Source of the DNA: Paracyclopina nana
Lineage: Eukaryota; Arthropoda; Copepoda; Cyclopoida; Cyclopettidae
Direction of reading: 5' to 3'
Assembly (NCBI GenBank): GCA_019096065.1
Contig: JAGUCH010000002.1
Span: 12,722,501-12,786,500, forward strand
Length of the DNA stretch: 64,000 bases
Shown: piece after piece, positions 1-64,000 of the stretch
Position numbering within the stretch: the first letter of the stretch is position 1
How the letters are laid out: every line of letters starts with the position of its first letter
Program-made: the position numbers and the translations under genes
The notes under the pieces: generated by a model
Told to the model about the DNA's origin: nothing
What the model saw: the letters and a program-made list of their open reading frames with translations, nothing else
Database searches by the model: none

Positions 1-2935
1 TGCTCAAGCTCTACTACTTGCGTGCCTCTGACCACCAACGCTACCTGCTTTGGAACCATTTTGCCATACCAATCTGTGTCTTTTTCTTTCACTGGCCTTC
101 AACATGTTTGGAATGTCAAGGATCGTTTGCTGGAATGGGAGGCTTTGAAGGCCGTTCCGAAATGTTGGGCCGTGATCCAGCCATTGCTCTGCGCTGTGTA
201 TATGCCCAAGTGCGAAGACGGCCATGTGGACAAAGTTCCCCATCAATTATGTCGGGTCATCAAGAATCCATGCCGAATTGTGGAAAATACTCATGAATGG
301 CCGAGCTTCTTGAGATGCGACAACGAATCTGTCTACACTCCTGTTACCAACGAGTGCCAAGAAAATGAAGGAAATGAGCCTAGGCGGATTCTTAGGTTCA
401 ATACCACCGGAACTTGTCTCGAGCCTTACTTGCTCAGAACAACTGAACCATTGGGCTACTACGGAGATGTAGATGAATGCGGTATTAGCTGCAGAGATCC
501 AAGATTCTCAGATGTCGAGCATCACACCATGCATGGTCTCGTGAAGGTTATCTTCTCCATAAGCTTGACGTTGAATTTGATTGCTGTCGCAACTTTAATC
601 GCCAGATGGCCGAAGAGCAGCAGAGGAAGTGCCAATTTGGTGCCAAATCGTGTCATTTGCTACATGAACTGTTGCTATGCTATGGTCTCAATTGGCATGC
701 TGGCTCAGTTCTCTTCAGAGAGTGCCGAAAACGATATTGTTTGTAGATCTGATGGCACCCGACGAATCAGTGAGCCTGGAGCAGGAGAAAACTTTAGCTG
801 CGTAGTGGTCTTTGTGCTCGTTTATTACTTTGAGCTGGCATTCAGCCTTTGGCTGATCCTCCTTACCTATGCATGGAGTGTCAGCCTTCAAGGCTGGGGT
901 AAGGTCACAAAAGCTAAGGAAAGGCTGGAACAACTTTTGCCATACTTTCATATCTTCGCATGGTGAGTTCAATTCAAAATTACCTGTATACGCATGATGT
1001 AACGGAGACTTTTTTTTAATGGACTTTTTTAGGACTGGTCCGTTGGTGTTCACAATTGGTGCTATTTTCATTAATGGTATTGATGGTTACAGCCTCAGCG
1101 GAATTTGCCATATCAGTATTTACTCCAGGCATGGAGACACCGGTGCCAAACCCGATCACACTCTCGTGACGTGGTTCGTCCTCGTACCTTATTTCCTCAC
1201 AATTGGAGCAACATTGCTCTTCCTAGCCAAAATATTTTTCTACTTGTGCCACATATCAAAAAGTACGGACGACAAAGCCACGAGTGAAATCAGGAGCAAG
1301 CAAGCTCGAATCGGAATCTCAATTGTGCCAATTGTCGCATGCAAGTTCATCAGTGTTCTGTTCACCATTTACATGGTTGTGAATACCGGACTCTGGGATG
1401 ACAGCCTGTACAAGTTCATGATTTGCAAAGCTCGATCAATGGAAGGGGCACAATGTGACCTCAAAAACAGGCCTAACATTTTGAGCATTCAACTTTTCTT
1501 GTTTTGCCTCTTTTTGCCCGGTCTACTCACTGCCACTTTGATTGACCCCCGAACTACCCTAGACACATGGAGGGAATTTGCATTGAAGAATATCCTCCAG
1601 AAGATGTTTCAAGCCGAAGCCATAGGTGCAGTACAAGAGCCTCCTAAGCAAAAGATAAAAAAGCATCAGGTTGTTGCGCAAGCTTATGCCCGACGTCATG
1701 AATTCCGTGAAACTGGCCGACTGTCCTTGACTTTGAATAGCATTCACGATGACCCAATTATTGCTCTTGATGGAAATCCAGAGGGTGCATCTGCCTCTGA
1801 GGAGTTTTCATCCACATGGGCTCAGGCTTTGCCAAGACTTGTGCAACGGCGAAATGCTCTCGTGGGTGCTGAGCAACTAGGCTTAAAGAGGTCGAATTCG
1901 ATGGACTCCAATTTGAGTTTAAGCCGTTCCTACAGCATTCAGTTTGGCAAGTACTCCTGGGTGAATAACGATTCTCGCAGACATTCCATTGCTGGAGAGT
2001 CGCAATTCTCACTGGCCCAAAGTGAGCTCGATCATCTGCAAAATCTCTACGAGGCCAATTTTTCTCGGGGGAAGCGGCGCAGCAAGACGAAGTTTCTCGG
2101 CAAAAGCAGCTTCAGTGTAAAAAAGTTCCGAAGAAGTATGAGTAGCCGGCAAAGTAGCTTCACTTCCCAAGAGTTCAATAGGTCAGTTTCGCTGGCTTCG
2201 CAAACGATGCCAGCTGTGACTTTGGACCCGAAAAAGCTTCAGGCAGCCTATGACAAAACTGACTCGAAAGTGGCTTGCAAGAGTGAATTTTTCGAACTAG
2301 AGGAAAAGCTGCGAAGCCTTGCAAATGCAAGCAGAACGTCTAAGGAAACTCTGCTCACAGACAGCAGAAACATCAACGTGGTGTCAATCAATGTAAACAA
2401 TGCGAGCAATGCAGCCACTCAAACCTCCTTGTCGGACCTGAGCGGCCTTGGGAAAAGGCCAGCCTTAAAGGAAGTCGCTGTCCAATGCCAAATCAGCCCT
2501 TTAGCCATAGACACTACGACTACGACCTCGTCTTCGCAAACGGAGGACAAGGCGTTGCTTAAATACCCCATAGAGGCTCACGTAACTCAAATTCGCGTGC
2601 ATCACGAGCCAAGTAGCGGAGATAGCTCTAGCATTCCGTCGAGCTACGACAGGGATTACGAGAAGAACATAGCTAAAAAGCTGAAGCTCCTGAACGAAGT
2701 TGAGCCTCCACCTGGCCTTCCCTCATTTGCCGAAATCAAATTGCCCCTCTCAAACAGTGGCCTATTGGATGTCCGCCATCATAACCGAGGCCGCCGAGGT
2801 GGCATCGTTGATGTGCACACCGCGGCGGCCATGCTACCGCAAGACGATGATCTTGATCCTCTAACCTTGGATGAACTTGAATTGAAGGCAAGGACGCCCA
2901 ACATAACTGCATCGACTGCCATTTCGTCCTCATGA
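1..2935 (+). CDS. smo: Smoothened, class F GPCR of Hedgehog signalling (5' partial)
   Basis: Two exons, <1-962 and 1033-2935, joined across a 70-bp GT-AG intron that splits a Trp codon. The frame is open from base 1, so the signal peptide and the start of the extracellular domain are missing. The first residues (CVPLTTNATCFGT) match the cysteine-rich domain of Smoothened. Seven hydrophobic segments follow, with TM1 near nt 535-600 and the last near nt 1480-1540. The roughly 450-residue cytoplasmic tail is Ser/Arg rich, with PKA-type sites such as RRHS (about nt 1977-1988) and RRSMSSRQSS (about nt 2131-2160). In known family members such PKA/CK1 clusters carry the activating phosphorylation. 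Smoothened transduces Hedgehog signals at the plasma membrane or cilium. Frizzled is the main alternative, but the CRD start and the long tail favour Smo. Confidence 0.93.
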
Positions 2936-3055
2936 AAATCGATCTCAAAATTTTTTTACATAGCATCATTCTTCTTGAAGAACTATGTAGACGACACAAA
3001 TTTCTTTTTTTTACAATTTTTGTATCACTTCCAAATTGAATGAGTAAATGCAGCT

Positions 3056-3629
3056 TTAAACCGCTGACTGCGATTTCCTGGTGTGAGGCTGAAAGTAAAC
3101 TGGTGGTGCTGGTTGCCTCAACGGCATCAGCTTGCCCTCAGGATGTTCGGCGTTCCATATCATCACCATTGGGTTTTTCGAGTTGCCTCCCTTTGTGTCG
3201 ATATTTTGGTTATGCAACTGATCCAGAAAACTGGTTCGATCCAATGGCCGCACTGACTCGTGGCTTAGGTCAAAAGGCGGAGTGACAGGGGCTCCAAGCA
3301 TGGGTTTTGCAATCACAGTTGACCCAGGAGGGATTGGACAGGCAATGAGGACCCCACAGTTTGGATCATTTGATGGAAACGGACCTTAAAAGCACACAAA
3401 CTTGCACTTCATATGGACGACATAAATGCGAAATAAGCCTCACCAGACAAAATGTACATTTGACGTGGGTCTACACTGAGAAGTGGGTTGGAAGATTTGT
3501 CCTTGGACTCCCCAGGTGTGCCAGGTAGGCTGTCAGGGTTGCTGTTACTTATTGGCCTCACCATGTCACTATATAAGAAGATGTTCGCGATGAAATCTTG
3601 CAAACTGGACTGCTTTGGGCTACATAATG
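3056..3629 (-). CDS. Unrecognised small conserved-looking protein (5' end uncertain)
   Basis: Two minus-strand exons are supported: about 3629-3444 and 3384-3056, across a 59-bp GT-AG intron (donor at 3443, acceptor ending at 3385). The junction keeps the frame through ILSGPFPSND. The reading frame stays open upstream of 3603 without an ATG until a stop codon. The true start is therefore either an internal Met at 3564 (149 aa) or an upstream exon spliced to a CTAG acceptor just before 3629. The product is rich in Pro, Asn and Ser, with no membrane segment or cysteine pattern and no family I can name. It lies tail to tail with smoothened, 120 bp away, and downstream of the F-box gene on the same strand. 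Confidence 0.55.
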
Positions 3630-3951
3630 CTAGGGATAGAAAGCGCGCTTCTAAGAGACCGGTCGCTCCGCATGCTTGACGTATGCTTGCCTGGCTACGC
3701 TAATGCAGCACATAATTCCTTCACATTTAGTTCAAAAATGAAAATGGAACTATAAATGTCAAGCATAACAATATTGCATATTGAAGTTTCGTTTTTACCA
3801 GAAGATTGGCATAATTTACATGCTGAGTGTAAATGCAAGAACAATAAATGCAAATTATTATTATTAATAAAAGCATAATAGAAATTGACTTTCCATCGTC
3901 ATGAATTGGCCGAGGTGCAACTTGAGAAAGTTCACTGAAAATAATTATAAT
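3630..3951. other. AT-rich spacer between two minus-strand genes
   Basis: About 320 bp, mostly A/T, with a TTATTATTAATAA tract. It should hold the 3' UTR of the F-box gene and the promoter or first exon of the small gene downstream. No canonical AATAAA is seen on the minus strand and no coding frame can be supported. Confidence 0.5.
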
Positions 3952-5403
3952 TCAAAGGAGACCGTCAGACAAATCATCTCCACTCTTAAGGGCTTCTTCA
4001 GTAGTCGAGCTAGAATCACTGGAATCACTTTGATCCGCCTCGTCGATGCACTGGATCATTTCCCCGTAATAATTAACAATCATCATAAAGTGATCACTTT
4101 TCTGCACAACCCCCTCCAAACGAGCGTCTGTTATGTTAGGGCACTGTTGGAGATCAAGAAATTTTAAATTTGGTAAATGATCATGGATCTCCAGCATGAA
4201 TTCATCGGTGAGCAATACCACGCCGACCAGGCTCAAATTGCCGAGTTCATTGCAGTATCGCACCAGATATTCTAGTCCAGCGTCTCGAATTTCCCAACAC
4301 CAGTTTAGGATGACTGTTTCCAGTCTCGGGCATCCAAGGGCCAAAGTTTGAACTACTTCGTCATCGACTTGAACACATTCGCTCAAGTCCAGATGTCTCA
4401 AATTGGGCAGCGTTTTATTTGCAAATAGGGTGATGAAGTCATCAGCAACCACCTTTTTTGCACGTTTCAACTTTAATACTGTGAGCTGATTTAACTGGGA
4501 TATTGCCGCTATGCCCAGCTCACCAATTTCTTCGGCAAAGCTAATCCCCAACTCTTGCAGCTTTTGGCATAAGAACAAGTGCTTTAATGACACATCACTT
4601 AAAGATTCCCCGTCGAGAAACAGGCACTTTAGGGTGTTTTTTCTCTCTGTCAATAGGGTTATCACAGATTCCTCTGACAAATGCGTTACCTAGATGTTAT
4701 AAGTTCTCAATAGCAGAAAAGCACAATTTTAAAATACCAACTACCTCCTCTAAGTTTAAATATTCCAAATTTTCGCAGCTGAATGCAACAACTTTCAAGT
4801 CACCTGAGTCAAAGAATCGACAGTTGAATAAATTAAGCTTAGTCAAACCATGCAGCTTGGTGACTTGAGACGTGCCCCAATGGGTTGACAACTGCGTGCA
4901 CTCCAGACTCAAACATTTGAGAGTTTTCCCTGCCTCTGAGTCAACAATGGTTGCTAAGCAATCATCAGATAGCTGTGGACATTGAATGATTTGCAACACT
5001 TCGAGTTTTGGGCATGATTTGGCTGCTGTGGAAACCAGAATTTCTGCATCGCGACGTCCTGCACGTAAAATTGCAAATGCAAAGGTGACTCGAAAATGTA
5101 ACAAGGACTTGCCGTACCTTTTAAAGTTAACTGCTTTAGGCCCCTAGACCTGGTTAAGAATTTCAAAACATGCTCTTGGTTCTGAGCCTCGACAATTTCG
5201 CTTCTCAGCGTTATGCTCGTGATCAAACTGGTGTCTCTGGACAGCCGATAAAAGTCTTTGCACACACGGCTGATAATAGCTAGCACATCGCATGACGACA
5301 AGTAAGAGAATATGTTGAGTAAAATCTCGTCTGGCAGCTCTAGAATGCCTATGGTCCTCGCTTCATTTTCCAAATCTTCAATGAAAAGTTCATCTTCAGT
5401 CAT
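3952..5403 (-). CDS. F-box / leucine-rich-repeat protein (FBXL family)
   Basis: Three exons, 5403-5118, 5058-4745 and 4689-3952, with introns of 59 and 55 bp in consistent frame, give 445 aa. The start is the first ATG before an acidic N-terminus (MTEDELFIED); the open frame further upstream is low-complexity and probably 5' UTR. An F-box spans roughly residues 18-58 (core LPDEILLNIFSYL). It is followed by tandem leucine-rich repeats of the Cys-containing FBXL type (for example LEVLQIIQCPQL, LRHLDLSECVQV, LKFLDLQQCPNI). The C-terminal tail is acidic and Ser rich. F-box proteins recruit substrates to SCF (Skp1-Cul1) ubiquitin ligases, with the LRRs binding substrate. The exact FBXL orthologue cannot be assigned. 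It is divergent from KICS2, with about 320 bp between start codons. Confidence 0.88.
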
Positions 5404-5724
5404 GGTGACAGTTTGACAGAAAAGGAAAAATACGACTTTGTTTACATGATTTGAATGGGTTATTTTTTGGCAATTATTAGCGCAAAAAATCTTTGAAGTT
5501 GCTGTTTTCGTCATTTTTTGGCCAACAATAGCTTTTATGCATTGGTAACAACAACAATGAAGCTGAGTAAACTAACATACTGCATTACCAGAGACTTATA
5601 TAGGTCTCTGTGCATTACTAGTTACTACCTCGCTACTCGTCGTGAAGTGAGAACTGAGAAGTGTTCCACTTTTTAACTTACCTGGCGTTTGTGAAATTTT
5701 CTTTTTTCTTGATTGCACTTGAAA
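5404..5724. promoter_or_regulatory. Divergent promoter region, FBXL / KICS2
   Basis: A 321-bp gap separates the start codons of two divergent genes. It contains a near-perfect palindrome at about 5589-5610 (CAGAGACTTATATAGGTCTC core) with TATATA in its centre, flanked on both sides by TGCATTAC. It could serve as a TATA element. No transcription evidence is available, so the promoter call is an inference from gene layout. Confidence 0.4.
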
Positions 5725-7457
5725 ATGAAGCCCGAAGAACCGAGCTCTCCTCCAACAGCCCGAAAACACCAAATTCTGAGCGTTTGCTCGCAAATGTCTG
5801 GGTTTTGCTATGACTCGGCCAAAGACATTGCAGTGAGGATCTTTAAATTGTCTCGGTTTTTGCTAGCTAAACCCGTTTTCCTTTCAGGAGAAGGAAAAAG
5901 ATGCTTTCAAGTCAGTCAAGCCCCCTTTGGCAGGTTTATTTTCAGCCCTTGGTCAGCTGTGTGTCATCGAAAAACAGTACTTCTCCCTGTCATTTTTAAT
6001 GCCCAAACGATATTTTATGAAAGACGTGAGTGAAAACCTGAAATGTTTCTTTTTTGATGAAATATTCCCTATTATCCATAGACATCATTGAAAAATGTGT
6101 ATACTGCTGTGTTGAATGACCTGAAGAAAGTCTCCGAATGGAAGACATCGAAATCCACTGGAGTAATGGCTCTACAGCTCATGTCATTTGTTCAAGCTCG
6201 TCTTGAACTTTTGAGTTTTTACGAGCTTATTGCAACTTCTGGAGTGACTGAAGCCGCTGCCACCGATCTCGCTCCCAAACCGCTCGAAAATTGCGTTCTA
6301 CCAATTGAAGAGGTGCTGTACCCGAAAGTTTCTGAAATTGTCAAGAAGTACAGTGACTGCCTTCAACATGACGATTTCAAGCCACTAGCCGATCTGTTTC
6401 AGTGGGAGCTTGACAGCTTGTATGGGCTTGTGTCATGTTTGCACCATATGAATCACTGGAAGTACTTTGAATCACTCATAGCGGTATTTATCTGTCAGAC
6501 CTATCTTTTGACTTGCGCAAAAAAATTGTCATTTAGGTTGATATGTCCAAAAGAGCATTGATGAGTTGGCAGCAGTCTCTTATGACTCACACAGAGTCGA
6601 AGACGTCAAGGCTTTTTTCATCGTCTTGGTTTTCTAGCGGTAGGCCAACTTCTCAAGCCCCTACTGAATCTGCATCAGAGGTCACTAGTGAGGTTGTTGA
6701 AGGCGTTGAAATTGCTGCAACGCCTGATCCCTCTCACAGCCCACCAAACGTTGAGCCTGCTCTCTATGGTTGGTTGAACAAGTTGAGGCTTTCGGTTTTG
6801 TCCAAGTTCTCACTCTACTTCTACGATGTCCTCTCTGTCAACACCACTCCTGAGGAAATGAAGGAGAACTGCTCAAAATTGCCCATTGACTACCCTGGGA
6901 AGTAAGAAACCTTGACTACAAAGTTGTATTGATCTTTGGCTTATTGTTTGTATATATTTCATCTAGTATACAGACAAATGTGAAACGTCTTGAATTGTCA
7001 TACGTCGTATTGATTTTCGATGCCACAACCGAGCCAGGATACAAAGGACCAGGTGCACACCATCCTGAGATAAAAAAGGAAACACCAAGAGGCCTTAGTC
7101 TTTACCCTACAGCATTCTCGTGTCCTGAGCCTCCCTCAATTCATATGCCTACCCTTGTCACGTGCATTGACGAGTATAACAATGAGCTCAATATTTGCAA
7201 CAAGATCCTTTTCTCTTTTGACAGCAGGGTAAGTAATTAATATAGTTCGAAAGTTTCCTCTGCAACAACTCTCTATTCTTTAGGCTAATATTTCGTACTA
7301 CATGCTGAAAATCGAGGCCAAAATGACTCTTGGAGTAATTTGTCAGGGAAAACGAGCTGAAAAAGATGCTGGAATCAGCAGTTTCATGACTGACTTGGCA
7401 AACATGCTCCGCGGCAGTAAAGTTATGGCAAGCATTAAACCTGGCTACAAATCCTAA
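5725..7457 (+). CDS. KICS2: KICSTOR subunit 2 (C12orf66-type) homologue
   Basis: Six exons, 5725-5832, 5888-6025, 6082-6483, 6537-6901, 6967-7228 and 7284-7457, with introns of 53-65 bp, give 482 aa. All junctions keep frame; several introns contain open frame and could be mistaken for coding sequence. Segments that align by eye with the vertebrate protein include an early FCYDSAKD block, a SLKNVYTAVLNDLKKV helix, a middle SKFSLYFYDVL block and a later VVLIFDA followed by HHP. KICS2 is a subunit of the KICSTOR complex (with KPTN, ITFG2 and SZT2), which anchors GATOR1 to lysosomes and restrains mTORC1 when nutrients are low. The length is close to the usual 445-446 aa. An AATAAA lies at 7488-7493. 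Confidence 0.85.
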
Positions 7458-7487
7458 TCACTGTTGGAAGCATTGTACCTCAAGCTG

Positions 7488-7493
7488 AATAAA
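7488..7493 (+). other. Poly(A) signal AATAAA of KICS2
   Basis: AATAAA lies 31 nt after the KICS2 stop codon and about 190 nt before the TATA box of the next gene. Confidence 0.7.
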
Positions 7494-7684
7494 GATATTT
7501 CAAGATCCTGCTTTTGAGTGAGGTTGAATTTTGATAACACCAAAGATAAAGGTTTTTGATAAAACTTGATGAAACTACAAAATTTCTTGGAGCGTTGTAA
7601 GTGTATGCGCAAAACATTTTTAAGTTGCACATTTCATTCAAAATATAGCCCCAGTGTGGCGAGTCAATCACTCCACTCAAAAGC

Positions 7685-7690
7685 TATAAA
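7685..7690 (+). promoter_or_regulatory. TATA box of the metallothionein-like gene
   Basis: TATAAA sits 85 nt upstream of the ATG of the 27-aa cysteine-rich gene, so transcription would start near 7715. I looked for metal-response elements (TGCRCNC) upstream and found no clean copy. Confidence 0.6.
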
Positions 7691-7769
7691 AGGCCGATTG
7701 CACTTCCAAAGCCGCTCATAGTTTCTATACAGATTTCAGCCTAGACGCTAACCTAACCAACACACCAAT

Positions 7770-7929
7770 ATGCTGGGTAAATATTGTATAAGATATCAGT
7801 TAGTTTCACATTTCATGCTGTCACTTTTAAAAATATTCTCATTTTGTCACAGATTGCAATTGTGGATGTGGAAAGTCGTGTGCAGAATGCGATTGTAAAA
7901 ATTGCAAGTGTCCCAATTGCCAAAAGTAG
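7770..7929 (+). CDS. Metallothionein-like micro-protein, 27 aa
   Basis: Two exons. Exon 1 is only 7 coding bases (7770-7776, ATGCTGG). A 76-bp intron separates it from exon 2 (7853-7929, stop TAG). The mature frame has 27 residues, 9 of them Cys, arranged as CxCxC, C, CxC, CxC, C and interspersed with Lys and Asp. This is the composition and spacing of a single metallothionein metal cluster. Metallothioneins chelate Zn, Cu and Cd in the cytosol. It is shorter than typical arthropod forms (about 40-75 aa, two domains) and matches one cluster only. A TATA box upstream and AATAAA at 7943-7948 make a complete compact gene of under 300 bp. Metallothionein-like is inferred from Cys pattern only; another small Cys-rich peptide remains possible. 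Confidence 0.75.
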
Positions 7930-7942
7930 AATATGTATATGA

Positions 7943-7948
7943 AATAAA
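7943..7948 (+). other. Poly(A) signal of the metallothionein-like gene
   Basis: AATAAA lies 14 nt after the stop codon of the small cysteine-rich gene. Confidence 0.7.
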
Positions 7949-7973
7949 TACATTTCCTTAATTTGGCTTTTTT

Positions 7974-7983
7974 GCGCATGCGC
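7974..7983. promoter_or_regulatory. NRF1-type palindrome (GCGCATGCGC)
   Basis: A perfect GCGCATGCGC palindrome lies 68 nt upstream of the LanC-like start codon, in the 100-bp gap after the preceding gene's poly(A) signal. It is the consensus site of NRF1 (Ewg in flies) in housekeeping promoters. A role in driving the LanC-like gene is inferred from position. Confidence 0.5.
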
Positions 7984-8050
7984 CTGCATTTGTATTTCCT
8001 CGGTTGTTTTCTGGCAACTATGTTTTCATAATAAAAAAGTGGTAGCAAAA

Positions 8051-9199
8051 ATGGCTAATGACGGGAGATCATTTCCTAATCCAGTGGAGGGAAGTCACGA
8101 ATTGCAGCAGCTTCAAATTGACGAGTCTGAGTTCAGGTCCCAACTGTCCTGTCTCAAGCAAGGGCTTTTAACGGAAGTATTGCAAGGAGGCAAGAGAGCC
8201 TCTGAAAATGACAGTTCTGTCTACACTGGCCTCTCTGGTATTGCCCTGCTTTTGATTAAACTTGGCAGGAATGCAGAGGCCAAAGAGTTGCTTGAAAATG
8301 CTTTACAATTGAAGCAGCGACGAGTAGTGACATTCCTATGTGGCTATGCTGGTCCCTTGGCCATTTTGGCCTCTATGACAAAAGCAGAGTCTAGACTTGA
8401 TCAACTTTTGGCAATGTTGCCCAGCTTGTCAGCCAATGACATGCCTGATGAATTGCTCTATGGCAGGGCTGGTTACTTGTATGCCTTGTTATACGTGAAG
8501 GAGTCTTTTCCTAATCATGGTGGTCTTGATGCAACCATCAAGGCTGTATGTGACATGATCATCTCTTCTGGTCAACGAGGCTCCAAAATGTTCAAGTCAA
8601 GATCACCGTTGATGTACGAGTGGCATGAAACCAAGTATTATGGAGCAGCTCATGGACTTGTGGGCATTTTGTTCATGCTCCTGCAGGCTGGTGACAAGTA
8701 CTTGTCTGCTGATGTACTCGAAACGTTGGTGAAACCAAGCATTGATTACTTGGTGTCAATTATGTACCCATCTGGAAACATACCCTCGTCTCGTGGTAGT
8801 GAGCAAGACAAGTTGATTCATTGGTGCCATGGAGCTCCTGGAGCAGTTCACCTGTTTCTGATTGCATCTAAAGTGTTTCAATCCCAGCCTTATTTAGAGG
8901 CTGCCAAAAAGTGCGGCGACGTCATTTGGAAGAGAGGATTGCTGAAAAAGGGATATGGCCTGTGTCATGGCGTGAGTGGAAATGCATATGCATTTTTGTC
9001 TCTTTTTCAGTTTACAAAAGAGGAGATATATTTGAAGAAAGCAAGAGTGTTCACTCAATTTCTCTTCAGCTATGGTCAGCATGGGTGCAGATCTCCTGAC
9101 AGGCCTTACTCTCTCTTTGAGGGGATAAGTGGAACCATTTACTTCTTGAGTGACATGGAAAATCACTCGATTGCTAAATTCCCCTGCTTTTACATTTAG
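8051..9199 (+). CDS. LanC-like protein (LANCL1/2/3 family)
   Basis: A single-exon gene of 382 aa. The ATG at 8051 is chosen because the frame upstream has only GTG. The LanC repeats (alpha-toroid) show as repeated G-x-x-G segments: YTGLSGIALLL, FLCGYAGPLAI, YGRAGYLYALL, YGAAHGLVGILF, WCHGAPGAVHLF, YGLCHGVSGNAY and FEGISGTIYFL. The zinc ligands are present: Cys in WCHG (about residue 257) and Cys-His in LCHG (about 303). Eukaryotic LANCL proteins are cytosolic or membrane-associated and bind glutathione; LANCL1/2 add glutathione to dehydrated Ser/Thr residues in proteins. Length (about 400 aa) and C-terminus agree with the family. Paralogue number cannot be given. An AATAAA follows at 9354-9359. 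Confidence 0.93.
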   Translation: MANDGRSFPNPVEGSHELQQLQIDESEFRSQLSCLKQGLLTEVLQGGKRASENDSSVYTGLSGIALLLIKLGRNAEAKELLENALQLKQRRVVTFLCGYAGPLAILASMTKAESRLDQLLAMLPSLSANDMPDELLYGRAGYLYALLYVKESFPNHGGLDATIKAVCDMIISSGQRGSKMFKSRSPLMYEWHETKYYGAAHGLVGILFMLLQAGDKYLSADVLETLVKPSIDYLVSIMYPSGNIPSSRGSEQDKLIHWCHGAPGAVHLFLIASKVFQSQPYLEAAKKCGDVIWKRGLLKKGYGLCHGVSGNAYAFLSLFQFTKEEIYLKKARVFTQFLFSYGQHGCRSPDRPYSLFEGISGTIYFLSDMENHSIAKFPCFYI

Positions 9200-9353
9200 C
9201 ATTAGAATTTGTAGTTTGTTTTCCTGTCAAATTTATCCCTCCCTCCCTCTCAATTACACCAACAAGCCTCCCTCTCAATTATGATTTGAAAAAGCAAGAG
9301 TTCTTTTTGCTTTTCACCCTTGGAAAATCTGTATATATTGCTCATACGATTTA

Positions 9354-9359
9354 AATAAA
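9354..9359 (+). other. Poly(A) signal of the LanC-like gene
   Basis: AATAAA lies 155 nt after the LanC-like stop codon and 195 nt before the SmG start. The interval 9200-9553 otherwise holds C/T-rich 3' UTR and the SmG promoter, with no coding frame. Confidence 0.65.
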
Positions 9360-9553
9360 GCATTCAATGAGATATTAATCGCATTCTTTGGTGCCATATG
9401 CTGGTTAAAAAAAGTAAATGTCTCAAGTCAAACGGGTAATTTTGGCGAGCTTGGGATAAATTACGATCCATTTCTGCTCGCAGCGACCGCTTGTTTTGTT
9501 TTTGTAAACAAAGTCGATTCTAGGAGAAGAACGTTTGATTGTAATACTTCAAA

Positions 9554-9844
9554 ATGAGCAAAGCACATCCACCAGAACTGAAAAAGTATATGGACAAGAA
9601 GGTGAGCTCATTTCATTTTACATTTTTAAAACGCAGCTTGTAACTTTTTCTCTGCATTCAGATCCATTTGAAGATCAACGGCGGCCGCGCAGTAGAGGGA
9701 ATTTTGCGAGGATTTGACCCCTTCATGAACTTGGTCTTGGATGACGCCATTGAATTCTCAAAAGCAGGAGACAAAAACTACATCGGCATGGTCGTCCTTC
9801 GAGGAAATTCAGTCGTCATGCTAGAAGCCAAAGACAGACTATAA
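9554..9844 (+). CDS. SNRPG: Small nuclear ribonucleoprotein G (SmG)
   Basis: Two exons, 9554-9601 and 9662-9844, separated by a 60-bp intron, encode 76 aa, the family length. It starts [16 protein letters not shown] and carries the Sm1 motif (residues about 17-45, with [17 protein letters not shown]) and the Sm2 motif ([15 protein letters not shown]). SmG is one of seven Sm proteins forming the heteroheptameric ring around U1, U2, U4 and U5 snRNA in the spliceosome. The gene converges with SNX25: only 37 bp separate the two stop codons. Confidence 0.96.
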
Positions 9845-9871
9845 AACCTCGAGCATTTCCCAACTTCTACT

Positions 9872-9877
9872 TTTATT
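9872..9877 (-). other. Poly(A) signal of SNX25
   Basis: AATAAA on the minus strand begins 5 nt downstream of the SNX25 stop codon, inside the 37-bp gap to the convergent SmG stop. Confidence 0.6.
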
Positions 9878-9881
9878 TCCA

Positions 9882-12800
9882 TCATACTGACATTGTTCGA
9901 AATTGCTGGAAAGCGTAACTTCTGACTAGTTCAGGGAACAGGTTATAGATCAATATTTCTAACAAATCATAAGCTAACATTTTGTTCAGGGTTTTCTCCT
10001 GCAAACAGTCAAATACTTTGGCTGTGCCCATTTTAGAAGCTTGTTGCCCTACGAGCTGAGTGAGCCACTCAGGAATTTGTTGTAGCAGCAGCTCTCGCGC
10101 CTTTTTCCTCGCTAGTTCATCATCATCATCTATGGCCAAGTCATCATTGACGTTGGTATTGTCTGGCCAAATGCACAATTTCGCGGCTTTTAGATACCTA
10201 AGGACCATGTGCTCCGACGTGATCCACCCAACTGTGTCTTTCAACTGACGATTGATGGTGCTTCCATAGGTGATTTGGACAAAAGTCATCAAAGATTTGC
10301 GTAAAAGCTTAAAGAGGCCTTTCAGCTCAAACACCTCTCCGATGAGAGCGTATAGCGGCTCGGCAACTCCATCACCTCCACCCACGTCATGGGAATCTGC
10401 TTCTAGAAGCACGTGTTCTTCATAGGATTTGGCCGATGGCTTATCAAGCCATTGCATTTTCCTGCTATTTCCATTGGAGTCACGTCTTGCAGTGCTGTCG
10501 TTGCTCTTAAAAAAGTTTGACAGCTGGAATTTTTGGTCGTCTGCAGAGGATCTTTTGCGGGTTTTCTCGTTGGGAGGCTTAGGATGATTTTTCAGATAGC
10601 TGGGACTCGGGCTTAAAAACGAGTATACTGTTTCACTTTGGTTGAGCCTGTCATCGCAGAGCACTGCATCCATATACTTTTGGAGCACCGATCGGGCCTT
10701 CTCCATTCGGTTCTGGCTGCCAGACGAAGATGACGACCGACTGCCAAAGTTGATCAGACTATTGCCACCTGGCCCATTGGAGCCACCAGAGGCCGAGGGT
10801 AAAGCCATATCCTTGAGCCAAGAAAAGTAGGGCATAAGCTCTCTGTGGAGCGAGTGGAACTCGTGCACATTTCTTGAGCACACCCATGACATTGGTCGTT
10901 GCTGCTTGACGTTCTCCCTCTTGACAGGAACATGTACAATCAATACAGCCTTCAATGCATCTTCCTCCTCCAAATACTCTACGGTTTGAACGTGACACCT
11001 CCATTTACCGAGGTGCTCAGTCCAAGCTTCCGTTCGCTCAAGATGCTGTTCTATTTCGTTCTGACTGTCCCTTAGGCTGTCAACTTGACCTTGGAGAATT
11101 TTCAGCACTTTCGAGTCTGGCTTCAATGAGCTCTTGAGAGCTTTCAACGCCTGCGCCTTGTTCTGCAGCTTTTCCGTGACATGATCCAAATGCGTTTTGG
11201 CCAAATAATTACTCATTTGCGAGGACTCATGCGCTGGCTCCAAATCAGAGTCTAACTTTGCGCCGTCATCTCTGTCCTCATCTCGCTTGATTTCTGACTC
11301 GACAATGTCAACGTTGTTCTCGTGAGCTCCTTCTAGCATTTGGTAGCACAAATCAGATATGAGAAATGCAGGATAGTACGACGTTTCCAGAGTGGCCATG
11401 ACATCAGACTGGATTTCATAGAATATGTCCGGGCCTGCGTCGCCCATGAGGAACGCTTCAATTTGCTTGAGGCACGATTTGCTCACTTTCATAGCTCTCG
11501 TGGGCTTGTGGAGAAAAGTGTAGAAAATTTCCGTGGCCAGTTGGTGCCATAAAGTGCGATCAGCCTCCTTGAGCTCTTCCACAGCAGCCCAAAAGCCAAG
11601 GAGGTCCTGCTTGCCTTGGAGCTCCAAAAAGGAGTAAAAGTAGCGCCTTGAAAAGGGTGTGTTCATTATTGCTTTGAATGACAAGTTCTTCCTTCCTGCC
11701 ATAAAGTTGTCAATTGTATCGAGTGACTGCATTGACGAGGTCATTGACAGAGTTTCTCCCTGCGTACAGGGGTCACCCATACCATATGGATCGCACCCCA
11801 ATTCTTGGAGTCTGCTCTCCAATACAGTTTTGGCTCTGACCAGCTGGGCAAAGTACTCCCTATGTTTAGCAGATGACGAAGATGAAGCTTCTGCTAGTGT
11901 GGAAGCCTGCACAATTTCAGTGAGGATGTAGAACCTCTGCTGCTTCAAGTCTGCCACATTTGCAGACTTTCTGATGGATGACAGGAAGTCCTCAAATGAC
12001 TCGGCTTTGCAGAAAGTATCCGATTTGGCAAGCTTGCAGAATTTGGGATGCTTCAGCGCGTCATCGTGGTCCTCCTCTCGAAATCCTTGAACGATCCACT
12101 TCACTATGCTTCTATTGATGGTAGCAGGGTCACTGATGTAGTCAATGGCTCTATACAGCACGCGTCGCGATAGCAACTCTCTAAAGGTGGAACGTGTGCC
12201 AATGCATGTGGAATACGAGTGAGGTAGCAAAAAGAGCATTAGGATATCTGCGACCTTGGCCAGGAACTCACACTCTCTTGCCTCACTGGTGAGAAAACCA
12301 TGGATAGGAACTTCAATGTTGCTGATGAGATCGTCTTCTTTGGCAGCCGCCATCGAGGCCACTCTGATCTTTTCGAAATGCTCCGTGACCTTAAGAATGA
12401 CATCACAGGCTATTACTTGCACCTTGTCTACTTGAGAAAGCCTTTCTCCCAAACGACGCAGGGCCACCCACACATCGTCCTTGACCAGCTGCTCCATTTC
12501 CTTCACAGGGCTTGAGCATACCATTAACGGGGTCAGCCAGGAGACAATATTGTCCTCTATTAGTTTCTGAAGTATGCCATTGATTTCTTTGTCCACATTC
12601 CTGCTGAAAACCGGTGCTTCGCATCTATTCAAATTATTGCCCTTATGCTCTTCTATGTCGTCATCAAATGTACCCAGAACGAGAGCATGAAAGTTCTCAA
12701 GCACTTTGGGGGACTGAACATAGCTCTTGATTTTTGGCGAGACGCGGATTGCTATCTTGAGGTATGAAATGCTCGCATAGACGGCTGAGATCAACGCTCC

Positions 12801-12926
12801 AAGGATGTAAAGACTCCAGGAGATGTGCAGGTCGTAGCGAAAAGTGAAGAAGGAAGTGGTGACAAGCGAGGCCAGAACCGCTGCCACAAAGGCTCCTTTG
12901 GCCATCCAGACCTCCTTTGCAAGCAT
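9882..12926 (-). CDS. SNX25: Sorting nexin with RGS domain, SNX25-like
   Basis: One exon of 1014 aa. In order: N-terminal hydrophobic segments (about residues 12-55), PXA domain (about 90-280), RGS domain (about 418-535, FKAIMNTPFSRRYF to YYPAFLISDLC), a coiled linker (about 570-630), a PX domain (about 640-790) and a nexin-C domain (about 850-1000, with TINRQLKDTVGW). This order defines the SNX13/14/19/25 group. The wording of the RGS and nexin-C parts fits SNX25 best. These proteins sit on ER and endosome membranes; SNX25 is linked to receptor trafficking and TGF-beta receptor degradation. The lack of introns in 3 kb contrasts with its neighbours. The start ATG lies 36 bp after the stop of the upstream kelch gene on the same strand. 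Confidence 0.9.
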   Translation of the reverse strand: MLAKEVWMAKGAFVAAVLASLVTTSFFTFRYDLHISWSLYILGALISAVYASISYLKIAIRVSPKIKSYVQSPKVLENFHALVLGTFDDDIEEHKGNNLNRCEAPVFSRNVDKEINGILQKLIEDNIVSWLTPLMVCSSPVKEMEQLVKDDVWVALRRLGERLSQVDKVQVIACDVILKVTEHFEKIRVASMAAAKEDDLISNIEVPIHGFLTSEARECEFLAKVADILMLFLLPHSYSTCIGTRSTFRELLSRRVLYRAIDYISDPATINRSIVKWIVQGFREEDHDDALKHPKFCKLAKSDTFCKAESFEDFLSSIRKSANVADLKQQRFYILTEIVQASTLAEASSSSSAKHREYFAQLVRAKTVLESRLQELGCDPYGMGDPCTQGETLSMTSSMQSLDTIDNFMAGRKNLSFKAIMNTPFSRRYFYSFLELQGKQDLLGFWAAVEELKEADRTLWHQLATEIFYTFLHKPTRAMKVSKSCLKQIEAFLMGDAGPDIFYEIQSDVMATLETSYYPAFLISDLCYQMLEGAHENNVDIVESEIKRDEDRDDGAKLDSDLEPAHESSQMSNYLAKTHLDHVTEKLQNKAQALKALKSSLKPDSKVLKILQGQVDSLRDSQNEIEQHLERTEAWTEHLGKWRCHVQTVEYLEEEDALKAVLIVHVPVKRENVKQQRPMSWVCSRNVHEFHSLHRELMPYFSWLKDMALPSASGGSNGPGGNSLINFGSRSSSSSGSQNRMEKARSVLQKYMDAVLCDDRLNQSETVYSFLSPSPSYLKNHPKPPNEKTRKRSSADDQKFQLSNFFKSNDSTARRDSNGNSRKMQWLDKPSAKSYEEHVLLEADSHDVGGGDGVAEPLYALIGEVFELKGLFKLLRKSLMTFVQITYGSTINRQLKDTVGWITSEHMVLRYLKAAKLCIWPDNTNVNDDLAIDDDDELARKKARELLLQQIPEWLTQLVGQQASKMGTAKVFDCLQEKTLNKMLAYDLLEILIYNLFPELVRSYAFQQFRTMSV

Positions 12927-12962
12927 ACTTCAAGGCATGAGTGTCTGAAAATAGAAATCTCT

Positions 12963-14282
12963 TTAGATTAGGTTTCGTCGTAATCTGATCTGACTTTGCA
13001 ACGGCTTCGGCAAGAATACAATCTGATCTTTGAAGCGTTTGTGCTTTTTGGCAACAACCTTCAGTGAAAGCAGGTACAAAGATTGAGGAGATATCAGAAG
13101 CTGGTCAGCGTTTTCCGGATGCATGTTCGTGTGATTGAGAAAAATGTTCCTTGTCACTCCTCCAATGAGATAGACAGAGGCCATGGAGGGCAAATAGTGG
13201 GCGGTGTGCCACAGCCTGGGCTCTTTTTCGAGGTGTGCTACCTTGGACCACACCCGGCTTTGGATATGGTACATCCAACAATCGTTGAGTGCATTCTGAT
13301 CATCGTCAAAGCCGCCATACAACAATAGATGGTTCGATATTTTTGTTAGACTATGCCACGACCGCCCACATGGATATTTGAGGCTGTCTCTCTCGATATT
13401 CTCAGGAAACTCGACGCGTCTCCAAATCACCCTGCCTCTCTCTTTTAAGTAGCCAACGTAAAGGTCATTGAGGCGTCTGTTGCCGAAACGACCCCCAAAT
13501 AAGTAGACTAGTCCTTCTTCCTTATCACAGCACGTGGCATGGGCAGCCCTCGGCGAAGGAATGTCACCACTCACACTGGGCCATGCAATTGAGTTTTGAG
13601 CTATATCATAGGTGACCAGTTGGTTGTTCCAGCCTCTGGCCAGCCCAAATTGCACATCGGTGGCCATCACATGGCTGACAGTGGGTGGAAGTCCTATGGC
13701 ATTCTCGGGAGGAAAACCAAACCCTCCGAATATGAATATCAGATCGTTGTACACCCAGGAAGAGAGTTTGTCAGCTTTGAGAAAGTTGGGTCCATTCTGC
13801 AGCATAGGGTTCAACTTTTGCCACATTAGCGTGCCCAAGTCAAGGCGATATATGTCATCCACGTGTGGGTTGGGAAAGCTCTGGAAGTCTCTGACAAAGC
13901 CACCAATCAGGTAGAAATGGTTGCTATGAATGACTGCAGTTGCCCCACTGGCTGCTTTGGGGCTGTCACCAAAAGTTTTCATGGTCACTACGTTTTCGTG
14001 CAGGGGTATGTACAGTGTCACTTCGTCAGGCTCGTAGTACGAGGACTCTTCCACTTCGTGCTTGTTGTACCCTCCCCAGATCACTATGAAACTGTTCTTG
14101 TAATTGCCCGACACATGACCCACTCTCCGGGTGATTTTCTCCATTTTGGGCCTGTAGTCGATCCCAATGGGCTTTAGTAGTTTGCGTATCAAACGCTCAA
14201 AGTAGACGGCTTGAATTTGCTGATCATGAATTTCCCCAGGAGGTGGAGGACCTAGTTGCTGTGTTGACAAGCAGCAGCCCAT
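12963..14282 (-). CDS. Kelch-repeat protein, KLHDC2/KLHDC3-like, with acylation motif
   Basis: One exon, 439 aa. Six kelch blades are visible by their GG doublets and downstream Trp: VIWGGYNKHE, YLIGGFVRDF, FIFGGFGFPP, YLFGGRFGNR, LLYGGFDDDQ and YLIGGVTRN. Blade motifs such as PSPRAAHA, GRSWHSLT and PRLWHTA closely follow KLHDC2-type proteins, which act as substrate receptors of Cul2 ubiquitin ligases recognising C-terminal degrons. The N-terminus is MGCCLST, a classical N-myristoylation plus dual palmitoylation signal not expected for KLHDC2, which suggests membrane tethering. The stop is 36 bp upstream of the SNX25 start on the same strand with no AATAAA between them. Confidence 0.85.
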   Translation of the reverse strand: MGCCLSTQQLGPPPPGEIHDQQIQAVYFERLIRKLLKPIGIDYRPKMEKITRRVGHVSGNYKNSFIVIWGGYNKHEVEESSYYEPDEVTLYIPLHENVVTMKTFGDSPKAASGATAVIHSNHFYLIGGFVRDFQSFPNPHVDDIYRLDLGTLMWQKLNPMLQNGPNFLKADKLSSWVYNDLIFIFGGFGFPPENAIGLPPTVSHVMATDVQFGLARGWNNQLVTYDIAQNSIAWPSVSGDIPSPRAAHATCCDKEEGLVYLFGGRFGNRRLNDLYVGYLKERGRVIWRRVEFPENIERDSLKYPCGRSWHSLTKISNHLLLYGGFDDDQNALNDCWMYHIQSRVWSKVAHLEKEPRLWHTAHYLPSMASVYLIGGVTRNIFLNHTNMHPENADQLLISPQSLYLLSLKVVAKKHKRFKDQIVFLPKPLQSQIRLRRNLI

Positions 14283-14703
14283 TTTCCCTGCATTAGCAAG
14301 GGCATTTCTTGCTCAACAAAGATTGACATCTGGTTTGAGACCTCCACAACTTTTGATAGTCTTTGACTACTTGAGCTACCGAAAAACTACACCAGTTCCA
14401 CTTCAATTTGGCATGAAATCGCTATTTTCAACATTGGCAAGCTTTTACTTAATAAACTTGAGTTTGATTGTAGGTCATAATCAAGTCAAAAGGTCATGCA
14501 AATCAGGATATGAGTGCTCAACCAAACTAATTGCCAAATGTAAAATACATTTTAGGCCTAAAAATTCGTGCTCTAATCCGACAGAGAATTTCGTGACGCA
14601 AAAATAGGTGAATAGGTTGCGCGTTGTCATTTTTTCCGTCAAATTGTTGCGATTTGTTTACATCTCTGTCATTTCACGTGCGTGGTTATCCTCGAGCTTG
14701 AAA
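14283..14703. promoter_or_regulatory. Divergent promoter region, kelch gene / DDX54
   Basis: 421 bp separate the two divergent start codons. The 5' UTR of the helicase probably lies at its right end. The frame open upstream of 14704 looks non-coding. No specific element stands out. Confidence 0.35.
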
Positions 14704-17136
14704 ATGGGCAAGAAAGGCAAAATTGCCGAAAAGAGCGAGGAAAAAGCCTCCGACAGCTCAGATGATGAATCTCCCACAATGGACATGGCCACCATGCTGT
14801 CGCAGAATCGGAAGAAGAAGAAATCAGGCGGCTTCCAGTCCATGGGCCTGAGTTCTGAAGTGCTTAGAGGAGTGTTGCTGAAGGGGTACAGAGTGCCAAC
14901 TCCGATTCAGCGTAAAACAGTTCCACTGATCCTGGAAGGAAAGGATGTGGTTGCCATGGCTCGAACTGGTTCCGGAAAAAGTGCTGCTTTTCTCATACCA
15001 ATGTTGCAAAAGTTGATTATGAAGAGCGCTCAAGTTGGCATTCAAGCGAAAGGAGCTCGAGCCATGATATTGTCGCCTACTAGAGAATTGGCTTTGCAAA
15101 CTCTGTCTTTCACGAGAGAGCTTGGCCGATTCTGCGGATTGAAGTCTGTTTGCGTGCTTGGCGGCGATTCCATGGAGAAGCAGTTTGCTGCCATGCACGA
15201 GCACCCTGACATCATCATTGCAACGCCCGGAAGATTCGTACATTTGTGCGTGGAAATGGGGCTCAAGTTGAATGCCATTGACTACGTGGTTTTCGACGAG
15301 GCTGATCGGTTGTTTGAAATGGGTTTTGGAGAGCAGCTGAGAGAAATTCTCGGAAGACTGCCCGAAACGAGGCAGACAGTTCTCTTCTCTGCCACTTTGC
15401 CCAAGTTGCTGGTTGACTTTGCAAAGGCCGGTCTGACTGAGCCAACCCTTATTCGGCTTGATGTGGAGACAAAAATTCCGGAAACCCTCAGGCTGGGCTT
15501 TTTCTACACAAGAATGGAGGCTAAGCCTGCTTTGTTATTGCACACTCTCACTCACGTTATTCCATTGGATCAACAAGTGGTGGTATTTGCTGCCACTCGG
15601 CATCACGTGGAGTACCTTCATGGCCTGCTAGATAGGGCTGGAATTGACAACACTTTCATTTACTCCCAACTTGATCCAACTGCTAGGAAAATCAATGCTG
15701 CCAAATTCAAGATTGGTGCAAAGAAGACTCGAGTTCTGATTGTGACCGACCTTGCTGCCAGAGGAATTGACATACCAATGCTTGATAATGTGATCAATTA
15801 CCATTTCCCAGCCAAGTCCAAGCTCTTCATCCATAGAGTGGGTAGAGTGGCGCGTGCTGGCCGAACCGGTTGTGCTTACAGTTTTGTAGCTCAAGATGAA
15901 CTGGCATACTTTGTCGACCTTCAGCTCTTCTTGGGGCAAGGCACTATCAAATTACAACAACCAGGTCAAACAGATTGGCACAATGTGCTTGGATCAGTTC
16001 CTCTGAACATCACTGACCAATGGATTGACTCACTGAACAAGTGGCACGAAGACTCTCCCGAACTTGAGGGGCTAGTGAAAACAGCAGCTAATGGGTTCAA
16101 GCAGTATCTCAAATCAAGACCCGCCGCTTCAAATGAAAGTGTGAAGAGAGCTAAAGGTATTCAGAAAAACACCAACATGGCTACACACTCCCTTTTGATT
16201 GAATATGACGATATGGCGAGCAGGGGTAGTGCTGCAGATATGATTGAGCAAATGAAGCATTTTAGGCCTCCTGCCACCATATTTGAAATCGGCAACACAA
16301 CTAAAAATGAAAAGGTGAAAGGTGTCATGGCAGAAAAGCGTCAAAAGCATCGTAGAATGATTGATAGCTACAAGCTGAAGAGAGAAGCAGCTCAGGAGAA
16401 AGAGTCAAGCAAAGAAGTTTTGGAAGCTGTGCAACTCGCAGAATCTTCAGTGGACGAAATCGAAGCAACTTTCAAGGCAGTTGTCCAGCCAAAAGCAGTA
16501 AAAAATGCAAAAGTGTTCGAAAAGAGAGTGACGAAGGCGAAAAGAGCCATCAAGGACGAGGAGAATTTCATTGGCTATCAGGCAAAGGACTTCCACACAG
16601 AAGCAGGCTATTCAATGCTCACAGGATTTGAAGCTGAGGCTAGCAAGGCTGTGCTCGATTTAACCGGAGACGACGATGCGTCACTGAGGAAAAAGAAGAC
16701 TATGATGCGCTGGGATGCTAAGAAGAAGAAGTATGTGAAAGCTGAGCAGAATGATGGCAACAAGAAGAAAATCAAAACTGAAAGTGGAGTCTGGATTCCT
16801 GCCTCGTACAAGAGTGACAGGTACGCGAAATGGAGAGAGCGCAGCAAGTTGAATCAGATGCAAGAAGCAGAACAGGAAGCAGATGAAAACCAGCAAGATA
16901 ATGATTCTGGTGGCCAAAAGAGGGGGCTTAAACGCAAAAATTCCTACAGTGGTTTGCCTTCTGGTCACCCAGCTATGAAAAAAGCCCAACAGGCCGTGCC
17001 GAAGCACAAGAAGGGTCCCAAGTTTGAGATTAAACGACCAGAGCAAATTCTCAAGCAGAGGAAAGTTGACGCCAAAAACAAGTGGAAAGCCATGAGCAGC
17101 GGTGCTGGCAAAAAAGGCAAAGGTCGCAAGAAGTGA
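14704..17136 (+). CDS. DDX54: DEAD-box RNA helicase DDX54 / Dbp10
   Basis: One exon, 810 aa. The start at MGKKGKIAEK (14704) is preferred to an in-frame ATG 96 nt upstream, because the intervening residues are unlike the family. Helicase motifs, in order: Q motif (YRVPTPIQ), motif I ARTGSGKS (about residue 84), PTRELA, TPGR, motif II DEAD (about 197), motif III SAT (about 229), and motif VI HRVGRVARAGRTG (about 376-388). A DBP10CT-type segment (GFEAEASKAVLDLTGDD onward) and a Lys-rich nucleolar tail ending KKGKGRKK follow. Dbp10/DDX54 acts in 60S ribosome maturation in the nucleolus; DDX54 also acts as a nuclear-receptor co-repressor in vertebrates. AATAAA lies at 17167-17172. Confidence 0.95.
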   Translation: MGKKGKIAEKSEEKASDSSDDESPTMDMATMLSQNRKKKKSGGFQSMGLSSEVLRGVLLKGYRVPTPIQRKTVPLILEGKDVVAMARTGSGKSAAFLIPMLQKLIMKSAQVGIQAKGARAMILSPTRELALQTLSFTRELGRFCGLKSVCVLGGDSMEKQFAAMHEHPDIIIATPGRFVHLCVEMGLKLNAIDYVVFDEADRLFEMGFGEQLREILGRLPETRQTVLFSATLPKLLVDFAKAGLTEPTLIRLDVETKIPETLRLGFFYTRMEAKPALLLHTLTHVIPLDQQVVVFAATRHHVEYLHGLLDRAGIDNTFIYSQLDPTARKINAAKFKIGAKKTRVLIVTDLAARGIDIPMLDNVINYHFPAKSKLFIHRVGRVARAGRTGCAYSFVAQDELAYFVDLQLFLGQGTIKLQQPGQTDWHNVLGSVPLNITDQWIDSLNKWHEDSPELEGLVKTAANGFKQYLKSRPAASNESVKRAKGIQKNTNMATHSLLIEYDDMASRGSAADMIEQMKHFRPPATIFEIGNTTKNEKVKGVMAEKRQKHRRMIDSYKLKREAAQEKESSKEVLEAVQLAESSVDEIEATFKAVVQPKAVKNAKVFEKRVTKAKRAIKDEENFIGYQAKDFHTEAGYSMLTGFEAEASKAVLDLTGDDDASLRKKKTMMRWDAKKKKYVKAEQNDGNKKKIKTESGVWIPASYKSDRYAKWRERSKLNQMQEAEQEADENQQDNDSGGQKRGLKRKNSYSGLPSGHPAMKKAQQAVPKHKKGPKFEIKRPEQILKQRKVDAKNKWKAMSSGAGKKGKGRKK

Positions 17137-17166
17137 CTTGTCATTTAGGAGTATCTTTCCTGATTC

Positions 17167-17172
17167 AATAAA
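17167..17172 (+). other. Poly(A) signal of DDX54
   Basis: AATAAA lies 31 nt past the DDX54 stop and 34 nt before the stop of the convergent minus-strand gene. Confidence 0.65.
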
Positions 17173-17205
17173 CGCTATGGCTTATTGTACATAATAGAGA
17201 ATTAT

Positions 17206-18012
17206 TCACAACCTAGTGGGGGACTGGAGCAAGTAGGATAGATCTACTGGCTCCGAAAAGTAGCAAGCGTTGGATCCTTCAGCAGGCACAACCACTGAAT
17301 AGCACCGCTGCTGTTGCTGTTGCTGCTGGTAATGCCCAACTTGAACGTTAGTTTGCTGATGTTGAGGGTAGCCCATTTGAGCGTGAGAGCTGACACAAGC
17401 TTGGCGCTGGACCACGACAGGAGCTGGCTTAAGATCAGAGCAATTTTGCCTACGGTGAGCTACATAATTGGCAAGGCCAGAAATCACTTTGGAGCATAGG
17501 CAACAAAAGTGAATATCATCTCCACCAGATGAGGCATTGGCAGCCTGGGAATAGATCATCAAGCAATGATCATTAGTAAATTAGCAGAACGTTACTTACG
17601 TTGTTGATGTACTTGGTTTCTTGTTCTTCCCACCAGTTTTCGAACCATTGACAAGTTAAACCGTCCATGCGTTTGTTGAGAGATTTAGACAAAGAGCTGG
17701 TTAGCTCTTTCATTAATAAATTGGCAATTTCCCTATGCAGATAGCGAAATTACGCATAATAGAAAGCAAGTTAGGTTTTCAAAATACAAACTTGAGTAGA
17801 GGAACGTTTTCGTGGCTGGAAGATTCGTCAGCTTGAATAGCATTGCTGATGGAAGACTCTTGCACTTGGTAAGAAACCAATTTTGGGCTTGGATTTTCAG
17901 CCAGAAGATTACAGCCTGCTGGCTGCTGCTGTGGAGTGCTTACTAGCAGAAATGGCTCATTTAAGGCCGCTGCGAACTGTGACATTTCGTCGTCGAAAAT
18001 TAGCGACTGCAT
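17206..18012 (-). CDS. Unrecognised C2HC-finger protein with polyglutamine tract
   Basis: Three exons, 18012-17792, 17732-17600 and 17544-17206, with introns of 59 and 55 bp, give 230 aa. The start at 18012 (MQSLIFDDEMSQF) is the first Met with protein-like sequence. The frame is open up to 18186, so a longer N-terminus cannot be excluded. Exon 2 encodes an amphipathic helix ending FENWWEEQE, loosely like a helical segment seen in SET1-type methyltransferases. Exon 3 begins with C-x2-C-x12-H-x4-C, a C2HC zinc-finger spacing, and continues into a Gln-rich tail with seven consecutive Gln. No enzymatic domain is seen. A transcriptional role is plausible from composition only. Convergent with DDX54. 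Confidence 0.6.
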
Positions 18013-19248
18013 TTTGGCTTTCAAGCTCGCGCAATTTGGCAGCTTATTGTTTGAGAATCGTGATCTATCTCGAAATTGGTTTGCCGCGCATTTTTCAGCT
18101 AACCAGCTTAAACACGCAGTGAGAAGGCTCAAATGTAGACTATGGGTTACCAGATATTTTAAGCGAATTGATGCAAAAAATTTCAAAAACAGCCAACCAA
18201 AACTAGAGCCCTTGATTTTGATGAGAGTATCTCGTTCTCAACAACAGCTGAAATTTTTGTGACAAAATTTACTAAGGTACAGCTCAAACTACAGCTCCAA
18301 TCGGAACGAAAATTTGAGGTATTCATGGTTTCTTGGTACAATTACAGAATTGCTAACGAAAAATTGCATAACATAATAAACGGTGGAACAAAAATGGACA
18401 GTTGTCGCGCTACCATAGGCCAGCCGGAGACAGCTATAGCAGACTTATATAACAAGAGAAGTGCTACTGGGCGAGGCTTAAGGGGGCGCGTTTGCAGATC
18501 TGCTGCACGCTCCAAAAGAGACTACAATGGAATTTTGCTCGCGGCTGCCTGAATTTGGGCCAGGGCAGACTTTGGGTTGCAGCGTGCTGACTGTTACATT
18601 AGAACAGCTAACCCAAACGTTCTCAAAATCACTTGTAGCACTTGGCGCGCGCTCACGTGCAGTGAGAATGCAAGAAGTAGCACTTCTCTTTCTATATTAG
18701 ACTCTGAGCTATAGGCTGTTTTTGTGAACTGAGTTTTGAAAAGGTTTACTCATTAAAATCTAGGGCTCTAAGTGTGGTAACGACTCAAATCCAAAATGGC
18801 CGATGGGGTATCTGCGATCACGCGAACATGACGTCAAGCCATCTGAATTTAACGCCATCTAGTGCAGTGCTTTGCTCCGAGTCGCTGTACACTGCCTTTG
18901 ACAAAGTTTTTCATATAGATACTAGATGGAGCTATCATTTCGCATCAAAGTTAGCTCTTCAAGTGACAAAAAATTTTGATAAGCAAGTGAAATGAGAAAC
19001 GACTGAGAAAATAGAATAATGAGAACTCATTTTTAGAGGATAAGGTTGGGATGCCCTGTGTTCTCATTTTGCCACGCTGAATCCATCTTTAAAAAAACAC
19101 GTATTTCAATAATGAAACACAAGTATTTCTATCTTGAAATATAAGTATCTCGATCTTGTAACACAGGTAGAAAAAAGGGATATAAATCACTATGATCTTA
19201 AAAGAAAGTCCTTTAACCTTGGCACCTTTTTTTTTTTTGTAGATATTA

Positions 19249-19466
19249 AGGTCCTTTCCATGTGCTCACTTTTGGTTTTGAGGTACAAAAAAATGTACCA
19301 CGCAAAACCGTTTTTGCAAGACCGTTTTCATTGTTTATTTACGTTTTTGTTTACTTTTTGCGTACTGACTGTTTACTTTTTTTTGCTACTTGACCAAGAC
19401 CAATTTTTTGTACCACCAAAAACCGTTTTTGAGATTTGTTTTTTGTACAAGCACATGGAAAGGTCC
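19249..19466. mobile_element. MITE-like element, copy 1 of a tandem pair
   Basis: A 218-bp element with terminal inverted repeats: the left end AGGTCCTTTCCATGTGCT pairs with the right end (reverse complement AGGACCTTTCCATGTGCT), one mismatch in 18. It is flanked by TA on both sides, as for Tc1/mariner insertions. No coding capacity beyond chance frames. The interior holds further inverted segments (GGTACAAAAA... and ...TTTTTTGTACC). Confidence 0.6.
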
Positions 19467-19468
19467 TA

Positions 19469-19686
19469 AGGTCCTTTCCATGTGCTCACTTTTGGTTTTG
19501 AGGTACAAAAAAATGTACCACGCAAAACCGTTTTTGCAAGACCGTTTTCATTGTTTATTTACGTTTTTGTTTACTTTTTGCGTACTGACTGTTTACTTTT
19601 TTTTGCTACTTGACCAAGACCAATTTTTTGTACCACCAAAAACCGTTTTTGAGATTTGTTTTTTGTACAAGCACATGGAAAGGTCC
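19469..19686. mobile_element. MITE-like element, copy 2 of a tandem pair
   Basis: Identical base for base to copy 1 by inspection, at a period of exactly 220 bp, sharing the intervening TA and followed by a third TA. Such a tandem arises by insertion at the TA of a resident copy, by unequal exchange, or from an assembly duplication. Confidence 0.6.
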
Positions 19687-20673
19687 TAAGAAACATATCC
19701 TCCTTTACATACCCCAGTTTTGATCTTAACACTCGCACCCATTCTCAAAACAATTTTTTTAATGGGCATTGCTTTGGTGAAGCCATGAAAGTACTTGCAG
19801 ATGAAAGTAACCCTAAGCTTTATTTAACCAAAAAAAAAAGCTTTTTAAATAATTTGCTGAATTTCTCCCATTTAGGCATATTATTTGCCAAGCCTAGTTG
19901 GGACCAGTGAGGATTAGTGATGAATCAAAAGATACAAAAAGTGGCTGTTTAACTCATCTTCATTGAACTTTTTTGAAAAAACTGTTAATCATCTAAAAAT
20001 AATTTGAAGACATTTTTTCAGTAGCTATAGGAAACAGTAAACAGACCCCATATCTAGCCTAGCGACTAATTTTGTAAGTTTTTGGACGTCTTTCTGCTGC
20101 CTAAGTTGGGACGTATGCCAGTATTAAGCTAATTTTTCTCATGATTATATTTCGCAAGGTAGGATTTTAGCATGCTCCACTTGTTTTGAGGCATTAGATG
20201 GATACACTTTATTATGATTTGACCATATTTTGAGCCTTACATTGTCTGAAATTCCAATTTTTAGTGAAATTTAAGGCTGGCTTTAAGGCTGGCTTTCGGG
20301 TAAGCCAAAGCACCATTTAAAAGTGCTTCTGGAATTGATTTGCTCAATAAAAGTGGCAGTATTGTTCGATAAATTTGGCTACTTTTGGCCTGATATTAAA
20401 GTACATGTCTTGTAACACCAAAAAGGCACGGGTCAACTACGCTCGCGCGTCCTGACGTCACTACAGCTGAACTGACGTCCGAAAACATTGGTTCCGCTTT
20501 CCTATATTGGAAAATATGGAAGTCGCACTTTTAAAGGCTGTCCCATGTTTATCTTTAAGTGGCTCAGGGAGTTTTTTCACACCCAATAGTATTTTTTTTT
20601 CCTTCATAAAATGTTACAAAATAACTCAAAGCAATGAAGATAGGTGAATTTTATGTTCCGTTTCCAATTCTTC

Positions 20674-23600
20674 TTAATTGGCATGATTTAATGGAATGCC
20701 TGAAGTTTTAACAAAATTTTTGGCTGACTGCAGAGCCTCATCAATATTCTGGATATGAGCAGATTTCTCCAGCAAATGAATTTTTTGGAACTTTTTCAGA
20801 TGCTTTACTCTGTCACTTCCAAGCAATGAGCCTATCCAATGCGATGGAGTAAAGTCACTTGTGACCATAGCTTCCGGAATGAAAACTCCCACACTGTAAA
20901 TATCATTCACTAATGGAGCCACAATCAGACATGGTTTTTTGGCTGGTACCATAAGTTTGAGCACTTTTTTTATGTTGACACTCTCCTCAAATTTATGCAC
21001 CACAAATTCTTGGTTTGTGTTCAATAGATCCTGCAAGCTTGGTGGTGGCACACACATGAGAGACTTCAAATTGGCCACATGGCCAGACAATTCCTTCAGT
21101 ATTCCGCTGACTTCAGTTTTGACAGTGTATGGTAGTTTTTTACGGCTTGCTAAATTGATGAGAGATGCAAGTTTTGCCTCAATCTCAGGCAATAAGGCAG
21201 GATCTTTTTCTGCCATTTCAATTTGGTTGTTGAAAACCATGATTTCTTCTATTAGCTCAAGGCCATTTTGCCTTGCAGTGATTGCGCTCTGCCCTGTCAT
21301 GCATCTAAAAGATTTATGTCCTGGATGTGTGCTTTTGACAGACATGATGACAAAGCCTTGCACATCAGCAGTGTTGTGCACGTGGGTGCCACAGCAAGGC
21401 TCAACTGAGTCTGGAAGGCTAATGACAGCCAGCTCCTCTGGATAGGTCACTTCTGGCATGGTTATCACTGATTTCCCCACAAATTCACGTGCAAGCATTT
21501 CTTTGATTGTCCCATCAAAATGCCATTCTGGATTACGCATGACAATCCTGTCCACAGGTGCAGCCTTGCTCACATACATATTGACGACTTCCTCAATCTT
21601 GTTCACTACCTCATTATCAATGTTAGCATTCAAAGCAATGAAGTCAAATTTGAAGCCATCGGAAGTGACCTGGCTGGATTTCTGATGAGTGAACCGGAAC
21701 ATCTTGTGGAGCACACAATTGAGAAGATGAGTTCCAGTGTGGTTTTGCATCAGCTCAATTTTCTTTGGGACTTTGAATTGGACCTTGACCTTTTTACCAG
21801 GCACTAGTGAGCGATGCTCGTCAAAAGTTCCAATATGCCAGACATACCCTGTTTCAGGATCTTTTTGGGTGTCCACTATGTTGAAATACTTTACCCCATC
21901 TGTACATGAAATTGTCCCTTCATCGCCAGCTTGGCCTCCATCTTCAGCATAACAGCAGGTCTTGTCCAGTAAAATGGCTTTTAAATCTTTATCTTGCATA
22001 TCTACAATATCTAAGACTTCGGCTGTCAGTAGAGGGAAGCTATAGAAATGGGAGCTTTTCTTCTCATAGCTCCATTTGAAGGAGTCATCAGTCGGTGGAA
22101 ACTTTGCATTGGCTTGGCCCCATTTTTTGGAAGCAGCCTCCTTTGCAGACATGAGTTTTGACGCTGTCTTGACAGACTTCAGTTTTGCATCAAAATTGGC
22201 CTCATTAAAGTGAATGGCATTGAGGCTGCAAATCTTTGACAACATCTCTTTTTGCACTCCAAAGCTATCATAGATTTTAAAGGCTAGATCCCCAGTGAGT
22301 GCTTTGTTCACAATGCCTGACTTGTTTTTTGCCAAGTATTTGCTCACGTCCAGGAAAATTTTAGCCTCAGATGGATCCACTTTGTTGGCAATGTCTGGTC
22401 GTTCCTGTAAATCGAAGGTAGAAGAATGGAGGATTGCTTTCTGTAAGATAAAATTATAATGTGTAACAACAACCTTCACTAGTTCGGCCATAGCTTTGGC
22501 CATTTGACCTTCCACTTTTCTGAAGTGGTCTACCTCAAAGTCCAGCACAGACCGTATCAAATTCTCTTGCTCTTCAGAGTGCTCAAGGGGGTAATGATAC
22601 CTCAATGTTTCCATAACCATTAAAGAGAGGCTAAACATGAGATCAGCCAATTCCTGAGCAGAATGCACACCAAAATGGTCACTGCAATTATTAGATGCAC
22701 AACTCAAAGCTGCATTATATCATGAGAACTTTTTTACTTAAGAATTCGAAGTGCTTTACGAAGTACACTCTTCATTTTTGGAGATGAGTCTGGAAGCAAT
22801 CCATCTGCCAGACACACTGTGGCCATTCGTATGTGATCAGCGAGCATTCGATATGCTGTATCATTTGCTTTGCTAAAATGAGAATATACTGAAGCAGACA
22901 GATAGACATTTCAATGAGGAATCTCACTTGGCAAAACTTCCAGTATATGGCTTAGAATTGGTTTGCTGGGCTATCATGTCAAAAAGGGGAGTAAATAAAT
23001 CGGAATCATAATTTGATTTTGAGCCTGATAGAACTGCAACCAATCGCTCCAATCCCATGCCAGTGTCAACATGGTGTAGACAGAGAGGATCTAGTGTCCC
23101 GTTGAGATGTTTGTGGTGCTCTATGAACACCAAATTCCATAATTCTACTATGTCATCACTGGAATTGACCAGATTGGCTGCATCCAATCCTTCCAAGTGA
23201 GAGTGGTGTATTTCAGTGCAGGGGCCACATGGCCCATCATAGCCCATTTGCCAGAAGTTATCCTCTTCTCCAAAAGGAAGAATTCTTTTAGGGTCTACAC
23301 CAAGTGACAGCCAAATTTCCCTCACTTTGTCATCAGGTGGCAAGCCCAACTTGACACAGCCTCCAAAGTAAGTCACAAATAATCTATCTGGTGGCAGCTG
23401 GTACACTTTTGTCAATAATTCCCAGGCCATGCCACATGCCTGTTCTCGGCCATAGGACCCATTGAAAGCCCAATTCCCAAGCATCTCAAAAAAGGTATGA
23501 TGAGATCCATCGTGTCCAACTTGGTTCAGATCACAGGCCTTGCCTCCAACCCTTATGCACTTTTGTGAGTTGGCAATACCATTCTTGAATTTCTCAGGGG

Positions 23601-23844
23601 GCTGGATTTCATTCATGAAAATGGGCCGCCATCTCACCATGCCAGCATTGACAAATGGCAAGGTGTTAGAGTTGCGAAATGTTGGAGGAATCACTGATCC
23701 GGAGGGAACAACAAGGTGGTTTTCCTTGGTGAAAAAGTCAAGAAATGTTTGCCGAACTTTGTCTGAGCTCAGATGAGAGTTTCTTCTGGAGACAACACAC
23801 CAAACTTGGCCTCCTCGAAGCTTCAAGGCGCTGAGGAGAGACAT
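20674..23844 (-). CDS. AARS2: Alanyl-tRNA synthetase, mitochondrial (AARS2-like)
   Basis: Three exons, 23844-22928, 22872-22738 and 22681-20674, with introns of 55 and 56 bp, give 1019 aa. The middle exon (135 bp) carries the conserved DTAYRMLADH segment and is easily missed. The N-terminus is basic and hydroxylated (MSLLSALKLRGG), fitting a mitochondrial presequence. The catalytic domain has FVNAGM, QKCIRVGGK, TFFEMLGNWAF and GPCGPCTEIH. The editing domain carries HTGTHLL and the later CCGTH metal-binding motif. The C-terminal domain completes the family architecture; human AARS2 is 985 aa. The enzyme charges tRNA-Ala and hydrolyses mischarged Ser/Gly. The cytosolic enzyme is the alternative; presequence and divergence favour the mitochondrial one. 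Confidence 0.93.
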
Positions 23845-24057
23845 TCCTTTTTCCTTTCCCGTTGTTTATTTACATTTTTGACAAAATGTGAGCGCGCGCA
23901 AGCGCTACCAGACGGAGCTCTTGAAAAATGCTTAAGTTAAAAATTCGGGAACGGTCCTGATAACTGAGATGATGTGGATTTTGCGTTAAATAATTGCTTG
24001 ATTTATCTTGCGAAACTGTCATAGGTGAATAAAAAACGAGCAACAACTAACATATTC

Positions 24058-27000
24058 CTAACAAACTTTTGTGTAACTATTTTCAGCGGACGACAATATT
24101 TTTGTTGGTTTGTTTGGGCCTTCAGGTTGAGTTGCGACGGGTCCATCAGCTGCAGATGAGGTTGGGATCAAGAGGATCTTTCGCTCCTCGATGAACACGA
24201 TGTTCTTAGCTGTCGTCGTGGTGCCTATGGCTGATGTAGTGGTCTCCTCTCGCCGCCTTCGGACGCTTCGCGGCTGCTGCTGGTGCGTGACAAAGTCCTG
24301 CTCGATGGCCTCGTGACTACTTAAATTGCTACACCTGTCCATGCACCTTGGGGAGGTCTGAAAAGAGGCTTTGGCTGGCCTCCTCGTGGAGCTGGCCGAT
24401 GGCCTTTCGACTAACTCAAGACGGCAGCAAGATTTGGTTTGGTGGCTTGTATACGTGGAGGAAGTGTAGGTGGTCCTGCGCTTCCAATCAGCCGCTGCCA
24501 AGGCCCTTCTTCGCGGTGACAGAGGCCAGTCGACGCAATGAAAGACTTTCTTGAACCCCTCGCGAAACTTGGACGACATGATGTTGTACAGGATCGGATT
24601 GATGGCTGAGTTGATGTAAAACATGACTCGCGAGAAGTACAGGAGAAGGTAGAACGTTTCAACATCCACTACGTCAAGTACATCAACTTGGAGGGTGACA
24701 ATCCACAAGGTGAGAACCTTGAAGGGGAGCATGCATGCGAAAAAGAAGCAGACCACCGTGACCAGCATTGTCACCACTTGCTTTCTTGAGCGCAGAATGG
24801 ATGCGCTGTCAGCGACCACCTGAAGGAAAAAAATTGCATCAGCTCCAACATCAAATGATGGCCCTCCACTTAAAGAGGCTCATTCTGATCGGGCATAGCG
24901 TACCTGTTCGTCTCCGTCAGTGGAAGGTCCTGGTACCAAATTGCGGGCAATGCTCAAATACAGCAATATGAGAATCAACAGAGGGATGAAAAAGAACACC
25001 GTAATAATGAAGATGAAGTAGAACTTTTGCCAGTAGGTATCAACCCGGGTCAAGCATCCAGGATCTTCATCGGGTTTGGCGGTGTATTCAATCATGGCCA
25101 GAATGGGGGCAGTGAGGCCAAATGCGAAGAGCCAAGCTACCAAGCAGGTAAGACAAGCTTTGCTTTTAGTCCACACGACACCAGCTCTCAAGGGGAGGCA
25201 GATTGCGTAATATCTCTCCACTGTTATGGCCAAAATGGTTAGTATGCTCGTATGGGAAACGGAGAGCTCCACAAAGGGGACCAAGTAGCACATCATCTGT
25301 GAGAAGCAAATAACAACCTTGTTATTTCCACAGCTGCCGTTTAACAATGTTAAGCATGAACGTTATGGGCCCTTTTTTTGTCCTTGGCAAGAGTGTCAGT
25401 ATTACCGCCGCCAATGGAGATTAACGATGCCTTCTCCTATAGATCATTAAAAGTGTCTACACTCGTTTTATACTTGAGTGCTCTTTGCTCAGACGTTGCG
25501 CATTTATGTAAGCTTTAATTAGTGCCATAGTGACTAATTGTCAATTTGGCCGAAAATCTTGTTCTAACTCTTTATTTTGATTGCCTTGAGCATTCACGTT
25601 CCAAAACAGATAGAGGACTGTGTAAACATCCTCTTGAAAAAATCTATAAAAAGTTGTAGTTATCTTTGAGAGCTCCTTGCTGTGTGCGATGGGCGAAAAA
25701 AATCCTTGCCAAGATGCGATTAGCCTTTATAAGAAATTTAGGAGTCGAATTTCCTCTAAATTGAACGCAATCATTTTCTTCCATGAGCAATTTGAGAATA
25801 GTTGTTAACAAAAGCACATTTCATGGGATATTTTCATGATTTAATAATTGGCTGTCGCCTTATTCTCTAAAATAGAGATTTGTGAGCTTTTCCTCACTCC
25901 GCTAAATTCTTATAGGTTCTTTCGATTATCTCTGTTGCTATAAGGATAACGTCAGCTCAACGAGCGCTAATTATTCCTAACTTTCCCTAACGAAACTCGT
26001 AGTGCCTTACCCTAACCGAATTAATTTTTAATTATTTTTAAAAGCTATGTGTTAGTTAGTGTTATACTAGATGGAGGCAGCATGCATGAACTTTCTTCCA
26101 AGAAGCCTCTTTTAAGGAGATCTTGGTGAAAACACCCAATAGCTGTAGCATTATAATTGTAAGACCTTAATCATACCTTGGTTTTCTTAGAGCTTAAATA
26201 CGTAAGTGTAGGTATACTTGGTGTTCAGAAATGTTTGCTGCTACAACAGATCAGGTTTCTGTCTTTTAAGTGCTTTTAAAGCTTGTTGATTTTCTCTACG
26301 CTTCAAAGTAGCGAGAACATTTTGTGAGCCTCAAGAAATGACGGTCTTATCCTGAATTATTGTCTTAATATGGGATAATTGCCTATGCCATAACCGGATC
26401 GAGCTCGTATTTGTGAATGTAGCGCTGCGCCCCTATATCATTCTCTCGATTTCTTTGTTAAAAGCTTCTTTTTATTCTTGTCATCCCTAGTATATGCTCT
26501 ACTTTTGAGTTAAGATGGTTGAAACGGAATTTATACTGCTTTTTCTTTTCTCACATCACAGCACTTTTTTGGGGAATCGTTGCTAAAAGCCGAAATTGAC
26601 TAATGATGTAAAGCTGTCACTTCTGTTGTACGTATATATGCTATATTATCTGATAAAGTTGATTGGGAGGAATACTGTGCGCTTAAGTAGGTCGCTTCAA
26701 AGACCTGCTAGCTACTTCGAATAGACCGAGTTTCGTATTATGCTGTTGGTTTCTCGCACATTGGCTTTTGTTGGGTAGAAGAAGTACGTGGTATATGGTA
26801 ATTTCATGCAGGCATCGTCTTAAAAAGGTTTTTGTAAATATTCGCTATGCTTTGAATACTGTACTTCTATTTGCTTGCCAGCGCTTCCTGTTCCTCCCTG
26901 GTTAAACTGGATGCATTTAGTACTATACCTTTCCCATGATCCAAGCATCACGTCGTGTGGCTATTTCCACCAGTGAGGTCGGTGTGCAAGTGACCAGGAC

Positions 27001-27210
27001 GAGCAAGTCCGCCACGGACAAGTTGAGCAAGAACAGGTTCGTGGAGCTTCTGAGGACTTTGGAGGTGAGGATGACAACGATGACAAGAAGGTTGCCCGCA
27101 ATTCCCACTGCCAGGATGATGGAGCACAAGACCAGGCTTGTCAGCGCAATATACTCTGGCAAGACGATCGGCTCGAAAGCTTCCTCCGCCAAAAGCGTGG
27201 TGTTGTTCAT
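24058..27210 (-). CDS. ETHR: Ecdysis-triggering hormone receptor-like GPCR
   Basis: Three exons, 27210-26929 (TM1-TM2), 25296-24904 (TM3-TM5) and 24819-24058 (TM6-TM7 and tail), with introns of 1632 and 84 bp, all phase 0; 478 aa. Rhodopsin-family hallmarks: GN in TM1, LSVADLL in TM2, ERYYAICLPL after TM3 (ERY in place of DRY), LPFKVLTLW in TM6 and NPILYNIMSSKF in TM7. The pattern of TM2-TM3 (LLVLVTCTPTSLVE, VPFVELSVSH) and of the TM6 and TM7 flanks matches arthropod ETH receptors, which respond to ETH from Inka cells to start the moulting motor programme via Gq. The TRH-receptor/ghrelin-receptor clade is the nearest alternative. An N-glycosylation sequon (NNTT) lies at the N-terminus. Confidence 0.82.
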
Positions 27211-30200
27211 CTCGCGGTCCTGCTTCTACTACTTCAGCTTTCTTGCTGATGAGGCCTCCGCCACGACCTCTTCTCCTCTCGCAAGCTAGCTACCTTTCAG
27301 AGCTACTCCATCGTCGAGGATTATTATGCAGGGGTGATGGGGCGCTGAAATTGTTTGATTGTTCTCCTGGGGCACAAAGAAGTGCGAAATTGGGAGGAAG
27401 CCCTTCTTTTACCTGCTGGCAATATTGGATTCTTAGAGCGTCTGCGAAAGACAGGACTTGCTCATAACGCGGTGAAACGAGAAAAGCTTCAGAATTCCTG
27501 TTGTTTAAGCATTTTTCTATGTCCTTCCTCAGACTTAGTAGGCATCTTCTGCATTGCTAGAGACAGCCTAAATTCAATTTTGACATTCAATCAACAGTAA
27601 TAATGAGCTGGAAATTTCCAGCTTCACCGACCTTGTTAACGCGCCTTTCAGCTTTTTAATTTTTTATCAGAATAAATTCGACAAAGTCGGCAAAACCAAA
27701 CGTGACAAACCAAATTTTGACTAGGCTTCAATTGTTGTCAACTTTGTATTTTATACTTTAGTATCTTAAATTATTTTAAAAATAAAAATGGCATAGCATT
27801 TTGCATCGGTTGCTCAATTAAGCTCAAGCGCGTTCCACCACTAACAACTTTGAGTGTTCTAACAACTTTGAGTGTTTGTGACATTGTGTGCCAATGTTTG
27901 GCGAAATGATTTCGTCTTGTGTTATTAAAATGTGAAACTTTGCCCTCATAAATAAATAAATACCAACTCATCAGATCACTCTGGAAGCTTTCGTCTTCAC
28001 TTTTGAAGTTGAGTCGAGAAATCAGTCGAAATTAGAGCAATAATCAATCTTCTACAAATTCAACCTAGAGTAAAAAATGTCTTGCTTTCTTTGCCAGAGT
28101 CTTCCTTGGATTTACGACTTGACATCGTGCTTGTCGTCTTCGTTTATGTTTGACGAAATAATTTCGCCGCAGCTCTTTTATTAGAAAAATGATGTTGGAT
28201 GTGGTCTTCTCTATATTTTAATGCTTGCATGGAAGGATGCTTTCACCAGAGCAATTTTGAGACTCATAAAACTGTAATTTCTCGGCTTGCACGAAAGGGA
28301 CATTTTAGAGAGCCTGCATGATGAAGTTGAGTTTCAGACGTCATCAGCATCATGCATTCAAGAATTGCATGTGTACGAATTGGACTGATCACGTCCATAT
28401 TTTCGATGAATACACAGCATTCGATTTCCTCGTGCATTTATTATTCATTCGTATTCTGCGATGTGCGTCGGAGCCGACAATGAGACCGACGAAATGTGTC
28501 AAGTGCCCATCTTGACAACCAAGTTGGCTATCTCAATCTCATCAATCAGATAGCAAACTATCTAGACTTCCCATCGCTGCGTGTTCTCCATTGGGGATTT
28601 GATGGGAAATGATGAAATGCCCCGTTTTGTAGATGTCTCGCTATTTCAGACTGCAATGATGAATTGATGAAAACCTTTTAGGGAAATCGTGTACTTTTAC
28701 GCCAAAACTAAGCGAAGCCAATACAAAAGGTTGTACTTGCAATGATCTTTTTACATTTACCAACCTCATTTGGCCAAAGGTACTCTGACTTCTGTAGAAA
28801 AGTTCTTTATTCACGATTACTACAATTAGGCTGATATATGATGGATGAAAGGACGCTCTGGCAATAATTAACAATCTTTTTATTAGACTACATCAACTGT
28901 GACATCAAAGCTGTTTTTGAGTTTTGAAGCCGTGGGGAAAGCCTAGGCACCACCATTCCTTTGCGCCTATGGTGCAGACCAAAGTTTTTGAAATTATTTA
29001 TGTTTCTCCATACAGTGCTTACAATCAATTCGAGGCCCCGCTTTTCCTCTTCAATCCTGTGGAGATGATTAATTGTTGCAATCTCATTTTGCTCCTAAAA
29101 ATGAGGCATTATCGGCTGAGAGATGCTTGCTAATTTCAAACGATATACCAATTCTGAAATTCTGGTGTAAGTATCTTCCAACTGCTTCCTTCGAAAGGCG
29201 TTTTCTTGCTGCAATTGTTGGATCTAGGATTAAAATTGAAGGGTTTCTTGAAAAACTGATTAAAAAGTGTATGCGTGATATGCAAAATTATGGCTGTATT
29301 CGGTCGGATTTTGCTGAAGATACATTTTTTATAGCTACCAAAGATTTGGGGTCGTTTGTCTAAAAAAAGGATTATATAAGCAATTTTTGGATACAGCCAA
29401 AATGTTTACAGTGGATAATCAAGTAATTGCTTTTTCTCGCTAACTCAGTTTCAAAAATATGCTTGTTTGTTGAGGAAGGGTAGCTATACTTAATACTCAA
29501 TAAACGTATATAGTTTAAAAGCATAGCTATTTAAGGGTGTCACAATGATCTCGCCATGGAAAAAGTACTAGGATGTGTGTATTTGGTAGAAATTCTGTAA
29601 TAATTTCACTTTTAAAGCTTCAAAAATGATTCTTCTCGTTTGTGGAAGAAAGGAGAATTGTTACATTTTATTCACTAATTTGGAATCCCATAGCTTCAAG
29701 CTTTCTAACGGTTTCAAGCCTTTTTCTTAAAGTGGAGGGACACAAATGGTATACGTGAAAAAGTGGGTTTTTTTCAAAGTTTGCTTAGTTTTTGTCCAAT
29801 TTTTTTCTCACTTGTGAAAAAAAAAAATTCTGTGGAAACCATGATGTTTGCCAAGTGTGAAAATTCTAACCCTCAAATTATCAAAGAATCAACACTTCTT
29901 TGAAGATTTATGGACTGAGGCAAATTCGCTGAAAGTTTTGCCTTTTATGTCGCTGGCTCTGATTTGGAACTAGACTTTTGCCCAGATCATCTAAGTTCGC
30001 TAGTCAAGTTGCAAGAAAGCAAATTGCTGTACATTACATCTTGTTGTGAATAGATACATAGGGGCTCACAATTTTGCACTCACCCTAAATATTCGCGAAA
30101 CGCATGAAGCATTATATTGTTTGCCAAAAATAGGCAATCCGCCTGCCCCAACAAAACCTTTAAGAAAAACCTCTAAATCTAATTCTGAAAATGCAAACGA

Positions 30201-32644
30201 AGTTGGCTCTCTGTGACCTCTCATGCATTACAGCCAGACTGCATTCAATTTCAAACAGTTATAGTAGCCTAAAGGTAGGTCAAAAATGGATGTTCTCATT
30301 CAGCGTTTTCATTCACTTTTTGAAACTTTAAGATGAGTTATGCAAAAGTTCTTGTTTTAAACACGAATCATACATTAGTCTATCGATCACGTGAACACAA
30401 GGACGCGTTGAGCACTTGTTAAACATCTTGAAATCAACACCATTCTTAAATGTGACTTCATGTCTAAGGCGGAGTGCGCTATTGCTTCAACGCTTCAGAA
30501 AATATAGTGGACATAGCTACTTCAATCTCCGCTCAAATTAATGCAAATCTTTCGTAGATGAGCTCGCGAAACTATTTCCTAGATGTTTCTTCTGGACGTA
30601 ATGAAGGACGAAAACTTTTTCGCATATCCTTTCATTATGAAACCAGCCTCTAGCCTTTATTGGTTCTTCGATCTGCGCTGAGCCAGTGTGACCCATGTCA
30701 CTTTGATGTCCACCGAGCTGTTAAGAAAGTTAGCCTACATTCGAGCACAACTGATACTGCAAGTATACGTACGAGTCGTACTACATGACGTCAATCCTCT
30801 CTCGTTCCTTTTTCTCCCGTTGTTTTTCATTAGCTTTGTTGCAGCTGAAAAGCGACTCAATATCATCGAATCGTCGGACGAGTGAAACATCTGCCTAATT
30901 CAGAATGTTATGCGGGATCACACACATGTGGATATTGTTTGCGCGTCATTCCGTGAATTTGTGGGCAAAACTTTCCAGCGTTGCATATATAGTAGCAGTA
31001 GTAGTAGTACGTCGTTAGAAAGCCCGATATGTCGCCTAGAGCCACGATTCTTGGCCAATAAGGATGGTGTCTGTAACACGAAACTTGTGATGTTTCCCTC
31101 CAGGAAAAAGGGCATAGCTGAAAGTGCGTGCATGAATTTTTTTTATGAGTGAAATTTCCCATTTTTAAATTGCTTCTCGTGAATTTTTTGTCAAAGGAAG
31201 CTGGTGGTGAAGCCATTTCCCGTTGGTATCTTCTTCTTCTCCTCCTCCTCAAGGAAAGTAGGTCAAAGGAAGTAATGAGTCAGAAAATAATTTTTAATAA
31301 TTCATAAAAGGAAGATGACGAGCATAACTTAGATGACTTTTACGATAAGTAATGAGTTTGATGACGTATCAAATCTTCTGCAATATTCTTGGACTTGGGA
31401 AATAATTTATTATCAGCAAAAAAATGTGTATGCAATTCCAGAAAACTTATCATATGGATGTGTTCTTCATGAATGGATTACAATGTTTAAAGACATTATA
31501 GATTATGCAAGAGTGTCACTGGCATGATTGCCTGAAGATGCTACTTTCGATTTATCTTGGAGCTCTATCAGATTCACTGAGCGAGTGCTTTCCCCGCTTA
31601 AGACCCTGCAAGACTTGCAATGATTCCTAATTAAATCCAAGATGTCACGTTTCCTTTTCTACCATTTGCATTTGCATTTTCATCTCAAACTTTTTCTGTC
31701 AAAAACATGCATCATGCTTGACCGAGTTGAGAAAGACGTGAGTTGTTTGTGTCTCCTTATATTACTACTTTAATTGAATATGGTCGAAAGGAAGTCAAGG
31801 TTGTTGCTCTATACTAGAGCAATTAGAAGGCATTCTTCTTGTTTCATGTACGTACGTTCATATGTTGTGTGGTCCTTAACTTGATTGACTTAGTGATGGT
31901 GAGTACAAGCAGCTTGTTGATAAGTGCGTAACCTCATTGATGAAGTAACAGAGGAGAAAAAGAAAGCGGTTTTCTGTTTGAGATTCACTTTAGGGGCAAG
32001 ATTGCGTTGACAGCGTTTGAGGCTCACAATGCATGGAGAGAGAGAGCACCATTCAAGAGGCCACTTTTGGCCACCACTAAACAAATCCAGGGCAGCTCAA
32101 AACCTTGAGATTTATCGATTCCACTCGTGACTTGGTCAGGGCTTTGGAAGGTCTAAAGATAGCAAATACTGTATAATTGGGAGGCAGATTGATCGTTTGC
32201 CTCTTGACGAATCCGAGATTAATGAGATTGTCACACGGGATAGAAGAAAAAACTACGCAGAGAAAAGCAGGAAAATTACACACACGCACACGAGCGCCTG
32301 TTTTATAATTGATGGTTAAATACTATGCATAAAATGCACAATGGTGCCAAGCACATAATGGCATGTGGTCCTTTTACAGCGTCACTTTTCTAATGAGTAG
32401 TGTGTATATCATGAAAGTCTGACGTCGTAATTGAGCCTGCATTTTTCATCACATAAACGGTAGCATATGAATGTGATGTCAAATGGCGCTTTTCGCCAGA
32501 AATGACTCGTAACTTCTGAGACATTTGAACTTTTACGTAGATGCCACAGTTTTTGGTGACAATCTGACAAACCATCGAAGAAGAGAAAGCCAATGCTGGG
32601 CCCACATCGTAAAATATAATGGAGAAGCAAAATGGCCCTTTTCT
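27211..32644. other. Gene-poor region of about 5.4 kb
   Basis: No frame above chance length resembles a protein and no tRNA- or rRNA-like fold was seen. It includes the presumed ETHR promoter at the left end, short simple repeats (AGTAGCAGTAGTAGTAGTA near 30996-31014; a CTT/CTC run near 31229-31251) and a TATATA near 30987. It may hold 5' UTR exons of ETHR, distal regulatory DNA or undetected ncRNA; nothing in the sequence decides. Confidence 0.5.
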
Positions 32645-33205
32645 TCATTGCAGCTGGATATTGGCTCGTCGTTGTGTCAAGTAGCCAGCCACCAAATCGC
32701 TCGGAAGTTTCTTTATAACTTTAAATTCAGCAGCGCTGGCATAATTCAGCTTCGAGTGAGGATCGGTGTAGTTGGCTTCAAGGCCGGAGATATCGGAGTA
32801 TTTCTTGGCAGGTTTAAAAGAGGGAGGAGCATCTATGGAAGAATAAGTGGGGCTGTTAGCGTCATTTGCATCCTCGACAGCTTCTTGGGCCATAATTTGC
32901 TTCAGAGCTTTCCACTGACGCTTTTTGCCACTGACAATGACCGAGTTTTCAAAGGCTCTCTGTAAAAGAGAATAACAATCAAGTCCTCCAATTGAAGCGA
33001 TATTAATATAAACGGCTTGTGCCTTGAATTGTGGATTTTTGAAGGGAACAGACACTTTGAACCAATCGGTTGCAGCGTTGCCTGTTGTAGTGCCAATTTG
33101 CTGGGCTGGTGTAGATTCCCCTGATGTGCTATGACCTACTGATGACGAAGGGGTTTCAGCCGTGATCTTATCCCCTTTCGATCTTGACTCACGACGCTTC
33201 ACCAT
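32645..33205 (-). CDS. INO80C: INO80 complex subunit C
   Basis: Two exons, 33205-33014 and 32959-32645, give 168 aa (human 192). The 54-bp intron (33013-32960, GT-AG) has no stop and is a multiple of three, so an unspliced reading is 18 residues longer; the spliced form removes sequence absent from homologues. The YL1_C domain is unmistakable: SIDAPPSFKPAKKYSDISGL, ANYTDPHSKLNY, LPSDLVAGYL. The block KKRQWKALKQI precedes it. The N-terminus is low complexity and Ser/Thr rich. INO80C (Ies6 in yeast) binds the Arp5 module of the INO80 nucleosome remodeller in the nucleus. The start is the second Met of the open frame, in MVKRRESR; the first Met (33250) is possible. Divergent from PLK4. Confidence 0.9.
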   Translation of the reverse strand: MVKRRESRSKGDKITAETPSSSVGHSTSGESTPAQQIGTTTGNAATDWFKVSVPFKNPQFKAQAVYINIASIGGLDCYSLLQRAFENSVIVSGKKRQWKALKQIMAQEAVEDANDANSPTYSSIDAPPSFKPAKKYSDISGLEANYTDPHSKLNYASAAEFKVIKKLPSDLVAGYLTQRRANIQLQ

Positions 33206-33772
33206 ACTTTGTCGGCTATTTGAATGCAATATTAACTTAAAAGGGGTCAAATCTAAAAATTATGAATTCAGTTCCTTAACTTTTTATTTACTGTCTGCAC
33301 TATCTGGTGAAATGAACTAATCATTATTTTAAAGTTGTGAAAGCAAGTCTTAAATATGCGTAGAACGATTAAAAACTTATTGTTTTTACATTTTTGCAAT
33401 ATTTGGTTGAGTCTTATGTCATAATGTACTTTTAAGTACAGTTTTACATTTAATGGCTTTTACATTTTATTTAAAGCTGAGTTCACGACAACTTTCGTAA
33501 ATTTGTTTTTTTAACTAATTTTTCCCATTTAAAACATGTGAACTTGAAGAAGCTTGTGCTTTTTCGCGAAATAGGAATAGGGTCAATAGCTGTTGGCCAA
33601 TAAATTTTGGGAGAAATTTCCGTCAAATTGTAGGGGGCGCTACAGGCGCTCGAGAGTCGTTTGTTTTCAAAAATTGGCGTTTGACGTTTTTACCTGAATA
33701 TGAGGGTAGAAAGCCGCCCTGAGGATTAATCTGAGTCACGATATGGATATTCATTGTGCGAGGATGTGAAGA
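33206..33772. promoter_or_regulatory. Divergent promoter region, INO80C / PLK4
   Basis: 567 bp between two divergent start codons. The right part contains a GC-rich block (AGGGGGCGCTACAGGCGCTC near 33632-33651) in otherwise AT-rich DNA; the left part is A/T-rich. Promoter role inferred from layout. Confidence 0.35.
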
Positions 33773-35809
33773 ATGGCATACTCGCCAGGTGCGTCTTCGA
33801 CTTACAGTAATGGCGGCACAGTGGCTAAAAGAGGGCCATGCGATGAGGATCATATCCGTGAGTGGCCCAAAGACAAACCATTGGAAAATCAGACCAAAAA
33901 CGGTGACGTCTTCTACGAGCGGGTGTGCGCCGTGCGAAAAATTGGCAAGGGAGGCTTCGGTGAAGTCTACTTGGGCCATCGATGGGTCTCCCTTCGAGGA
34001 CGACAAGTACAAGAAAACTGCTGCATTGGCGACCCTTGGGCCATCAAAGTCCTTGAGTCAGAAGGCTTTTTGAATGGTTCCCCCTCATCTGAGTCATCTT
34101 CCGTCGCTGCCAAAGAAGACCGCATTCAACGAGAGCTCGACGTCCACAATTTGCTTAAAGATAACCCTAACATAGTGACACCTAAGAAGACTCTCTCACT
34201 GAGGCGACCCAATGGCTCCAAAACATACTTGTTGGCCATGGAGTACTGCCAGTTTGGCGACCTCAACCGTTTCCTGGACTCGGAGGTCGGCGGACGCCAG
34301 ATCAGTGAGACTCTCGGCAGAGACATAATTGAGCAAGTTGTGCTCGGCCTCAAAGCTCTCCGCTCCAAAGGCTTTTTCCACCGAGATGTGAAGGCAAGCA
34401 ACATATTCGTGACCAAGCACAGACAGTTTAAAATTGGTGATTTCGGGCTCGTGGCAGCCATGCACGAGCAGAATCGAATTGTTTGTGGGACACCTTCGGC
34501 CATGGCTCCCGAAATGGATGGCTACAACGTGTATGGGCCAAAGGTGGATATCTGGTCTCTTGGCATTCTGCTCTATTCCTTGCTAGTCGGAACTCACCCT
34601 TTCTTTGGAAAAAGCCACGAGGATACTCGCCGCAAGTCACGATCCGAATTGCTTTCCTTTCCACATGGCTCTGTTAGCCAACTCGGTCAAGATCTGCTGA
34701 GTAAAATGCTATGTAAAGATCCTCGTCAAAGGATAGACTTGGAGGAAGTTGTTAGGCACCCATTCATAACTCCGAAGTTCTATCAAGAGAAGACCCAGTC
34801 GGACAGTGGTTTCTTGACCACATCGCACTTGTCAGCAGCAACGAACAGTAGCAACACAATAATGACGCAGTACAAGCACAGAGCTCCAATTTTGCAGCCT
34901 CTTATGGAAATAAGCGGAACCTACAAAGCATATGGCCAGTGTCGCGAACAAAAACCTGGCGGAACTCCCCAACCAGTGCAAAATCAACCAATTCGGCCTC
35001 CTAGCAAAGCTACAATTCACCTAACAAGCAGTGCTCCGTCACTCAGTCATATTGACCCTGTTCAATATCATGGTAGTGCAATGCCTAGTAGTTGTCAGTC
35101 ACGAATATCAACGCTTAACCCTCCCTTGAGCACAAACAGGCTACGTCCGAGTAGCAAAGTGCACAAGTTCAAAGGGGGCAGTGTTGTCATTAGGCCCGAT
35201 GCCTGTGTCCACATGGAATTCTCCAAAACCAAAGAGGTGATTCAAAACGGAATGACTACCTCAGTTTGCGCCCGAGAGCTTTTCACCATCTCCTCAGATG
35301 GGCAGACCATCGAAGTGCAAAAAGGTGTTGGAAAAGAGGCTGTTCGAAAGTCGTACAGCTACGCAGAATTACCCACAAAGTACTGGAGCAAGTACAACTA
35401 TGCCGCAAAGTTCGTGTCCATCACCAGAGAGCAAACCCCCAAGATCACTCTGTACACCGATAAAGTTGTCTGTCGCCTAATGGAGAACGAGCCTGAGCCC
35501 AACTGCGAAGTTTGCTTTTACAGCAACGGACCTCGGTTCAGTTTCAGCCCTTGCAAGGGGGTGCGCATTACACGGCCGTCGACATTGTCCAAAGTGGAGC
35601 ACTTTTCCGCTCAGACGCTGTCGTTAGATCCATCTCATGAGCTGGCTTATGAGTGGCGAGTTTTCCGAGAAGCTCACGAGCGAATACTTAGGCTGGAGGC
35701 GCAACTACAGCAGATTGAAACAGATGAGCTGAAAAGTGAAGGAGGAGGCAAAAATTCGATTTTTCCCATAACTCTGGGCAAAAGGCCCACTTCCTTATCT
35801 GGCAGTTGA
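33773..35809 (+). CDS. PLK4: Polo-like kinase 4 (SAK), apparently lacking polo box 3
   Basis: One exon, 678 aa. The kinase domain runs from about residue 50 to 325: glycine loop GKGGFGEV, VAIK-type lysine in WAIKVLE, HRDVKASNIF (about 203), DFG (about 223), and a PEMDGY activation-segment end. About 18 extra residues (HRWVSLRGRQVQENCC region) lie between the glycine loop and the catalytic Lys. A Ser/Pro-rich linker is followed by the cryptic polo box pair (about 430-650; LRPSSK, TISSDGQTIEVQ, LPTKYWSKYNYA, TPKITLYTDK), diagnostic of PLK4, the centriole-duplication kinase. The reading ends shortly after this pair with no third polo box; usual length is about 770-970 aa. A missed 3' exon is possible but none was found in the next 500 bp. 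Confidence 0.88.
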   Translation: MAYSPGASSTYSNGGTVAKRGPCDEDHIREWPKDKPLENQTKNGDVFYERVCAVRKIGKGGFGEVYLGHRWVSLRGRQVQENCCIGDPWAIKVLESEGFLNGSPSSESSSVAAKEDRIQRELDVHNLLKDNPNIVTPKKTLSLRRPNGSKTYLLAMEYCQFGDLNRFLDSEVGGRQISETLGRDIIEQVVLGLKALRSKGFFHRDVKASNIFVTKHRQFKIGDFGLVAAMHEQNRIVCGTPSAMAPEMDGYNVYGPKVDIWSLGILLYSLLVGTHPFFGKSHEDTRRKSRSELLSFPHGSVSQLGQDLLSKMLCKDPRQRIDLEEVVRHPFITPKFYQEKTQSDSGFLTTSHLSAATNSSNTIMTQYKHRAPILQPLMEISGTYKAYGQCREQKPGGTPQPVQNQPIRPPSKATIHLTSSAPSLSHIDPVQYHGSAMPSSCQSRISTLNPPLSTNRLRPSSKVHKFKGGSVVIRPDACVHMEFSKTKEVIQNGMTTSVCARELFTISSDGQTIEVQKGVGKEAVRKSYSYAELPTKYWSKYNYAAKFVSITREQTPKITLYTDKVVCRLMENEPEPNCEVCFYSNGPRFSFSPCKGVRITRPSTLSKVEHFSAQTLSLDPSHELAYEWRVFREAHERILRLEAQLQQIETDELKSEGGGKNSIFPITLGKRPTSLSGS

Positions 35810-36370
35810 ATACGATTATTTTATTGTTACATTGTTCATTCCCTCGTTTTCTTTCTTCTTCCAGTTAGTCTATTTCCCTGGAGATGCAGTAAATCTCTCA
35901 AGACATTCCACATAAGCATGACGTCAATGTAACTTTCTTTCGGAAGAACATTTACTATTTAAATAGTGTTTGAGATGAGGCTCTCCACGGGGGCGTAGCA
36001 AAAAATCAAGGGAGCGGACAACAACCAAAAAAAAATTTTTTTTTATGGATGCGAGCGCTAAGAAGTGAGAACGGAAAGCAATTTCTCAAAGCCTATATAT
36101 AGCCGTTGGTGGTGTTTATTTGCTCAGCGCAAACATTGTGTGATGGTATTAGAGTTACGAGTGAAGCGTTGTTTGGCTGGCACACACATCTTTTAGAGAC
36201 GAGATGCGCATCGCTATTTCGCAACCTGTCTTACCGTTACATTTCCACCCCCAACTGTAGCGACTATGCTTTGTTTTTCAAGGTCGCGATTAATGAAATG
36301 TAGTAAGTGCAGTATAAAAGATAATTTTAAAATCGCGCCACCGGGTTGTGTTGCTGTAGTTTTGACTGTA
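35810..36370. other. Spacer between convergent PLK4 and acyl-CoA synthetase genes
   Basis: 561 bp holding both 3' UTRs. There is a TATATATAG near 36091, an A/T run near 36031 and a TGACGTCA near 35919. No AATAAA in the expected places and no coding frame worth reporting. Confidence 0.4.
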
Positions 36371-38736
36371 TTAGATAGTACTATATAATTTTTGAATGGC
36401 ATCTTCGTATTTCTTGGCAAGATAGAACCTTTTGAGTTTGAGAGTGGGTCCAAGCTCTCCTCCGGGGATGCTCATGTCAGTTGGCAAGATGGTCCACCTT
36501 TGGACCTTGGCAGCATTGGAAATGGCTTTTTTGTTGGCTTTGTCAATGCCTGCTTGAATTGCAGCCATAATGACTGGGTCGGGTCGTTGCAAAATGTCGT
36601 CAACTGTGGCGATGTTGCTCCTGCCCAATTTCTCGCACCACTCTAGGACCGCTGGTGTAAGCTTATTGGTTGGTTCATCTTGATCCATCTCCACCTTAAA
36701 GGTGAGAAAGACCGAGAGGAATTTCTGCCTGTCTCCAATGAGGACAGCATTTGAAATGCATGGCAGTGCGGCCTTGATGTTGTCCTCAATTGGGATAGGT
36801 GCCACATTTTCGCCTCCTGCAGTGATGATGAGCTCCTTTTTCCGGCCTAAAAAGCAGAGGAAAAATTAGGAAATTCACCTTTTTCTATGAATTTCTTTTG
36901 TCTACTCTGATAATTGTTGAGGAGTTGTGCGTCCATTGTGTGAAGGCAAGTTTTCAGCAGCACCGTTGGCTTGAATTTAATGGCTTGTGTGATTCTTTGA
37001 AAGGGCTCATTCGGGCTTGCTCGGATTAGAAAACGCGGAAAATTGCCTAGTTTTAAATATGATGCGCCACAATAAAACTAACCCGAGCGCGTACGTGCAT
37101 TTAATGGAAAGTTTTTCTTTGATTTTACGCAATTGCTACTGACTGCCAATCATGAGAATTACTACCTGTGATGTAAACGAAGCCCTCGGAGTCCATGGTG
37201 CCCAGATCTCCACTGTGGATCCAGCCCTCTTCGTCAGCATCTTCCTTGGTCTTGTCCTCCCTGTTCAAGTAGCCCATCATGACATGCCTTCCCCACATGC
37301 AGATCTCGCCCTCGCCCTTCTCGTCCGGGTCGGCAAATCGGTTTTTTGCCCCGGGAAAAACTTTGCCCACGCTGCCGTGCTTCACCATGTTGTAGTAGCT
37401 CAACGTTTGCGGTCCGGTGCATTCGCTCATGCCGTACAGCTCCAGAATGACAATGTCCAAGCTGAGGAAGTACTTGAGCGCTTCCATGCTGATCGGGGCG
37501 GCTCCGGTGAAAAAGGAGACGCAGCGGTCGAATCCCAGGGCCTCTTTCACCTTCTTGTACACGAGCTTTTGGCCCACCGTGTAGGCCACGGTGGTGTTGC
37601 CGTTCAAATGGCGCTCAATGCCGGCTTTCTTGCAAATATCCGCAATCTTCTTCTTCAGCCCCTTCGTGCTCGCCCCTTTGCTCCGCATGCCCTCCATGAT
37701 TTTCTCCCAGACTCTGGGCACTCCGAGGAAGATGGTCGGCCTCACTTCCCTCAGCGTATCGAGGAGGGTGCCTTTGAGTGCCATCTTGTCCGCAAAGTAG
37801 ACGGTGCTTTTGGTCATCATGGGTGCCCAGATGTCAAGCATGGTGCCAGCCACGTGGCTCAAGGGGAGGTAGCTCACGATGACCTCCCTGCCTTCCCTCA
37901 TTTGAATGGTGTCCGCGGCCACCATGCCTGTCCAGAAGACGTTGTCATGCGAGAGCATCACTCCTTTCGGATTGCCAGTGGTGCCGGAGGTGTAGATCAG
38001 AGTGCAGCACTGATTGATGGCCATGTTGTCGAGCCTCTCCTGCAGCTCGTTTTCACCCTGCTTTTTGCCCAACTCCGTCAGCTCCGACCAGCTTAGAACG
38101 TCGGGGAATTTGGCCTTGTCGGGCACCTCCTCGTACATGACAATCTTCTTGAGCGAGGCGAACTCGTTGCGAAAAGTCCACATTCTTTCCAGCGACTTTT
38201 CTCCGTCCACCACGAGGATATTGCAGTTGCAGTCGTTGATGATGAATTTGTTCGTCTCTGGGCTGTTTGTGGGATAGAGGCCTGCTGCCTACAAAATAGC
38301 ATATATAATCTACATATGCAATATGCTTGTTACCAAGATAAATAGCATATGTACTTACTTTGCCTCCCGCGTATATGGCACCGATATTTGAGAAAAACCA
38401 CTCGGGAGCATTGAAGCCGTAGATGCAGACGGAGTTGTGCGGCTCAAGGCCGAGGGCCACGAAGGCCTTGGCCGTCGAAACGATCTCGTCGTAGTACTGA
38501 GAGTAGCTCCATTTCTTCCACTCTCCCTCCCTTTTGACTGCCAAGGCGGTGGCATCCCCACCAGACTCGCACTGCTTCTTCACCAGAGTGGGCAATGAGG
38601 AGCAGTCTCTGTTGGCAGGCCAATCTTTGGCCTTCCTGATTTTCACGCAGCCATCGGGAGCCCAAGTGAAAAGGTCTTCGGTGGGCAAGATTCGGTCTGG
38701 TCCCTTTTCAGGGCTGTTGCTGGCTGCCATCATCAT
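36371..38736 (-). CDS. ACSBG: Long-chain acyl-CoA synthetase, bubblegum type (ACSBG)
   Basis: Three exons, 38736-38359, 38288-37166 and 36846-36371, with introns of 70 and 319 bp, give 658 aa (family about 660-720). The AMP-binding P-loop motif YTSGTTGNPKGVMLSH is present. The later motifs GWIHSGDLG and YITGRKKELIITAGGENVAP (the latter spanning the second junction) are the adenylate-forming A8/A10-like signatures. Other typical segments are YGFNAPEWFFSN near the N-terminus and SEFT-type MSECTGPQTLS. The enzyme activates long- and very-long-chain fatty acids to acyl-CoA with ATP on ER or mitochondrial membranes; the bubblegum/ACSBG branch fits the GEN and SECTGPQ wording. The first of three tandem Met codons is taken as start. 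The coding sequence is GC-rich relative to surroundings. Confidence 0.93.
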
Positions 38737-40400
38737 GGTCCTCCACAGGTAGTGGATATATAATTAGCTCTTCTGCCTACCCAGGCAAAAAGTGGACTGA
38801 AGAAGAAGTTGCCTTAAGTGCGTTGTTGCCTCGAGTATCAAATCGCGCATCCAGCTTCAACATCAGAACCAGACCACAGGCTCGCGTATATAATAAAGGT
38901 AGCAAAAAACCCTACATGCGCGCGCACACTCGACCCGTACGTACGTGCCATTGTATAGTACACCTCTCGAACCTGTTAGAACAATAATAAAACTTTCCAT
39001 GAGCATGCCAGAGAATTCTTTGCCTCGTATGTAGCATAGCTGCTAAATCAGCGTTGTCGTTCATGTCATGCATGACCTAAGGGCCCTCGTTTTTGCAGCA
39101 GCGCAGCGCGGACTGACGCAGGATTTTGTCAGGTAGATTTGTGAGAACTTGCTATGCAACGCACACACAAAGGAAAAGGCATCCATCTATCTGCCAGTGA
39201 GCCCATTCTTGGGTACAAGTTTTGATGTGGGTTGGGTCTTCCTTGAATTGGAAATACCTGGCTTGCTATGTGGCAACTACGTGTCAAGTTGCCTAAATAT
39301 ATTATTCAGAAATGAAACACAAGCTCTGCACACAATTGGGAAATATCAGCTTGCAAAGTCACAGACGACTTTTTTTGCACGCACGCACCGTATTGGCATA
39401 TTTTCAACATATTCAATGCAAAAGAACACTCGAAATTTGAAAGAGCCTCGAAAACAGTTGGTTGACTTTGCCCTGGAAAAGGAACTGCTGCTTTCGTAAT
39501 TCCCATTGAAAAGCTCTTATAAAATCGGACTTTTATTTGCTTGTTAGGTTTTACGCACTAATAAGTCCTTTTAAAAGCTTTGAATGGTGTTCTACCTTTT
39601 GAGCTCCTTTCTTACTCCTGGGTAATGTACCAAATTATTTATCCATTATCCGCTAATGGCTTTTCACAAAACTAGGACTGAAAATTGAGCGTGTACCGAA
39701 AAAGGGACAAAATACTAAACAATATTTTTTTGGAAACCTCGTGTCAGAAAATCCACTTCATGCCATAATATGAAGTTGTGGGGATTACTTTTAAATAGTT
39801 TTACAGTTTTAAATACTTATGTAACAGCTTATATCTAAAGTGTGCACAATTATTTGAATCAGGCTGAAGATCCTACAATCTTAAGAAAAATATTTTCTGT
39901 ACTAGTTCTGGGCCCATCTTTTTTAAGTGAAAGATTGTTTTTTGATAGTTCCTTTTTTTTATTTTCGTTTCATGCATTATTTTTCATCGCAGGTCAAGAG
40001 GCTCTAAAATCCAGTTGATTTGTTTAGCTTTTTTTCCAAATTGCACACGTTTGAAATTAATCCCTATATGGACTTATTTAACTTAAGGACTCAAAAAAAT
40101 AGTGTTATTAAGCAGGCCTTCTTCATTTTGCCCATACTCTCAACTATTGTCATTTATGGCGGCCTACCTTCTACTTCTGCATACCGACCACATATGGTAT
40201 ATCCATTATGAGGTTTTTAAAATGTACTTTCAGCAAAAAGGCTAGCTGGCATTTTTATCACTTTTGAATTCCTTTGGCCAGTGAACTCAAGCATGGCGCA
40301 CCTTTTTCGCTCAGGAAAAAAAATGAAAAAATTAATGCCTCTTGGCTTTGGCTCAATTCTGAGCTTAATAATGCCACAACTAAACAGAGTTAAATATTTT

Positions 40401-40468
40401 TTTTATACTGTAACACGATTTCCTAGTGTTATAATTCAGTTTACCGATCCTACTCAGCTCTTTTATAT
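40401..40468. repeat. Diverged direct repeat, left copy
   Basis: About 68 bp (from TTTTATACTGTAACACGATT) recurs in the same orientation at about 41062-41131 with roughly a dozen differences. The two copies bracket the MITE at 40664-41052, suggesting a local duplication or an older element with the MITE inside it. Confidence 0.5.
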
Positions 40469-40663
40469 ATAATATCTATTTATATATGTAAACAATTTAT
40501 AAAACAATCTAATAAAATAGGTGAACAAAATTTTGTAAAGTAAAAATCGAGTGGCAACTTTGCGGGCTCGAGCTTGCGAGAGACAAGTGATGCTTTGAGA
40601 TTTTAACTTTGTAAAATGAGCTCAGGTATTTTGTAAGCCTGTTTTACAATTTGTTTACATATA

Positions 40664-41052
40664 CAGTCTGTCCGTTCAAAATTGGACGGTACGGGAATCT
40701 AAAGTTTGTGTCACATATTCAAAATATAAAGGACTTTTAAATGATATCATTGGAAAGATTGAGTCTTTTCCCATCTTTTTTGTAAAAAAGAAAAAATCAA
40801 TTTAAACGGGAAAAAAACCAAGAAAATTCAATTTTCCCTAAGCAACCTAGAAAATTCTCATGAAAAAACTGATACATCTTTATTTTTAGCTGTCACGCGG
40901 AATTCATATTAATATTTTTAATTTTGTCAGAAAACAAAAAAAGATGCCCAAAGGTTCAAGCTTTCCAACGATACCCATTACGCCTCGAAATTCATAAATT
41001 CATTATACAAACTTTTGATTCCCGCACCGTCCAATTGTGAACGGTCAGACTG
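40664..41052. mobile_element. Tc1/mariner-type MITE, 389 bp
   Basis: Starts CAGTCTG and ends CAGACTG, with terminal inverted repeats of about 36 bp and three mismatches (left TCCGTTCAAAATTGGACGGT; right reverse complement ACCGTTCACAATTGGACGGT). Flanked by TA at 40662-40663 and 41053-41054, the Tc1/mariner target duplication. The interior has no transposase frame, so it is non-autonomous. TIR divergence is low enough to recognise easily but suggests it is not brand new. Confidence 0.75.
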
Positions 41053-41061
41053 TATATATGA

Positions 41062-41131
41062 TTTTATATACTGTAATATGATATCCTCGTGTTATAATTC
41101 AGTTTACCAATCCGACTCAGCTCTTTTATAT
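41062..41131. repeat. Diverged direct repeat, right copy
   Basis: Second copy of the 68-bp sequence at 40401-40468; the shared core is GTTATAATTCAGTTTACC followed by ACTCAGCTCTTTTATAT. Confidence 0.5.
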
Positions 41132-41423
41132 CACAGTTCTTTCTAAGCAATTTGGGGAATATTATTAGTTATTTATTTCGAGCTGGGGCACGTAAAGTCG
41201 GGTCATTAAATAGCTGAGCGAGGATTTTAAAATGGGAAAACTCGAGTGCAACTTTACTAGCCCGAGTTTTGAGTGTTTTAATGAAGTTACCGGGCTGCCC
41301 CGTGCCCTAGAAAATACTGCTCGGTTTTTAGTTGCTATGTGAATATCACTGGCTCTCATGAGCTAGCATCCCGTGGTTTGGGAGCAATAAAATATACTTT
41401 TAGAAACCATTTTTTCAAAAGGT

Positions 41424-41496
41424 GCTCCTATGGTATAATGGTTAGAGTGCTAGGCTCTTGATTCAGCAGTCTGGAGTTCAAACCCCAGTCATTCCT
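41424..41496 (+). tRNA. tRNA-like sequence, possibly degenerate tRNA-Lys(CTT) or SINE head
   Basis: An A-box-like (TGGTATAATGGTTAGAG) and a B-box-like (GGAGTTCAAACCCC) element are at tRNA spacing, with a pairable T-arm (CTGG/CCAG) and a possible CTT anticodon loop (CTCTTGA). The anticodon stem has mismatches and no 7-bp acceptor stem can be formed, so it is not a clean tRNA gene. A run of eight T (Pol III terminator) follows at about 41504. A pseudogene or tRNA-derived repeat is more likely than a working tRNA. Confidence 0.4.
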
Positions 41497-41571
41497 AAAT
41501 TAATTTTTTTTCTTTATCTGGCTTAAATTATGGTTAAAGTCCTATACATAGCATGCAATTTTCATGTTGTT

Positions 41572-41640
41572 TCCATAGCCCAGTGGTTAAGCATTGGAAT
41601 GCTAATCCAACTGTCTGAGGTTTGAATCTTGAATGATCCT
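41572..41640 (+). tRNA. tRNA-like sequence with Ser(GCT)-type anticodon arm
   Basis: A-box-like AGCCCAGTGGTTAAGC, a perfect 5-bp anticodon stem (TTGGA/TCCAA) around loop ATGCTAA (anticodon GCT), and B-box-like GAGGTTTGAATC. It lacks the long variable arm expected of nuclear tRNA-Ser, and acceptor ends do not pair. A T run follows (CTCTTTTTTCC). Best read as a tRNA-derived repeat. Confidence 0.4.
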
Positions 41641-41888
41641 CTCTTTTTTCCAACTTCTTTGGAATTTGGATCAGTTCCATGAAATTTGAGGGGCATTAAT
41701 ATCCCGTTCATGTGCAAAGTTGCTTTTCGGAAAGTAAAAAATTGTCATAAGGCAACGGAGTTTTGTTATCAAACCACTTAATAAGGGCTTCTCAACTAGT
41801 TGAACCAGGAATCGAGCAAATTTAGGGCAAAATTCCGAAAAACATTGATTATTTCACCTGTTTCTTACATGTAATAACCCTGCAATTT

Positions 41889-42036
41889 TAGAGTTTCAAA
41901 CCCCAGTCATTCCTTAACTTATTTTTTTTCTTTAACTGGCTTAAATTATGGTTAAAGAGCATTGGAATGCTAATCCAACTGTCTGAGGTTCGAATATTGA
42001 ATGATCCTCTCTTATTTCCAACTTCTTTGGAATAAG
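41889..42036 (+). repeat. Diverged, internally deleted copy of the tRNA-derived unit
   Basis: Repeats 41473-41670 in the same orientation, but the piece between the GGTTAAAG of the first unit and the AGCATTGG of the second tRNA-like sequence is missing, as if recombination had used the shared GGTTAA. The Ser-type anticodon arm is retained (TTGGAATGCTAATCCAA). Confidence 0.55.
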
Positions 42037-42498
42037 CCTTGCATTTGAGCGTAAGAAACTATAGAGGGAGCTCATTTCCGGCATTTCAGAAAATTCCTCC
42101 GCTGATCATAGGCCCCTGAATGCAGCACCTTTTCCTACAACTTTTATACAAAAACTGATGATATTGTAACATAAAACCAAAATATGAGCTATCATTTGAA
42201 GACATTTACAAAATGTTCCTGATTTCAGAGAATCTTCTCTTTGCTACAAACATAGTTCCGATGGATATTGAGTTCTTGGGTCAATATGTGATGGGCAATA
42301 AGTACATCATGTCTCTGGTGCACGTTACGACCAGAATAGGACTTGATTGGACCCCTCCAGTGGAACCTGTGGAAACCGTGGAGCCCGTGGAGCCGCCAGA
42401 AGTCCGGAAGGTTGCCCATTCACCGCTACATCACCATCTCAAAATCACAAAACCTCCCTTCTCAAAAAACACCTTTTCATCTCCTCCAACTCTCTGAT

Positions 42499-42519
42499 TG
42501 TTGCTGCTGCTGCTGCTAC
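42499..42519 (+). repeat. Short GCT/TGC microsatellite
   Basis: TTGTTGCTGCTGCTGCTGCT-type triplet run, about 20 bp. Confidence 0.6.
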
Positions 42520-44150
42520 TACCTATGCGTTGAGCCTTACCTATGGCAATTCACCTGACCTTGAGTGGAGAAGTTGCTAGCCATTGTGTGGAGGAGTTGC
42601 TAGCTGCTACATAGAGAGGACCTGCAGCTGCATGATAACGGAGAGAAGGAGATGGAAGCTGATGGAACTTGCTGCGATGCATCGAGTGGAGAAGGAGGAG
42701 AAGACTCGGGGAGTTCGATGGGGGACTTCAGAGAAACAAGACATGGACCAAGTGCACATGGCCCATTGAGTGAGCTCTGCCCTGCTATTGTCCCACCAAA
42801 GTTCTCCAAAGTGTGCTGAGGCATGAAGAAGATGGCCACAAGAATATTTACTGCAGTACTTATTTCTTTGTATTTGCTGCCATTAATTTGTGTGGTGTTA
42901 AAAGCCGAGTGAATAAGACAACCTTGTTTGACTTTGTTCGACCATAACTTGTATAGAGGTTTCCTGGGCAGTTATGCACCCTAGTCTGAGGCTGTTGAGG
43001 CCGTTGAGGACGTGGGTAGGAGGCCCAATCACTGGTCTACAGCACTGAAGCTTGCCATGTGATGTATCTCGCCAGAGTTGGAGCACTGAGGCTGCGGCTT
43101 TGGGTCCAAGGCGAGTAGACATCCGGCCAGCACCCGGAGGCTGCGAACGGTACCGCGACCATGAAGCCGATGCTAACCATCCTAGGCTTCAGAGGGTGTG
43201 ACCGTCGCACACCATTTTGGAGGCCCCGGAGGGATCGAAGGCCACTTTCTCTCCTAAAGGTTTGATGACCAAAAAAACCATGAAGTCCCGGAAAATGTCT
43301 TGGTGTGGATCAGGATTCCTGCTCTGCGGCGCAGGTTGGGCCGCACGCTGATTGCGATCAGGGTGTGTCTACTACAGTACAAAAGAAAAATCCCGAAGGC
43401 TGACGAGCCGATGGGGGTCACTCCGATGGCATTTGGGCCTATGTGGTGCGTAGGCTTAAGATTCCCTTAGACCCAAATTGTGCATTGATGCCGTTGGCGG
43501 GTTGGAACTGGCGCGCGGGGAGTGCAAGAAGGTACAGGCCGTGACGTACCACCAGCCCGTTGATGATGTCTTCCATGGACCATTGTTATGATGATGGGCC
43601 TACACAAAGTAACAATGACACTGTCTTTCCCGGAGGTGAATGCATGCGTGCAGGCTCCGCATGGCATAGCTTGGAGTATGGGTGCCATGGCAGCCGGAAA
43701 GCCAGCCAAGGTGCAGGTTGCGACCTGAGCCTCTGTTGCCTATCCATAATGGGGCGAGTGAGCGCAAGAGTGTTGCGACACTAGTGGGTCTCGTCCGTGG
43801 GTTTGGCCACACAGATGGAAGAAGATGATGTAATCCATGACTTGCGAGTCAATGAACCCCAAATAGGCCACGCGTGGAGCCAGAGTGGGAGCCACAAAGG
43901 AAAAAGCGTGTTTGGGGCCCAAAAAACTGGCTAACCTTGGACAAGTTGCCGAGGGCACAGGGAAGGTTGGCCGGCCCGCAACTCGAGGAGGAGTGGGCAA
44001 ACTTTTATTTTTTCATTCACTGAGTCGACACTGGTTGGCGAAGTGGCATACCTTTTTTGCGTAAAAAGTTGATGCACCTTTGTTTCAGAGACCTCAGAAA
44101 AAAAACCTACTACCTGTAGCACCAGTAGTGCTAAACCTTTAACCTTTCTT

Positions 44151-44237
44151 TATAATACCATAAGTGAGTGTACCTGTGCGTGTGTGTGTGTGTGTTTTGT
44201 CTTGGCCGCTCATAGCCTTGACAAAAAATCAAATAAA
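44151..44237 (+). promoter_or_regulatory. Putative retroelement promoter and poly(A) signal
   Basis: TATAATA at 44151-44157, followed by a (GT)n run at about 44175-44194 and AATAAA at 44232-44237, about 310-225 nt before the gag ATG. TATA then AATAAA in this order and spacing is what an LTR U3/R region looks like, which would put the transcript start near 44180. Without the partner LTR this remains an inference. Confidence 0.4.
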
Positions 44238-44332
44238 CGAGCTTAGCAATTGCAACCTTTTTCTCTGTGTCACTTGACGCGGCGTAGTAACTAGGACAAG
44301 CTTCCCTGTGCTTTGAACAGCGTATAGCTCTC

Positions 44333-44374
44333 AATTCGGTACTGCCGAATTTAGTACACACAGTAGTGTACTAA
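44333..44374 (+). other. Two abutting perfect hairpins in the gag leader
   Basis: Hairpin 1 (44333-44351) is AATTCGG, loop TACTG, CCGAATT, a perfect 7-bp stem. Hairpin 2 (44351-44374) is TTAGTACAC, loop ACAGTA, GTGTACTAA, a perfect 9-bp stem. They share base 44351. The position in the untranslated leader of a retroelement suggests dimerisation, packaging or priming functions, by analogy with retroviral leaders; this is inference. Confidence 0.55.
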
Positions 44375-44388
44375 GACCAGAATATTGC

Positions 44389-44461
44389 GTGTGACTCCGT
44401 TGCACCTCTAAGAGATAAGAAATACTCAGTGTGACTCCGTCACGCCTTTTACAAGATAAGA
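44389..44461 (+). repeat. Two-unit direct repeat immediately before gag
   Basis: GTGTGACTCCGT occurs at 44389-44400 and 44429-44440 (period 40). Each unit ends in AGATAAGAA, the second running into the gag start codon. The repeats may be leader RNA elements or a decayed duplication. Confidence 0.55.
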
Positions 44462-47026
44462 ATGGCAAATCAGGATTCTAGGATCGCTGGACCTACTCTG
44501 GCTGAGGAAGTTACGAAAGTAAAGGATCGATTGTTGCAACATCTTGGGATTAGTGAGGACACTTTTCAAGGGTACTTATCCCAATGCCACCCAAATGGGA
44601 CCAGCAGGACTGTCTTGCAAAGATTTCTGCCACACGTTGCTTACCCTGAAGCACTAGAGTTTGTTACGGTAACCCCAGCACAAATAGCAGCTGTCTGGGA
44701 TAGGACTCGGATAGTAATTGTTCCTAGGGAGCCAATTAGACCGTTGGATGATCATATTACGGCAATCATTAGGACTATGCCTCTTAAAGATCCAGTAGGC
44801 CAGGTTGTAAATGTGGTTAAATATATTGATGCACTTGACCCTAATTCATTGACAAGCACGACCTGTGCTTTATTATGCATTTGTTTTGGTCTGGATGAGT
44901 TCCTAACTCGTATTGAGGAAAAGAAAGATCTGCAGCGTATCCAAGAAGTTGATGGAAGCTCCATGACCTACGCAATGTCAGGGACGCATGAAATGGTTGC
45001 GACATTGATATCCAGGAATTGGCTAAAGATACGGGCATTTGGAGATGGATTTTCCATTGTAGCGAGGCTTTATGGCCTACAAATCGATTATTTCCTAAAT
45101 GAGCCGCTTAACCTGAAGCCACAGAAAACTTCAGGCCAGAGTGTACATTTTCCAAACAATGAGACGAGTAATGCTGTTCCAGATATGTCTTCGATAGCAA
45201 GTCCACCTGGGACTAACCATCATGAGTTCACTACAGGTGTTGATCTGAATGGCCAAAATAAGTCAGTCCTAACCTCGACTAAAATGAATCCTCGTGATTT
45301 GCACAACTTGACTAATTCTGTCACGCTTCCTCCAATGGAAGTTGTACATAGGATGGTACAAAAGATGTTGTCAGGAGGCCATTTGAATATTCAGGAATTG
45401 AACACGGTAAAAGCTTACTACACGAAAATGCATGATGCAAGCACGGCAAATAAAATCATTGCCTCTGCACAAATCACGGCTAAGCACATGGTTGGGGCAA
45501 AAGTAGAGTCTATCTTCAGTAAGAATTTAGAAAGAACCTTAAGCATAGTAGATGCTGCGACGAAGGAAAGAATGGTGCCGGAAACTGACGTCATCTACGA
45601 TGAGTCTGCTCCGATTTCAGAGAGGCTGAAGTTAATTAACACCGACGAGATTAAGGATGTGGAATCAGCCAGACGAGTAATCCTTCAGATGGTTGACCCA
45701 AACTTATCCTCAGGAAAGAAATTGATTGAGATGCAGAAGCTCTTTAGTGTACTTAGCACGAGGGACGAGTTTACTTCTCTCCAAAAGCAGATATTGGCAG
45801 AGGGCTACTTGAAGACCCCTGAAATAAGTGTGGCCGCTGGAGTATCAGCTGACACTTCTAGGAGCATTTATGATCCGACTACCATGAGAGGTTACATCGC
45901 TGCACCTACGAATGGCCATGTTAAGTATGCAAGCTCACAGTCAATGAAGGAGATTAGGCACAAATATACTAAAAAGTTTGATTTACATAGTTCTTCATTA
46001 ACTGCTGAGAATATAATAAATTTTCTGGACTATATGGCGAACGAGGCTGGCAGACAGCATTGGTCTCATGCAGCCTTGTTAACAGCCATGTGTGAGGCTT
46101 CATCCCAGAATACTAGTGAGTATTTTAAGGGGATGGCTGGAGAAGGAAAAGATGGTATGGAACTGCTGTGGCAAGATATCTTCAATTACACTCAGTTTGT
46201 GCGTAAAGAGGATCCGTACTTCCTCATTCAGGAGATGATCCGGAAGCCTACTGAGTGCTTTACTGCCACACTTAAGGCAATTCTTCGACTACGAATGAAG
46301 ATACATAGCACAACCATTGGAGATGGCGGAGATGCTCATGCAGTCTCTGAAGCCATCTCTGATGGTTTTGCACTCCTAGGACGTCATTGGCCTCAGAATT
46401 ACCAGTCGTTAGTAAACAAATACAACGACTATCTGCTGAGAGCGAATATACCTGCTAGGAGTTTGCACGCCTACAATATCATGATGAACCTAATTGGTAG
46501 TGACCTAGGTACTTATGTGCCAAGGGACCTGGATAGGGCTCATAAAGAGGAGAGGCTGCCAATGGTACCCAATATGCGTGCCAAACCTAGAATTGCTATG
46601 GTTGAAGCTACTGAAGAAGAGGTGTTAGACAGTGCTAGCACTATGTCGGCAGCCTCTGGCCGTAGTCAACGAAGTGCTAAAATAATAAATGAGCTACAAA
46701 GCGAGTTGGCTCGAGCAAATTTTGAATTGAGTAGGCAAGCTGTTGAAGTAGCTATGATGAAAGCTGAATCACCATCCGAGAAAATAAATAGGCTGGGAAA
46801 AACTTTTAACATAGATACATCTAAGTTGCCTGAAGGAAACCCTCTTCAGACTAATGGGTGCTTGTTCTGCAACCAATTGCATTACGCTACACAGTGTACG
46901 AATTACCCGAACACGAATTTGACCTCAATTAGAAACGATGGCACATTGTGCCCGTTGTGTAAAGGATTGCACCTTGAGTTTAGGGGAGAACAGTGTTGGA
47001 AGACACGACCTGCTCGTAAACAATAA
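44462..47026 (+). CDS. gag: Retroelement Gag polyprotein, 854 aa
   Basis: An uninterrupted frame from ATG 44462 to TAA 47024-47026. It is much longer than usual LTR-element Gags (about 300-500 aa). The C-terminus has two zinc-knuckle-like motifs: CLFCNQLHYATQC (C-x2-C-x3-H-x4-C, about residues 800-812) and CPLCKGLH...C (C-x2-C-x3-H-x7-C). The first resembles the spacing in BEL/Pao Gags rather than the retroviral C-x2-C-x4-H-x4-C. Upstream regions are largely helical with a Ser-rich linker (about residues 215-280). A predicted coiled segment lies near 735-765. Gag would form the particle and bind genomic RNA. The stop codon overlaps the pol ATG by one base (TAATG). Confidence 0.88.
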   Translation: MANQDSRIAGPTLAEEVTKVKDRLLQHLGISEDTFQGYLSQCHPNGTSRTVLQRFLPHVAYPEALEFVTVTPAQIAAVWDRTRIVIVPREPIRPLDDHITAIIRTMPLKDPVGQVVNVVKYIDALDPNSLTSTTCALLCICFGLDEFLTRIEEKKDLQRIQEVDGSSMTYAMSGTHEMVATLISRNWLKIRAFGDGFSIVARLYGLQIDYFLNEPLNLKPQKTSGQSVHFPNNETSNAVPDMSSIASPPGTNHHEFTTGVDLNGQNKSVLTSTKMNPRDLHNLTNSVTLPPMEVVHRMVQKMLSGGHLNIQELNTVKAYYTKMHDASTANKIIASAQITAKHMVGAKVESIFSKNLERTLSIVDAATKERMVPETDVIYDESAPISERLKLINTDEIKDVESARRVILQMVDPNLSSGKKLIEMQKLFSVLSTRDEFTSLQKQILAEGYLKTPEISVAAGVSADTSRSIYDPTTMRGYIAAPTNGHVKYASSQSMKEIRHKYTKKFDLHSSSLTAENIINFLDYMANEAGRQHWSHAALLTAMCEASSQNTSEYFKGMAGEGKDGMELLWQDIFNYTQFVRKEDPYFLIQEMIRKPTECFTATLKAILRLRMKIHSTTIGDGGDAHAVSEAISDGFALLGRHWPQNYQSLVNKYNDYLLRANIPARSLHAYNIMMNLIGSDLGTYVPRDLDRAHKEERLPMVPNMRAKPRIAMVEATEEEVLDSASTMSAASGRSQRSAKIINELQSELARANFELSRQAVEVAMMKAESPSEKINRLGKTFNIDTSKLPEGNPLQTNGCLFCNQLHYATQCTNYPNTNLTSIRNDGTLCPLCKGLHLEFRGEQCWKTRPARKQ

Positions 47027-50000
47027 TGGGACCAAGTACAAAAACTCCCAATAAGAATGATAAAGATAGTTACATCTTGCCTTCATTTATGAGGGGAGAA
47101 TGTAACAAAGAAGTAGGACGAGCTTACTTTGATTATTTAAAGGAGCAATCTGTGAAAAATGCCGAAATTATGACTCGTGGAAGTGAGGACAAAAAGGCTC
47201 TGGTCCTTGCAATAAGGGGTAGAAAAAGTCGGTTTGTCCATCAGCATACTATGACTGTAATTGAGATTAGCATAATACTGTTTGCAATAACAATATGTCA
47301 ATATTGCTTATTTGGTTGGGATTATTGGCCAATTACAGTAATCTGTAGTGGAGCAATAATAGCTTTATGGTACTACTTTGTAAAAGGTAGCACGAGTGAT
47401 GAGCAAAAAACTTGTAGTAATGATGGTATCGTTACACATCTGGCATCGGTAAATGCTAATGAAGCAGAGCCAGTAACACATTTTGAACCTTTACCGAATC
47501 CGGAACTTGAAGATGACATGCTGAGTATATACTCATTAAAGCTACACAATGTTTGCGAAAGGTATTTTATACCAGTGGAGATAACTGGAAAAATACGTTT
47601 GCATGCTTTATTTGACAGTGGAGCAATGGTGCAGATAATATCACGCACCCTTGTAAAACTGATCGAAGACAAGATTGGCTACACTCTACCTCGAGTTGAA
47701 ACTAATTATGTAATTAAGAACTTCAATGGAGAAGAATTCCCAGGGAATGAAGCTGTCTCTATTCAAGTTGCATTTGGAAATCGTGTTTTAATCAGACAGG
47801 CTGTCTTCCTTGTATCTGATTGTGATACACTATTAATGATAGGAAACTCGTTATTAGTGGACAACAATGTCCGGATGACTAGTAAAGATGGAAAGCACTT
47901 TATGGATTTCCCTGGAAAATCTAAACATAAGAAAATTCCACTCTTACTATCAAAAGAGGCTTTCTACCCAGTGGCAATAAATGAAGGGATCACTCTGCTC
48001 CCTGGAGAAGAAGTGACCACCATGGCTAGTTTACCTCATGATTTACCTGTCATCAGTAATGACATTCAAATAGATTCTGACTCTGACGAAGATGACGACC
48101 TTGGTCGTACTCATCACCAGAGAAATGTTTATTCCGGATTGGTGGATAAGTACTTAAACTTTATGCCTAGTAACGAGTACCGCGGAGTGACCTCTGAGGG
48201 GGCACTTACTGCAGTCACTCGTAAAGGTACTTTCCCAGTAAATATTGGGAATAATACTGAGGATCCCATCTACTTAAATGCACATGCAGTGATTGGGCGA
48301 GCCAGGATTGTCAAGAAACAGAAATTTAAGAGTACGGTTGCAGCCCATGTGGCTAACATTAGTTTAAAGGCCCTGGAGCATGAAATGGAGTCATGTTACT
48401 GCAATTATTTGGATTCGCACGTAATTGTGCAGTTTACGGATATAAATGGTCTTTCTTTTACTGATATGCATTTTTTCAATGCCTATGAGCCATTAAGGGG
48501 AAGCCACAAGCCCTTGATTAGTAGAAAAGGAAATTACGTATTTATCTCAGCTAACCAAAGTGATGGTTACGAAGAGATAACTGATGTGATAATTAGCAAA
48601 TTTATGAAACGAGAAAAATGGGATGAATTACCGTGGGCTGTTATTGTCCCAGGGCATAAACTTTTGTCTGGCGAACAAAAGCGCATTGTAATAAAGATGA
48701 ATATGATGGTGGATAAACTCAAAGTAGTATGGCTAAAATATAAGTATATTTGCCCACCATGCATGACCATTGCCTTGTGTCCTATTGAATCCTACCTCAA
48801 TGGGATGGATAGGGTCATAATAACTATGATGATACATGAGTATGAGAATTACCCCCTTGCTTATCAAAGAAATGAACTAGATAAGTATTTTGAACTAAAT
48901 GTTCTTGGAGCTCATGGTATCATGTTTAAGTTGTCCAACAATGTTGAGTTAATATTCCATGTCCCTAGCGAACATGCTGAGAATATTGGCTACTTAACCA
49001 CGCTTATGTACATAATAATTGGTCAATTACGGTACCAAAATGTGGCCGACGACGTGTGGATCAGAACACTTATGGATGGCGATGTGCATGTAGGTGACCC
49101 ACTTTGTATGGCAACCACCGCTGCATTGCTAGTGTTATCTGGGTTACAAATGTACCCTGATGACCTTACCAAAGAGGATATAAAGACAAAATTTGGTAAA
49201 TTTATACCATTTGTACTTGAACCACATGGTTGCTCGTGCAAGCCTTGCTTGGCAAAGAACATGGGCATCAAAGTGCCACTTAAGAGCTTCACTACTATTT
49301 ACGAAGGTCCTATTGTGGATACCAGTGTCAGACAAACAGTTCTAAAAAGTCCTTCTGAACTAGACCTCGTATCAGCTAGCCTGGAGCTTTCTAAAGATGA
49401 GAGAAATAACCAAAAACTATATGATGAGGTTTATAATCTCCTTTTGAAATTTCCAAGTGAATTTGACCCTCGCCGTGTTTTAAATGGAGTAGCAGGTTAT
49501 ACATTTCCATTGAAACCAGAAACGATCCTGAACATGGATCTAGAACACATTCCGGATGAGGTCAGAGAAGACTTTAGGGACCTCTTAATAGAATATAAGA
49601 CTATATTCTCGGAGGATCCTAGATCATATAGGCTATGGAATGTCGAACCCATGAAGTTCCAGTTAAAGGATGATAAACCATTAGTGCCAAAAGTATTTAA
49701 CATGTCGGAGTATGAAACTACGCAGGTTGACCGTAAAATAGCATTAATGCTGTCATCTGGATTAATTGAAATTGTGGATAAGTCACTTAATAGGTACTCG
49801 GCTTGCCCTTGTTTCTTGACTTCAAGGCCAAATGATGAAAAGCTGCCTATGAAGCAACGCAAGCCTCGGCTACTAGTTGACTTAACATCTTTTAATAAAA
49901 ATCTGATATTTACGACTTCGGAGCACATAGTGCCACCTATCCCTACCTTGCTAGGGATGTTATCTAATTCGTGTTTAATGTCATCTTTCGATGTAACATC

Positions 50001-53000
50001 CGGATACGATAACTTACCTGTGGACTCTGATAGTGCTGATATGTGCTGCTTTGCAGTAACGTCCCCTCGCAGTATATATAGATCAGTCTTTCTGAAAAGT
50101 AAGTCATGCCTACAAGGGATCGCCATTGCTCCGAGAATGTTCGCAGAGCTCCTCCAACAGGCCCTTAACCCTGAGATATTGCCCTTTACATGTGTATATG
50201 TAGACGATTTGGTTGTGGCCTGTAAGAACCCTGGCAAGCCTAGGCCTGCTACATTGGATGATTACATACGACATTTAGGTGATCTGAGGAAGTTGTTTCA
50301 AAGCCTCAAGGACTTAAATGCCCTATTACAAATTAAAAAGACACAATTAGGAGTTAAAGAAGCTACAGTCTTAGGGCACCTAATATCTATTGACGAAAAT
50401 GGGATTATGACTATGCGAATGCCCGATAAATTCAGGTCTGCATTTGATGATTTCCCTATTCCCACAACCAAGAAACAGCTGCAAAAGTTTATTGGAATGA
50501 CAAACTGGTTAAGCCAGTACTGTCCTAATATGGCTACATACACAGCTCCACTGCTAGATGTATTACAAACAGCGCAAGGGAAAACAGGAAAGTTCACCTT
50601 CACTGCTTTCCAAGAAAAATGTTTCTATAAAGTAATAGACGAGATTAAAACAGGTATGTCACTGGCATTGCCACGTTTTAAAGAAGGTTATTTAGTGGTT
50701 GATTCTGGGGTAATTAGCACCTCAGCTTTATTAATGGAGGTGAATGAGGATGGTAAAGCTGTGTGTGTTGGTGCACACAGCGCACGCTTTCCTTTATCAG
50801 TTTGCCTCTCGTACCACTCGTTTCAGCGTGAAGCATTAGGAGTTTTAACAATGATAAACCATTTTAAAAGCATACTATTCGCCTATGAGCGACTAGTCAT
50901 AGTTACGGATTGTCTATCAATAGCCAGCGTGCTGGCTAGTTCATTTACTGGTAAAGATGCTTTCACTCATAGACTAGCAGCTCGTATTTATTCCCTGCCT
51001 GTAGCATGGAAATTGAGAGCTGTACCTCGCACAGAGGTAGAAGTAGTTGATGTATTATTAAATAAGTACCATCAAACGCCAGAAGGTGAAACTGTATTTT
51101 ATGCGCCCTACTCTATTGCGGGGCAGATTACGAAGGATATTTATGCAAATAAGTACCCTCTGCCCGATGCAATCAAAGATAAGGTGCTAACGACACAGGA
51201 ATTACTTACACATGTGTATGATACACTTGTGAATTCTGGAACTATGAGTAAGACTCTACTCCAGAAAAGGTTGCATTGCCTAAATGACAAATGGGTTGAC
51301 ATGATCGGCACGAAGCCGCCATTTGTGCACGACGACACGTCAACCTTACTTCAAGCAAAACATGATGATGATGAATTTCTTGAGGACGAGATACTTTCAA
51401 AACTATCTCATTCGTTTCATGGGGAAGCTGATTTTGACTCACCAGTAAATCATATAGAAAATAACTTAAGAGTAGATACAGTAACTGTTAAACGGCGAAT
51501 ATCGCCACATTTACCAGGAATTACACGCAACCTACTCATTAAGTTGCAACAAAATTGTGAAGAAACACAAAAGATAATAAATCTAATTATGCTTTCGCCT
51601 CCAGAGAAAGTACCACTAGATGTTGCGGTAAAATATCGTGTCCTTGACGGTGCCCTGTTGGTCATTCGCAAGAATGTAAAGCTACCTTTTAGCGTTGCGA
51701 CCAATACGAAAGTATATATGAGTATGCCCAACTGTGTGTACCTGATGGCATGTATTCATTTGCTACATAACCATTTGGGAAGTAAAAAGACTAATACTCT
51801 TTTTACCCAATCTATGTATTCAACTTACTCAGCCAGAATCAGTCGTATTATTATTGGTGCGTGCATGCATTGTGCTTTATACCGCCAAGCTAATACTAGG
51901 TTTGTTGGGAAGGGGCGTTTCCGCATCCCGACTCAGCCATGGGAATTGGTAATGATTGATTTGGCCAAGTTCGATGACACTTTAGTCAAAGGGTCTTCCG
52001 CAAAAGACCTGTTAGTATTTGTCGATGTTTATTCTAAGATGATAATTGCTAAACCACTATTGGATGCTAAATATAAGCAGGTAGCGAATGCTATGGAAGA
52101 AGTAATTTCTTTGTTTGGGGTGCCAAAAACATTACTTGCAGATAATGGTGCCCAGCTAACGACTAATAAGGCCCTCCAACGCCTTGTTGATCGTTATAAA
52201 ATTAAGGAGTTATGTCATTACCAAACTTTATCGCCATACAAGCATTCGAACGCTTACGCTGAAAATGCTATACGAATAATAAGGAGTGCATTAGTCCTAA
52301 ACTCTAACTCATACAATATGAGGTTATGCGATGTGTTTAAGACTTCTATTTACGCAATAAATAATCGCCCTCTTACTTATTTGGCATATACTGATGATAA
52401 AGGGGTGAAGATCACCCCCACACCTTTTTCGTTATTTTTCGATAAAATGCCGTTCTATCATTTAGGACGGGATGTATTTGAAATACTTAGTGAAAGCGAG
52501 GACAAAATTCATAAAGCCGAATGGCGTCAACGCATGCGTGAATATGATCTAGAAGAACAGTTCCACTTAGAAAAAATGAAGGCTACTGAAAGACCTTCCT
52601 TTAAACCAGAGATTGGATCATTAGTGTTAGTTATAAAACATCCCATAAATAAACAACGGTATAAATTTATGGATGATTTGTTTGAAGTTATTGACATTGG
52701 ACAGCATTCAACTGTGACTGTAAAGCCGTATCTTTATGATGGGCTTACTCGTGAAGTAAGCTTAGATCATGTAAAGTTATACCGATTCCACGAACTATAT
52801 AGATTTCTTCCGGAAAAGTTGTCCAACCTCTTGAAACGACCTTACACTCCGGAAGAAATTCTACGTAAAAAAGCAAGGAATGAGGTTATTGAATTTCTTG
52901 AAGGGGCAGCCCCTGAAAGTCATGATTATAGTTTGCGGGGTCACACAAAGGCCTCTAGTATAGTGGCCTCGCAAAGTTCATTGATTTCACAGTCCACATC

Positions 53001-55011
53001 AATGGACACAGAGCCAAGTGCGATTCACCAAACCTATAAGCGCTCTGGTTCTATTCTCATGCAAAAGGCAGCGAGCTTGTTTAAGCCCTCAGATATTTTG
53101 CGAATACAGGAGGAAAATAAACAACTCGTGCAAAAGCAATGGGAACAATATGACCGTAAGAAGTTAGAAGAAAAATACCTAGCTGACAATGCTGGTAATA
53201 ATATTCTCCACAAAGAAGCAAGTGATTCTTTGTCTGACACTGGCACTGATGATTTTATTGAACAAGCAATTGCACTAAGTGCAAATACAGGGCCCAATGA
53301 AGCATTTTATGAGGACATGCTGGCCTTGAGCCAACGTGGCCCTCCTACTTTTGCTGAAATGGCCCAACAAGAAAGATTATACCCGAATTTACCAAGTGTC
53401 AAACCTGACCATATTAGTACTCCTGATCGCTCGAACGTCAGTGAAGGGACACTTGCAGGGGTCAGCCCTGTAAAGTGGGCCTTTCGTGGCCAATACCGTG
53501 ATCAACGTGTGCCAGATATACCTGAAAGTCCGGAGAAATATCACACTCCTGACCAAAGTATGTCTGCAACTCCTAATAAGGACAATGATAATATAGAGGA
53601 GATTGTTGAAAAAGCAGCATCTTTCATCGCACCTTCCAAATTTGACACTGACCTAGAATCTTTATCTGCTGGCCTGGAAAGTATGCAATTAGCACTGCCT
53701 ACTGATCCATTCGGCGGAAATATACACGACGATGAACATGAAAGTAGTGATAGTGATGACACAACTACAATTTATTATACTGCTCGTAAAAATCTGCGGC
53801 GTACACCGCTGACAAAAAGCATTAAACAGAATGTTCAAAAAGCAATCGATATTGTACGACGCCAGTTAGAACTCTCACCACGTAAACGGCCTCCCTCTCC
53901 ACCAATCGATAATCCTATGGAAGGGCCCAGTGCCCCGAAACCGGAGATTTATGGAGCTGAAGGAGGGGAGCCTCAAGTTCGGTATACTATAATGAAAAGT
54001 CCGGTCAGAAAACCTGATTTGCAACCAAGAAATAGTGAGTTACCAAATGCGGGAGTACCACAAACTGTGCCAAGCACAAACGTACTTGAGCACTTTTCGG
54101 CAAAGGTTACACCTTTGGGTGACCTGGCTATGACTGAAAAGGAGCACATTGCTCACCAAGCTACTCCTGGGGCTGCACACCCCACTGTCAGGCAAACTGG
54201 CCCAGTAGTTCCACAACCGGGTACTCAGAAGCCACCTGAGGCTGTTGTACGGGCTCCGTATGAACCAGAAAAGTTGTCTCCATTAAGTTTTATTCCTCAT
54301 AACCTAAGAAGAAGAAAAAACGTTAATTATCGCTCCCTGGCAGGGTTTCAAAAGTATAATAAAAAGAACGTACCTGCGGGTCTTCCTGCGATTGCTCAGC
54401 CTGATCCCTCTGAAGCATTGACTCGTTCCGAAGCAGCATTGACAACTGAACAGGATACAAGTCCTTCACAGAATGTTCAACAGCTCCTTGACACGAACCT
54501 TTTGGTGTCTTCTGACCAGCCGAGTAGTTCGGCAGCCACATCATTCGCCGAACCAAAGGAACCAGAATCCTCGGCCGCTGTCCAACCAACAGTTGAACCT
54601 GAGATTAGTGAGCCCACTCCAATACGGATCCTTCCCAGACGACAACTGCGGGAGAGAAAAGAAACTGTAGATTACAGAAGGTTAGCGGGCATAAGAAAGT
54701 ATGGGAAAGAGAAAAGTAAAGCTGGTAAAGAACAAAAATACTTCCCTAATATTCCACGAATAGCTCCTTTAGATCGGGAGGACAAGGAATTCGCCCGTGT
54801 TAGGTTTACAAATACGAACCAAAGGCCAGACCAAAAAGAGAGAGAGTTACTAGAAGAGGTAATTCCTAATTGGAAACTGAATACAAACATGGCTGCAGTC
54901 CCTGATTATATTCAGTTTCTTAAAGCGACTGGCATGGATCACCAAGATGATAGCAACATAAATGAAATGAAGCGGCCAAGTGCCTCACCTATGATGACCT
55001 ATACAAGCTAG
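47026..55011 (+). CDS. pol: Retroelement Pol polyprotein, 2661 aa (PR-RT-RH-INT)
   Basis: One uninterrupted frame, far longer than typical Pol (about 1000-1500 aa). Two hydrophobic segments at about residues 78-118 come first. The aspartic protease motif DSG is at 197-199. RT core has YVDD at 1058-1061, and downstream wording (TKKQLQKFIGMTNW) is Ty3/gypsy-like. RNase H starts at Asp1226 (VVDSG), with REALGVL and VTDCLS. Integrase has the zinc domain (H1578/H1581/H1583 and C1613-x2-C1616) and catalytic D1645, D1706, E1746. About 800 residues follow: low-complexity acidic/Pro/Ser sequence with a repeated basic module (LRRRKNVNYRSLAG, LRERKETVDYRRLAG). Residues about 280-880 between protease and RT match nothing I know. 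The order fits Ty3/Gypsy. All catalytic residues are intact, so the copy may be recent or active. Confidence 0.92.
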   Translation: MGPSTKTPNKNDKDSYILPSFMRGECNKEVGRAYFDYLKEQSVKNAEIMTRGSEDKKALVLAIRGRKSRFVHQHTMTVIEISIILFAITICQYCLFGWDYWPITVICSGAIIALWYYFVKGSTSDEQKTCSNDGIVTHLASVNANEAEPVTHFEPLPNPELEDDMLSIYSLKLHNVCERYFIPVEITGKIRLHALFDSGAMVQIISRTLVKLIEDKIGYTLPRVETNYVIKNFNGEEFPGNEAVSIQVAFGNRVLIRQAVFLVSDCDTLLMIGNSLLVDNNVRMTSKDGKHFMDFPGKSKHKKIPLLLSKEAFYPVAINEGITLLPGEEVTTMASLPHDLPVISNDIQIDSDSDEDDDLGRTHHQRNVYSGLVDKYLNFMPSNEYRGVTSEGALTAVTRKGTFPVNIGNNTEDPIYLNAHAVIGRARIVKKQKFKSTVAAHVANISLKALEHEMESCYCNYLDSHVIVQFTDINGLSFTDMHFFNAYEPLRGSHKPLISRKGNYVFISANQSDGYEEITDVIISKFMKREKWDELPWAVIVPGHKLLSGEQKRIVIKMNMMVDKLKVVWLKYKYICPPCMTIALCPIESYLNGMDRVIITMMIHEYENYPLAYQRNELDKYFELNVLGAHGIMFKLSNNVELIFHVPSEHAENIGYLTTLMYIIIGQLRYQNVADDVWIRTLMDGDVHVGDPLCMATTAALLVLSGLQMYPDDLTKEDIKTKFGKFIPFVLEPHGCSCKPCLAKNMGIKVPLKSFTTIYEGPIVDTSVRQTVLKSPSELDLVSASLELSKDERNNQKLYDEVYNLLLKFPSEFDPRRVLNGVAGYTFPLKPETILNMDLEHIPDEVREDFRDLLIEYKTIFSEDPRSYRLWNVEPMKFQLKDDKPLVPKVFNMSEYETTQVDRKIALMLSSGLIEIVDKSLNRYSACPCFLTSRPNDEKLPMKQRKPRLLVDLTSFNKNLIFTTSEHIVPPIPTLLGMLSNSCLMSSFDVTSGYDNLPVDSDSADMCCFAVTSPRSIYRSVFLKSKSCLQGIAIAPRMFAELLQQALNPEILPFTCVYVDDLVVACKNPGKPRPATLDDYIRHLGDLRKLFQSLKDLNALLQIKKTQLGVKEATVLGHLISIDENGIMTMRMPDKFRSAFDDFPIPTTKKQLQKFIGMTNWLSQYCPNMATYTAPLLDVLQTAQGKTGKFTFTAFQEKCFYKVIDEIKTGMSLALPRFKEGYLVVDSGVISTSALLMEVNEDGKAVCVGAHSARFPLSVCLSYHSFQREALGVLTMINHFKSILFAYERLVIVTDCLSIASVLASSFTGKDAFTHRLAARIYSLPVAWKLRAVPRTEVEVVDVLLNKYHQTPEGETVFYAPYSIAGQITKDIYANKYPLPDAIKDKVLTTQELLTHVYDTLVNSGTMSKTLLQKRLHCLNDKWVDMIGTKPPFVHDDTSTLLQAKHDDDEFLEDEILSKLSHSFHGEADFDSPVNHIENNLRVDTVTVKRRISPHLPGITRNLLIKLQQNCEETQKIINLIMLSPPEKVPLDVAVKYRVLDGALLVIRKNVKLPFSVATNTKVYMSMPNCVYLMACIHLLHNHLGSKKTNTLFTQSMYSTYSARISRIIIGACMHCALYRQANTRFVGKGRFRIPTQPWELVMIDLAKFDDTLVKGSSAKDLLVFVDVYSKMIIAKPLLDAKYKQVANAMEEVISLFGVPKTLLADNGAQLTTNKALQRLVDRYKIKELCHYQTLSPYKHSNAYAENAIRIIRSALVLNSNSYNMRLCDVFKTSIYAINNRPLTYLAYTDDKGVKITPTPFSLFFDKMPFYHLGRDVFEILSESEDKIHKAEWRQRMREYDLEEQFHLEKMKATERPSFKPEIGSLVLVIKHPINKQRYKFMDDLFEVIDIGQHSTVTVKPYLYDGLTREVSLDHVKLYRFHELYRFLPEKLSNLLKRPYTPEEILRKKARNEVIEFLEGAAPESHDYSLRGHTKASSIVASQSSLISQSTSMDTEPSAIHQTYKRSGSILMQKAASLFKPSDILRIQEENKQLVQKQWEQYDRKKLEEKYLADNAGNNILHKEASDSLSDTGTDDFIEQAIALSANTGPNEAFYEDMLALSQRGPPTFAEMAQQERLYPNLPSVKPDHISTPDRSNVSEGTLAGVSPVKWAFRGQYRDQRVPDIPESPEKYHTPDQSMSATPNKDNDNIEEIVEKAASFIAPSKFDTDLESLSAGLESMQLALPTDPFGGNIHDDEHESSDSDDTTTIYYTARKNLRRTPLTKSIKQNVQKAIDIVRRQLELSPRKRPPSPPIDNPMEGPSAPKPEIYGAEGGEPQVRYTIMKSPVRKPDLQPRNSELPNAGVPQTVPSTNVLEHFSAKVTPLGDLAMTEKEHIAHQATPGAAHPTVRQTGPVVPQPGTQKPPEAVVRAPYEPEKLSPLSFIPHNLRRRKNVNYRSLAGFQKYNKKNVPAGLPAIAQPDPSEALTRSEAALTTEQDTSPSQNVQQLLDTNLLVSSDQPSSSAATSFAEPKEPESSAAVQPTVEPEISEPTPIRILPRRQLRERKETVDYRRLAGIRKYGKEKSKAGKEQKYFPNIPRIAPLDREDKEFARVRFTNTNQRPDQKERELLEEVIPNWKLNTNMAAVPDYIQFLKATGMDHQDDSNINEMKRPSASPMMTYTS
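54304..54720 (+). other. Repeated basic module in the Pol C-terminal extension
   Basis: Two copies of a pattern L-R-x-R-K-x2-V-x-Y-R-x-L-A-G-x2-K-Y, near nt 54304-54366 and 54643-54706, about 340 nt apart and separated by acidic, Ser/Pro-rich linker. Possibly a nucleic-acid or chromatin binding tail after integrase; function unknown. Confidence 0.5.
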
Positions 55012-57038
55012 CTTTTAAGAAGTTTAAATAGAGATTCGTAAGAAAGGACGTGATGACGGTAACCTTAGTGCCCATATTTTATGGGGTCACTACCTTTACT
55101 TTGTCAGTCCAATATGGGCGCACCGTTTTACCAATCAAGCGCACCCAAAAGTAAGTTAATGCAAAATGTCGATTGCGGACCTGAATTTGGCCACTTGCCA
55201 AAAAGATCATAGAAATGGATACGAACGGGCAATGTCTCTTCACATGCCCGCCAGTAAGGTACAATATGCATAAAGGTGATAAGTTGCTGAACAGTACATT
55301 GACAGCAAGAAAACAACTAACGAAACATACTCTCTGCAGTTCGTTAGCGGTTCTAGAAGTATGTATAAAAATGATGGAAGCCACAAGGCACTGGATTTGG
55401 ACTTCCTCCAGGGATTGTTCAATCCAACAACAAACCAAACCTCGCTTGCTTTGACAAAATAAATGAAGTTTGCGTAGGTTATTTTTACAATATTGATGGG
55501 ACAAATAATTTTGTCCTGTTTCCTGACAAATACCGATGCAAATCAAAATTTGACCGGTACTTACGTGTGCTTGCCCCTTACTACTATAGTAGGAGGCCAA
55601 GCTTACAATAGACGATAGGCCGATTGGCCTGAATAAAGTTAACTATTATATAAGTTATATAAAGTAAAGTACTATAAACACGCCATGCAAGAGGGAAGTT
55701 GCAGATGGGCGTAATGCCCCATCTGAATAGCTATGTGTTGAAAACTATGGTTAAAGCTCCACTGAGCTATGTCCAAATGAAACCGCTATCCACTCCATGC
55801 CTCGCGTGGGTTGATAGCTACTAGGACATTCGTACCTTAGTACAGCAAAAGTTGGCACTAGGCACTGTGCAAGTGGGACACAATAAACCTCACAATACGC
55901 ATGAGGGCTTGTGTTGGCCGCATTACTATATAAAATCTTGGAACGATATTGAAAACTTCCAGAAGAAATTAGGAAAATGCACAACCTCTGAGATGAGGAT
56001 TGGGCATCGATAAAAAAGGACGATTATAAATCACACATGTTCTGGCATGGAAACGATACCACAGTAGTATATGCCATAAAACAAAAACTCTGTTGCAACG
56101 ACTACTGTGCCTATAATATCAGAGTGTCTCGACCATGACCTGGTTGCATAACGCAGGTCTAGGCGTGACGCCTCCGGACTTTGAGTAGGATGGAACATGG
56201 AAATCTGTACAAAAATGGGATTCATCTCCCTAAGAAGGGATCTTGAAATACTAAGTACAGCTTTGTGCCTGGGCGAATAATCAGCCCAAACTATGGTCTT
56301 CATGCCTCAACAAAATGTAGGGACCCACTCACTATTGGAATGGGCCGCTCCCTTGTGGCCACTAAAGACAACGAAAATCCTATATGCTGGTGAATTCTTC
56401 AGCTTTGGATACAACTGGGGTATTTTGGGGGTTGAACAAGTGTTTCCCCATAAAATACCATTTTAAGTTCGATTGCCACAACAGTCTATGTGTGACAACT
56501 AAACTTGTTTTGGAAATCGTAATTCTAAATAAAAATAAAATTTAGTGTGTGCCGACCTTCCTTCCTTACGGTGGCACGATTTAGGTTTGTGATATCATGT
56601 ATGGTGCCCATGGGCGCCATATTTCAAATAAAATTGAATAAAATTAGCCTAGCTGATAAATCTTTTATAGTAAAAGATTCGAAAACATACTTACCTGAAT
56701 TTTGTGTGACTGCTCACTGCAGTTCCCACAAAATGCAGAAAATTGTGGAGGGGGGAGTATATATACGTAGCCGCAGGAAATGCAGCCTGCGCCCCAAAAA
56801 TTTCACAAAATTTGAGCGCCCTCGTGCTCTGAGAAAGTATTGTAAACAAAATTTCTAGAAAAAACTGGATATGGCAAATGGCTACAAAAACTATAAACCT
56901 GAACACTAGCACATAAATGTCGCAAAATCTGCTTCATATATTATTATTAGTGCTAACCGAAATTAGCTGAAAAGATCGGTGCTGACAACCTCAATCTTTT
57001 AAATTAATTTCGGTTATGAGCACCCGAACTTGATGCAC

Positions 57039-57070
57039 GCATCAAGACCGAGCTGGAATGCAGAGCTATA
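57039..57070 (+). repeat. Dispersed motif CAAGnCCGAGCTGGAATGC, copy 1
   Basis: GCATCAAG-A-CCGAGCTGGAATGCAG-A-GCTATA. It matches copy 3 at 30 of 32 positions. The motif contains short self-complementary parts (GCAT/ATGC; CTG/CAG). Confidence 0.6.
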
Positions 57071-57916
57071 ATAGCTATGCAAGTCAGTGATAACAGATAA
57101 AACATAATCTATGAGTCTGTTTAAAATGGCTAGACAAAAAACATTTGAGCAAGATAGACTGAAATGTGAGTTGCATTGCGCAAAGACGCTGAGCCAGCTT
57201 TTGTCGAACAGATACCCGACTCCAAGGGGGGCAAAAAGTTGTTATGGAACAAAAATCCAGAGACGCTCCCACACTAGAAAAATCCAGTTTGAGCGGCTTC
57301 GCTTGGAGATGTAGAATGGTGGCGCCACCATGCGCCTAACCACGAACCAAAAACGTTTTGCCCAAGGCTAAAACGAACAATGAAGATTGGAACCGCCGGT
57401 GCACCTACAATTCACCTGGGAAGGTTTTTGAACCTAACTAAACTCGAAAATGGCCATACTTGGCTCGAGTGGTGACTCAAATTCCGGGATTTATTATGCG
57501 GGTACAAGGAATAAAATAAAACGTTGCATAAAAGTCAAGAGAATGAAAATGACTAATGTTATAATGATACCGCTAATGATCGCCAGATGGACTAACAGAA
57601 GAAAAGGTTCAAAGTGCACAAAGATTAGGCATATTGTTAAATAAAAGAAGTGCTGAAATGTGGCTATCTTGCAGTCGCCACATGAATCCCCTCTCTTTTG
57701 GTGGAGAATTCAATTTACGCTAAACACAGCACTAGCAAAACAAGCTAGGTCAGCACACATTGTAGACTGACATGTGAGAAAATGAAAAATACACGTCTTC
57801 TAGCCTGATATGGAAAAGAATATTGTGCCATTGCCTAGTGCTTGAGCTTGCTTTTGCTATGTGCAATGACATACGGCCGGTTTTCCAGTCCTGTAGGGAC
57901 TACGTTTCCCTCGCCG

Positions 57917-57939
57917 CACTCAAGGCCGAGCCGGAATGC
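57917..57939 (+). repeat. Dispersed motif, copy 2
   Basis: CAAGGCCGAGCCGGAATGC, preceded by CACT; the 19-nt core differs from copy 1 at two positions. Confidence 0.55.
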
Positions 57940-58029
57940 CCAAGGAAAAAAGGATGCCAAATTGGCATTGGTAGCCCATAAGCACCAACGCTTGGCCGGT
58001 AGTAATCGCAGACACTCAAATATGGTGCT

Positions 58030-58061
58030 GCATCAAGCCCGAGCTGGAATGCAGGGCTATA
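58030..58061 (+). repeat. Dispersed motif, copy 3
   Basis: GCATCAAG-C-CCGAGCTGGAATGCAG-G-GCTATA, nearly identical to copy 1 about 990 bp upstream. Confidence 0.6.
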
Positions 58062-58100
58062 GTGAACGCTTTTCTTGAACATTGAAGCATCGTTTGCAGT

Positions 58101-58134
58101 GTCAAGGCCGTCAAGGTCGAGCTGGAATGCTAGC
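58101..58134 (+). repeat. Dispersed motif, copy 4
   Basis: TCAAGGTCGAGCTGGAATGC, directly preceded by an extra partial repeat TCAAGGCCG, 40 nt after copy 3. Confidence 0.55.
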
Positions 58135-58412
58135 TTATTTACAGGCCCGAATCTGTGGATTTGGGCCGCTAATGATTCGCTAATGATTAATTATGCAATT
58201 AAAATGCAATTCTTGACACCTGAGATATGGTCTACGGTCCTTTTGGCCATGAAATGTAAAAAATTGGACTCGAAATGTGCTTGGCTATGATAATGAACTG
58301 CTGAACTTGACTAGAAAGGTGCTGAGCTTCATAAGGCTGAGCTATCTGCTGAGGTAAACGCGAAATGAGTTGCGGTAAACACAGTAGACACAAAAGTACA
58401 ATGAACGTGGAC

Positions 58413-58418
58413 TTTATT
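58413..58418 (-). other. Poly(A) signal of gene Y
   Basis: AATAAA on the minus strand, about 160 nt beyond the stop codon of the minus-strand membrane-protein gene Y, after a possible 3'-UTR intron (donor at 58580, TAGTAAGT; acceptor TTTTGCAG near 58520). Confidence 0.6.
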
Positions 58419-58580
58419 GTCCCAATGGGAGGCCTCCTGGCGAGGGGGGCGGGCTGGCCTTGGGCCACGTTGGGGCCAGCCCTGGCCGGTGCGGTGGCCT
58501 ACCGATAACGAGACGATTTCTGCAAAAGATAAGGCGAATATAGTGAAGCTGTGATAGCTTAAATGAATAAGTTAGACTTA

Positions 58581-59117
58581 CTAGACGACTCCTTCGAGGG
58601 GGTCCTCCTCCCCCACAAACAGGTGGAGGACCCAGGCCGAGACCCTGGGCAGGTCGGTGGGCTCGTCCCACACCCGGCTGACGAGCCGATACAGGGCCCT
58701 GGGCCTGGCCCGGTGGACCCAGGCGAGGGCGGGCAGGGCCACCAAATAATAGGTGGCCGCCCCTGCCACGTTCAGGGCCACGCCCTAGAGGATCTCTTCG
58801 GCCTGCAATACGAGAAAAAAGTCGAGCTTTGACCAAATAGATAACGAATAATGCACTTACGAAGCCCTGAACGGGGCAGGGAGGGCACGCCTCCTGATGG
58901 CCCAAAGGGGCTGCGGGCGGGGCCGCAGGTGGCTGGGGCCACCCCGCCGCGGACTCGGCCGCGGGGGGCGCCCCTACGGGAGCCTCAGTGGCGGGGGCCA
59001 CTGTTGTGGTAGAAGGATTCTACATTCCCAATGAAAAAGATACAGTTTTACGAAAGGATTCAACGGATTTTAATCGAAATAAAAACTTACGAACAAGCCG
59101 TGAAGGAAGCCCGCCAT
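58581..59117 (-). CDS. Gene Y: small single-pass membrane protein, 129 aa
   Basis: Three minus-strand exons, 59117-59091 (9 codons), 59019-58861 and 58784-58581, with introns of 71 and 76 bp. The last junction uses the acceptor CCTCTAG at 58785. An AG 18 nt upstream (TTGCAG) would also splice but brings that TAG into frame as a stop after six codons. The product has a short hydrophobic N-terminus, a Thr/Pro/Ala-rich ectodomain-like stretch with an ACPPCP motif, a hydrophobic segment of about 20 residues, and an Arg-rich then acidic tail. Exons are exceptionally GC rich (long GGC/CCC runs) between AT-rich introns. No family recognised. An upstream in-frame TAA fixes the start. Same strand and layout as gene X. 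Confidence 0.55.
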
Positions 59118-59292
59118 GTTTTGGACTTTTTAGTAAACAAGGCACGCTACCAGAAAAATCCGGTCTGAAATCGGCCAAATTTTACGTGAAAAAGCCTCTT
59201 TTTATTACGCGCCTCTACGTGAAGTCTGGGAGCGCTGTTAGATGAAGGTAACGGCTTCGCTAATACCTGCTACCCCACTTGAATTCGAATTC

Positions 59293-59298
59293 TTTATT
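59293..59298 (-). other. Poly(A) signal of gene X
   Basis: AATAAA on the minus strand, about 320 nt past the gene X stop codon; the 59299-59619 interval is its AT-rich 3' UTR. Confidence 0.6.
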
Positions 59299-59619
59299 AC
59301 ATATATATAGAATACAAGTACTATAGTATATACTCGAGTATATTGGAAGCTAAAAGTATATTGGAAGCTTTGAGATCAAAATAAAAACAAGACGAGTGCA
59401 ATTGCCAAAAGCCGGCTTTGAAGTCTGCAAGTCTGCGAGGCCTCGAAAAGTTTGCGAGATCTCGAAAAAGTGGAAAAGTCCGCGAAGACTGCGGGAAATG
59501 CAAGTTATAAAGTGAGAATTCGCACGCGATAAGAAGGACAAAGTGCTAAAGTTACAGAAAACGCGCTTAAAAACGTGCGAAAAGAGAGCGATCTTCGTCT
59601 CGCAAGTTCGTGGCGATCC

Positions 59620-60674
59620 TTAGTTGGCATCGCTGTTGACGTCTTGGGAAGCCTTTGATCCAGCTGAATCCTGGTCCTCATCTGCGATGGAGAGAGGTTC
59701 AGCCTCAGTGATTTCGTCCTTGTCCGGGATGGACTCCGCTGCCGAATCCAAGCGACGGTTATCTCGGGCTCGAGCCCGGCGAGATCGTCTCTTCAAAGTC
59801 CGCGGCCCGCACCCTTCAGTAACAGGTACCTGAAAAGGTGCATGAAAAAGAGTACATGAGCAACCTGTTTACAGTTCATAAATTGATAGGTCCTTACCCA
59901 GCCCTTGGGATTAGGGACGTCATAGATGTGGGCCAGCCCGGACATGATGCTGGGATTCCGGCGTAGTGTTCCATAGGGGTCCATGGCAGCCATTGCCATT
60001 TGGAGCGAATGGACATCAGGGTCACGCATAATCGGGGCTGGTGGCAAAGCTCGGACCTCTGGGGTACAGCAGTGAAATACCGCTGCATGCTCTGATGGGG
60101 CCTTTGTTGGAAGCATTTGCATGGCTTCCCCACTGGCAGCCGCTGATTCCGTACGGATAGCTCGAAACGTGGCCACGAACCTTCGGCACCATCGTGACGT
60201 CCACACGCAGAAGTACACCAACATGCCAAGCAAAATCTGTAAGAAAGAAGGTGGTAAATAAAAGTTTGGCCATAGTTGCAAAACTAGTTATAAGGTTGAA
60301 CTTACCAAAGCCATCCCAATGGACGCTCCAAGACCGATCCATCCCATTACACCGTATCGGTGGTAATTGAAAACCTCATCGATCCAGTCCCTCTGAGGGG
60401 CAATGGGACGATAACCATTTGGTACCGCTGGCATTAAATCTCGGGGGTCAAACACCTCCACTTCAAAGGGGTCGACAGGAGCTGGGCCAAATCCAGGTCC
60501 ACCCTCGGCTTCAGAAATGCCACTCTCAGGAATAGCAACAGTAGGACCTACTGGGCCCGTGGTTTGAGAATCCACTAGCGCAGGACCCACCGTTGATGGC
60601 TGGATTGGAACCTCAGTGGGAGCCTCTGTAGAGCTGCCCTCTGGAGTTAGAGAAACCCAGGCTAAAATGACCAT
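59620..60674 (-). CDS. Gene X: single-pass membrane protein, 305 aa
   Basis: Three minus-strand exons, 60674-60306, 60236-59898 and 59829-59620, with introns of 69 and 68 bp, phase 0 at both junctions. A short hydrophobic start (MVILAWVSL) may be a signal peptide. About 95 residues rich in Thr, Pro, Glu and Gly follow. A long hydrophobic stretch (about residues 107-136) is assembled across the first splice junction and followed by positive charges (SRWCRRF), giving a cytoplasmic tail of about 165 residues. The tail has a basic cluster (LKRRSRRARARDNRR) and an acidic Ser-rich end. No homologue recognised. The architecture of a short ectodomain, one TM and a long tail resembles viral accessory or envelope-type membrane proteins, but this is only an analogy. 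Divergent from gene P. Confidence 0.65.
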
Positions 60675-60863
60675 CGCGAGTTGATTAGGATTGGAATATC
60701 TCTAGAAAAGTGACCAGCTTGGACGAAGTCCGATGGGAGAATGATCAACATTAAGTGAAAGCTGAGAGTTGCAACTGCCTGTTGCACCCTCGCTACGTTT
60801 CTCGACCTAGGAAGTCAAAAATGTCCGTGCAACTCGACGATGAGCGTGCGCGCACGCGCCCAT

Positions 60864-60869
60864 CTTATA
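60864..60869 (-). promoter_or_regulatory. TATA-like element of gene X
   Basis: TATAAG on the minus strand, 190 nt upstream of the gene X start codon, next to a CG-rich alternating stretch (GCGCGTGCGCGCACGC). Together with the TATA box at 60998 it makes a bidirectional promoter of about 130 bp. Confidence 0.45.
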
Positions 60870-60997
60870 AGGAAGTGGTATAAGTCCTGTTACCTTGTTC
60901 TTTTTTACCTAGACAAAAATTGACCTTGGTTTTTTAAAAAAGGGACAACCCACGCATTTAAATGCCCGAGAGTGTGGGGCATACCTGTAAAGATGCG

Positions 60998-61005
60998 TAT
61001 AAAAA
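60998..61005 (+). promoter_or_regulatory. TATA box of gene P
   Basis: TATAAAAA, 42 nt upstream of ATG 61040. It lies inside the frame opened by an upstream ATG at 60962, so that upstream ATG is probably not transcribed and the start at 61040 is preferred. Confidence 0.55.
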
Positions 61006-61039
61006 GGGCAGTTTACGGCCCTACAGCAACAGTCTGGAA

Positions 61040-62332
61040 ATGAGCGATAGCTTGAATAGCCTCGATAACCTAAGGATGTCTCTGATCACCGAAGCCATGG
61101 AAGGAGAATCTGCATTGGTCTCCATGATGGAGACTGATAAGACTGGAGAGTTCAACGAGCATGAGGTTAGTGAGCTCCTAAAGGATGATGAGCCAGTTAT
61201 GGATCGCAACATGCCTGCTGTCAATACTGAGAACCAAGCCCTAAATCAGACGACTAGACACCAGGACCAAGAGGAACCCCTCGAGGTCCCATTGGAAAGG
61301 GTATCCTCCAGTTTGGGGTACCCATTGCCATTTGAGGATTTGATCAGGCCTCCCCACATGGAGGGCCTACAGGCCTATGCGAGGGAGGCGAGCCGGACCA
61401 GAGCTACTATACAGCAGCATTATGATGCAAGCCTGTTGAAGATAGCTACGAAAGAGGTCATGACTGTTGGAAAGGAGGTGCCTTTTGACCTAACGATCAG
61501 GATAAATGGAGAACCCTATGAACGGACCGAGCCTCGTAGGCCATTGAAGGTGAAAAACTTTGACTGCATTGAATTGATTATCGAGCCAGTGAGTAAAGGA
61601 GGGGAGATTCCCGATTTTCTTGTTATATTTCCGATGCTAGACAATCTACCAGTCTACAACTTGCCTGACAAGATGGAATATGACGAGAATGTCCATAAGT
61701 TGGCCAATGTCAGGAGTTGGTCTGCCGTCCAGAGCCCAACAGCTGTTGGGTATTATGTGCATGGAATCCGTGGACAGGGTGGAGCACCTGTAGTAGTCTC
61801 CAAACATTATACCAAGCGAGGCTGCATTCAGATCATGCCAACATTGGACTCATCATTTTGGGATCCGCGGATGTTCCATGATTTGACGTCGCCTTACGTG
61901 CAACTGTATGTGGGACCGCCGTCCTGCCTTAACAATGGCGTGGCTCAAGCACCACGAAAATTGGACGTGAAGATCGATATGACCGCACTCCTGCCTACCA
62001 TGGTAGCCCAGTTTGTCGATCGAGCCATTGGGACATATCCGCAATGCGTGAGGTACACAGCCGGGGCCAGGCCCCAAAAACTAGCCGCGTTTGTGGAGAA
62101 GTCTTGGCAACAAAAACCAAGGCGAGGACCTAGACTGTACGCCGATGTAGCGCGCGGGCGCCCTGTTGGCGCAGGAACGAATGGACCAGACATTTTGCAC
62201 GCTAAGCGCTCCAAAGTCGATAAGAATAAGGAGCGTGTGAACTATCTCCTCCAGGCTAAAATGGAGGAAATGACCCCCAGCGACATCAAGGTATTCACTG
62301 AGGCGATTAATGGATTTGTCGGGCAGTTCTAA
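61040..62332 (+). CDS. Gene P: unrecognised 430-aa protein, possibly structural
   Basis: One exon. An in-frame ATG at 60962 would add 26 residues but sits upstream of the TATA box. The N-terminal 90 residues are acidic and probably disordered. The centre (about 110-350) alternates hydrophobic and charged residues in the manner of a beta-rich domain (for example FDCIELIIEPV, SPYVQLYVGPPS, LDVKIDMTALL). The C-terminus is basic (QQKPRRGPRLYADVARGR, then AKRSKVDKNKER) and ends in a short helix. There is no membrane segment, signal peptide or catalytic motif. A beta domain with a basic tail would fit a capsid or nucleic-acid-binding protein, but no family is recognised. AATAAA at 62436-62441 ends the transcript. 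Confidence 0.65.
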   Translation: MSDSLNSLDNLRMSLITEAMEGESALVSMMETDKTGEFNEHEVSELLKDDEPVMDRNMPAVNTENQALNQTTRHQDQEEPLEVPLERVSSSLGYPLPFEDLIRPPHMEGLQAYAREASRTRATIQQHYDASLLKIATKEVMTVGKEVPFDLTIRINGEPYERTEPRRPLKVKNFDCIELIIEPVSKGGEIPDFLVIFPMLDNLPVYNLPDKMEYDENVHKLANVRSWSAVQSPTAVGYYVHGIRGQGGAPVVVSKHYTKRGCIQIMPTLDSSFWDPRMFHDLTSPYVQLYVGPPSCLNNGVAQAPRKLDVKIDMTALLPTMVAQFVDRAIGTYPQCVRYTAGARPQKLAAFVEKSWQQKPRRGPRLYADVARGRPVGAGTNGPDILHAKRSKVDKNKERVNYLLQAKMEEMTPSDIKVFTEAINGFVGQF

Positions 62333-62435
62333 AAAATGAAATTACCCTTCAGAATCGAATTGTACATATTGATAAAATACTTGGTTGTGGGCCAATACTC
62401 TTAACTTTTTACCATACATGTCGACATGCTATGAT

Positions 62436-62441
62436 AATAAA
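62436..62441 (+). other. Poly(A) signal of gene P
   Basis: AATAAA about 100 nt after the gene P stop codon and 70 nt before the TATA-like element of gene G. Confidence 0.55.
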
Positions 62442-62507
62442 AACCAATGGAAAAAAGCAAAGAATGTCTAGACATAGTGAGGTGGCGTGCCCATACTTGT
62501 CTGGGTT

Positions 62508-62513
62508 TATAAG
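62508..62513 (+). promoter_or_regulatory. TATA-like element of gene G
   Basis: TATAAG (GTTTATAAGG context), 62 nt upstream of the gene G ATG; a transcript start near 62540 would give a leader of about 30 nt. Confidence 0.45.
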
Positions 62514-62569
62514 GAAAGTTAGCGGTCTTGGGGCCCAAATAGTTTCTGATCAGAGTTTGTGCTGGTAAG

Positions 62570-64000
62570 ATGTCGTTTGAATTGGCCTTCATACTCACCC
62601 TTTTGGGATCTGGCACTTGGGGCCTGTCCAACTACCCAAATACTCAGTTCGTACTGGATGAGGCACTTTGCCATTCCGGACATGCCCTAGTTCCAGTTAG
62701 AGTGGTCCATCATCCTAGAATGGTGAAAAAGGCTATGGTGTTAGATACGAAGGATTACAGTGGCCTTTTGCAATCAACAATTGGCGTCCTGAATAATATT
62801 GACACCGTGGTAAAAGAAGTTAAGGACAAGGAGGACTTGGTCCATATTGGGAATATGTTGGCAGTTGGAGAAGAGAGTACCCCTAACACCATCGACAAAG
62901 CTTGTTCCAAACGTCAAGGGTTTGTACCATTTGCCCCTAAAACTTATGAAGACATGGACGTTTTTCTAGAACTATTACGTTATACGGCAAAGGAAAGCCC
63001 TCTTGCCACTAAGGTAACTTTATGTGTAAAGTTTCGGATCGTCAATGAGGTACCTATGTCCTTGGATGGGAAAACCACATTTCCTCAAGTGGGGTATGAG
63101 AAAAAACCGGATGATGAGATAATTGCAGGTTACCCGTGTATCACGGTGTATTTCACTGTGGGACAAGGGCCGAGGACCATGACGTCAGTTAAAGCCCATG
63201 CACCACACAGTGATGGGAAGGCAACAATATGTGTTCAAAATGACTTTGTCATCACCCATAAGGACTTTGTCAAATCTGAATTGTCTGGGAGGAAAAGCTT
63301 CCTTGAAAAGGCCTACAACGCCGTGATGGCCCTAGCAGAATCAGGTAAATCGACAAAATTCACCGATGGCATGATAGCAAATACCACTCCACTGAGAGTA
63401 CCACCGAAAGTTTCTTTGGCCTTTCGACTACTGAAAGGTTTTAGCAAGGTATTTTTGAAGTCTGGATTATTACCAAATGATCTGCAGCAAGTATTGTCAT
63501 ATGCTGACACAGTTGTGCAATTTGCCAGAAATTTTGGGCAGGCAGGCACACGGTTCAGCTTACCAACTCTGGCGCATAATAGTGACAGAAATGCGGCCAC
63601 CATTACTAATGTTTATGAACCTTTGGCGAACACTGAGCAGAGTGGAGACTTTGTCACTCAGGGAATAGTTGGGTATAAAGAAATGGACCCTACCCCTGAG
63701 GTCACATATCATATTGTGTCACGAAGCAAAAACGGATTCTTACTGCATGATAGGTATTTGACCCGCCGAAATGATCTAGTGTTTGTGTCTCGGGAAATAC
63801 CCATCTATAGTGATTGCTTCGTTCATGACCATAATTTAACCGTGTGTGAAAACAAGGACTTTGACTTGACAGAAGGAGTCCAGCACTGTGCTAAAGTACT
63901 TTTAGGGCTAGCTCTGGGTGACCCTTTTGACGCCTGTGAATTAGAGCCACTTAAAACTAACACGCTCACTGATGTGGGATGTGCTAATTATAAAGGGTTC
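62570..64000 (+). CDS. Gene G: secreted or envelope-like protein (3' partial)
   Basis: Open from ATG 62570 to the last base (477 codons) with no stop, so the 3' end lies outside. The first 19 or so residues form a typical signal peptide (hydrophobic core, then small residues Gly-Leu-Ser). Ten Cys and two N-glycosylation sequons (NTT, NLT) are seen so far, consistent with a disulphide-bonded extracellular protein. No transmembrane segment appears yet; one could follow. Position last in the cluster, downstream of gag-pol on the same strand, is where retroviruses and errantiviruses carry env. The sequence does not resemble the baculovirus-F, phlebovirus or chuvirus glycoproteins known in arthropod elements as far as I can judge by eye. 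An unrelated secreted protein is possible. Confidence 0.65.
   Translation, partial: MSFELAFILTLLGSGTWGLSNYPNTQFVLDEALCHSGHALVPVRVVHHPRMVKKAMVLDTKDYSGLLQSTIGVLNNIDTVVKEVKDKEDLVHIGNMLAVGEESTPNTIDKACSKRQGFVPFAPKTYEDMDVFLELLRYTAKESPLATKVTLCVKFRIVNEVPMSLDGKTTFPQVGYEKKPDDEIIAGYPCITVYFTVGQGPRTMTSVKAHAPHSDGKATICVQNDFVITHKDFVKSELSGRKSFLEKAYNAVMALAESGKSTKFTDGMIANTTPLRVPPKVSLAFRLLKGFSKVFLKSGLLPNDLQQVLSYADTVVQFARNFGQAGTRFSLPTLAHNSDRNAATITNVYEPLANTEQSGDFVTQGIVGYKEMDPTPEVTYHIVSRSKNGFLLHDRYLTRRNDLVFVSREIPIYSDCFVHDHNLTVCENKDFDLTEGVQHCAKVLLGLALGDPFDACELEPLKTNTLTDVGCANYKGF

What the first reader, a model, noticed from the sequence alone, without database searches (positions are those of the whole stretch)
44151..64000. 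Possible giant ambisense retrovirus-like element
An intact Ty3/Gypsy-like gag-pol is followed by four unrecognised genes, two on each strand; X, P and G have TATA-like elements, X, Y and P have poly(A) signals, and X and Y have introns. LTR elements are normally expressed from one LTR promoter on one strand. Antisense spliced membrane-protein genes plus separately promoted sense genes would be a new layout. Seen: gene order, promoters, intact frames. Inferred: that they form one mobile unit.
Basis: partly seen in the sequence, partly recalled or inferred. Interest (0 to 1): 0.88.

Follow-up and report, generated by a model that had tools for sequence, protein, structure and literature searches.

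The report
Giant two-strand retrovirus-like mobile element
This is a 23-kilobase retrovirus-like mobile element, present in dozens of copies in an unnamed small animal genome, that carries extra genes on both strands, including two intron-containing membrane-protein genes running against the rest, a layout that would be new for an animal element of this kind.

Summary
A 927-bp repeat at 42289-43215 recurs with 100% identity just past the window's end, with TG..CA ends and a 4-bp target duplication TATG. The element is about 23.2 kb. Of 40 scored LTR matches in the genome, 34 form 17 pairs, 14 of them 22.1-22.6 kb apart. 51 of 53 gag matches have P and G downstream on the same strand. X lies antisense upstream of 76 of 78 G matches. 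The X(-) Y(-) P(+) G(+) order also holds in two deeper families, and Y and P in a third; G identity falls to 27%, yet an intron inside Y's membrane segment persists. X and Y evolve as genes in the antisense frames. A TATA box sits 61-62 bases before G in four lineages. G looks like an envelope; Y and X look like membrane proteins; P is unknown. G and P had no homologue in the protein search. Best reading: an envelope-bearing Ty3-like provirus with an ambisense cassette. Expression and infectivity are untested.

The parts
42285..42288 (.). left copy of the 4-bp target-site duplication TATG
   Evidence: TATG also follows the right LTR; another copy (C3) has TGCA on both sides
42289..43214 (+). 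5' LTR (TG..CA). Its identical partner lies outside the window at L009 560-1485, i.e. window-extended 64560-65485
   Evidence: blastn 927 bp 100%, ends read; 40 scored genome matches, 34 of them in 17 pairs
43218..43239 (+). primer-binding-site-like stretch starting TGG just after the LTR
   Evidence: sequence; a matching tRNA gene was not found with one exact pattern, so tentative
44462..47026 (+). gag, 854 aa, Cys/His-rich C-terminus
   Evidence: 54 matches genome-wide in a capped list
47026..55011 (+). pol, 2661 aa: protease, RT, RNase H, integrase, then a long C-terminal extension without a Pfam match
   Evidence: residues 1-1991; last 670 residues; RT closest to Ty3 among solved structures
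55012..58417 (.). about 3.4-kb spacer without a recognised gene; four dispersed 32-nt repeats and a 23-bp inverted repeat; one 173-aa minus-strand frame at 55079-55600 was not studied
58861..59117 (-). antisense gene X, exons 1 (59117-59091) and 2 (59019-58861); Pro/Ala-rich
   Evidence: GT and AG intron ends kept in 15 of 15 aligned rows
58581..58784 (-). antisense gene X, exon 3 with stop; weak membrane segment; AATAAA at 58418
   Evidence: dN/dS 0.12-0.28 in this frame against 0.72-2.34 in the other two; homologues antisense in families 2 and 3
60306..60674 (-). antisense gene Y, exon 1: Pro/Thr/Ser-rich ectodomain and first half of the membrane segment
59898..60236 (-). antisense gene Y, exon 2: second half of the membrane segment and tail
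59620..59829 (-). antisense gene Y, exon 3: basic C-terminus; AATAAA at 59298 and 59206
   Evidence: intron ends kept in 15 of 15 rows
60864..60869 (-). TATA-like box about 195 bases upstream of Y, in the divergent Y/P promoter region
   Evidence: unchanged in the 13 family-1 copies aligned, not in the more distant L041
60962..62332 (+). sense gene P, 456-aa frame (likely start ATG 61040)
   Evidence: dN/dS 0.07 against L038 and L039
60998..61006 (+). TATA-like box of P, inside its longest frame
   Evidence: overlaps codons YKKG
62508..62513 (+). TATA box of G
   Evidence: 61-62 bases before the first ATG of G in families 1, 1b, 2 and 3 (counted from the ATG)
62570..64000 (+). sense gene G, envelope-like: signal-peptide-like N-terminus and ectodomain; continues past the window, where this copy's frame is broken; other copies have an intact frame with a C-terminal membrane segment
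   Evidence: dN/dS 0.12-0.13 in four comparisons

Best explanation
The element is a recently active, giant (about 23.2 kb) Ty3-like LTR provirus bearing an envelope-like gene and an ambisense accessory cassette. Shown by sequence: two identical LTRs with a 4-bp target duplication, gag-pol, and a cassette of X and Y (minus strand, spliced) and P and G (plus strand, unspliced) that travels with gag-pol in dozens of copies and keeps strand, order and a Y intron position in deeper families. Inferred: the 5' LTR drives the full-length sense RNA, which is both gag-pol message and packaged genome. From the integrated DNA, internal promoters drive P and G on the sense strand and Y and X on the antisense strand. 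The antisense introns persist because the reverse-transcribed genome is the sense RNA, in which antisense splice sites are not read; this predicts introns only in X and Y, which fits what is seen. G most likely acts as the envelope: signal-like N-terminus, 15 Cys, C-terminal membrane anchor, basic tail. Y (Pro/Thr/Ser-rich ectodomain) and X are accessory surface proteins. P is an internal structural or matrix-like protein; this role is the least certain.
For: LTR pair and target duplication (second copy 0 of 927 mismatches and TGCA). 34 of 40 LTR matches form 17 pairs, 14 of them 22.1-22.6 kb apart and 3 of them 28-30 kb. gag followed by P and G in 51 of 53. X antisense to 76 of 78 G matches. 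X antisense and G sense downstream of 13 and 14 of 14 family-2 RT matches, and 7 and 5 of 7 family-3 RT matches. Antisense Y with an intron inside the membrane segment in one copy each of families 2, 3 and 4 as in family 1. Codon constraint on all four genes. TATA 61-62 bases before G in four lineages. G pairwise identities 87, 65, 42 and 27%. RT nearest Ty3 among solved structures.
Against: No RNA, protein or particle data. G has no recognisable fusion-protein homologue; its single-sequence structure model is worthless (mean pLDDT 33), as is that of P. P's TATA overlaps codons and none was seen before P in family 3. The Y TATA is not kept in L041. Seven RT matches of a 64-66%-identical family gave no X or G by sequence search; 2.5 kb of one copy show antisense Y-like and sense P-like genes, but X and G were not within that stretch. 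In this window's copy G is broken; 4 of 15 Y rows (L030, L037, L042 lose the frame, L041 has an internal stop) and some X rows are damaged. X's membrane segment is weak (1.57).
Confidence: 0.75

Rival explanations
1. G, and perhaps P, are ordinary envelope-type genes expressed by splicing of the 5' LTR transcript; the internal TATA boxes are incidental and only X and Y are unusual.
For: This is how env is usually expressed in retroviruses and env-bearing Ty3 elements (general knowledge). P's TATA overlaps codons. No search for sense-strand splice sites was made, so this is not excluded.
Against: A TATA box 61-62 bases before the first ATG of G in four lineages whose G proteins are down to 27% identical.
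Confidence: 0.3
2. The cassette is a separate mobile element or DNA-virus fragment that inserted into a Ty3 element once and is only carried along.
For: Spliced, TATA-driven genes on both strands look more like a DNA virus or host segment than like LTR-element genes (inference).
Against: No inverted repeats of 40 bp or more in the window. The cassette is under purifying selection and is found with RTs only 51% identical, so even if captured it is now an integral part.
Confidence: 0.12
3. X and Y are open by chance (mirror frames or GC-rich stretches) and are not genes.
For: X is GC-rich and short, and a TAG lies between two possible acceptor sites. One Y comparison (L036, 21 changes) gave 0.53.
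Against: Y dN/dS 0.09-0.15 against the divergent copies and X exon 3 0.12-0.28 in the antisense frame. Read on the plus strand the same DNA gives 0.74-3.18 in two frames, and 0.20-0.62 only in the frame whose third positions coincide with those of the antisense codons, where 4-7 stop codons occur. Intron ends kept in 15 of 15 rows; same intron position in four families.
Confidence: 0.04
4. gag-pol and the downstream genes are unrelated neighbours and the LTR pair is coincidental.
For: None found.
Confidence: 0.01

Closest known systems
Plant Ty3 elements with antisense ORFs between pol and 3' LTR (Grande, RIRE2, Retand)
   Same: Antisense coding region in the same place; the Grande antisense gene is transcribed from its own promoter (PMC7264820, PMC11963269; abstracts and passages seen)
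   Different: Plant elements whose antisense proteins include a nuclear protein and TRP28-domain proteins; the word intron does not occur in either main text. Here two spliced membrane proteins plus two sense genes, in an animal
Burro giant Ty3-like elements of planarians
   Same: Animal, over 20 kb, extra domains, env-like part (PMC6431247, section 7 read)
   Different: Burro carries its extras, env-like part included, inside one very long sense polyprotein; here they are separate genes on both strands
Errantiviruses and other env-bearing animal Ty3 elements
   Same: Ty3-like pol with an env-like gene before the 3' LTR (general knowledge)
   Different: No match of G to a known env family; antisense genes; a TATA box before G
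Retroviruses with antisense genes (HTLV HBZ) and foamy viruses (internal promoter)
   Same: Antisense gene (HBZ, passages of PMC11963269); internal promoter for 3' genes (recalled)
   Different: Here a four-gene divergent cassette with antisense membrane proteins; HBZ is nuclear
Bdelloid rotifer LTR elements with captured ORF3
   Same: Extra ORFs shared among animal LTR elements (PMC5408684, start of abstract and passages)
   Different: In the passages seen, ORF3s are described as expressed from spliced messages; none mentioned antisense genes

Membership tests
Ty3/gypsy (Metaviridae) | pol order PR-RT-RNaseH-integrase | tested here: met
   (RT above its cut-off; integrase 31.8 bits, just under 32.6; protease and RNase H below cut-off)
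Ty3/gypsy (Metaviridae) | RT groups with Ty3 elements | tested here: inconclusive
   best solved-structure matches are two Ty3 chains (84.5 and 79 bits), then others at 56 bits or less; four database matches at 22-23% identity; no tree built
Ty3/gypsy (Metaviridae) | LTRs TG..CA with 4-6 bp target duplication | tested here: met
   two of two copies examined
Ty3/gypsy (Metaviridae) | tRNA primer-binding site | tested here: inconclusive
   TGG stretch after the LTR; tRNA not found with one exact pattern
Troyka | CG..CG termini and 3-bp target duplication (PMC12440569, abstract) | tested here: not met
   TG..CA and 4 bp
Retand-type plant elements | antisense ORF between pol and 3' LTR | tested here: met
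Retand-type plant elements | TRP28 domain (PF04195) in the antisense protein | tested here: not met
   no Pfam match at E 1 for X exons 2 and 3 and Y exons 2 and 3; the Y exon-1 frame had none either
Errantivirus | env related to baculovirus-type fusion protein | tested here: not met
   no relevant Pfam match for G in three families; only sequence profiles tested
Burro | extra domains and env-like part fused in one giant polyprotein | tested here: not met
   separate genes on both strands
Ambisense expression | messages from both strands | not testable with these tools
   no RNA data

The most novel reading that the evidence does not exclude
An animal lineage of ambisense retroviruses: genome RNA and gag-pol come from the LTR, while a four-gene divergent cassette, transcribed from proviral DNA, supplies the envelope from one strand and two spliced accessory surface proteins from the other. 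Because sense genome and antisense messages are complementary, the two programmes may exclude each other and give a built-in early/late or latent/productive switch.
Probability: 0.45. Interest if true: 0.9.

Novelty: new variant of a known kind. Interest (0 to 1): 0.82.

Why it matters
LTR elements are usually described as one-strand, one-promoter units. A lineage that keeps spliced genes on the antisense strand and a promoter-like box before its envelope-like gene shows how such an element can carry introns through reverse transcription. It raises the question of how it avoids making double-stranded RNA against itself. With dozens of near-identical copies in one animal genome, that question can be tested directly with strand-specific RNA.

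Tried and rejected
Homology of P and G: none at E 0.01 among scored candidates from about 5.8 billion proteins (for G only the 7997 candidates sharing most words were scored). No convincing Pfam match. No solved-structure match for P, and for G four matches at E 0.25-3.3, which I take as chance; P. For G 82 stretches of viral contigs matched a pattern and none was confirmed; P could not be searched there (one search failed). Nested-transposon idea: no inverted repeats of 40 bp or more in the window. tRNA primer: one exact pattern, no match. Host identity: a nematode-typical collagen family gave no match, but that call warns that nothing rang in its controls, so it only hints against a nematode; ORFs in the flanks look animal (recalled resemblance). 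The 64-66% RT family at first looked like one without the cassette; 2.5 kb of one copy showed Y-like and P-like genes, so absence by sequence search was rejected as evidence. In one search five runs meant to re-test Y found no target because of a strand mismatch in my script; the Y values quoted are. Against L041 the Y dS is saturated (3.2), and dS for P and G against L041 could not be computed.

Literature: searches listed no animal LTR element with spliced antisense genes that I recognised; I saw listings, starts of abstracts, and the passages or sections named; the library lacks most subscription papers. Searches did not run.

Full report
What was checked. The window is G000:C2:12722501-12786500 in a 92-Mb genome of 10 contigs. 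gag (44462-47026) and pol (47026-55011) are open. Pol matches a Ty3-type protease, RVT_1, RNase H and integrase families in the usual Ty3 order. I fetched 20 kb to the right. The longest match between the window and that stretch is a 927-bp repeat at 100% identity, window 42289-43215 and L009 560-1486; the only others are copies of a 220-bp repeat from 19.2-19.7 kb. The long repeat has TG and CA ends and is flanked by TATG on both outer sides. The element therefore spans about 23.2 kb, from 42289 to window-extended 65485, and includes all four unrecognised genes.

Other copies. The LTR gave 40 scored matches of 98-100% (a capped list). Of these 34 form 17 same-strand pairs, 14 of them 22.1-22.6 kb apart and three 28-30 kb; 6 are unpaired in that list. 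A second copy on C3 has 0 of 927 LTR differences and target duplication TGCA. gag gave 54 matches; of the 53 used (one short fragment was dropped, and two of the 53 are pieces of one copy), 51 have both P and G downstream on the same strand within 35 kb, mostly at about 16.4 and 18.1 kb. The two exceptions lack G, one of them also P. Six of the 57 P and six of the 56 G rows used there had no gag in the list. By my count 35 of 90 rows lie in a 637-aa open frame, one of them with a stop inside. In the window's own copy that frame is broken beyond the window; intact copies exist elsewhere.

Antisense genes. Y has three exons (60674-60306, 60236-59898, 59829-59620) and X three (59117-59091, 59019-58861, 58784-58581), with GT..AG introns of 68-76 nt. 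The GT and AG ends of all four introns are kept in 15 of 15 aligned rows. Y dN/dS against the divergent copies L038, L039 and L041 is 0.09, 0.15 and 0.13 (dS saturated for L041); against the closer copies L043, L032 and L036 it is 0.14, 0.08 and 0.53. X exon 3 gives 0.12-0.28 in the antisense frame against 0.72-2.34 in the two other frames, over six comparisons; X exons 1+2 give 0.00-0.39. P gives 0.07 and G 0.12 against L038 and L039; a spacer stretch gives 0.58-0.98. Three of 15 Y rows lose the frame and one has an internal stop; X is damaged in L041 and, in exon 2, in L038, as expected for a mobile family.

Y and X searched genome-wide. Y exon 2 gave 59 matches, all in family 1 or 1b: 58 are on the strand opposite to the nearest G and one is on the same strand as a neighbouring copy's G; 55 of 78 G rows have it within 14 kb upstream, and the 23 without it are nearly all families 2 and 3, where Y is too diverged for this query. 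X exon 3 gave 79 matches: 75 opposite, 1 same, 3 without a G within 20 kb. The 78 G rows used are those of the 90 that are not further fragments of a listed copy.

Deeper families. RT matches fall into identity classes: family 1 mostly 97-100% (damaged copies lower), one 93% locus (1b), family 2 at 75-87% (14 loci, partial ones included), a 64-66% class (7 loci, family 4), family 3 at 51% (7 loci), then 25-29%. X is antisense within 14 kb upstream of 76 of 78 G rows. Downstream of RT, X (antisense) and G (sense) were found in 13 and 14 of 14 family-2 loci, 7 and 5 of 7 family-3 loci, and 0 and 0 of 7 family-4 loci. The family-4 blank is at least partly a sensitivity limit: 2.5 kb of one copy (L049) show an antisense gene whose intron splits the membrane segment, and a sense P-like frame (both assigned by eye); X and G were not within that stretch. 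In family 2 (L040) Y is antisense with the same intron inside the membrane segment and X lies antisense just outside the fetched stretch. In family 3 (L048) X-like and Y-like frames are antisense, P and G sense, and the Y intron again splits the membrane segment. P is 42% and 25%, and G 42% and 27%, identical to family 1 in families 2 and 3. The layout therefore predates these families.

Promoters. Counted from the first ATG of G, a TATA box lies at -62, -62, -61 and -61 in families 1, 1b, 2 and 3 (in 1b and 2 the script counted from a point 3 and 21 bases before that ATG). P in family 1 has TATAAAAAG at 60998, which also encodes YKKG; family 2 has TATAAAAG just before its ATG; none was seen for P in family 3. 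Y and X have TATA-like boxes 190-215 bases upstream in the window; the Y box is unchanged in 13 family-1 copies but not in L041.

What the proteins look like. G: hydrophobic N-terminus, C-terminal membrane segment near residue 552 (628-aa frame of a family-1 copy in L040), 15 Cys, 3-4 N-glycosylation motifs, C-terminus ending in -TLV in families 1, 1b and 2. Y: Pro/Thr/Ser-rich ectodomain, one membrane segment (hydropathy 2.21; 3.21 in family 2), basic C-terminus. X: Pro/Ala-rich with a weak membrane segment (1.57). P: no strong hydrophobic stretch in family 1 (1.12), one of 1.83 in family 2. Neither P nor G had a detectable relative (G). Envelope and accessory roles are inferences from topology and position.

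How it most likely works. The LTR drives sense RNA for gag-pol and packaging. The four 3' genes are transcribed from integrated DNA by internal promoters, two on each strand. Introns on the antisense strand are not spliced out of the sense genome and so survive reverse transcription; the sense frames are uninterrupted, as seen. This explains the layout economically but rests on no RNA evidence.

Comparison with the literature. Plant Ty3 elements Grande, RIRE2 and Retand have antisense ORFs between pol and the 3' LTR, and the Grande gene has its own promoter (abstracts and passages of PMC7264820 and PMC11963269). Burro shows that animal Ty3 elements can exceed 20 kb with env-like parts, but in one sense polyprotein (PMC6431247, section 7). 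Troyka is excluded by termini and target duplication (PMC12440569, abstract and passages). No animal case of spliced antisense genes in an LTR element turned up in searches.

Noticed in passing
window 59620-60674 versus 56940-57839, copies L038 and L039: Synonymous divergence is far higher in Y (dS 1.0-1.6) than in P (0.5-0.7), G (0.3-0.5) or the spacer (about 0.1), which suggests that copies are mosaics formed by recombination within the cassette.
   Followed up: partly
family 2 loci (e.g. L040): RT is up to 87% identical to family 1 while G and P are only 42%: the cassette evolves much faster than pol or was exchanged.
   Followed up: no
window 58785-58802: 18 nt between two possible acceptor sites of X exon 3 end in an in-frame TAG and are identical in five of the six other copies printed (one synonymous change in L041); use of the first acceptor would give a short protein without membrane segment.
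   Followed up: partly
G C-terminus (L040, L041): The tail of G ends in -TLV in families 1, 1b and 2, resembling a PDZ-binding end (recalled motif).
   Followed up: no
window 57039-58139: Four dispersed copies of a 32-nt motif lie in the spacer between pol and X, and a 23-bp inverted repeat at 56954-57016.
   Followed up: no
window 19247-19686: A perfect 220-bp tandem duplication; the same repeat occurs inverted in L010 4392-4616.
   Followed up: no
window 54547-54627, minus: ARAGORN reports a tRNA-Asn inside the pol frame; probably spurious.
   Followed up: no
G000 C1:8752836 and C4:5379642: Two further RT loci with 2465-aa frames at 25% identity may be another giant Ty3-like family.
   Followed up: no
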